Positions 1-29,388 of a DNA stretch of 29,388 nt are shown piece by piece; position 1 is the first letter of the stretch, and each line of letters begins with the position of its first letter. The position numbers and the translations under genes were made by a program. The DNA comes from a virus. The DNA is taken from IMG/VR virus record IMGVR_UViG_3300037336_000234, positions 1 through 29,388 of that record, one strand, 5' to 3'. A model generated the notes under the pieces. It was not told the origin of the DNA. It did no database searches and saw nothing but the letters and a program-made list of their open reading frames with translations.

Positions 1-409
1 CTCCAGTCTCGGCTCCTACTACTTCTACGCCTACTAATTTACACCAAGGATACGATATAGAATGATCTATAGTATTAGTACCTGTTACTAGTGCTTGCCT
101 AAACCCAGTATTTCTAGCGAACAGCTTCTTAATAGTCCCATTACTGAGAGTTATTGTCTTGGAAGTAAAAGAAGGTGAGCTTTGAATAGTTACATCTCTC
201 CTATCTGTCTTGTTACCTAATGCCTTATAGTTAGTTTCAAAATCTAACAAGTCCGTAGTATCTGTAGGGTTTTTATCGAGGCTACAACGTACCTCAAATG
301 TACCATCCCCTACTCCTAGTTCGTATCTATCCTCTAACTCAAGGAATTGTATTGATAGTTTTTTAGCGTCTACAAAAGCTTTAAGCTCTGTCCAATTTAC
401 TTTTATCAT
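1..409 (-). CDS. Phage adsorption/tail-associated structural protein, C-terminus outside window
   Basis: The reading frame opens at ATG (407-409) and stays open to the left edge, giving 136 residues of an unfinished protein. Its start overlaps the TGA stop of the next gene upstream in an ATGA junction, so the two are translationally coupled. The first 70 residues resemble the N-terminus of that gene (406-1467): both begin with a WTELK motif at residues 6-10, and both carry an LDFE-N-(Y/F)-(K/Q)-A motif near residues 50-60. The two therefore share an N-terminal domain and arose by duplication. The location in a minus-strand run of fibre and adsorption genes suggests a virion protein. No enzyme motif is visible, and no function can be assigned beyond this context. 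Confidence 0.75.
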   Translation of the reverse strand, partial: MIKVNWTELKAFVDAKKLSIQFLELEDRYELGVGDGTFEVRCSLDKNPTDTTDLLDFETNYKALGNKTDRRDVTIQSSPSFTSKTITLSNGTIKKLFARNTGFRQALVTGTNTIDHSISYPWCKLVGVEVVGAETG

Positions 410-1467
410 GATTTTATTATCCCCACTAGTCCACCTTTAAACTTCTTGTTTCCATCAAGTTTACGGACTTGAATTTGAACGCTAGTATTAAATACTAAAG
501 GTTGAGTAGATCCCGAAGATGAAAACCTGAATGACTCTCCGTTTTGTCCAACTCCTATAGTCCTCGCTGTGAAATCATCTTCTAGTCCTATAGTCCTAAG
601 TAGCGAAGTGTCTAGGTTAATTACATTAACAGAATCTGCTACTACTCGTACTTCCCATGCTTCGATATCGGATTTTTCTAATTTAGTAACAAATCCTACG
701 AGTGCCCCTGCTCCTGTATAACTGTATAAAGTAACAAAGGTAGTACTTATAGTAGTGTCTATAGATACTCCTCCATTAGATGCATTTGCTTCATCATAGA
801 ATAGATTCCCTAAAGCAGAAGGAGCGGATATAACCTTAAGCCTGTCTCCTACATTTCCAATCAAAGCACTAGTAGTCGCTCCTCTAATTCTAGATTGCTG
901 CGTACCATCACTTAGAGCTGTAAATATTGAAGTTAATCTCTGAGCTACTCTTTTTATAAGTCCGTTAAGCCCACTGGTAGAGGTGTCAGTGGCGGCTGCT
1001 GCTTCAGATGTAGTTCCTATGCTAGTATTTAATGTGCTCTGTAAAGCAGATGTAGAAGCTCCTGTAGGGAGCGGTAGAGAAGCTGCTGATATAGGTTGAG
1101 TTGTTGTTCCAGTTGGATTTACTCTTAGAGGGTTGGTTAGGGTGCCTGCTTCTGTTCCGGTGTTGTCACGGAGGTTAGTATGAAGTCCTCCACCTGTAGT
1201 AGATTGAACAGGCGTCTGACTAACGCCAGATGCTGAGCTTCCGGCTAGTTTTAGATACTCTACTTGGTTTGCAGATGCTTGGAAGTTATTCTCAAAATCT
1301 AACTGATCTGTTCCTTTAGGAGTATTGATTGCTACTACAGCAAAAACTTGGAACTCTCCATTTTGTGCGTGTATTATATAGTTTAGATCACTTTCGATAA
1401 CATACTGAAGCTTAAAAGGCTTCCCTGATATATATGATTTTAACTCTGTCCATAGTACTTTTTCCAT
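406..1467 (-). CDS. Phage tail/adsorption structural protein with WTELK N-terminal domain
   Basis: This 353-residue protein starts at ATG 1465-1467, overlapping the TAA stop of the previous gene (TAATG), with a GAGGAG ribosome site 8 nt upstream. The N-terminal 75 residues (WTELK motif, then a DFENNF segment) match the N-terminus of the gene downstream. Residues about 78-100 contain SGVSQTPVQSTTGGGLHT, a segment also present near the start of the preceding gene (SGV-QTPV-STTSG-L-T). The middle has an LPLPTGASTSALQSTLNTS stretch, low in charge and rich in Ser, Thr and Ala, of a kind common in phage baseplate and fibre-attached proteins. The C-terminal 140 residues look like beta-strands. It is probably a virion protein of the adsorption apparatus; the exact role is unknown. 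Confidence 0.7.
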   Translation of the reverse strand: MEKVLWTELKSYISGKPFKLQYVIESDLNYIIHAQNGEFQVFAVVAINTPKGTDQLDFENNFQASANQVEYLKLAGSSASGVSQTPVQSTTGGGLHTNLRDNTGTEAGTLTNPLRVNPTGTTTQPISAASLPLPTGASTSALQSTLNTSIGTTSEAAAATDTSTSGLNGLIKRVAQRLTSIFTALSDGTQQSRIRGATTSALIGNVGDRLKVISAPSALGNLFYDEANASNGGVSIDTTISTTFVTLYSYTGAGALVGFVTKLEKSDIEAWEVRVVADSVNVINLDTSLLRTIGLEDDFTARTIGVGQNGESFRFSSSGSTQPLVFNTSVQIQVRKLDGNKKFKGGLVGIIKS

Positions 1468-2756
1468 TAGAATGTCTCCTCTAAATCTATAGCAGCAGTT
1501 ATTTTCCCGTTACCACTCAGAGTCCTAACTCTTATGATTAATACGTCAGGTATGTTATTTAAAGTATCATAGCTAATCTTTAAGTTCTTAGCGAGATTAC
1601 TTAATTCTATATTAATTGTAGAGCTTAGGTATCCAGATGATATTATTTTTCCTCCGGTAGCTGAGGTTAATCCTACGTTATACTCTGCTATACTCTCTGT
1701 CTGAGATACCCAGGTACCTCCTGCTGCAGTAGAGTTTAAAATTACTTCGTAATATAATATACTATTTGATGAAGTGAATAAACTGAGTCTGACAGGGGTT
1801 AGCAGGGCTTTACTGAAAGCTGCCTGTAGTCTTACTGCTATTGGAAAAGCAAACGAACTTGATTCTACTGACTTTTCATTTTGCTGGTTAGACACTGAGG
1901 TTCTACTATCAGTAATATTAGTGTCCCCTTCTCCTGCTACACTACAACTACTATGAGACATGCTTGTAGAACTGGCAGTAACTCCTGTATTTGCTATTCT
2001 AAAAGATATGGGAAGAGATCCTCTTTGGTGAAAAGGAGCTGTTATGTTTAAATTAGACACTTCATGGCAGTAGTTTAATTTGCCTCCTGAGTAGATTCCG
2101 AATCTAATTCTACCAAAACCATACCATGTATAGTCTAGGGCATATATCTGAGGTTTAGTTAAATCTAGGTTTAGCCCACTAATCCCTGTACCGTCTAGCT
2201 TGTCTATGTTCCAGTTAGTTCTAGCTACAGAATTTGTAACAGGTGAGCCTGAGGTAGAGGTTCTTATGTTTACGTTTTGAGTAGTGCCGTTTACAGAGAA
2301 GAAGAGTCCATCTCCTGCATCAAACATTCCTGCTTCTTGAATTACGTTAGTTTTTGGAGAGGAGAAGTAAGCTACAAAAGATGTAACAAATGATCGACCG
2401 GGGAGATAAGGTATGTATGCTCTGGTTCTTAGTTGAGCTGAAGATCCACTATTTGTGTTTACAGTTAATGTTTTTCTTGCGAGAGGCTGATCATAAGTAA
2501 TAGTACCACCTGACGCAACTAGTGAAGGCCAGTCAAAGGTGTGAGCAGAATCACTGAATTTCGCAGCATAAAGCACTACTGAGTTTGTAACTCTTAATTT
2601 GCCTAGAGCATCTACACCAGGACCGTCAGCAAATACTGATTCAGTTTTAAGTCTTCCGCTAGTGGTAGAGCCTACCGGAGTTTGTTCGACCCCGGTAGAA
2701 TCAGCACCTGTAATTTTTACTGTTTGAGCAGCGTCTTTATCTGATAAATCAGCCAT
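1467..2756 (-). CDS. Phage tail/adsorption structural protein (beta-rich)
   Basis: This protein has 429 residues; the ATG at 2754-2756 has an AGGG ribosome site 9 nt upstream and follows the preceding stop by 6 nt. Residues 17-40 carry the SGVxQTPVxSTTSGxLxT linker shared with the next gene. Residues about 100-260 contain segments I associate with a widespread phage structural family: a WNIDKLDGTG motif, then a DYTWYGFGRIRFGIYSGGK motif, and later an IANTGVTASSTSM motif. In that family the region is thought to form a beta-sandwich, but no biochemical role is known to me. Context (fibre and adsorption operon) and composition (Ser/Thr/Asn-rich, few charges) support a virion surface or tail protein. 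Confidence 0.7.
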   Translation of the reverse strand: MADLSDKDAAQTVKITGADSTGVEQTPVGSTTSGRLKTESVFADGPGVDALGKLRVTNSVVLYAAKFSDSAHTFDWPSLVASGGTITYDQPLARKTLTVNTNSGSSAQLRTRAYIPYLPGRSFVTSFVAYFSSPKTNVIQEAGMFDAGDGLFFSVNGTTQNVNIRTSTSGSPVTNSVARTNWNIDKLDGTGISGLNLDLTKPQIYALDYTWYGFGRIRFGIYSGGKLNYCHEVSNLNITAPFHQRGSLPISFRIANTGVTASSTSMSHSSCSVAGEGDTNITDSRTSVSNQQNEKSVESSSFAFPIAVRLQAAFSKALLTPVRLSLFTSSNSILYYEVILNSTAAGGTWVSQTESIAEYNVGLTSATGGKIISSGYLSSTINIELSNLAKNLKISYDTLNNIPDVLIIRVRTLSGNGKITAAIDLEETF

Positions 2757-2762
2757 TTAATA

Positions 2763-3791
2763 TTACCCTAAAATTGCAACAATCGTACTATACACATCTT
2801 GAGCTTGATTGTCTCTGTTAGTTCTAATAACCCTAACTCTGGCACCAGCAGGGATTGCTGCGTACTTAGAAAGGATCATGTCGCAATCAGGGTCAGCAGT
2901 TGAGTTGAATCTAACACATATAGTGTTAAATACTCCTGTAGCCGATCCTGTTTCTACTTGAACTTCTACTTTCATCTTACCAGAAGCACTACCTAAAACC
3001 TGATACAGTTTTGAAGCAGATGCGAATACTAGGTCTTGAGTAGAAGTAGCACCAGCGGCTACAGCAGCAGCAGTGTTGTAATTAACGATCTCTGTTCCAA
3101 CGTCTTCTTGGATTACAACGTTAATTGATCCATCTGTGTTAACTCCAAGAAAGTCTGTACCGTCTCCAACTTTAATACTATCGCTTACATGAGATATATC
3201 ACGAATATCAAGATCTGTAGCGGATACAGTAATACTTTCTAGAGCTGCGAGAGTTGCTGCGTCTAGAGCAATGACTGATCCTCCTACATCAACTTTATCA
3301 GTGGAGAAAGCTAAGTCTCTAATATCTAAGTCAGTAGCAGATACAGTAATGTTCTCAAGAGCTGCAAGAGTTGCTGCATCTAGCGCTACTTCAGATCCAG
3401 TAACATCTACTTTATCAGTAGCGAACACTAGGTCTCTAATGTCTAGATCTGTAGCAGATACGGTAGCAGTAACAGATGATCCTGAAACGTCAACTTTATC
3501 TGTAGCAAATACTAAGTCACGGATATCGAGGTCAGTAGCTGATACAGTGATGTTCTCTAAAGCAGCTAGTGTAGCAGCGTCTAAAGCAATCTCTGAACCA
3601 GAAACGTCTACTTTGTCAGTAGCGAATACTAGGTCTCTAATATCGAAGTCTGTTGCAGATATATTGGCATTAATAGAGCCATCTGCTTCAACTTTTAATT
3701 GTTGAGAAGATACAGTGCCGTCGCCAATTCGGACAACTACATCTCCATCATTTTCGGTCCTAATCGGTAAACTCGAATCGTAATCACTCAT
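2763..3791 (-). CDS. Repeat-containing phage structural protein
   Basis: This 342-residue protein starts at ATG 3789-3791. Residues about 45-210 are made of five copies of a unit beginning SATDLDIRDLVFATDKVDV, most followed by a linker with LDAATLAALENITV; the middle unit has a short linker instead. The units are very similar as protein, but their codons differ at many synonymous positions, so the array is old and kept by selection. The last 110 residues are non-repetitive, with a beta-strand pattern and a SASGKMKVEVQVETG motif typical of a small virion beta-sandwich. The repeat array is probably a shaft or spacer, and the C-terminal domain a decoration or receptor-contact domain. It sits in the same operon as the other adsorption proteins. 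Confidence 0.7.
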   Translation of the reverse strand: MSDYDSSLPIRTENDGDVVVRIGDGTVSSQQLKVEADGSINANISATDFDIRDLVFATDKVDVSGSEIALDAATLAALENITVSATDLDIRDLVFATDKVDVSGSSVTATVSATDLDIRDLVFATDKVDVTGSEVALDAATLAALENITVSATDLDIRDLAFSTDKVDVGGSVIALDAATLAALESITVSATDLDIRDISHVSDSIKVGDGTDFLGVNTDGSINVVIQEDVGTEIVNYNTAAAVAAGATSTQDLVFASASKLYQVLGSASGKMKVEVQVETGSATGVFNTICVRFNSTADPDCDMILSKYAAIPAGARVRVIRTNRDNQAQDVYSTIVAILG

Positions 3792-3980
3792 TTATTCCTC
3801 GCCCTTTGTTAATTCCGCAATCTCTACGGAAAGTTCGTTTTGTTTTTTTATTTGAATTTCAATTAAAGACTCTAATCGCTTAATCTCTTCCATCTTTTCT
3901 TCAATCTTAAGCTCTTGCTCTTCTCGTGCTAATTGAACTCTTGAAAGTTCTAGCTTTTTTCTTTTTATTTCTATGCTCAT
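3792..3980 (-). CDS. Small coiled-coil protein
   Basis: This protein has 62 residues with ATG at 3978-3980. It is packed 2 nt after the stop of 3983-5068, and its own stop abuts the next start. Almost the whole protein is a charged heptad pattern (Glu, Lys, Leu and Ile at coiled-coil spacing; LELSRVQLAREEQELKIEE in the first half), predicting one long helical coiled coil with no membrane segment. A trimeric or dimeric connector or a chaperone for the neighbouring structural proteins would fit its position, but no family is recognised. The tight packing and strong helix pattern make a real gene likely. Confidence 0.65.
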   Translation of the reverse strand: MSIEIKRKKLELSRVQLAREEQELKIEEKMEEIKRLESLIEIQIKKQNELSVEIAELTKGEE

Positions 3981-3982
3981 AA

Positions 3983-5068
3983 TTATCCTTCCAATATTTG
4001 TAGTCTTGATGTAAAATCACCTAAGTCAGGGCGATTATGATAAACTCTAACTTCTATTAATTGTCCTACTGATATGTTCAACCCTTGATTGAAATTGAAT
4101 ATAGCGTCTAAAGTGCTTCCGAAATATGTAAGCTTCCTGTCCTGCAACACTCCAGCTATATAAAGTTCATAGGTAGCTATGTTCGTCCCAGACATTTCCA
4201 CCTTCTGGAGAAACACTGGGGCAGTAGCTGTATATGATACTAGGACTTCTGTAATGCCTGTGGCAACATCTGTAACTTCATTAAAGAATGATTTAAGCTC
4301 TTGCCCTGTACTAACTACGTTTACGTTTAATGATCCATCAGGGTTTATCTGTAGATCATCCCCATCTCCGTCCGTTAAAGATACTGATCCTACTTGGACT
4401 TCAGGGTTCTTATTAAACTTTCCGCTATATATATCGAAATAGTATCCTTTAAGTACTTGACCTTCAAAGATAGGGTCAACACCTTGATATTCTATTTCTA
4501 TTTCAGCTACCAGTTCTTGAGTACCGTCTACACCTGTAATAGTAAAACCAGTGTTTATATCGCCACTAGCATCTACCTCTCCTAAACCGTTAGTGTTTAT
4601 ACTAAGGTTAGCTCCGTTTCTTATAACAGGAGAGAAGTACTTGTTCCAGGTGGCGTCGATCTGTGCTTTTGTTATAGCTGCTACAATTTCAGCGCTGTCT
4701 GTAGAATCAAGTATGACCTGCAATATCTTAGCGCCAGGGTAGATCGGAGCTGTACCTATTCCATCGACTGTATAATATATTAACGCTACGGAGTTATCTG
4801 GAGCAGTTCTCAATAAGAATGATTTTCCAGCTAAGCCTGAGGCGGCTAAGCATTGGATATTAGTTATATGTGATTTAGTTCCACGGTAGTACTTAACCGT
4901 TGTAGGATTGTTGTTAACGTCGTAATCAGCTCTAAAATGAGAATAATACCCTACAGCACTTCTAGAATCAAGAGTTCGTATAGATTGACCGTAGAAATCA
5001 TGGACTTCTTTAGCGATCAACCCAGGATCATATATGCTGTTGTTATTACCGGAGAATACTGTCTTCAA
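3983..5068 (-). CDS. Phage structural protein of adsorption operon, TTG start
   Basis: This protein has 361 residues. The only start matching the ribosome site is TTG at 5066-5068, with AGAGG 9 nt upstream; no ATG or GTG lies in frame nearby. A late-promoter element (5089-5100) lies 20 nt upstream of the start, so this gene probably leads the transcript that covers the leftmost structural genes. The protein has a mixed alpha/beta N-terminal half (to about residue 200), then a short motif, LTDGDGDDLQINPDGSLNVN, also seen in simplified form in the neighbour at 2763-3791 (VEADGSINAN, VNTDGSINVV). A C-terminal beta-sandwich-like domain of about 100 residues follows. It is probably a virion protein; no catalytic motif is seen. 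Confidence 0.7.
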   Translation of the reverse strand: MKTVFSGNNNSIYDPGLIAKEVHDFYGQSIRTLDSRSAVGYYSHFRADYDVNNNPTTVKYYRGTKSHITNIQCLAASGLAGKSFLLRTAPDNSVALIYYTVDGIGTAPIYPGAKILQVILDSTDSAEIVAAITKAQIDATWNKYFSPVIRNGANLSINTNGLGEVDASGDINTGFTITGVDGTQELVAEIEIEYQGVDPIFEGQVLKGYYFDIYSGKFNKNPEVQVGSVSLTDGDGDDLQINPDGSLNVNVVSTGQELKSFFNEVTDVATGITEVLVSYTATAPVFLQKVEMSGTNIATYELYIAGVLQDRKLTYFGSTLDAIFNFNQGLNISVGQLIEVRVYHNRPDLGDFTSRLQILEG

Positions 5069-5088
5069 TGAAGTTTACCTCTAACATC

Positions 5089-5100
5089 TAATAGTAAATA
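5089..5100 (-). promoter_or_regulatory. Putative phage late promoter (TTTACTATTA element)
   Basis: Read on the minus strand, the element is TATTTACTATTAGATG, between the stop at 5108 and the TTG start at 5068. It is one of seven copies in this window, six of them upstream of minus-strand late genes. No conserved -35 hexamer is found 15-19 nt upstream. The ACTATTAG core resembles single-subunit phage RNA polymerase promoters; that identification is inference. Confidence 0.6.
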
Positions 5101-5107
5101 TCAGGGC

Positions 5108-5581
5108 TTACTTAACGTTTTTAAGTGCTTGTAATCTCGCCTGGTGAGCTGGTGAATTCTTATAGTTCTTATATGCTTCTATTTCTGCTAAGAGTGTTTT
5201 CTCTCCTTCCACATCTCCAGCTGTTTCAGGTCTTATAGCTTCATAGGCTTGTCCTAAGAAAGGTATATCTCCTGGAATCTCCTCGGCAGCAGCAGATGCG
5301 TCTCCTGTAGTAGCGAAAGTAGTAGCAGCTCCTATTAAGGGAATAGCTCCTAATACTTTTTTACCGGCTTGTGATCCCATGCCTTTTAAAGCATTAATCT
5401 TAGCCATAAAGTCTGATCCCGATATTTTATTTTGAATTTCTTTTGTATTTATTTTATCAGTAACGCCTTTTACTACGGGGTTATTAAATCCTTGAGACAA
5501 TTGCTTATCTAATATAACGTCTTTTGTAGAGTTTTTTAAATTACTTAATTCAAATTGTCTTGGAGGTTGTTTCTTTTCCAT
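5108..5581 (-). CDS. Hypothetical virion or ejection-type protein with hydrophobic centre
   Basis: This protein has 157 residues; the ATG at 5579-5581 has only a weak ribosome site. The N-terminal 60 residues are polar and helical. Residues about 71-100 form a hydrophobic Gly/Ala-rich segment (KKVLGAIPLIGAATTFATTG) followed by DASAAAEE and an acidic, proline-containing stretch; the end is helical and basic. A similar hydrophobic-then-acidic layout occurs in the head-module protein at 15773-16657. Such segments occur in phage proteins that insert into membranes during DNA ejection, but this is only a compositional analogy. A hairpin (5603-5628) lies just upstream, and a late-promoter element lies just downstream of the gene. 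Confidence 0.6.
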   Translation of the reverse strand: MEKKQPPRQFELSNLKNSTKDVILDKQLSQGFNNPVVKGVTDKINTKEIQNKISGSDFMAKINALKGMGSQAGKKVLGAIPLIGAATTFATTGDASAAAEEIPGDIPFLGQAYEAIRPETAGDVEGEKTLLAEIEAYKNYKNSPAHQARLQALKNVK

Positions 5582-5602
5582 ATAATTTACTCACAATTAT
5601 AA

Positions 5603-5636
5603 GCACCGGAGAAATTAATCCCCGGTGCTATTTTTA
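5603..5636. terminator. Hairpin terminator or attenuator inside late operon
   Basis: The perfect 7-bp stem GCACCGG (5603-5609) pairs with CCGGTGC (5622-5628) around a 12-nt loop. The T-rich tail TATTTTTATTT follows on the plus-strand side. On the minus strand the sequence after the stem is AT-rich but lacks a clean T-run. As an intrinsic terminator it is therefore better for plus-strand (antisense) transcription. For the late operon it may only attenuate or protect a 3' end. Confidence 0.5.
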
Positions 5637-5637
5637 T

Positions 5638-7308
5638 TTATACAGTAGTTGTTAAAGCTCTGAACTTAATCAAACCAGTAACAAACCCTGCATTGTTTGT
5701 ACTAGTATATTGAATCTGTCCAGCTGAAGTTATTGAGAAAACTATTCCTGAATCATCACCTACAGAATCAACTGAAATGTTGAATGATCCTGCTTTGTTA
5801 ATCCCTTGAATATCTACTTGCTCATATAGATCAGCAGTAGCATCAATCTCTACAGAAACAAGGGCACTGAAAGATCTTACTACACCAGCAGCAAAAGCAA
5901 ATCCTGTTACATCAGCAGCAGCAACTTGATTGTTAGCTAGAGAGAAAGAAGTCTCTTGAATGTCTCCGGCTGATCCAACGGCTGGGATAGGATAGAAGCC
6001 CTTAGTCCCTGATCCGTTTGTACCATAATACTGTGTATTACCTGGAGAAGCTGCATCGTTTACTAATTTAATACCTGAAGCATCTGAATCGATTGATAGC
6101 TGAGTTTTAACATCAGCGACAACTGAAGGAGTTGCATCATTGTACGTAAGGTTAACAGTATCCGAGTTAGCTAGTATTCCACCAACTGTATCTTGAGCTG
6201 CTTCGTCAAAGTCAGTAACTTGCGTAGAAGGGATTGCAATTGCAGTTGAAGCAGAAGATGTTAAACGACCTTGCTGATCTACAGTGATTGCAGAAACTTC
6301 CGTAGCAGATCCGTATGATCCTGGAGTTACAACAGTATCTGAAAGTTTAATACCAGAAGCTGATTTAGAGAGTGTTGCTCCGTCTAGTTCTAGAGCTAAT
6401 TGACCGGCAATGAACTGTAGACCTTGACCATCTTGATCTACTGAAATACTAGATCCTGAAACTGTAATACCATCATCACCTGTTAATCCTGAAACAGAAT
6501 TAAAGAATGTGAAATTAATAGCATCTGTCCCAAGTGTAGTAACGACACCAAATTGAATAAAAATCTTACCTTGGTTTAAAGTACCTTCTTGAACAGCTAC
6601 GAAAGCCTTATTAATCTCATCAATAGGAGAGATTGAATCAAAGTCTGTAGATCTTGTCCATGCACCTGAAGCAGCGATATAAATACCGTTCTCTTCTGGT
6701 AAAGTCTGAGACTTTACTAATACTCTATCTCCTGCTGAAAGAGCTATTCCATCAACAGTAAGTAATGTACCAGTTGCTAAATCAATATTAGCTGTAGAAG
6801 CGGCTTTAACAGCTTCTTTAGGTCTTAGACCTTCAAGAGCGTTATCGACATATTCTTTAGTAGCAGCATCAGAGCTAGCGGTAGGAGAAGCTAGAGATGT
6901 AATCTTAAATCCGCCCATTGATTGAGCGCCTGTATAGGTAACTGATCCGTCTTTTTTAATAACTTCAGAGTCTAATGCTCTAGTGTCAATGTCAGATTGA
7001 AGTTCGTCAACAGCACCCTGAATGTCGGTAGCAGCTAAATTCCCTGATGGGATGTTGGAGATTGCAGATGCATCATGAGCATCAACAGCATCAGCAATGT
7101 GATTGTCAATAGCATTTTGAGCAGTTGTAAGTTGAGTTTGAATTGAACTAGTAACACCTGAAACGAATTCAAGCTCAGCGTCAGTAGTAACACTGGAAGT
7201 AATTTCTCCACTAGCGTTAATAGATAAAGCTTTTGAAGCTGATTCATTTGGAAGTACTAACTCACCTTCTACGACTACGTTGTTCTTAAATTTTCTAGGA
7301 TCGCTCAT
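5638..7308 (-). CDS. Tail fibre protein
   Basis: This protein has 556 residues; the ATG at 7306-7308 has AAGGAG 8 nt upstream. The N-terminus contains the fibre-shaft motif DAVDAHDASAISNIPSGNLA (about residues 71-90) and DIQGAVDELQSDIDTRA, both also found in the large fibre at 9280-12111. Residues about 120-235 contain MGGFKITSLASPTASSDAAT and a domain with GDRVLVKSQTLPEENGIY and GAWTRSTDFD, a module common in tail fibres and collar-type fibre proteins. The rest is beta-rich. The last 100 residues resemble the C-terminal domain of the 156-residue protein at 12127-12597 (pattern G-I/V-x-SITSAGQIQYTS...GLIKFRA). It probably forms a trimeric fibre used for host attachment. Confidence 0.8.
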   Translation of the reverse strand: MSDPRKFKNNVVVEGELVLPNESASKALSINASGEITSSVTTDAELEFVSGVTSSIQTQLTTAQNAIDNHIADAVDAHDASAISNIPSGNLAATDIQGAVDELQSDIDTRALDSEVIKKDGSVTYTGAQSMGGFKITSLASPTASSDAATKEYVDNALEGLRPKEAVKAASTANIDLATGTLLTVDGIALSAGDRVLVKSQTLPEENGIYIAASGAWTRSTDFDSISPIDEINKAFVAVQEGTLNQGKIFIQFGVVTTLGTDAINFTFFNSVSGLTGDDGITVSGSSISVDQDGQGLQFIAGQLALELDGATLSKSASGIKLSDTVVTPGSYGSATEVSAITVDQQGRLTSSASTAIAIPSTQVTDFDEAAQDTVGGILANSDTVNLTYNDATPSVVADVKTQLSIDSDASGIKLVNDAASPGNTQYYGTNGSGTKGFYPIPAVGSAGDIQETSFSLANNQVAAADVTGFAFAAGVVRSFSALVSVEIDATADLYEQVDIQGINKAGSFNISVDSVGDDSGIVFSITSAGQIQYTSTNNAGFVTGLIKFRALTTTV

Positions 7309-7320
7309 GTTTATATCTCC

Positions 7321-7710
7321 TTAAGATATTAGTATTTTTCCGGTAAATCGGAGGTCAGGAACAGAGTTTATTGTTATAATTACATCTTCAGAACTGTTAA
7401 CATTAACTCCTGTTTCTACTTGTAAATAATCTGATCCTACTAATTCAAACACTTGAACCGTGGGATTGTTTCTATTATGTGTAGCTTTTAGAACGGTTAA
7501 AGAATATGATCCGCTTATTAGTGTCCAGTCTGTGCTATTGTTAAATGTTATGTTATACTTGGAAGAGGAACTCGCTGCTAGTTCGTCTATAGCTCCTTGT
7601 ACGTCATTAGATGCTAGTCCTGAAGTATCGTTGTCATATACTACATTTGCAGCAGATGATGATCCTGATCCAGTTCCTGCATACCCTAGGCGTTTTACAA
7701 TATTTGCCAT
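7321..7710 (-). CDS. Small fibre-tip or decoration protein
   Basis: This protein has 129 residues; the ATG at 7708-7710 has GGAG 9 nt upstream. A short N-terminal part ends in the NDVQGAIDELA motif that closes shaft repeats in the two large fibre proteins here. It is followed by an 80-residue beta-rich domain (YNITFNNSTDWTLISGSYSL, later TVQVFELVGSDYLQVETGV). That arrangement, a fragment of shaft joined to a compact beta domain, suggests a fibre-tip or fibre-associated protein assembled with the product of 5638-7308. The genes are 12 nt apart and co-transcribed. No enzymatic residues are apparent. Confidence 0.65.
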   Translation of the reverse strand: MANIVKRLGYAGTGSGSSSAANVVYDNDTSGLASNDVQGAIDELAASSSSKYNITFNNSTDWTLISGSYSLTVLKATHNRNNPTVQVFELVGSDYLQVETGVNVNSSEDVIITINSVPDLRFTGKILIS

Positions 7711-7736
7711 AAACTAAGTCTCCATTTTTTTGTAAC

Positions 7737-8087
7737 TCAATGTGCTTGAACCGCTACGTACTTTATTTCAATTACGTCGATTGAACCAGCAGTGACCTCT
7801 ATGAATATCCTAGCGTACTGTGCTCCCGATCCATTTAAATCAAAAAGAACTACTCCTGATGAATCTACTATAAGTGCTAGACTTTCTTCGATTGTTGCAA
7901 AGTTCTCATCGTCATTAGAAAGCTGGACGTAGACTTTTAAATCTGCTCCTACTCCGTTTTCATATAGAACACTTATAGAAAATGCTGATATTCTATCATC
8001 TAAAGAAACACTGGGACTATTCCAGTCTGTATTAATCGTCTCAGGAGCTAATAATAGCTGCTTCTTTTTTATCTGATCAAAAACCAT
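7737..8087 (-). CDS. Small beta-sandwich virion/decoration-like protein
   Basis: This protein has 116 residues; the ATG at 8085-8087 has AGGGGA 7 nt upstream, and a late-promoter variant (8108-8120) lies just beyond. The sequence alternates hydrophobic strands with polar turns (LKVYVQLSNDDENFATIEES, FDLNGSGAQYARIFIEVT, then an IDVIEIKYVA strand). This is the profile of the small beta-sandwich proteins phages place on tails or capsids. I recognise the pattern (NDxENFxTI...DLNGSGAxYARxFIEV) from other phage hypothetical proteins but know no function. It heads a short operon that continues into the fibre proteins 7321-7710 and 5638-7308. Confidence 0.65.
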   Translation of the reverse strand: MVFDQIKKKQLLLAPETINTDWNSPSVSLDDRISAFSISVLYENGVGADLKVYVQLSNDDENFATIEESLALIVDSSGVVLFDLNGSGAQYARIFIEVTAGSIDVIEIKYVAVQAH

Positions 8088-8107
8088 GTTATTTTCCCCT
8101 ACTAATA

Positions 8108-8120
8108 TAATAGTATATTA
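8108..8120 (-). promoter_or_regulatory. Putative late promoter, variant copy
   Basis: The minus strand reads TAATATACTATTATATTAG, so TATACTATTA replaces the TTTACTATTA found at the other six sites. It lies in the 37-nt gap between the holin-like gene and the ATG at 8087, followed by the AGGGGA ribosome site. It is the only diverged copy, hence lower confidence. Confidence 0.45.
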
Positions 8121-8124
8121 CCTG

Positions 8125-8394
8125 TTATTCTTTATCTAACTTAGCCTTGCCGTTGCCAAAGCTTCTTCCAAAATAAAGCCCTGCACATAAAACAGTTAGT
8201 TGAAACGTTCCGTCTAGATCAACTGCTAACCACCCAGTGAGCTTGTTGATAAGTGCAAAGACGTACAAGTGAAAGCTTATAAAGAGCATTGTTAGACTTA
8301 CACTTGGAGTCCCCTTAACAGGATCTCTTATATACGGAAGTTTTATCCCTAACGTATGTGCTTTATCTAATAGCTGTTCCAGTTTGTCTTTCAC
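8125..8394 (-). CDS. Putative holin (two transmembrane segments)
   Basis: This protein has 89 residues. It starts with GTG (8392-8394), which overlaps the TAG stop of the preceding gene as TAGTG. An N-terminal amphipathic helix of about 25 residues is followed by two hydrophobic segments, roughly residues 30-50 (SVSLTMLFISFHLYVFALI) and 60-75 (FQLTVLCAGLYFG), with a short loop, and then a charged C-terminus (KAKLDKE). Size, two-span topology and charged tail suit a class II-like holin or another small lysis-related membrane protein. The phrase KGTPSVSLTMLFISF is one I associate with phage holin-like proteins. No endolysin gene is visible beside it, so the assignment rests on sequence form alone. 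Confidence 0.55.
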   Translation of the reverse strand: MKDKLEQLLDKAHTLGIKLPYIRDPVKGTPSVSLTMLFISFHLYVFALINKLTGWLAVDLDGTFQLTVLCAGLYFGRSFGNGKAKLDKE

Positions 8395-8627
8395 TAATAA
8401 TTCCCGTTATATCTAAAGTCTTGCCACTCTTTAAAGTTCTTTACTTTAGCCGTCTTAATATTTTCCTCTGAGAATAGCTTAGGTAAGTCTCTAAGATATT
8501 TCCTGTAGTCTCTGTACAGTGCCCGAGTTTTAGTTTCAATAGGAAAGTCCGGTAACATATATTTATCGGTTTCCTGAAGAAGTTTATCTCGCTTAGCTCT
8601 TAATAAGTACCAAGCGTCTATTTTCAC
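8394..8627 (-). CDS. Tail fibre assembly chaperone-like protein
   Basis: This protein has 77 residues. It starts with GTG (8625-8627) overlapping the previous TAG stop (TAGTG). The core RAKRDKLLQETDKYMLPDFP followed by YRDYRKYLRDLP matches the pattern R..RD.LL..(S/T)D...LPD.P....R..W..YR..LRDLP, which recurs in phage tail-fibre assembly and tail-assembly chaperone domains (the Phage_tail_APC type). Location immediately downstream of the main tail-fibre gene fits that role: such proteins help fibre trimers fold and are usually absent from the virion. The last 25 residues are basic and show no motif. Confidence 0.7.
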   Translation of the reverse strand: MKIDAWYLLRAKRDKLLQETDKYMLPDFPIETKTRALYRDYRKYLRDLPKLFSEENIKTAKVKNFKEWQDFRYNGNY

Positions 8628-9268
8628 TAGTAGTTAGCGAGTATAGCTAAGCAATCAGCTTTAAGTTCGGCTGATACTATGGCACTCGGCTCAACTGATT
8701 CTATCAAGACCTTAGAAAGACTGGGACGAGAAGTCATAAGAGCTGATTGGATTGGACCGAATACTGTTTGCATTTCGGTGATTTGCTCTATTGTCAGAAC
8801 TTTATCTAGATTATCTCCAGCAATTAGATCTAATACTTGTTGGCAAATTTCTCTAGCGGCTTTACCCGCTTGTATTTTATCTTGCTTAGCTTTTTCAAGA
8901 GCTATTTCAGCGGTTAAATCTTGCTGCTCAACTTCGTACTCGCTTGCTACCTGGATAGTTTCAAATGTTGCCGGAACCATTTCAGAAACAAGAACCTCCT
9001 GGTCTTCAAACATTGCTTCGGTAAAAACTGGAGGGTCAAAAGATAAGCCATTTTCATCAAGGACTTCTTCCGAGGGTACAATTAAAACCGACTGAGTTTC
9101 GTAAACCGCTGGGACGCTCTCAGTGACAATTTGCTCAAATGAGTATGCAGCATTTCCAAAAGACTTCATCTCTTCATGCTCAAACAGCCATGCATCGGCA
9201 AGCTCTTGAGTTTTAAACGATGCTTGATTTGTGATGATGTTTTGTTTTTTGATTGTGATTTGTATCAT
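8627..9268 (-). CDS. Tail-fibre-associated protein, chaperone-like
   Basis: This protein has 213 residues, ATG at 9266-9268, 11 nt after the large fibre gene. The N-terminal 110 residues are acidic and beta-rich, with two similar blocks (VPAVYETQSVLIVPSEEV and VPATFETIQVASEYEVEQ), an internal duplication. The C-terminal 80 residues are helical: a KAAREICQQVLDLIAG segment, then LTIEQITEMQTVFGPIQSAL and SRPSLSKVLIESV. The last part resembles small helical domains next to phage fibre genes in which a TIEQI.. helix is followed by a KALI/KVLI helix. Together with its position between fibre and assembly-chaperone genes, this suggests a fibre assembly or attachment factor; not proven. Confidence 0.6.
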   Translation of the reverse strand: MIQITIKKQNIITNQASFKTQELADAWLFEHEEMKSFGNAAYSFEQIVTESVPAVYETQSVLIVPSEEVLDENGLSFDPPVFTEAMFEDQEVLVSEMVPATFETIQVASEYEVEQQDLTAEIALEKAKQDKIQAGKAAREICQQVLDLIAGDNLDKVLTIEQITEMQTVFGPIQSALMTSRPSLSKVLIESVEPSAIVSAELKADCLAILANY

Positions 9269-9279
9269 AATTATTCCCC

Positions 9280-12111
9280 CTATTCAATTTTAGCGATTGA
9301 TAAAAAGTTGTAATCAGGGACAGCTGAGAAGAGACTTGTTGAGCCTCTTTCATTTACTCCCCTCATTTCTATTGTTTCACCTTTGCTTAAATAAACAACA
9401 TCGCTATATCCGCAACCTACATTCGTTGTAATGGAAGCCCATGCTCTGTTTTGTGCGCCAGATGAATACAAAATGCCATTTTTAAAAAGTACCAACCAAA
9501 CTGCGGCACCAGTAGTATATGCAGCCGAATTGAAAACAATTCCAGCATTGACTTGATAATATCCAGATTCTGGTGCTGTAAAAATTCCAGTTGTTGTGTT
9601 CAATGAATTGTGGGTGTCATAAGTTTTAGCAGAATTCCAAGTAATGGTTGCTGCTATAGTGTTAAGTACTTGACCTGAAGTGCTGACTGCCCTAGCAGCA
9701 ACACGTTCTATATTTAACCCTGTTAGCGCAGGATTTTTACTAGCGTTGATTACGAGGAATCCGTTTGCTTGAAAAGTCACATCTGAAAAATAGAATCTAG
9801 AAACGCTTATTACTGAAGTTCTAGTTGCGCCTGAGTCTAAGTATAAAATGCCAGTAACTTCGTTGTAAGTTTTATTTAAGATTCCGTCTGATTCCGTGGT
9901 ATCAAATAAGGCAAAGTCGATATTACCAGCAGTAACTTTACCGGCACTCTTATATAAATTAAGAGATGTCCCCTTCAGCCCTTTACCTATTTGTATAGCA
10001 ATAGCAGCAGGATTTCCGGTAGTACTTGCAGCATTAAATGCTCTAGTAAAAATCTGAATACCATTTTGGTTCATACTCGCAATAGACTGTGATGGAGCTG
10101 ACCCACTTACTGACCTAGTGTTTGTATTTGCAGCATAAGTATAAGTAGAGAATGTGCCAACTGGGTCGTTAGCGTTTACTTCAGTAGCTTTAAACACTAA
10201 AGGAGCTGTGTCTGTGCTGAAGGTGTCAGGAGCGGTGAGGATGTTTCTGTTAGAAGCTGTCCAACCCAAAATAGGAATAGTAATATTTAAACTTATTGTA
10301 TCGCCCGAAGCGTAAGCAATAGGAGTGCTTGGGCCACCCGGGTTAGAAAACTGAGTGTTGGCGTAACCAGCAATACTGACGGTGGAGCTTGATTTATTCC
10401 AGTGGACTGTCATTGCTCCAAGGTTTGCTAAGTTAAAGTCTTTCATTGTAGCTGTACCAATCGAAACTAAAGTCTGTGCTGAAGTACCTAAAGTTAACTT
10501 CGAAGTATCTACGGAAAGTCCTAACCCATTTAATAATTGTGCTGATGTGAAAGTTAAATCTCCTGCGTTCGGAGCGCCTGCCATGTTCAATAAAATTTGA
10601 ATTTGAGCCGAATCTCCCATCCTGCGAATCATTCCAGAATATGTCGTGTTTGTGGTAAAGCTTCCCAAGGGAGTATAACTTGCCCAGTCGGTCATGTTAG
10701 CAATGTCTGCATAAACCGTAGAATCAGCAGTCAACTCAATTGAATCAAAAGCAAATATTCTAGTCGAATTAAGCACTTTCACTTGAAATCCAACACGAAT
10801 AGAAGCGCATGTTAAAGGAATTGGTATATTAGTTTTAAAGATACCAACTGAAGTTGAAGCTTGAATAAATGATGAACTAGGAATTATAGCAGCGTTAGTA
10901 ACATCATAGAAAATTACTTCGATGTCATTATTTGCTCCATTATAAGTAAATGGAAAAAAGAGAGTTGCGTCTTTGCCACGAAAGCGAACATCTACGGCTT
11001 TTGCAGGACAAGCTAGGTAGTCATTAAGTGAACCAGCGGCTTGTGTATAAACATAAGAAGCACCGCCCTGAAGAGGTGTTGCGGTATTCTTAACAAAAGT
11101 ACCAGAAAGCGCTCCAGCTCCTAAGAAGGTTGCATTGTCTCCAGTAGTCCAATCTGCAAGGAGTTCTTCGGCAGTAAGTTGAAAGACAGTAGCCAAACTA
11201 CCATTTCCACTTCCAACTGATTCTAAAAGTGAATCTACAACTTGATACATCAACTTTTCATCAGTAGCAAAAACTAACTGACCATTTGGTGAGGTTGTAG
11301 CATAAGTGACGAGATTTGCTTTTGTATCTTTTTTAACATCTGAACGAATCGGAGATTCAATTGAAGCGCCGGTTAATGTCTTGTTAGTTAGAGTTTGAGT
11401 ATTGGTAGTACCGACAACTGCACCTGTTGCTCCGTGGGCAACAGTAGAACTTTCGTGAGCTGTAAAAGCTACTGAAGTAGCCCGAGTATCAACATCACCT
11501 TGAAGATCATTTAAGGCTCCTTGAAGTTCATTTAAGGCTCCTTGAACTGTAGTTGCTGCTAAGTTTCCTAGTGGAGAATTTGAAATAGCTGAAGCTGCGT
11601 GTGCTCCGGTTGGGTTTGTGACGTGACTTGATAAAGTATCAACATCACCTTGAAGTTCATTTAAGGCTCCTTGAACATCCGTAGCAGCTAAGTTTCCCGC
11701 TGGGACATTTGAGATAGCAGAAGCGTCGTGAGCATCTACAGCGTCGTTAATGTGATCAGACAATGCTGTACTAGCATTTGAAGCGGTAGTTGAAATGGCA
11801 GATTGAACTGCTAAGGCTGAAGGGATTTGAGTATCAGTAGCTCCAGCAAGGACTGTGTCTACGTTAAGCACTCCTGACTTTAGGTTATCAGTCTCAATGT
11901 TAGAAAGAATATTTACATCAACGTCAATAGTTTTGTTTGTCAAAGACTGAAACTGACTCTCAGTAACTATGTTTCTAAGAGCACCATCAAGATAAGCATG
12001 TAATTTCTTAGAGGCAGCTCCTACTTTTATTTCGCCTTCAATCCCATCTACTCCTATATCATCTGGAGATAATATAATCCCGCGCTTTAATCTTTTTTTA
12101 ATAATAGTCAT
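9280..12111 (-). CDS. Large tail fibre with C1q-like receptor-binding tip
   Basis: This is the longest gene in the window (943 residues); ATG at 12109-12111 with GGAG 7 nt upstream. The N-terminal 90 residues include KRGIILSPDDIGVDGIEGEI and FQSLTNKTIDVD. Residues about 110-250 hold two or three shaft repeats of the form DAHDASAISNxPxGNLAA followed by a VQGALNELQGDVDT segment and a TNTQTLTNKTL motif. The middle is beta-rich with probable carbohydrate-binding-like folds. The last 135 residues form a C1q/TNF-like jelly roll: TTTGIFTAPESGYYQVNAG, then VWLVLFKNGILYSSG, then VVYLSKGETIEMRGVNERG. C1q-like domains trimerise and often bind receptors at fibre tips. This is the likely main host-recognition protein. 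Confidence 0.85.
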   Translation of the reverse strand: MTIIKKRLKRGIILSPDDIGVDGIEGEIKVGAASKKLHAYLDGALRNIVTESQFQSLTNKTIDVDVNILSNIETDNLKSGVLNVDTVLAGATDTQIPSALAVQSAISTTASNASTALSDHINDAVDAHDASAISNVPAGNLAATDVQGALNELQGDVDTLSSHVTNPTGAHAASAISNSPLGNLAATTVQGALNELQGALNDLQGDVDTRATSVAFTAHESSTVAHGATGAVVGTTNTQTLTNKTLTGASIESPIRSDVKKDTKANLVTYATTSPNGQLVFATDEKLMYQVVDSLLESVGSGNGSLATVFQLTAEELLADWTTGDNATFLGAGALSGTFVKNTATPLQGGASYVYTQAAGSLNDYLACPAKAVDVRFRGKDATLFFPFTYNGANNDIEVIFYDVTNAAIIPSSSFIQASTSVGIFKTNIPIPLTCASIRVGFQVKVLNSTRIFAFDSIELTADSTVYADIANMTDWASYTPLGSFTTNTTYSGMIRRMGDSAQIQILLNMAGAPNAGDLTFTSAQLLNGLGLSVDTSKLTLGTSAQTLVSIGTATMKDFNLANLGAMTVHWNKSSSTVSIAGYANTQFSNPGGPSTPIAYASGDTISLNITIPILGWTASNRNILTAPDTFSTDTAPLVFKATEVNANDPVGTFSTYTYAANTNTRSVSGSAPSQSIASMNQNGIQIFTRAFNAASTTGNPAAIAIQIGKGLKGTSLNLYKSAGKVTAGNIDFALFDTTESDGILNKTYNEVTGILYLDSGATRTSVISVSRFYFSDVTFQANGFLVINASKNPALTGLNIERVAARAVSTSGQVLNTIAATITWNSAKTYDTHNSLNTTTGIFTAPESGYYQVNAGIVFNSAAYTTGAAVWLVLFKNGILYSSGAQNRAWASITTNVGCGYSDVVYLSKGETIEMRGVNERGSTSLFSAVPDYNFLSIAKIE

Positions 12112-12126
12112 CTACATTCTCCGTTA

Positions 12127-12597
12127 TTATTCGATATCGTTAAAAACTTTAGCTTTAAACCTGATTTCACCTACATAAGACGATCCTGGTATATCTGATG
12201 AAGTGTATATTATTTGTCCACTAGAGTTTATATCTAGTTCTACTCCTGATTCTCCTTCGGACTCAATAGTAATCCTCCAGTCTGTTCCGTTGTAGTTCCC
12301 TCTTATTACTCCTGAGGAAACTGAAGACGAGCTATCCGTTGTACGACGTATAATGTATTCAGCATTTATAGAGATAACTTCGGTTGTATTGAAGCTAAAT
12401 CCTAGTATAGGAGTAGGAGTACTGATATTATTCAGGATAGAGGCTGTAGTAACAGGAATGTCATTTGGAGCTTGTACAGTACCTAAAGCACGGGCAACTG
12501 CTTCTAGGTAATCAGTAACTGACTGACCATAGTTACCGCCTTCGCCTTCGTTTGGCACTTCGTAGGACTCATTTCCGATAATTAAAATCTTAGGCAT
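12127..12597 (-). CDS. Fibre-associated protein sharing a C-terminal domain with fibre 5638-7308
   Basis: This protein has 156 residues; the ATG at 12595-12597 has GGGAG 6 nt upstream and a late-promoter element 19 nt before it, so it is the first gene of the fibre operon. The N-terminal 45 residues (PKILIIGNESYEVPNEGEGG, then a YLEAVARALG helix) act as an adaptor-like segment. The remaining 100 residues follow the same strand pattern as the end of the 556-residue fibre: a VISINAEYIIRRTTD strand pair, GVELDINSSGQIIYTSS, and a final GEIRFKAKVF. It is probably a small virion protein decorating or capping a fibre. No catalytic motif is seen. Confidence 0.65.
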   Translation of the reverse strand: MPKILIIGNESYEVPNEGEGGNYGQSVTDYLEAVARALGTVQAPNDIPVTTASILNNISTPTPILGFSFNTTEVISINAEYIIRRTTDSSSSVSSGVIRGNYNGTDWRITIESEGESGVELDINSSGQIIYTSSDIPGSSYVGEIRFKAKVFNDIE

Positions 12598-12615
12598 AAA
12601 TATCTCCCTAATATG

Positions 12616-12627
12616 TAATAGTAAATA
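12616..12627 (-). promoter_or_regulatory. Putative phage late promoter (TTTACTATTA element)
   Basis: The minus strand reads AATATTTACTATTACATATT, directly followed by AGGGAG and the ATG of 12127-12597. It is adjacent to, and points away from, the sigma-70 promoter of the denV island (12647-12675). Same class as the copies at 5089, 15762, 18919, 21192 and 25439. Confidence 0.6.
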
Positions 12628-12646
12628 TTGATATAATCGACTTTAC

Positions 12647-12675
12647 TTGATTATATTGACGTGATATGATATTAT
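12647..12675 (+). promoter_or_regulatory. Sigma-70-type promoter of the denV island
   Basis: TTGATT (12647-12652) and TATTAT (12670-12675) are separated by 17 bp. They lie 36 nt upstream of the denV start. This gives the plus-strand island its own host-type promoter, independent of the surrounding minus-strand late operon. Confidence 0.5.
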
Positions 12676-12711
12676 TGAAGTATATAAACTACTGTATTCA
12701 CGTGAGGTTTT

Positions 12712-13083
12712 ATGACACGTATTAATGTTGTTCCCGTTGAATCTCTTTCTAGGCAACACTTAGTAGCCGAATACAGGGAAATAACTAGGCTACCTAAGAA
12801 TCTAAAGGTGAGCTTATCAAGGAAGTCTAAGCCATTTTCCATGTCAGAGATACCGGATACATATGTACTAGGAAATGGTCATGTAAAGTTCTTTTATGAC
12901 AAGATGCTTTTCCTTGAGAATAGATTTAAACAACTAGTAAGTGAGATGCTTAGGAGAGGCTATAATCCTAGTTATATGGATGAAACTATTTTTAGAGATT
13001 GCCCGACTAAATATTATAATGACTATACTCCCACTGAATGCGCTATAGATTTAAATAAAGCTAGAATAAAAGAAAGGCAATAG
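12712..13083 (+). CDS. denV: Pyrimidine-dimer DNA glycosylase / endonuclease V (DenV family)
   Basis: This 123-residue protein is clearly related to phage T4 endonuclease V. The enzyme finds cyclobutane pyrimidine dimers in ultraviolet-damaged DNA, cleaves the glycosidic bond and nicks the backbone by beta-elimination. The catalytic features are present: MTRIN start with Thr2 (its alpha-amino group is the nucleophile after Met removal), HLVAEYREITR at 16-26 with Arg22, Glu23 and Arg26 in the T4 positions, then GNGHVKFFYDKMLFLENR and RRGYNPSYMD. It is about 15 residues shorter than T4 DenV (138) and lacks the aromatic C-terminal tail (WYKYYG region) that helps dimer recognition. GAGGT sits 4 nt before ATG. 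It is on the opposite strand to its late-gene neighbours, with its own promoter, like a moron cassette. Confidence 0.88.
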   Translation: MTRINVVPVESLSRQHLVAEYREITRLPKNLKVSLSRKSKPFSMSEIPDTYVLGNGHVKFFYDKMLFLENRFKQLVSEMLRRGYNPSYMDETIFRDCPTKYYNDYTPTECAIDLNKARIKERQ

Positions 13084-13084
13084 A

Positions 13085-13252
13085 ATGGATATTAAGATTG
13101 GACACTATTATAGAAATAAAGAAACTGGAAATCTTAAGAGTGTTGTTACTGTGATAAAAGAAGGAATTGTTTTAAAGTGCCCAACAACTGGGACAGGGTA
13201 TCTTATAAGCGAAGTTAATTTCTTAAATGAATATACAGAATATAATCCATAG
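13085..13252 (+). CDS. Small hypothetical protein of denV island
   Basis: This protein has 55 residues, ATG at 13085-13087, 1 nt after the denV stop, so it is in the same transcript. The sequence MDIKIGHYYRNKETGNLKSV, then VVTVIKEGIVLKCPTTGTGY, has short alternating strands and turns, like a small SH3-like or KOW-like beta-barrel. Its opening (DIKIG) is loosely like the KVGD start of the small paralogue family at 21215-23595, but it lacks their TPLE tail. No function is recognised. It is followed 6 nt later by a strong hairpin. Confidence 0.6.
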   Translation: MDIKIGHYYRNKETGNLKSVVTVIKEGIVLKCPTTGTGYLISEVNFLNEYTEYNP

Positions 13253-13258
13253 AAAGGA

Positions 13259-13281
13259 GGGGACGACAGAATGCCGTCCCC
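13259..13281. terminator. Hairpin between convergent genes
   Basis: The perfect 7-bp stem GGGGACG (13259-13265) pairs with CGTCCCC (13275-13281) around a 9-nt loop. It sits between the end of the denV island (13252, plus) and the end of the capsid gene (13297, minus). There is no real T-run on the plus side. The minus side has CTCCTTTC. It probably acts as a shared terminator or 3'-end stabiliser for the two convergent transcripts. Confidence 0.55.
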
Positions 13282-13296
13282 GAATCCCTAGAAAGA

Positions 13297-14559
13297 CTAG
13301 ACAGTCTTAAGATATTTAATCATAGAAAGCTGACCAACAGCTGCTGAGAAAAGAGCTTGGTCTGTATAGAGTCTTAACTCATAACCATTCTCATTCTCAA
13401 GAAGACGGAAGAATCTTCCTTCTTCAACACCTGGCATTTGGAAAGTAACTTCTGTAGAACCGATACGCTCTAGCTCTTTAGGAGGTACTACGAAACAAAG
13501 ACCTTCTTTAATGAATAGAGAAGATACGATTTCGATTTTACCGTTCTGACCGTGGAAAGAGATTTTGTTAGTTCCTTCTTTAAGCTCTTTATCAGAGTAA
13601 GAAGAATCAAACATTCTCTTAGCATTTAGATCAGAAAGAAGCTTATCCCAATGCTTAGGGTTAACTAGAGCAATAACATCTTCTTCCATTAATCCTTTTT
13701 CCATAGAACGAGTAACAGCTCTTTCAATTAGATCGAAAGAAATGAATACTGCACCAGTTGTAGCATCAGTACCTGCTTCGATTACGTTACCTTTGAAAAG
13801 GTCATGCTGAGAAGCATCGATATTGAAGATAGTACCAGTGTTTGTAATGATCTTATGAAGACCAGCACATTCTTTCTGGTAAGCGCCAGCATACCAAATG
13901 ATATCAGCAGCTGCGTTTTCAGGATCTACGTCACCAGTAACACCGGCTGGAACTGAATCAACAGTAATAGTCTTAGCTTGAAGATCTACGTTAGTAACAG
14001 TAGCGTTACCACGAGTAGTACCAGCTTGAGAACGGATATTGATCAACATGTTCTTAGAACCTGACCATAGACCAGCAGCCCATTCAGCATCACAGATACT
14101 GATAACAAGACCAGACACTGATTTAACTTTACCGATACCAGACTGTCCGTAGAACAACTGGGACTCAAGACGGATATGCATAGACTTAAGCATAACTTGA
14201 ACAAGACGCTTAGTAGCTTGCTCAAAAGAGTTCTTAGAACTAACAGAACGAGCAGCAGCTCCAACAGAGATAGCTGAACGAAGTACTAGCTCACATCCAC
14301 GAACTTGAGCATCTTCCATAGCAGAAGCAATTGACTGCTGAAGAGTAAATACAGCGCCTGTGTCTCCACCGTAAGAGAACCCGTGTTCTAGACTTAACGA
14401 AACTGGACTGTGATAAAAGTTACCCGGTTGTTTTTCAGCACCATTGAAGTCTAACATGTTGTAAAGTTTTACGCCTTCAGGAACTAGATCTTTAATTTTG
14501 TTAGCATAACTTTCTTTAAAAAGACCGTTAAGTGTGCCAACGTCTACATACTGAGCCAT
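13297..14559 (-). CDS. Major capsid protein
   Basis: This protein has 420 residues counting from ATG 14557-14559, which has AAGGA 7 nt upstream; a GTG 24 nt further out (14583) lacks a ribosome site. Position directly after a scaffold gene, size and composition fit a HK97-fold major capsid protein of the P22-like or podovirus group. Features: an N-terminal arm (MAQYVDVGTLNGLFKESYAN), a long-helix region near residues 85-140 (KRLVQVMLKSMHIRLESQLF), a domain around VNPKHWDKLLSDLNAKRMFD, and a C-terminal strand set (FRLLENENGYELRLYTDQAL) ending in YLKTV. It forms the icosahedral shell around the scaffold, which is later expelled. A 183-nt leader separates it from the scaffold gene. Confidence 0.85.
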   Translation of the reverse strand: MAQYVDVGTLNGLFKESYANKIKDLVPEGVKLYNMLDFNGAEKQPGNFYHSPVSLSLEHGFSYGGDTGAVFTLQQSIASAMEDAQVRGCELVLRSAISVGAAARSVSSKNSFEQATKRLVQVMLKSMHIRLESQLFYGQSGIGKVKSVSGLVISICDAEWAAGLWSGSKNMLINIRSQAGTTRGNATVTNVDLQAKTITVDSVPAGVTGDVDPENAAADIIWYAGAYQKECAGLHKIITNTGTIFNIDASQHDLFKGNVIEAGTDATTGAVFISFDLIERAVTRSMEKGLMEEDVIALVNPKHWDKLLSDLNAKRMFDSSYSDKELKEGTNKISFHGQNGKIEIVSSLFIKEGLCFVVPPKELERIGSTEVTFQMPGVEEGRFFRLLENENGYELRLYTDQALFSAAVGQLSMIKYLKTV

Positions 14560-14602
14560 TGAATTTTCCTTTTTTGTGTCCACTATAGGACAATTATTAT
14601 TT

Positions 14603-14622
14603 GAGGAGTTTCCTCGTTTTTT
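14603..14622. other. Hairpin in the leader of the major capsid gene
   Basis: The gap 14560-14742 is the longest non-coding stretch in the minus-strand late block. It contains GAGGA-GTT-TCCTC (14603-14615), which on the plus strand is followed by GTTTTTT. Closer to the capsid start there is an imperfect palindrome, TGTCCACTATAGGACA (14577-14592). On the minus strand these would form small hairpins upstream of the capsid ribosome site and could set mRNA stability or differential expression. The stem is only 5 bp, so a plus-strand terminator role is weak. Confidence 0.35.
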
Positions 14623-14742
14623 GCCTCTTTATACTCTGGCGGGAGACACTTCCGGTTTACTTTTCTTTTTGCGGTTGTTTCTAAGCTCAGTATGAGTTGT
14701 TAAAAAGCCTTAAGTATACTTTGTAAACTTTCCGTAAATTGT

Positions 14743-15681
14743 TTATCGTTTTCTAAAAAAATCTTTTGCTTTAATCTTTGGGCTACTTACAACTTCCTGT
14801 TTAGCCCTTGCTCCGGCTGATGTAGGCTTAATATCCGCAAGAGTAGGAACAGATTTAGCTGCTACTCTTTTCTTACGAGCCTTAGTCAAACGCTCTTTAC
14901 CAACCCAGTCCTCGAAAGCTTCGTCTTCTAGACCTTCAAATAAGCTTCCTAGTTCTGACCTAAGTTCCTTCTCAACGAGAGGCACTACATCATCAGCTGT
15001 TACATCACCAAAGCCGTTATTAATAGCCCATAGCATAGAATCAGCAATCTTCTTCCTTACTAGAGGAGAATTAGGTAGCTTAGTGTGACCAGAAATAGCC
15101 TTATCAATCTCTTGATTTAAAGAGCTAACTGCTTGCTCGTTAAGCTTAGACATCTCTGCTTGCTGTTCTTTTTCTTCTTGAGCTTTTAATTTAGCCCTCA
15201 ACTCCTGCATCTCACTCTGCATTCTTTCAGCAGCTAATTGCTCAGGAGACTTCTTCATCTCTTCTATTTTCTTTTGGATAAACCCAGCAGATAGTTCCTC
15301 TGGATCAAGTCCCATTTCAGCTAAAACTGAGAATGGATCTGATTTAAGTCTTTCCATTTCTTTCAAATACTGCTTTTTTATATTTGCAGTTTCTTGCATT
15401 CTTCTTTTAGCGGCTGCTGATAATTGAAGCTCGTTTTTAACTGCTTCCATATCATTTAAGTCAATCTCGGTCTCCATTTCTTGACCATCAACTTTTAACT
15501 TAAACTTACGAATCATCTTATTAGCTTCAGCAGCAGAGATTTGACCGTCTTCTACTGCTTGCTCAAGAGCTTCAATTTCTCCTGATTCTCCTGATTCCTC
15601 TGAAGACTGATCTTGACTTTCTACTTCTTCTACGTTAGACTCTTCTGGAGCCGAGCTTTCTACTGGAGCTTGTTCTGACAT
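14743..15681 (-). CDS. Capsid scaffolding protein
   Basis: This protein has 312 residues, ATG at 15679-15681. The first 45 residues are extremely acidic (Glu/Ser/Asp). Then comes the block KFKLKVDGQEMETEIDLNDM and QLSAAAKRRMQETANIKKQY, which I recognise from scaffold-type proteins encoded between portal and capsid genes in podovirus genomes. A following SDPFSVLAEMGLDPEELS segment leads into a long coiled coil (about residues 120-205). The C-terminal 40 residues are strongly basic (KARKKRVAAKSV, then KIKAKDFFRKR), as expected for the coat-binding end of a scaffold. It organises procapsid assembly and leaves before DNA packaging. A late-promoter element lies about 80 nt upstream. Confidence 0.8.
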   Translation of the reverse strand: MSEQAPVESSAPEESNVEEVESQDQSSEESGESGEIEALEQAVEDGQISAAEANKMIRKFKLKVDGQEMETEIDLNDMEAVKNELQLSAAAKRRMQETANIKKQYLKEMERLKSDPFSVLAEMGLDPEELSAGFIQKKIEEMKKSPEQLAAERMQSEMQELRAKLKAQEEKEQQAEMSKLNEQAVSSLNQEIDKAISGHTKLPNSPLVRKKIADSMLWAINNGFGDVTADDVVPLVEKELRSELGSLFEGLEDEAFEDWVGKERLTKARKKRVAAKSVPTLADIKPTSAGARAKQEVVSSPKIKAKDFFRKR

Positions 15682-15761
15682 TTATTTATCCTTAGTTAAA
15701 CTTAGTCGTGTCGTCGATTATAAGTTTATTGAGGAGCCGTAATTGGTTATCCTCTGCTTTC

Positions 15762-15771
15762 TAATAGTAAA
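15762..15771 (-). promoter_or_regulatory. Putative phage late promoter (TTTACTATTA element)
   Basis: The minus strand reads AATTTTACTATTAGAAAGCAG. It lies immediately after the stop of 15773-16657 and about 80 nt upstream of the scaffold start, so it would give extra transcription of scaffold and major capsid genes, which are needed in large amounts. Confidence 0.6.
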
Positions 15772-15772
15772 A

Positions 15773-16657
15773 TTAATACTTTCTACCAGCCATGGACTTT
15801 ATAGCGTCTATTCTCGGGTTAAAGGCTTTTCCTGAATCTAAATCTTCATACATTGATTCCAATGCTTTTTTTTGATTGTCATCAGCATTTTTTAAGTTAT
15901 CTCCTCGTCTCACCATCTCATCTCTATTTCTAAGAAGTGCTGCTTGTTCTAAGGAGCTGCCTTCTTCTTCAGAATCAGAAGCTTCGGAGGCTAATGAGGC
16001 TAATCCCCCTGCTGTTGCTAATGCTCCCTTGGCTATTACCGGAGCTATGCCTTTAAACGTCCCTGACTTTAACATACTCTTTAAAGCACCTAATCCATAT
16101 GAATCAGCATCTCTAAGACTAGGAATACGAGCATGATGACCTTTGTTTACTAACTCTGACATCTGCATAGGATCTATATCCTTAAGCATCCTACCGTCTG
16201 GTACGCTTTTTATGAGCTGCCTCTTATTTATGTTATCAGTCCCATCAAACTTTAGAACTCTGTCATCATATTGATGTCCAGCTTCGTGTAAACCTGTTGA
16301 TATGTATTTCAAAGGATCTGACATAAGTTTTTTATTTACTAATATCTTACCTTCACCATATTCCCCTAGGTTATTACCTAGTTCTTTAAATGATGCTTCT
16401 GTATTAAATTCTGGATAACGTTCTTGTAATATTCTATTTAGAAAATCTTCTTTCTTAGACATAGATGCATTGTTAGACGGTATAGGCACGTCCGTTTTCT
16501 TAAGAACCTCGTTAGCTAATGCATCCTCTGCCAGGTCACGAGCTTGGATAGCCTGGGACATAGGACTTCTTGAGGTGTTTATATACTCCTCGGCTAATGG
16601 ATTGCCTTTATATAGCTGCTTAGAAAACGCCTCTAAAAGCTTCCTCCTATCATTCAT
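15773..16657 (-). CDS. Head-module protein with zinc-metalloprotease (HEAGH) motif
   Basis: This protein has 294 residues, ATG 16655-16657, overlapping the previous stop region. Residues 121-131 read TGLHEAGHQYD: H124-E125-x-x-H128 is the zinc-binding and catalytic signature of zincin metalloproteases, here in a predicted helix. Candidate third ligands lie downstream (E168, H174, H175 or D183 region; SELVNKGHHARIPSLRDADS). Residues 200-224 are a hydrophobic Gly/Ala segment (GIAPVIAKGALATAGGLASL) followed by an acidic patch; the C-terminus is charged and helical. Position between portal and scaffold is where many phages encode a prohead protease, but those are usually serine-type. It may process capsid proteins, act on the host envelope during entry, or be an inactive virion protein. 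Confidence 0.6.
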   Translation of the reverse strand: MNDRRKLLEAFSKQLYKGNPLAEEYINTSRSPMSQAIQARDLAEDALANEVLKKTDVPIPSNNASMSKKEDFLNRILQERYPEFNTEASFKELGNNLGEYGEGKILVNKKLMSDPLKYISTGLHEAGHQYDDRVLKFDGTDNINKRQLIKSVPDGRMLKDIDPMQMSELVNKGHHARIPSLRDADSYGLGALKSMLKSGTFKGIAPVIAKGALATAGGLASLASEASDSEEEGSSLEQAALLRNRDEMVRRGDNLKNADDNQKKALESMYEDLDSGKAFNPRIDAIKSMAGRKY

Positions 16658-16817
16658 CCTCGTCCCTTTTTTTTCTTAGTATTTCTAATAAATCCATAGA
16701 CTCTTCATATTTAGCAGGATCTAACATATCTTCTTGTCTACGAAGCTTATCCTCTTCTTTTCTTCTGTTTCTTCTATTAAGCCTCTCTTGTGCAATCTCT
16801 TTCAATGTGTCAATCAT
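16650..16817 (-). CDS. Small highly charged helical protein of the head module
   Basis: This protein has 55 residues from ATG 16815-16817, 4 nt after the portal stop; an in-frame TTG at 16844 would overlap the portal gene and is less likely. The sequence is a charged helix: MIDTLKEIAQERLNRRNRRK, then EEDKLRRQEDMLDPAKYEES and an acidic/basic tail. No membrane segment or motif is recognised. Short charged proteins between portal and scaffold are common in podovirus-type head modules. Its stop overlaps the start of the metalloprotease-motif gene (ATGA-type junction region), so it is part of the same coupled unit. Confidence 0.6.
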   Translation of the reverse strand: MIDTLKEIAQERLNRRNRRKEEDKLRRQEDMLDPAKYEESMDLLEILRKKRDEDE

Positions 16818-16821
16818 TTTA

Positions 16822-18888
16822 TTATCCCGTGATTGGAGGAGCAATTTGTTGTGCCATCATATCAGCTGCTGTAGTAGGAGCACCGTTAGATGCAGTAGCA
16901 GGCTGAGCAGGAGAAGGAAGTTCTCCTTGCATTTGACTCTGTAAATCTATAGCATTAGCATCAGGATTACTTTGTAAACCGTCCTCAGGAGGTGTTCCTG
17001 GTTGAGGAGGGTTCATTGGAGGCTGCATAGGCTGCATAGGCTGCTGACCTAATCCGATAAGTATTTGAGCTACTGAAGGATCTTGTAGTATATTAATATG
17101 TTCTTGGATATGTCCAAGTACTCTATCGACCAGCTCTGGGTTTTGCTTAAGCTTAGCATCGGATAATACATACTTATGTTCTTGAATATGTAATAAATGT
17201 TCATCAGTTATGAGAGCGGATACTTCAGTCTTACCTGAGAACAAGTCTTCATTTTCAGAACGTATGTACATATTCTCTTTTGTAGGACCTTCTGTCATAG
17301 TTTCAAGTTTACCTGTATTTAATACTGATAAATAATCTTGTGCAGTTTTAATTAAGCCCATCTGAAGTAAGCTTTCAGCTATCTCTAGTTTCCCTGCTGT
17401 AGTTTGACTGAGTGCGTTCGCAACATCTACCATTACTCTATGGATATCAGAGAGATCATCCCCCGTGAATTCTTGCATAAGACTAGAACTTGCTTTTCCT
17501 GAGATCTCCGCAATACGAGGAACTGATGCAAAGTCTTGAAGTAGGAACACTAAATTAGTACCTACGTCTTCAATTAAATGAATATATGAATTTTGTAGAC
17601 CTGATATAAACTGCAAGGCTTGAGACTGAATTAATGCTAAAGCATTTCCTGAGCGTAAATTCTGCTTAGGATCAGGATTACCTCTTGCGACAGAGTTAAT
17701 ACCGGATACAGTCTCCATAGCTCTTTCTAACATTTGTAAAAATGTGAATATCTCTTGAGGAGTTTGAGTAAGGTTTAGAGGCTGAGGAGGATTAGTTCCT
17801 GGATCACCTTCAATAAGATTAAGACCTGAAGATAGTTCCGCCATGGTGATGTTAGCGTCTCTTTGAGCATATATATTTTGAACACCGAAAGTAGATTGAT
17901 TTGTTAGGATAGTTGAATACAAAGAGTTGACTGCATCCTGAATAGGAAGTAGATTCCACATCACTGTATAACCGTAAGGAGTTCCTAGTATATCACGAGC
18001 AGATATTCTGAATATTGGAAGATTACGATAAGGCAATACCGTATCCACTAGAATCGTTTCATTGTTAAGATAAAGTACATATCTACCTTTAGGAAGGGAC
18101 TCCGTAGGCTTATGGAAGAACTCATACACTGGAACATCAACCGTCTCATCATAAGGAGATAAAGCTATTCTACGTGATTGTGTTTCTGATTTTGTTCTTA
18201 CTGCCAGTATCTCGTCCTCTAATTCTGGGTATTTAGCCGCTAAATCGAACTTATTCTTGAAGGTTCTGCATAGTTGCCAGTCATGTTTGGATGTCTCTTT
18301 AGTAGAATCGAACACTACATCAAAAGGGGACATAACATTAAATTCTACATCTCCTTCGTATATAGGATAACTTGCTCTAATCTCTTCGCCTGTTATAGGA
18401 TCGATTTCAGCATCAGTATAATCGTAGATCTTACCATTAGTAGAGTTCCACTCCATTTTTATATATCCGGTACCCATAACTACAGCATATTCTACTGCTT
18501 TCTTAAGATATGTCTCTAATCTCTTATCTCTCATGTAATATTCAAGTAGACCATTAGCAAGAGTTGTTTGAGCTTGTGATTTATAATCAGTGTTAATTGC
18601 CCTGGCTTGAAAAGCTGGACGAGTGCTTGTTACCATCGTTAAAATATTTTGAGCAATGTTTTCGTAGTGATTTACAGCAAGGTTTACAAGTTCCCCTTGC
18701 TCTCCTCCTCTAGAAATAGCATGTCCTGCTTCATAATACTGCCCATGATAAGCTTGCCATGATCTCTCTACTTTATCAAGTAAGTTAGACTCAGATAAAG
18801 TATTAAACCATGAAAAGGATCGTTTATTCAAGTAATTAACTAACTCTTCTGATTCATCTGCTGCAAAATATGTTTGTTTACTTAACAT
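16822..18888 (-). CDS. Portal protein (P22-like)
   Basis: This protein has 688 residues, ATG 18886-18888. It forms the dodecameric ring at one capsid vertex through which DNA is packaged and ejected. Recognisable features are an N-terminal WQAYHGQYYEAGHA region, NLAVNHYENIAQNILTMVTS, VEYAVVMGTGYIKMEWNSTN, a SPFDVVFDSTKE segment, and the central stem and crown region RDILGTPYGYTVMWNLLPIQ followed by DAVNSLYSTILTNQSTFG. The last 90 residues are low-complexity (QPMQPMQPPMNPPQPGTPP and Ala/Gln/Pro-rich). Size and pattern match the P22-type portals of podoviruses. A late-promoter element lies 30 nt upstream, so it leads the portal-scaffold-capsid operon. Confidence 0.85.
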   Translation of the reverse strand: MLSKQTYFAADESEELVNYLNKRSFSWFNTLSESNLLDKVERSWQAYHGQYYEAGHAISRGGEQGELVNLAVNHYENIAQNILTMVTSTRPAFQARAINTDYKSQAQTTLANGLLEYYMRDKRLETYLKKAVEYAVVMGTGYIKMEWNSTNGKIYDYTDAEIDPITGEEIRASYPIYEGDVEFNVMSPFDVVFDSTKETSKHDWQLCRTFKNKFDLAAKYPELEDEILAVRTKSETQSRRIALSPYDETVDVPVYEFFHKPTESLPKGRYVLYLNNETILVDTVLPYRNLPIFRISARDILGTPYGYTVMWNLLPIQDAVNSLYSTILTNQSTFGVQNIYAQRDANITMAELSSGLNLIEGDPGTNPPQPLNLTQTPQEIFTFLQMLERAMETVSGINSVARGNPDPKQNLRSGNALALIQSQALQFISGLQNSYIHLIEDVGTNLVFLLQDFASVPRIAEISGKASSSLMQEFTGDDLSDIHRVMVDVANALSQTTAGKLEIAESLLQMGLIKTAQDYLSVLNTGKLETMTEGPTKENMYIRSENEDLFSGKTEVSALITDEHLLHIQEHKYVLSDAKLKQNPELVDRVLGHIQEHINILQDPSVAQILIGLGQQPMQPMQPPMNPPQPGTPPEDGLQSNPDANAIDLQSQMQGELPSPAQPATASNGAPTTAADMMAQQIAPPITG

Positions 18889-18918
18889 GGGTACCCTTTA
18901 ATTAAAGCTTCTATAGTC

Positions 18919-18930
18919 TAATAGTAAATA
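18919..18930 (-). promoter_or_regulatory. Putative phage late promoter (TTTACTATTA element)
   Basis: The minus strand reads TTATATTTACTATTAGACTA, in the 47-nt gap between the terminase stop and the portal ATG. It has the G after the core that would be expected at a transcription start. Confidence 0.6.
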
Positions 18931-18935
18931 TAATG

Positions 18936-20420
18936 TTATTTTCGCTTGTTTTTGCCGAATATCTGAGATAAAGCCTGTGCTAAAGACGATTGAGGAGAGT
19001 TATCAGTTCTAACTCCTTGAAAAGAGGAAGAACTCATGTTTAATCCATAACCTGGAGGAAAAGGGTTATGAGTTTTTACAACAGATCTATGCATATACAA
19101 TAAACAATCAAGTAAGTCGCAGTGAGAAGCAGCTAACTTACCGCTAGTACTAGCTTTTAGTCGCTTAAACTCAGTTTGAGCATTATTCCACTCAGCGTGG
19201 CGCATATGATAAAGTAAATTCTCACATCTAGGATGTATAATTATATTTCTCTGTAGTATAGCCACGTCTAATGCATTTAGAGCTGCTTGTTTTTTGTCTT
19301 TTTTAGTTTTAGTAAAGCTAATTCCATGTAACTTCTGTAAATCCGTAAGTAAAATTGCATTGTTTACGTCAGATACTCGCATATAAGGTTGAAGCTGCGA
19401 TTTATCAATAGGATTAGTCCAATAAATACGCTCTTTTTCTTGGATCATCTGGGCTAGTACTTGCGTATTAGTAGCCCCATCCACGGCAATTTCATCTAAT
19501 ATAACTAAAATAGCTTTTTCATAGTCATAATACCCAAAAAGAATTCCTGTAAGATCTTTTCCTCCTGGATCAAGAGATACATACTTATCGCAAAAAACAG
19601 GGGCAGTAAAATCACTGCGGACAATATCAGCTTCAGCTACTTCATTGAAAGAAGGAAGGATTGATTTTTCCGTACCTCGTATGATATGACATAAATATTC
19701 CCTACGGAACATGGGATCATCTGCTCCCATAGGATACTCTTCTTCTGCTTCCTTAATGGCTTCAGCATTAAAGTTAGGGTTATCATATATGGTATAGACC
19801 TTTATACGATTTTCAGATTTATAAGGATATACCCAATCCTGAATAAATTCATGATTCTCAGAACGACTGGGAGTGGATACCATAATAGTACGTCCCTTAG
19901 TAAGCTTTACTGTAGGTCCCATTACTGATCTGATACCGTATGTTAAATCGTCACAGAAGCCGCTCTCATCAATACAATTTAAATCTGAATCTCCTCCTCT
20001 AAGATTTTCCCACCCTCCTCCGTCAGATCCTGAAATTTGAATCTCAGATCCGTTATGAGGGAATCTAAAGCACTTTTCAGCAGTCATGTACACAGGCTTA
20101 ATATCCTCAGGACAGTCTTCTAATATCTTCCTCATTACAGGCATTAGCATTTTCTTTGCCATGTTACCTTTAGGAAAGGCGTACTTGACCACAGCGAATT
20201 TCTTTTTAAGACATACTTCTAGTGCCATTGATAATAATAGGTAAGTTTTACCTAAGCGCCTAGAACATAGTACTACGGATATGTTATTAAAGTCTGATAG
20301 GATACCTGATTTTATTTCTTTTTGAGGTTCAGTTAGTTTCCAGTCTAGGATTCCCTGTCTCCATAATATATCTCTTGCTCTTTTTACTTCGTCAACCTGT
20401 GTTTTTTTTACCTTACTCAT
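18936..20420 (-). CDS. terL: Terminase large subunit
   Basis: This DNA-packaging motor has 494 residues counting from ATG 20418-20420, which has AAGGA 5 nt upstream; the ATG 6 nt earlier would sit on top of that ribosome site. The N-terminal ATPase has a Walker A variant CSRRLGKT (52-59), Walker B LNCIDE (148-152, with D151 and E152) and the coupling motif VSTPS (181-185). The C-terminal RNase H-like nuclease has its acidic residues in YVSLDPGG (D284), ILDEI (D309/E310) and HCDLLD (D435/D438). It cuts concatemeric DNA and pumps it through the portal. The gene overlaps the preceding small gene (putative small subunit) by 8 nt. Adjacent to the portal gene, as in most tailed phages. Confidence 0.92.
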   Translation of the reverse strand: MSKVKKTQVDEVKRARDILWRQGILDWKLTEPQKEIKSGILSDFNNISVVLCSRRLGKTYLLLSMALEVCLKKKFAVVKYAFPKGNMAKKMLMPVMRKILEDCPEDIKPVYMTAEKCFRFPHNGSEIQISGSDGGGWENLRGGDSDLNCIDESGFCDDLTYGIRSVMGPTVKLTKGRTIMVSTPSRSENHEFIQDWVYPYKSENRIKVYTIYDNPNFNAEAIKEAEEEYPMGADDPMFRREYLCHIIRGTEKSILPSFNEVAEADIVRSDFTAPVFCDKYVSLDPGGKDLTGILFGYYDYEKAILVILDEIAVDGATNTQVLAQMIQEKERIYWTNPIDKSQLQPYMRVSDVNNAILLTDLQKLHGISFTKTKKDKKQAALNALDVAILQRNIIIHPRCENLLYHMRHAEWNNAQTEFKRLKASTSGKLAASHCDLLDCLLYMHRSVVKTHNPFPPGYGLNMSSSSFQGVRTDNSPQSSLAQALSQIFGKNKRK

Positions 20421-20763
20421 CAGCATCCTTGGTAGATGCTAGTTTCAGTAATTTTGCCACATCAGGCTTCTCATTACTTACTTTCTTTTCTACTACTGGA
20501 GATGCTTTACCTTGTGCTAGTAATAAGTTCTTTACGAGCAAATCTAGTACTTTTACTTCATTAAGCTCTAGTACTGCTCCTTTCTCTACGGCTAGTCTAT
20601 ATTTAGCAATCTGATTCCTGCATACGAATTCTGCATCTGAGACGGTCGGAATTGAGTCAAGGAGGTCATTATCCCTTAGGATAGACTCGTACTTCTCTAT
20701 CTGCGATTTACACTCAACTAATGCTTTTCTAAGGCGATCTAGTTCCAGGTCTGGAAAGTCCAT
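20413..20763 (-). CDS. Putative terminase small subunit
   Basis: This protein has 116 residues, ATG 20761-20763, immediately upstream of and overlapping terL. The protein is mostly helical: MDFPDLELDRLRKALVECKS, then an IEKYESIL helix, a central segment with CRNQIAKYRLAVEKG, and a basic, less ordered C-terminus (VEKKVSNEKPDVAKLLKLAS). Small terminase subunits bind the packaging site and regulate the large subunit; they are very diverse in sequence and are usually encoded directly before terL. The call is by position and helical character only. A clear helix-turn-helix is not visible. Confidence 0.55.
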   Translation of the reverse strand: MDFPDLELDRLRKALVECKSQIEKYESILRDNDLLDSIPTVSDAEFVCRNQIAKYRLAVEKGAVLELNEVKVLDLLVKNLLLAQGKASPVVEKKVSNEKPDVAKLLKLASTKDADE

Positions 20764-20772
20764 GGTTACTCC

Positions 20773-21105
20773 TTAGAATTTAATTGCAGGTTTTTTAACA
20801 GAAGGAGCTGAAGAAAAGTTAGCCCTTTCAATACTTTGACGGGATTGCTCGAACTTCAGCTCTTGAAGTTTATCTTCATAAATCTCCTTATCTTTCTTAA
20901 ATTGTTCTAACATCTCATTCTTTAAATTCTCGATCTTCTTAGTTATACTTGGGAGTTGATGAGATTGAATATAGATATCGAACCCTGTAAGAAGGGCTAG
21001 GGAAAATAAAACAATTGAATGGGCTATTGATATTGGAACGAACGCAGAATACACTGAGTAAGCTAGTAATAGTGTTCCAGGTAATGGGATACGAGGGATT
21101 TTCAT
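20773..21105 (-). CDS. Small membrane protein with coiled-coil tail
   Basis: This protein has 110 residues, ATG 21103-21105, 9 nt before the putative small terminase. Two hydrophobic segments are visible, about residues 10-27 (TLLLAYSVYSAFVPISIA) and 29-46 (SIVLFSLALLTGFDIYIQ). A charged coiled coil follows at 52-95 (TKKIENLKNEMLEQFKKDKE) and then a basic, Pro-containing C-terminus. This topology could belong to a spanin-like or holin-accessory protein, or to a membrane anchor in assembly; none is proven. It is the first gene of the packaging operon. The TTTACTATTA element about 90 nt upstream is probably its promoter. Confidence 0.6.
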   Translation of the reverse strand: MKIPRIPLPGTLLLAYSVYSAFVPISIAHSIVLFSLALLTGFDIYIQSHQLPSITKKIENLKNEMLEQFKKDKEIYEDKLQELKFEQSRQSIERANFSSAPSVKKPAIKF

Positions 21106-21191
21106 AAGAGTCCTTAGTTAACAGATTTTTACCCCAGTTGTTATATATGAGGTATAATGTGTGCTAGTGAGGATTAAGTTCCTCTAACTTG

Positions 21192-21201
21192 TAATAGTAA
21201 A
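21192..21201 (-). promoter_or_regulatory. Putative phage late promoter (TTTACTATTA element)
   Basis: The minus strand reads TTAATTTACTATTACAAGTTAGAGG, in the 109-nt divergent gap between the late block and the small plus-strand genes. It is the rightmost copy directly in front of a late operon (membrane protein, TerS, TerL). The same gap has a plus-strand TATAAT (21153-21158), but its -35 is poor (TTTACC at 19 bp), so a plus-strand promoter there is uncertain. Confidence 0.6.
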
Positions 21202-21214
21202 TTAAAAGGGTTAT

Positions 21215-21403
21215 ATGGATTGTGAGTTTGTAGAAGGGGATATAGTCTGGGTTGAGTGTTTAAAGGCTAGGTTGATTATAGTAGATAGACTAGACGATAT
21301 ATATTACCGAGTTACTCCTGTTGACGAAGGAGTACCGTTAATTACCCTCTTTGTACCCAGTTTGAGTTTGAGGAAGTTAACTCCTTTGGAAGAATTGCTA
21401 TAA
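21215..21403 (+). CDS. Small KVGD/TPLE-family protein, copy 1
   Basis: This protein has 62 residues, ATG at 21215 with AAAGGG 4 nt upstream. It belongs to a set of five small paralogues in this window (21215, 21584, 21881, 23216, 23404) that share an N-terminal strand of the form (F/Y)xxGD-hydrophobic and a C-terminal LxxxTPLExLL tail. Here these are FVEGDIVWV (5-13) and LRKLTPLEELL at the end. Between them are alternating strands (RLIIVDRL, DIYYRVTPV, LITLFVPS), the profile of a small SH3-like or KOW-like beta-barrel. No function is known; the family may bind nucleic acid or a host protein. Leads the plus-strand gene array. Confidence 0.65.
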   Translation: MDCEFVEGDIVWVECLKARLIIVDRLDDIYYRVTPVDEGVPLITLFVPSLSLRKLTPLEELL

Positions 21404-21445
21404 ATTACTACTCCCTTGATATTGTTCACTTTTTGAATTATGTCC

Positions 21446-21473
21446 TTGACTTTTTCAACTTCTTGGATATAAT
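21446..21473 (+). promoter_or_regulatory. Sigma-70 promoter
   Basis: TTGACT (21446-21451) and a perfect TATAAT (21468-21473) are separated by 16 bp. It lies upstream of a 21-residue ORF and of the second KVGD/TPLE gene. Confidence 0.6.
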
Positions 21474-21483
21474 AAGGCATAGT

Positions 21484-21549
21484 ATGGCTGTTCAACTCTA
21501 TACCGCTTCTGAGTTTTACGAAGAAGCGACGCAAGTAGATAAACAATAG
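21484..21549 (+). CDS. Possible 21-residue leader peptide
   Basis: A 21-codon ORF (MAVQLYTASEFYEEATQVDK plus one residue) begins about 10 nt after the -10 box of the promoter at 21446, so the transcript start would lie almost on its ATG. AAGG lies 7 nt before the ATG, but most of it would be at or before the expected transcription start. It could be a leaderless peptide, a regulatory uORF for the next gene, or chance. Confidence 0.25.
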   Translation: MAVQLYTASEFYEEATQVDKQ

Positions 21550-21583
21550 TTCCCTTCTTCCCTTAATATCGAAAGCGAGAGTT

Positions 21584-21784
21584 ATGTCAAGAAGTCAGAA
21601 GTTCCAGGTAGGAGAGATAGTAGTGTGGGTTGGAGTAGGGTGGGTAATTGCTCAGACCCAATGTCAAATATTAGGCTATAGGAAGAATAAGGTTTACTTT
21701 AAATTAGTAGGATCAGAATTAGAGTTAAACGTTAAGTCAGATCTAGTCTTTAGAAAGAGAAATCCTTTAGAGAGATTACTATAG
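21584..21784 (+). CDS. Small KVGD/TPLE-family protein, copy 2
   Basis: This protein has 66 residues, ATG at 21584. It has the family signature in a diverged form: FQVGEIVVWVGVGWVIA at residues 7-23 and RKRNPLERLL at the end (NPLE in place of TPLE). The middle is strand-rich (QILGYRKNKVYFKLVG, then LELNVKSDL). It is transcribed from the promoter at 21446. The divergence between copies is large, so these are old duplicates or independent acquisitions, not a recent tandem expansion. Function unknown. Confidence 0.6.
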   Translation: MSRSQKFQVGEIVVWVGVGWVIAQTQCQILGYRKNKVYFKLVGSELELNVKSDLVFRKRNPLERLL

Positions 21785-21880
21785 ATACTGGGACAAAAGG
21801 GAATGAGACGTAACGAAGTGAAGCGAAAGACCAATAATTATAAAAATCGAGAGATTTTTTCTTATAAGGATATAAAAGAA

Positions 21881-22102
21881 ATGGATTATAAGGTAGGAGA
21901 TGTTGTAGTTATTATTAATATTAATATTGATGTTGGTATTGGTGATTTATTTAATTTACTAGTTGATTGTATTATAGGTGATGTTAATGAAGTTATAGAA
22001 GTATCCAAAGATAGAGTAGCCGTTAAAGGAAAGAGGGGCTTTATATATAGTCTCCCTATATCTAGTATAAGGCTACAAACTCCTCTAGACTCATTGATAT
22101 AG
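21881..22102 (+). CDS. Small KVGD/TPLE-family protein, copy 3
   Basis: This protein has 73 residues. I chose ATG 21881, which has AAGGA about 10 nt upstream and starts exactly at the family signature (MDYKVGDVVVI). An in-frame ATG at 21803 has its AAGGG almost touching the start codon and would add 26 residues unlike the family. The end reads SSIRLQTPLDSLI, matching the TPLExLI tail. A long hydrophobic insertion (ININIDVGIGDLFNLLVDCI) makes this the longest copy, and a strand pair RVAVKGKRGFIYSLP precedes the tail. Function unknown. Confidence 0.6.
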   Translation: MDYKVGDVVVIININIDVGIGDLFNLLVDCIIGDVNEVIEVSKDRVAVKGKRGFIYSLPISSIRLQTPLDSLI

Positions 22103-22151
22103 CCTTTCCCTTCCTAGGGATATCCTCGCCCTCCATGGCTTCGGAAAACAT

Positions 22152-22180
22152 TATACAGATCAGATAGGACATGCTATACT
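22152..22180 (+). promoter_or_regulatory. Sigma-70-like promoter
   Basis: TATACA (22152-22157) and TATACT (22175-22180) are separated by 17 bp. They lie directly upstream of an AGGAGG ribosome site and the ATG at 22199. A good -10 but a moderate -35. Confidence 0.45.
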
Positions 22181-22198
22181 AAACCTCAGGAGGATATT

Positions 22199-22381
22199 AT
22201 GACAAAGAAAGAAAAGAAAGAAGAAGTCATCAAGTGCGTAGGCATAGTCCACACACAGTACGTCCAGGTCAACGTTCCTACCTCTTTTGCAGGTGACACT
22301 GCGGATGCTTTAGCACAGGCATTATTGACCGATTACTACTCGCATTATCTAGCCCAAAACAGGGTGACGGAGGACGAATGA
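22199..22381 (+). CDS. Small hypothetical protein
   Basis: This protein has 60 residues. A consensus AGGAGG lies 6 nt before ATG 22199, one of the best ribosome sites in the window, so translation should be strong. A lysine/glutamate-rich start (MTKKEKKEEVIKCVGIVHTQ) is followed by VQVNVPTSFAGDTADALAQA and a helical, acidic end (NRVTEDE). The VQVNVPTSFAGD-ADALAQALL portion looks like one beta-strand and a following helix. No family is recognised. Confidence 0.6.
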   Translation: MTKKEKKEEVIKCVGIVHTQYVQVNVPTSFAGDTADALAQALLTDYYSHYLAQNRVTEDE

Positions 22382-22404
22382 AAACCCTCCCAGTTTTACC
22401 CATC

Positions 22405-22449
22405 TTTGTGACAGATACTATCCTCATATCCCCTTTTTGTGACAGATAC
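22405..22449 (+). repeat. Direct repeat TTTGTGACAGATAC, two copies 31 nt apart
   Basis: TTTGTGACAGATAC occurs at 22405-22418 and 22436-22449, three helical turns apart, in the gap before the 22490 promoter. A partial third copy (TGTGACAGATA) is at 23591-23601, overlapping the stop of 23404-23595, and GTGACAGACACC is at the start of the next coding region (about 22554). It may be a protein-binding site or operator. Confidence 0.45.
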
Positions 22450-22489
22450 CTACATCTCCCTCACAACTATACCCAACCATTAATAATTG

Positions 22490-22519
22490 TTGGACATTGT
22501 ATTTAAAAAAGAGTATAAT
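22490..22519 (+). promoter_or_regulatory. Sigma-70 promoter
   Basis: TTGGAC (22490-22495) and a perfect TATAAT (22514-22519) are separated by 18 bp, 20 nt before ATG 22539. It drives the overlapping four-gene operon 22539-23595. The paired TTTGTGACAGATAC repeats lie just upstream. Confidence 0.6.
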
Positions 22520-22538
22520 AGAGGCAAGGACAATAAAC

Positions 22539-22868
22539 ATGAATGAAGAAACAGTGACAGACACCATTATCAACCACCCAGCAATTGAGCAGCTACGTAA
22601 AATCATGCAGATAACAGACTGGACATCCTTCTGCCCAGAGAAGCAAAGAGCTGATGCCTTGGACAAGTGGATTATTCGATGGCTAGTGGAAGTAGAACAG
22701 TCCCAGTTGGTAGTGGACTCTAAGTACCTCAGCTCCGAGAATAACGACTTCGTTAAGTACCGCATGGGACAAATACTAGGGGAAGTGCTTACAGAAGAGT
22801 GCGTAACCTTCACCAGCTCGTCCAGGAAGATCACAGGACACTTACTAGGAGTAAGACGTGGCAAATAA
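22539..22868 (+). CDS. Hypothetical early protein
   Basis: This protein has 109 residues from ATG 22539, with AAGGA 8 nt upstream; an upstream in-frame ATG at 22497 lies inside the promoter and is discarded. The protein is mixed helical, with two tryptophan-containing helices (TDWTSFCPEKQRADALDKW, then IIRWLVEVEQSQLVVDSKYL) and a C-terminal part (GQILGEVLTEECVTFTSSSR) that looks beta/alpha. No motif is recognised. First gene of a four-gene operon in which each gene overlaps the next by 4-11 nt. Confidence 0.6.
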   Translation: MNEETVTDTIINHPAIEQLRKIMQITDWTSFCPEKQRADALDKWIIRWLVEVEQSQLVVDSKYLSSENNDFVKYRMGQILGEVLTEECVTFTSSSRKITGHLLGVRRGK

Positions 22869-23223
22869 GAAGAAGAAGAAAGCTCCAGAGCCTACCTACA
22901 GCTTCTCTGCAAAGCTAGAAGGGCTTAAAGGATTTATAAACTCAGGATCTCTCTTTATAGGAGACGCAGTATACTTCGCAGATGATCCTCAGAAGTACTC
23001 AGAAGGAATAATAGAAAGCGACCCGACTAACCCTTTCAAAGACTGGGATAAGTTTAGAGCAACTCATGAGAATGACTGCGCCCTACCCCTACCCGGGAGT
23101 GATTACAATGGACGAGGTGTTGTCATACAAACACACATGATGAACGGTAGCTATGCAGTGGAGAAAGAAGTCTGTCCCAGCTCTGGTAAGCTCTTAGCGA
23201 TAAGGGTGGTGTTTCGTGACTAG
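22858..23223 (+). CDS. Hypothetical protein with IGDAVYF motif, GTG start
   Basis: This protein has 121 residues. It starts with GTG at 22858, with AGGAG 7 nt upstream, overlapping the previous gene by 11 nt. The N-terminus is a lysine run, then SGSLFIGDAVYFADDPQKY (about residues 29-47) and a C-terminal half with NGRGVVIQTHMMNGSYAVEK and LLAIRVVFRD. The order 'LFIGD-x-x-Y ... G-x-Y-x-V ... I-R-V-V-F' resembles small phage and bacterial proteins of unknown function that begin with an IGDPCY-type motif. I cannot name the family with certainty. Confidence 0.6.
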   Translation: MANKKKKKAPEPTYSFSAKLEGLKGFINSGSLFIGDAVYFADDPQKYSEGIIESDPTNPFKDWDKFRATHENDCALPLPGSDYNGRGVVIQTHMMNGSYAVEKEVCPSSGKLLAIRVVFRD

Positions 23224-23407
23224 GTTTAAGGTGGGTGATACGGTTATATATAAGGAGATCCATTGGTATGGCGGTCTAGTAGTTCTAGATGTAATTAAAA
23301 ACGGTGCTTATGATAGGATAAAGTGTCAGGATACCTACAGCAAAGACATCTTCTGGGAATATGCGAGTGAGTTCCAACTGGTTACTCCACTGGAGAAATT
23401 AATATGA
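23216..23407 (+). CDS. Small KVGD/TPLE-family protein, copy 4
   Basis: This protein has 63 residues. It starts with GTG (23216-23218), overlapping the previous stop by 8 nt. It shows the family signature clearly: RFKVGDTVIYKE (3-14) and FQLVTPLEKLI at the end. The middle carries IHWYGGLVVLDVI and a WEYASEF motif before the tail. The next gene has the same architecture, including WEYVKDM at the same place, so copies 4 and 5 are the closest pair and probably a tandem duplication. Function unknown. Confidence 0.65.
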   Translation: MTRFKVGDTVIYKEIHWYGGLVVLDVIKNGAYDRIKCQDTYSKDIFWEYASEFQLVTPLEKLI

Positions 23408-23595
23408 GGTTTAAGATAGGAGACAAGCTCGTATACATAAACAATCCTGAATATAGCCCAATAAGGATCTTACATATAGATGAAGAAGGGGGAGATAGCA
23501 GGTACTATAAAGCACTATATAGCTCAAATGGCAACACATACTGGGAATATGTAAAGGATATGAGGCTGTTTACGCCACTAGATGAGCTTATGTGA
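23404..23595 (+). CDS. Small KVGD/TPLE-family protein, copy 5
   Basis: This protein has 63 residues, ATG 23404 overlapping the stop of copy 4 as ATGA. RFKIGDKLVYINN (2-14) matches the N-terminal signature, and MRLFTPLDELM the C-terminal tail. The segment NTYWEYVKDMRLF aligns with DIFWEYASEFQLV of copy 4, and both have 63 residues. Last gene of the 22539-23595 operon. The shared stretch suggests a beta-barrel in which the terminal TPLExLI helix packs on the barrel, but this is inference. Confidence 0.65.
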   Translation: MRFKIGDKLVYINNPEYSPIRILHIDEEGGDSRYYKALYSSNGNTYWEYVKDMRLFTPLDELM

Positions 23596-23716
23596 CAGAT
23601 AGTGTGTGACACCAAAACTCAGAAATTAGCTTATATATTTTCACAGGGTATGGTACTCACTACAACCCCAATAACCCCACCTACCCCCTACCCTTCACTA
23701 CCATAGCAGTAAACTC

Positions 23717-23812
23717 TCAAGTCACCACCTCGTCAATCCTACGCCTTCCTAGAGAGTTATACACTCTCCCAGTCAGTACCCCTCTCTGTCCACTGTCGCA
23801 TTGCACACTCAT
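23717..23812 (-). CDS. Possible 31-residue basic peptide
   Basis: ATG 23810-23812 has AAGGGG 6-7 nt upstream and is about 24 nt downstream of a strong minus-strand promoter. The product is 31 residues, basic (GRVYNSLGRRRIDEVVT at its end), with one Cys. The promoter, ribosome site and ORF are well arranged, but the ORF is too short for coding evidence. The alternative is a small regulatory RNA running antisense toward the 23404-23595 gene. Confidence 0.35.
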   Translation of the reverse strand: MSVQCDSGQRGVLTGRVYNSLGRRRIDEVVT

Positions 23813-23835
23813 CGTTTACCCCTTTTTGTTTTCTT

Positions 23836-23864
23836 ATTATAACGCCACACAATATTAAAGTCAA
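23836..23864 (-). promoter_or_regulatory. Sigma-70 promoter, minus-strand copy of the repeated promoter
   Basis: On the minus strand, AAGCTTGACTTTAAT leads into TTGACT (23859-23864), a 17-bp spacer and TATAAT (23836-23841). The upstream AAGCTTGAC and the GTTATAAT around the -10 match the three plus-strand copies at 24050, 24361 and 24622. The left arm of their inverted repeat is missing here. Confidence 0.6.
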
Positions 23865-23867
23865 GCT

Positions 23868-23975
23868 TTATTTCAGTAGCCTCTCATACCTGGTACGTGT
23901 TTCTTGAACGCTATAAGCAGCTAGGCATATAACCCCTAGGGATAGTGCCAGTGCTATTAGTATCGTATGTTTCAT
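23868..23975 (-). CDS. Small single-pass membrane peptide
   Basis: This protein has 35 residues, ATG 23973-23975, with GAGGGT 5 nt upstream. After MKHT comes a hydrophobic run (ILIALALSLGVICLAAYS), then a charged tail (QETRTRYERLLK). This is a signal-anchor or single transmembrane topology; the Cys inside the run is not a good lipobox. Its stop is next to the -35 of the minus-strand promoter at 23836. Hydrophobic pattern plus ribosome site favour a real gene, but its promoter is not obvious. Confidence 0.45.
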   Translation of the reverse strand: MKHTILIALALSLGVICLAAYSVQETRTRYERLLK

Positions 23976-24049
23976 TGTACCCTCGTTTGTTTTGTTTGTC
24001 TTAAATACATGTTACCATTTCTATAGCAGTGTGTCAATATATAAAAAGC

Positions 24050-24078
24050 TTGATGTTAATAACTCATAGTGGTATAAT
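24050..24078 (+). promoter_or_regulatory. Repeated sigma-70 promoter with inverted repeat, copy B
   Basis: TTGATG (24050-24055), 17 bp, TATAAT (24073-24078), inside the repeated cassette AAAGCTTGA-(4)-TAATAACTCATAGTGGTATAATG. An ATAAC/GGTAT inverted repeat (one mismatch from the other copies) overlaps the spacer and -10. It drives the ribbon-helix-helix gene at 24142. Confidence 0.6.
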
Positions 24079-24141
24079 GTAGTAAGATACATGACTACTC
24101 TAAGCTTCAAAAAGAAGTGCACTAGAAAATAGGAGATTCCC

Positions 24142-24348
24142 ATGATGGTCATAAAAGTCTCATGTAATGTTAATACCGAGCTTGTTGAATATTTAAAGAA
24201 GCGTGCAGGAGAAAAAGATATTTCTGTAACTGAATTTTTAACAAAGCTTATATCAGCTGGAAAGTTTGTAGAGGAAGCGGAAGAGAGACAGGAAAAAATC
24301 TTTACAGGTAGAGATTCGGATCATTTAAGGCAAGTAGTGTTTAGATGA
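24142..24348 (+). CDS. Ribbon-helix-helix DNA-binding regulator
   Basis: This protein has 68 residues, ATG 24142 with GGAG 6 nt upstream (a second ATG directly follows). The N-terminus VIKVSCNVNTELVEYLKKRA is a beta-strand followed by helix 1, then GEKDISVTEFLTKLISAGKF is a turn and helix 2: the arrangement of Arc/MetJ/CopG-type ribbon-helix-helix proteins, which bind DNA as dimers with the strand in the major groove. The C-terminal 25 residues are charged. It lies directly downstream of one copy of a repeated promoter and upstream of two others. Each holds an ATAAC-N7-GTTAT inverted repeat across the -10 region, so autoregulation and control of 24421 and 24682 are plausible inferences. Confidence 0.65.
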   Translation: MMVIKVSCNVNTELVEYLKKRAGEKDISVTEFLTKLISAGKFVEEAEERQEKIFTGRDSDHLRQVVFR

Positions 24349-24360
24349 GTGAAATAAAGC

Positions 24361-24389
24361 TTGACTTCAATAACTCACAGTGTTATAAT
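24361..24389 (+). promoter_or_regulatory. Repeated sigma-70 promoter with inverted repeat, copy C
   Basis: TTGACT (24361-24366), 17 bp, TATAAT (24384-24389). The cassette AAAGCTTGACTTCAATAACT, then CACAGTGTTATAATG, is nearly identical to the copy at 24622, including downstream GTAAGGGAAAC. ATAAC and GTTAT (N7 between) form an inverted repeat over the spacer and -10. Confidence 0.7.
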
Positions 24390-24420
24390 GTGGTAAGGGA
24401 AACAAACAAGGGAGAATAAA

Positions 24421-24618
24421 ATGAAAACATTATGCTTTAAAGTAAACAGCACCGAGTATATGGCATCGAAAGAGTCTAATTCTTTTGGGGATCAATTGAT
24501 AAAAATAGCAGAATTCAATGGGAGTGACTTCGTGACTACGGTTGACACTTCTTATGCCGAAGGTGAGTGGATTGACTTCGATTCAGAATCTCTAACATCA
24601 CGTTTTTCTTTAAAGTAA
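24421..24618 (+). CDS. Hypothetical early protein
   Basis: This protein has 65 residues, ATG 24421 with GGAG 6 nt upstream. It is a beta-rich small protein: MKTLCFKVNSTEYMASKESN, then IKIAEFNGSDFVTTVDTSYA and an acidic GEWIDFDSES segment. No family is recognised. It is the only gene between two copies of the repeated promoter, so it is probably expressed as a single-gene unit controlled by whatever binds the inverted repeats. Confidence 0.55.
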   Translation: MKTLCFKVNSTEYMASKESNSFGDQLIKIAEFNGSDFVTTVDTSYAEGEWIDFDSESLTSRFSLK

Positions 24619-24621
24619 AGC

Positions 24622-24650
24622 TTGACCTTAATAACTCACAGTGTTATAAT
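24622..24650 (+). promoter_or_regulatory. Repeated sigma-70 promoter with inverted repeat, copy D
   Basis: TTGACC (24622-24627), 17 bp, TATAAT (24645-24650). It matches copy C in AATAACTCACAGTGTTATAATG and in the downstream GTAAGGGAAACAA. It starts 4 nt after the stop of the previous gene and drives 24682-24891. Confidence 0.7.
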
Positions 24651-24681
24651 GTAGTAAGGGAAACAACAAAAGAGGGGCATC

Positions 24682-24891
24682 ATGGAAATAACGATTGAAA
24701 AGATTATTATATCAGGTAGAACATCTAAGACAATGTGGAAATTAGTCTCTGAAGGTAAAACGTTGTTTGTGAACCCTGATAGTCCGTACCAGTCGTTTAG
24801 TGCTTGGACTAGGAAAAAAGATGCTAAGGCAATCCTGGATAAGATAAATGAAATGGGAATTGATTATGTTACAGATAAATTAAAGAAGTAA
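24682..24891 (+). CDS. Hypothetical early protein
   Basis: This protein has 69 residues, ATG 24682 with GAGGGG 4 nt upstream. It opens with a beta-strand (MEITIEKIIISGRTSKTMWK), then a hairpin (LVSEGKTLFVNPDS) and a C-terminal helix (KKDAKAILDKINEMGIDYVT). The order strand-strand-strand-helix is compatible with a small single-domain DNA- or protein-binding fold, but no family is recognised. Followed by a strong terminator at 24918, so this is the end of the 24050-24950 group. Confidence 0.55.
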   Translation: MEITIEKIIISGRTSKTMWKLVSEGKTLFVNPDSPYQSFSAWTRKKDAKAILDKINEMGIDYVTDKLKK

Positions 24892-24917
24892 GCTTAATAC
24901 AAATAAATATTATATAT

Positions 24918-24950
24918 AACCCCTAGTAGAGATACTGGGGGTTTTTTATT
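24918..24950 (+). terminator. Rho-independent terminator
   Basis: AACCCCTAGTA (24918-24928) pairs with TACTGGGGGTT (24933-24943) around a GAGA tetraloop (24929-24932), an 11-bp stem with one G-T pair. It is followed by a six-T run (24942-24947). It ends the transcript of 24682-24891. Confidence 0.85.
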
Positions 24951-25125
24951 TGTGTACTATCTAAGGAGAGTATTAAGGGAGAAGGGTAATAAAACGGCTG
25001 TATATATCTGTCCCAGTGAGTTTTATGGGATGAGGGATGACATAGCTTAGCTATTATTGTACCAGTATATGAGTGATATGTCGATGGTGACGTAGATGGA
25101 GAGTTATATGGCTATATTTTAAAAA

Positions 25126-25275
25126 CTAGTTGCCTATGAGGAGAATAATTGAACTTAGTGATATTATTCGACGAATATGTATTGTAAGTGTGTGATATGT
25201 ATGGTATTTATATTGCATTGTTATTCCACCCTTTCTCCACCCTTTCACTACCAGTAAATTCACCTTGTTTTGCAT
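25126..25275 (-). CDS. Possible 49-residue minus-strand protein
   Basis: The ATG at 25273-25275 opens a 49-residue frame, MQNKVNLLVVKGWRKGGITM, then a His/Thr/Tyr-rich part and a hydrophobic end (IISLSSIILLIGN). The ribosome site is weak; an internal ATG (Met20, 25216-25218) has GGTGG 7 nt upstream, which would give 30 residues. It is the only minus-strand ORF of any size downstream of the TTTACTATTA element at 25439. No family is recognised. Confidence 0.25.
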   Translation of the reverse strand: MQNKVNLLVVKGWRKGGITMQYKYHTYHTLTIHIRRIISLSSIILLIGN

Positions 25276-25340
25276 ATTATCTTAGCCCTGTACCAGTCTA
25301 TGTATGCTACTGTATCAGAACCTATTAATTTCCTCTATTC

Positions 25341-25360
25341 CTTAGAGAAGTATCTCTAAG
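25341..25360. repeat. Perfect inverted repeat (hairpin)
   Basis: CTTAGAGA (25341-25348), loop AGTA, TCTCTAAG (25353-25360). No T-run follows on either strand, so it is not a standard terminator. It lies about 80 nt downstream of the leftward TTTACTATTA element. Confidence 0.6.
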
Positions 25361-25438
25361 AACTCTCTAGTCTCTTCGTTCGGTCAACCAGCTACACTAC
25401 TTCTTGTCTCTCTTAGAGTAATTAGATAATATATCTAG

Positions 25439-25448
25439 TAATAGTAAA
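25439..25448 (-). promoter_or_regulatory. TTTACTATTA element pointing left out of the early region
   Basis: The minus strand reads TATATTTTACTATTACTAGA. It is an exact copy of the late element, but no late structural gene lies within 4 kb downstream; the next is at 21105. It would transcribe the structured region 25280-25435 and then antisense to the plus-strand genes. Confidence 0.5.
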
Positions 25449-25455
25449 ATATAGG

Positions 25456-25484
25456 TTGTTTTATTATTAATGCTATGCGATAAT
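25456..25484 (+). promoter_or_regulatory. Sigma-70-like promoter
   Basis: TTGTTT (25456-25461), 17 bp, GATAAT (25479-25484). It drives the operon that starts at ATG 25529 (GGGAGG upstream). The sequence TATGCGATAATAG around the -10 resembles GATGCGATATAATAG at the 27171 promoter. Confidence 0.45.
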
Positions 25485-25528
25485 AGATTAAGAGAGTAAC
25501 AAACTGTAATTTATAAGGGAGGTTTAAT

Positions 25529-25813
25529 ATGTTGGATATAAATAGTTATTTAGAAACTGCTTTATGGGCTAGCGAAGGTGAGGACTTGTTTACTGGTGAA
25601 GAGTATCTAGCTAACCTAGAAAAAGAACTTGAAGAATTTTGGGATAAGACTAGTCATCTATACAGTGACGAAGAAATTGAGATGGGTCATATTGAGCATG
25701 ATTTTTTCTTGACTAGAAATGGTCACGGAGCCGGATTTTGGGATGGTGACTATGACAAGGGCATTGAGTTATCAGAAATAGCAAAAAGTTTCGGTGAAGA
25801 TGACGGAGAGTAA
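25529..25813 (+). CDS. Conserved phage hypothetical protein
   Basis: This protein has 94 residues, ATG 25529 with GGGAGG 7 nt upstream. The acidic protein has a helical N-terminal half (ALWASEGEDLFTGEEYLANL) and a strongly conserved-looking C-terminal half: EHDFFLTRNGHGAGFWDGDY, followed by an IAKSFGE helix. I recognise the DFxLTRNGHGAGFWD pattern from small proteins in many unrelated phages, where it is annotated only as hypothetical. The His, Asn, Gly and Asp residues could form a ligand or metal site, but no activity is known. First gene of its operon. Confidence 0.7.
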   Translation: MLDINSYLETALWASEGEDLFTGEEYLANLEKELEEFWDKTSHLYSDEEIEMGHIEHDFFLTRNGHGAGFWDGDYDKGIELSEIAKSFGEDDGE

Positions 25814-25848
25814 TATGGAATGGGTTTTAAGTTTAATTAAGGAGTAAT

Positions 25849-26136
25849 ATGAATTGGGTATATTGTATAGATTGTAGCGCATTATTTAAACTAAGTACAT
25901 CGGGTGATATATGCGATAAATGTTACCATGGCACACTAAAGTCAATAGCTTCCGTTAAAAATATACCCTTTGTTTCACCAAATTTACCAGCTACAACATA
26001 TCAAGATTATTATGAACCAACTGAAGACCAAATTGAGTTGGATAGATTACGAAAACTTATTATAGAATATAGTCAAGAAGTTCCACCAGAATTCGAAGCA
26101 ACTTTTAGAAAAAGATTTAAGGATATATTAGCATGA
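25849..26136 (+). CDS. Zinc-ribbon protein
   Basis: This protein has 95 residues, ATG 25849 with AAGGAG 5 nt upstream. The N-terminus has two CxxC knuckles, CIDC (residues 6-9) and CDKC (22-25), 12 residues apart (YCIDCSALFKLSTSGDICDK), a typical zinc-ribbon finger. The rest has a Pro-containing linker and a charged helix (EDQIELDRLRKLIIEYSQEV). Zinc ribbons in small phage proteins usually bind nucleic acid or a transcription component; that is inference here. Its stop overlaps the start of the next small gene as ATGA. Confidence 0.65.
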   Translation: MNWVYCIDCSALFKLSTSGDICDKCYHGTLKSIASVKNIPFVSPNLPATTYQDYYEPTEDQIELDRLRKLIIEYSQEVPPEFEATFRKRFKDILA

Positions 26137-26255
26137 AAAAAGAAGATCTGATAAAACTATCGTTTTGGTTTGTAGGATTTATATGACTTATAATTTCAAT
26201 TGCTGGAACAATTCATTATGGAATTTTAGTTTTAAAATCAATATTAAATAATTAA
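26133..26255 (+). pseudogene. Small membrane protein split by in-frame TGA
   Basis: ATG 26133 overlaps the zinc-ribbon gene's stop (ATGA). The frame reads MKKEDLIKLSFWFVGFI, then TGA (26184-26186), then continues with LIISIAGTIHYGILVLKSIL and NN to TAA at 26253-26255. With the TGA read as an amino acid (Trp would fit the aromatic context), it is a 40-residue protein with one long transmembrane segment across the stop. TGA is a normal stop elsewhere in this window, so this is not a changed genetic code. The TGA is followed by C, a context known for weak termination. It may be a broken gene, a readthrough site or a sequencing error. Confidence 0.5.
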
Positions 26256-26264
26256 GGAGTAACT

Positions 26265-26501
26265 ATGATTATTTTTAAAAAGTATAGTAACCGTAAGATC
26301 TACGGCAAGCATGAGGGAAAGTATGGCTATGTTACCATCTCTCAAATTATTAGTTTTATTAAGCAAGGTGAAGAGATTCAAGTAGTAGAGCATGCTACTG
26401 GTGAGGATGTAACTAGTGATATATTGAAAGGAGCAGTATCCCAATTAAGTATACCTAATGATGTTCTTATTAGTATCATCCAGGATGGGCGTTATGAGTA
26501 A
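26265..26501 (+). CDS. PhaR-type N-terminal-domain DNA-binding protein
   Basis: This protein has 78 residues, ATG 26265 with AAGGAG 6 nt upstream. The sequence IFKKYSNRKIYGKHEGKYGY, then VTISQIISFIKQGEEIQVVE and TGEDVTSDIL, matches the N-terminal domain of PhaR (PHB_acc_N type), the repressor of polyhydroxyalkanoate granule proteins: a KKYxNRKLYD start, YVTLxxI, I-x-x-G-x-x-(V/I)-x-V-x-(D/E)-x-x-TGEDLT. The full regulator has a further polymer- or oligomer-binding region, absent here. In this phage it is therefore a stand-alone DNA-binding domain, possibly a decoy of a host PhaR or a regulator in its own right. The last 20 residues are acidic and helical. Confidence 0.75.
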   Translation: MIIFKKYSNRKIYGKHEGKYGYVTISQIISFIKQGEEIQVVEHATGEDVTSDILKGAVSQLSIPNDVLISIIQDGRYE

Positions 26502-26616
26502 AGAGTCTGTACCAGAATTGATATGCCAGGTGTTCGTGTTCTTTGTTCAACTGGTAGTGGTTTTAGTTATACCTGTTGTCTTTATATTAGCTTGCATAAA
26601 GGTGTTGACATTATAA
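26494..26616 (+). CDS. Small single-pass membrane peptide
   Basis: This protein has 40 residues, ATG 26494 overlapping the previous gene by 8 nt. After MSKESVPELI comes a long hydrophobic stretch (FVFFVQLVVVLVIPVVFILA) and a short end (CIKVLTL). It is a one-span membrane peptide like many in phage early regions. Its last codons overlap the -35 of the next promoter (26605). Confidence 0.5.
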   Translation: MSKESVPELICQVFVFFVQLVVVLVIPVVFILACIKVLTL

Positions 26617-26632
26617 TGCGACGCTGTATAAT
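26605..26632 (+). promoter_or_regulatory. Sigma-70 promoter
   Basis: A perfect TTGACA (26605-26610) and a perfect TATAAT (26627-26632) are separated by 16 bp. It lies 20 nt before ATG 26653 and overlaps the end of the membrane peptide gene. Confidence 0.7.
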
Positions 26633-26652
26633 GAGGTCATCAAGGGGGTTTT

Positions 26653-26778
26653 ATGTTAACAGTATTGATTATTTATAAAGATGGTACTGATGATATGAGA
26701 AATGTTTTAGACGTATCTGATATATGCTTAGATGGTGTACTTGAGATTAAAGTACTTAGACAAGAAAAAGCAGCTTAA
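26653..26778 (+). CDS. Small hypothetical protein
   Basis: This protein has 41 residues, ATG 26653 with AGGGGG 4 nt upstream. The sequence MLTVLIIYKDGTDDMRNVLD, then a short strand and VLEIKVLRQEKAA, is a strand-turn-strand pattern with a charged end. It follows the strongest sigma-70 promoter in the window. No family is recognised. Confidence 0.5.
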   Translation: MLTVLIIYKDGTDDMRNVLDVSDICLDGVLEIKVLRQEKAA

Positions 26779-26796
26779 ACAAAAAAGGGGCTATTT

Positions 26797-27006
26797 ATGC
26801 AAACATTCCAAGAAATGCTTAACATTGCAAAAAGAATGGACGACCATAAACAAAAGTCGGTTACTAAAATGGGGCAACAACTTGCAGCTGATATTGTGAA
26901 AGAAGTAAAGCGCCTTAATCCCACTCAAAATGAGGCAAGGAAGGAGCTTAATAAGCAGCGAATAAATGCCCTAGGTTTGAAAGTAATTCAGGGCGGTAAA
27001 GCATGA
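26797..27006 (+). CDS. Small hypothetical helical protein
   Basis: This protein has 69 residues, ATG 26797 with AGGGG 6 nt upstream. It is basic and fully helical in appearance (FQEMLNIAKRMDDHKQKSVT, then KEVKRLNPTQNEARKELNKQ) with a short C-terminal strand (GLKVIQGGK). Its stop overlaps the next start (ATGA). No family is recognised. Confidence 0.55.
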   Translation: MQTFQEMLNIAKRMDDHKQKSVTKMGQQLAADIVKEVKRLNPTQNEARKELNKQRINALGLKVIQGGKA

Positions 27007-27188
27007 GAGATTCATTGAGAAAAGAAGCGTATATAGAGCTTAAGGAAAAGTTAAAGGATAAAGCCGAGGTCGCTTGTTATAATTACTTAAATAGGTCTAA
27101 ATCAGACCTTAGTATGTTAATACGTGAACTAGTTTTAATTGAAAAAGATATGAAAGATACGGAAAAAGAGTTGACTCTATTAACGTGA
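27003..27188 (+). CDS. Small hypothetical helical protein
   Basis: This protein has 61 residues, ATG 27003 overlapping the previous stop as ATGA. Highly charged and helical: MRDSLRKEAYIELKEKLKDK, then a Cys-Tyr-Asn segment and SKSDLSMLIRELVLIEKDMK. It looks like a two-helix coiled hairpin. The promoter at 27171 starts inside its last codons. Function unknown. Confidence 0.55.
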   Translation: MRDSLRKEAYIELKEKLKDKAEVACYNYLNRSKSDLSMLIRELVLIEKDMKDTEKELTLLT

Positions 27189-27199
27189 TGCGATATAAT
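27171..27199 (+). promoter_or_regulatory. Sigma-70 promoter
   Basis: TTGACT (27171-27176), 17 bp, perfect TATAAT (27194-27199). It lies 26 nt before ATG 27226 and drives the last operon of the window, including the pentapeptide-repeat gene unless a further promoter exists. Confidence 0.7.
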
Positions 27200-27225
27200 A
27201 GGGTAACGGAACAATCGGGGGTAAC

Positions 27226-27393
27226 ATGAAACTTATTAAACTAATTGAAGCGCCTTTAAAAGATTGGAATAAAGATCTAAGTAAATCGCCAGTTGGTGAA
27301 ATGCGGATAAAAGAACCTTCAGAATTCGATCTAGAGAAAGCCATAGCAAACTGTAATATAAACGAGCTAGATACTTTAGTGGTGTACAGATGA
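27226..27393 (+). CDS. Small hypothetical protein
   Basis: This protein has 55 residues, ATG 27226, with a GGGGG ribosome-site-like run upstream. The sequence MKLIKLIEAPLKDWNKDLSK is followed by EMRIKEPSEFDLEKAI and a short C-terminal segment (NELDTLVVYR). Its TGA overlaps the next ATG. It is the first gene after the 27171 promoter. No family is recognised. Confidence 0.5.
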   Translation: MKLIKLIEAPLKDWNKDLSKSPVGEMRIKEPSEFDLEKAIANCNINELDTLVVYR

Positions 27394-27755
27394 ATTTAGA
27401 AAAGAAGAGCAAGTTTATAGCGGTAAACTTTCCAGAATATCGCCAGAGATTGAATTATCTTTACTGGAACGCTCAAACTGCCTATAATGTTTTTGTTAAT
27501 GTATTTTACGATAAACTTAAAAAGAAAGAGGTCGTTATGAAAAAGCCAGATCTTCATGAAATAGCCTTCAGAATCAACGAGGATGGGTATAAGTCGTGCC
27601 AGGCTATAACTACAGTTCTCATTGATGAAGCTCTTTTAGAGGCGTTTAACGAAGTATTAAGTAAGTATCATGATGAAGTTCTTGAGATGCTTCAAGAAAT
27701 GGAGCATGGTGAACCTAGAAATAGTGAGGAGTATTTTGAAAGATATGGTAAATAG
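27390..27755 (+). CDS. Hypothetical early protein
   Basis: This protein has 121 residues, ATG 27390 overlapping the previous stop (ATGA). Helical: N-terminal KSKFIAVNFPEYRQRLNYLY, then NAQTAYNVFVNVFYDKLKKK and a C-terminal LLEAFNEVLSKYHDEVLEML. An internal ATG (27537) with AGAGG 5 nt upstream could start a 72-residue shorter product (MKKPDLHEIAFRINEDGYKS); the coupled ATGA start is preferred, but both may be used. No family is recognised. Confidence 0.5.
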   Translation: MNLEKKSKFIAVNFPEYRQRLNYLYWNAQTAYNVFVNVFYDKLKKKEVVMKKPDLHEIAFRINEDGYKSCQAITTVLIDEALLEAFNEVLSKYHDEVLEMLQEMEHGEPRNSEEYFERYGK

Positions 27756-27786
27756 AAATTTACCACGCACAAAGCAAAGGAAAGTA

Positions 27787-27921
27787 ATGAAAAAGATACC
27801 AGTTAACTTAAGCGAAGAAGATATAAAACTTATTATTAGAGCGTTAAACAGTATTGATGTATTATCTACATATGGTATTCTACAACAACTGGAAGAAGAA
27901 CTAAGCACTTTTAAAGATTAG
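27787..27921 (+). CDS. Small hypothetical protein
   Basis: This protein has 44 residues from ATG 27787, with AAGGA 6 nt upstream. The longer frame back to 27670 overlaps the previous gene and is rejected. The sequence MKKIPVNLSEEDIKLIIRAL, then NSIDVLSTYGILQQLEEELS, is two helices with a VNLSEEDI cap typical of small helical regulators. It lies 13 nt before the pentapeptide-repeat gene. Function unknown. Confidence 0.5.
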   Translation: MKKIPVNLSEEDIKLIIRALNSIDVLSTYGILQQLEEELSTFKD

Positions 27922-27934
27922 ACAAAGGAATAAT

Positions 27935-29251
27935 ATGAAAGACTTACCTGAAGTATTAAAACTGCATAAGATGTGGCTAAACGGAGAAGCAGGGGGAGGG
28001 GCTAAAGCTAATCTTAGTGGTGCTGATCTTATAGGCTCTAATCTCAGTGAAGCTGATCTTAGATATGCTAATCTTAGCGGTGCTGATATTAGTAATGCTA
28101 ATCTTAGTGGCGCTGATCTTAGTAATGCTAATCTTAGTAATTCTAATCTTAGAGGTACTAATCTTAGCGGAGCTGATCTCAGTGAAGCTGATCTTAGCGG
28201 TGCTGATCTTAGTAATGCTAATCTTAGCTATACTAAGCTTATGCATATTGATCTAAGAGGTACTAATCTTAGCGGAGCTGATCTTAATAGGGCTGATCTT
28301 AGATATGCTAATCTTATCGGTGCTAATCTTATCAGTGCTAATCTTAGTAATTCTAATCTTAGTAAAGCTGATCTTAGTTGTGCTGATATTAGTTGTGCTG
28401 ATCTTAGAGGATCTAATCTTAGTGGTGCTGATCTTAGTGAAGCTAATATTAGTAATGCTAATCTTAGTGGCGCTGATCTTAGTAATGCTAATCTTAGTAA
28501 TTCTAATCTAAGAGGTACTAATCTTATCAGTGCTAATCTTATCAGTGCTAATCTTATCGGTATTGATCTAAGAGGTATTAATCTTAGCGGAGCTAATCTT
28601 AGCTATACTAAGCTTATGCATATTGATCTAAGAGGTACTAATCTTAGTGGCGCTAATCTTAGTAATTCTAATCTTAGAGGTACTAATCTTAATAAAGCTA
28701 ATCTTATCGGTGCTGATCTTAGTAAAGCTAATCTTAGTAAAGCTGATCTTATCGGTGCTGATATTAGTTGTGCTAATCTTAGAGGATCTAATCTTAGTGG
28801 TGCTGATCTTAGTAATTCTAATCTTAGTAATGCTAATCTTAGCGGAGCTGATCTCAGTGAAGCTGATCTTAGTAATGCTAATCTTATCAGTGCTAATCTT
28901 ATCAGTTCTAATCTTATCGGTGCTGATATTAGTAATTCTAATCTTAGTAAAGCTGATCTTAGCGGTACTGATCTTAGTTGTGCTGATCTTAGTAGAGCCT
29001 GTTTTAAATATGCTATTGTTAATAATGCTATCCATACTACAGACTATTTAATTAGCATTACAGGCTTAACTTATCCTATCTGGTTTATATCTAAAGAAGA
29101 GATACATGTAGGATGTATGGTATTTAGTTATGAGGAGTGGTTAGGTAAAACAGATAAGGAGATAGCTGATATGGATAAGGATAAAGATGCTTTAGAGTTT
29201 TACCCGGTATTGATCAGAGTACTTGCATCAATTATTAAAAAGAGAGGGTAA
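27935..29251 (+). CDS. Pentapeptide-repeat protein
   Basis: This protein has 438 residues, ATG 27935 with AAGGA 5 nt upstream. An N-terminal helix (LPEVLKLHKMWLNGEAGGGA) of the kind found in phage pentapeptide-repeat proteins leads into about 66 pentapeptides of form A(D/N)LSx at residues 24-355. They predict a right-handed quadrilateral beta-helix of about 16 coils. A non-repeat domain of 83 residues follows, with YLISITGLTYPIWFISKEEI, GCMVFSYEEWLGKTDKEIAD and ALEFYPVLIRVLASI, also typical of the phage proteins. Such helices can mimic DNA and bind gyrase (Qnr, MfpA) or form scaffolds; the target here is unknown. Its DNA repeats are almost identical, see the repeat entry. Confidence 0.85.
   Translation: MKDLPEVLKLHKMWLNGEAGGGAKANLSGADLIGSNLSEADLRYANLSGADISNANLSGADLSNANLSNSNLRGTNLSGADLSEADLSGADLSNANLSYTKLMHIDLRGTNLSGADLNRADLRYANLIGANLISANLSNSNLSKADLSCADISCADLRGSNLSGADLSEANISNANLSGADLSNANLSNSNLRGTNLISANLISANLIGIDLRGINLSGANLSYTKLMHIDLRGTNLSGANLSNSNLRGTNLNKANLIGADLSKANLSKADLIGADISCANLRGSNLSGADLSNSNLSNANLSGADLSEADLSNANLISANLISSNLIGADISNSNLSKADLSGTDLSCADLSRACFKYAIVNNAIHTTDYLISITGLTYPIWFISKEEIHVGCMVFSYEEWLGKTDKEIADMDKDKDALEFYPVLIRVLASIIKKRG
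28004..29002 (+). repeat. 15-nt coding repeat array with long exact duplications
   Basis: The array is built on the 15-nt unit GCTAATCTTAGTGGT (Ala-Asn-Leu-Ser-Gly), with the same codons used throughout. Two blocks show whole-segment duplication: 28086-28149 recurs exactly at 28446-28509 (64 nt, 360 nt away), and 28217-28272 recurs at 28592-28647 (56 nt, 375 nt away, including an unusual YTKLMHI unit). Different offsets mean at least two events. Other frames of this repeat also stay open by chance. Confidence 0.85.
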
Positions 29252-29254
29252 ATA

Positions 29255-29299
29255 ATGGATAGGTTTGTTGTTTTTGGATTTTTAATTTTAAAATACTAG
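29255..29299 (+). CDS. Possible 14-residue peptide
   Basis: ATG 29255 has GAGGG 6 nt upstream and reads MDRFVVFGFLILKY before TAG. It is hydrophobic and could be a tiny membrane peptide or simply a chance ORF in the gap between the pentapeptide-repeat gene and the next gene. Confidence 0.2.
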   Translation: MDRFVVFGFLILKY

Positions 29300-29352
29300 T
29301 GCTTGTATTTAAAAAATGGTACAATAACCTTACACTAACACAAAAGGGATTT

Positions 29353-29388
29353 ATGAGAATTTTATTTTTATTATTATATTTAGTAGGA
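29353..29388 (+). CDS. Start of a small membrane or secreted protein, cut by window end
   Basis: ATG 29353 has AAGGG 4 nt upstream. The 12 visible codons read MRILFLLLYLVG, a hydrophobic start typical of a signal peptide or membrane anchor. A TACAAT (29320-29325) upstream may be its -10 box, but the -35 is poor. Nothing more can be said because the window ends. Confidence 0.4.
   Translation, partial: MRILFLLLYLVG

Follow-up and report, generated by a model that had tools for sequence, protein, structure and literature searches.

The window analyzed here is the entire IMG/VR record IMGVR_UViG_3300037336_000234 (29,388 nucleotides), a 29-kb fragment whose minus strand encodes terminase, P22-type portal, scaffold-like, capsid and tail proteins; from about 21 kb, small early genes follow on the plus strand. 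Among the late genes are those of the terminase large subunit (TerL, 18936..20426), the portal protein (16822..18888; P22_portal, 7e-16), which served as the anchor gene for comparing relatives, and the major capsid protein (MCP, 13297..14583; phrog_14242, 4e-11), all on the minus strand. An intrinsic terminator with a 10-bp stem (7 GC) lies downstream of the MCP gene on the same strand (13259..13281), and the next late-strand gene after it is preceded by the copy at 12616 of the element described below. The early plus strand holds six sigma-70 promoters that match 11-12/12, of which one is perfect (TTGACA-16-TATAAT, 26605..26632) and the others are near-perfect, namely TTGACT-16-TATAAT (21446..21473), TGGACA-17-TATAAT (22491..22519), TTGACT-17-TATAAT (24361..24389) and TTGACC-17-TATAAT (24622..24650), both with a TG before the second hexamer, and TTGACT-17-TATAAT (27171..27199). 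The late 20 kb of the window contain no sites of this quality. In three of the relatives introduced below (G010, G014 and G003), strong sigma-70-like sites barely exceed chance.

A two-block element upstream of late genes

The late sites share a 10-bp block 1, TTTACTATTA, which is followed after a spacer of 6 nt by a purine-rich block 2, together forming a strand-specific intergenic element of about 21 bp on the minus strand. The copy that heads the first late operon (21181..21201; block 1 at 21192-21201, AGAGG at 21181-21185) lies 87 bp upstream of ORF 20773-21105, which is followed by the gene of family c37 and TerL. The next copy, with AGAAG as block 2 (18908..18928), is found 30 bp upstream of the portal gene, and another with AGAGG (15751..15771) 80 bp upstream of a scaffold-like ORF (14743-15681), after which comes the MCP gene. 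Downstream of the MCP terminator, the element at 12605..12625 has AGGGA as block 2 and precedes ORF 12127-12597 by 18 bp, with AGGGAG doubling as the Shine-Dalgarno sequence of that ORF. The two remaining sites are a variant with one change in block 1, TATACTATTA (8097..8117), 20 bp upstream of ORF 7737-8087, and a regular copy with AGAGG (5078..5098), 20 bp upstream of ORF 3983-5068 (family c48). Some late genes, such as ORF 5108-5581, have no block.

Block 2 (AGAGG, AGAAG or AGGGA) begins exactly 6 nt past block 1 at 5089, 12616, 15762, 18919 and 21192, and is shifted by 1 nt further downstream at 8108 (AGGGG). An initial annotation had remarked on TTAGAGG-like letters within 15 nt of the block, an observation that the fixed offset sharpens. 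At 15762 and 21192, block 2 is kept although there is no nearby start codon, and it is thus more than a Shine-Dalgarno sequence. Inspection of the aligned upstream sequences agrees with the earlier remark that the sites share no -35 hexamer. As such, the late element differs from the host sigma-70 promoter (TTGACA-16/18-TATAAT), there being no common -35 element upstream of block 1.

The six sites of that annotation were all located correctly, on the minus strand, in intergenic DNA and upstream of late-strand genes (exact at 5089, 12616, 15762, 18919 and 21192, with one change at 8108), but its list was incomplete, since two exact copies had been overlooked. It had also named many copies inside coding regions or upstream of early genes as evidence against its reading; one copy lies inside a gene and one in the early region. 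The first (4537-4546, minus strand) lies inside ORF 3983-5068 and is probably a chance or internal copy; the second (25439-25448, minus strand) is intergenic in the early plus-strand region, lacks block 2 and has no minus-strand gene shortly downstream. In total, the window contains seven exact copies of TTTACTATTA, every one of them on the minus strand, compared with 0.19 copies expected per strand from Markov-1 simulations (maximum of 2 in 300), which bears out the earlier rough count that such a 10-mer should occur less than once. No 10-mer exceeded five copies in 100 simulated windows, and permutations of the letters of TTTACTATTA (n=757) had a mean of 0.17 minus-strand copies, the top permutation, with 4 copies, being an overlapping frame on the same sites. 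The signal is diluted when one mismatch is permitted (15 found versus 7.8 expected).

Relatives carry their own blocks at the same places

For comparison, more than 300 IMG/VR portal loci were sampled (41 loci from a first portal search and 366 from an aligned portal query, 80 of the latter being kept), and eight relative records of 74-86 kb were analyzed whole. Terminal repeats were dropped as proof that records are complete, as in G001 and G009 they sit in tandem repeats. No close relatives of the window were found, either by DNA in the phage collection or by the extended motif. The closest public phage is Proteobacteria phage MWH-Nonnen-W8red 1 (CP017838, host Silvanigrella; 29% identity for TerL, 28% for the portal and 28% for the capsid), whose record is a partial, unannotated 43-kb sequence, and three MAG contigs point to inconsistent host phyla.

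At orthologous places the relatives lack TTTACTATTA and each has a late-strand block of its own instead, of types that include TTAACAA[ACG]T, CA[AC]CCTTA and GCTATTAT. The blocks are CACCCTTA in G003 and G008, CAACCTTA in G009, GCTATTAT in G001, TAACAAGTTA in G013, TAACAACTTA in G014, TAACAAATAT in G010 and TAACAACTAT in G015; the element of G003 reads CACCCTTATATTACAGAGG, with TTAACAACTA and TTTACTATTA being blocks non-cognate to that genome. The blocks are found almost exclusively on the late strand, with late-to-opposite counts of 9/0 in G003, 8/0 in G008, 11/0 in G013, 10/1 in G015, 9/1 in G010, 7/1 in G009 and 6/2 in G014, and intergenic copies are rare on the opposite strand. As the motifs had been picked for their enrichment in these very data, strand counts alone are partly circular, which applies much less to the orthologous placement. 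Across 76 loci, TAACAACTA has 105 late-strand and 10 opposite-strand copies, compared with averages of 12 and 10 for words with shuffled letters.

The placement of the blocks is conserved. In 8 of 9 genomes, a block precedes the portal gene at a distance of 14-34 bp, and blocks are seen upstream of most of about 85 portal genes; the terminase operon has one in front in all nine, 350-550 bp before c37. Similarly, c52 is preceded by a block at 18-35 bp in 7 of 8 cases, c54 of the ejection module at 4-22 bp in 7 of 7, and the c48 orthologue by the genome's own block at 4-16 bp in G001, G003 and G008. In addition, 7 of 14 late-strand terminators are followed by a block and then by the next late gene, the case in the window being the capsid terminator. 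This placement, together with the order of the terminators, is what one expects of promoters, and a role in translation or RNA processing would hardly account for it. An element that acts on the RNA, in translation, processing or as a leader of late mRNAs, would fit the distance of 14-34 nt to many start codons and the fact that block 2 doubles as a Shine-Dalgarno sequence at 5089, 8108 and 12616, but block 2 is retained where no start codon is near, blocks are also found 350-550 nt before some genes and directly after terminators, and there is no Rfam match; we consider this reading improbable.

Judging from sequence, the element would be the late promoter of the phage, a reading to which we assign a probability of about 0.9. 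It is supported by the strand bias, the position, the order of terminator, block and gene, the orthologous placement and the confinement of strong sigma-70 promoters to the early strand, and the same evidence strongly favors the proposal of the initial annotation that late operons start here from a phage-specific promoter. In the genomes compared, the blocks keep their places but differ in their letters, a pattern that fits a late promoter evolving together with its reader.

Search for the reader of the element

Given the variation among relatives, the block might be read by an alternative sigma factor of the host, the sequence variants then reflecting different hosts. No phage factor is recognizable by sequence, and TTAACAA[ACG]T is common to phages with portals only about 50% identical, both of which are in keeping with this view. 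However, related phages differ in their blocks (CACCCTTA, CAACCTTA, GCTATTAT and TTTACTATTA) in a manner that tracks phage lineage, and we know of no host sigma promoter of such form, and we regard a host factor as unlikely.

The initial annotation had put forward a phage-encoded single-subunit RNA polymerase. In a T7-like system, the element would be a promoter of 20-23 bp spanning about -17 to +5, and several features are in agreement with this, namely a contiguous element of about 21 bp that lacks a -35 element and runs from an AT-rich 5' flank through a core into a purine-rich initial transcribed region, its late-only use, and cores that diverge between relatives as they do among T7-class phages. 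Nevertheless, a search that recovered the positive controls T7 (1e-110) and N4 (1e-14) revealed no PF00940 RNA polymerase in the 17 family records, made up of the window, itself a 29-kb fragment, and 16 relatives, and no convincing motif B or C of single-subunit polymerases was seen in the ORFs. The large early proteins examined were all other enzymes (DNA polymerase A or B, DnaB helicase/primase, ribonucleotide reductase or nucleases); in G013, the contiguous 42-kb early region has as its three largest ORFs (622-765 aa) relatives of those enzymes and contains no uncharacterized protein of T7-polymerase size. The resemblance of the block to the T7 core CACTATAG, to which the annotation had also pointed, is not general, the cores of relatives being unrelated to it (TTAACAACT and CACCCTTA). 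A polymerase of this type is thus very improbable.

The late sigma factor or activator that the same annotation had offered in brackets is left standing as an alternative, although no sigma is recognizable by sequence. The phiEco32/7-11 sigma family (phrog_1740) gave no credible match in the family records, whereas the phiEco32 and 7-11 controls matched, and the sole match, in G009 (0.008), covers 36 residues and lies on the late strand. No PF04542 sigma domain was found in the family, and a five-member sigma profile combined with hhalign returned noise only (gp47-gp36 control, 96.9%). T4 gp55 had no match by phmmer, but gp55 also fails to match other phage sigmas, which makes this weak evidence of absence. 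A match to the 'Srd anti-sigma' family phrog_1400 was rejected, as it represents an endonuclease VII domain.

Among the early proteins, c62 and its neighbor c61 are candidates for the late specificity factor by virtue of their position and predicted DNA binding. The two form a syntenic pair that ends the early cluster in 8 of 8 whole records, and c62 is predicted to be a winged-helix protein (Pfam Pox_D5, 2.4e-5; AlphaFold pLDDT of 82; weak winged-helix fold matches). An assignment of c62 as terminase small subunit was dropped, having no PHROG support. We hold the candidacy of the pair to be doubtful, since the sequence of c62 differs greatly between phages that have the TTAACAA block in common. 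Furthermore, c62 shows no sigma likeness, c61 is helical and matches no known fold, many other small early proteins have no assigned function, and the record of the window ends short of the c62/c61 region.

Proposed mechanism and significance

We consider it rather probable that the late promoter is read by the host core polymerase together with a phage-encoded specificity factor. Here we propose that early genes would be transcribed by the host sigma-70 RNA polymerase, and that later the phage factor, which might be an activator that binds DNA or else a sigma of very divergent sequence, would redirect the host core enzyme. The putative factor would recognize block 1 without a -35 element, and factor and block would co-diverge between lineages. 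Transcription might start about 6-7 nt past block 1, where block 2 begins or slightly upstream of it, as suggested by the fact that block 2 is sometimes the Shine-Dalgarno sequence itself (at 12616 in the window, at 22632 in G009 and at 52365 in G013); if the transcripts from these sites have a usable ribosome site, the start would lie at most about 6 nt past block 1. We infer that such a start position would fit a single -10-like element as in phiEco32.

The reader is probably an as yet unrecognized viral protein. More tentatively, we speculate that throughout this large uncultured podovirus family a new kind of specificity factor, unrelated to sigma-70 and distinct from single-subunit polymerases, reads a block without a -35 element, and that the specificity of both has changed jointly several times. 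The family offers a natural series of promoter respecification, in which the gene positions are the same and the promoter letters differ. Finding the partner of the block would uncover a new class of transcription-specificity factor or else a sigma of very divergent sequence, and several cognate pairs of promoter and factor would then become available for study. In the literature, we found nothing on the promoter of this phage family.

Comparison with known systems

Compared with T7-class promoters, the element is alike in being contiguous and about 20 bp long (about 21 bp here versus about 23 bp, with the start in the 3' part, in the T7 class), in its putative purine-rich start and in its lineage-specific core, but differs in that none of the 17 family records has a PF00940 polymerase. 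The late promoters of T4, which depend on gp55, gp33 and gp45, likewise consist of a single -10-like block without a -35 element and are used late only. However, the letters of the block differ from the T4 core TATAAATA, gp55 has no phmmer match, although a divergent gp55-like protein could escape such a search, and to our knowledge T4 late promoters have no counterpart of block 2.

In phiEco32 (Kuravirus), middle and late promoters are served by the host RNA polymerase and the phage sigma gp36 (PMC8948821, PMC4331800), which recognizes the single element tAATGTAtA with a start 6-8 bp downstream, and in the relative 7-11 the letters found at similar genome positions are different (PMC8948821). 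The present family is similar in having a single element of about 9-10 bp before late genes, without a -35 element, and in its genome plan, phiEco32 being a 77-kb podovirus whose early genes lie opposite to a terminase-portal-scaffold-capsid late cluster; the beginning of block 2 at 6 nt downstream would be compatible with the phiEco32 start distance. The letters of the element are different, and no sigma of the gp36/gp47 type (phrog_1740) is seen in this family. Membership of the phiEco32 group therefore fails on the sigma test, while phiEco32 represents the closest functional model, and the late promoters of both may work alike.

Early region

The plus strand of the window encodes, among its early genes, a 78-aa protein with a PhaR-type DNA-binding domain (26265-26501; PHB_acc_N, 4e-14), and orthologues of this phage protein were found in the IMG/VR relatives G001, G003, G008 and G009. 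The same strand carries at least five small early ORFs of 62-99 aa within 21215-23595, at 21215, 21584, 21803, 23216 and 23404, which apparently form one family and have similar C-termini (TPLEKLI, TPLEELL, NPLERLL), as well as a pentapeptide-repeat-like protein of 438 aa (27935-29251) with an A(N/D)LSGADLS... repeat. On the minus strand of the early region, sequence matching located an exact copy of block 1, the 10-mer proposed as a late promoter, at 25439-25448. This copy stands without the purine-rich block 2 and has no minus-strand gene shortly downstream, and it could act as the start of an antisense or regulatory RNA.

Late region and relatives

The sole plus-strand gene inside the minus-strand late cluster (12712-13083) has a match at 4e-41 to phrog_1183, a family of endonuclease V / UV-repair N-glycosylase type, and is flanked by the capsid terminator and the proposed promoter at 12616.

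Among the relatives, the DNA polymerase A and the DnaB helicase of G014 each contain intein/homing-endonuclease domains (L086, 7911-14596). Long poly-G/poly-C tracts lie at the start or end of several records (G003, G008, G014, G015), perhaps reflecting a natural G-run at which assembly stops. Finally, the sequence GCCTC(T/C)AAATATC / GGCTCTAA(A/G)T is common to relatives 3' of the late-strand block that precedes the capsid gene and a 112-aa gene (L010, 9509; L014, 14336 and 7686; L015, 14717; L051, 14556) and may be a conserved 5' leader.
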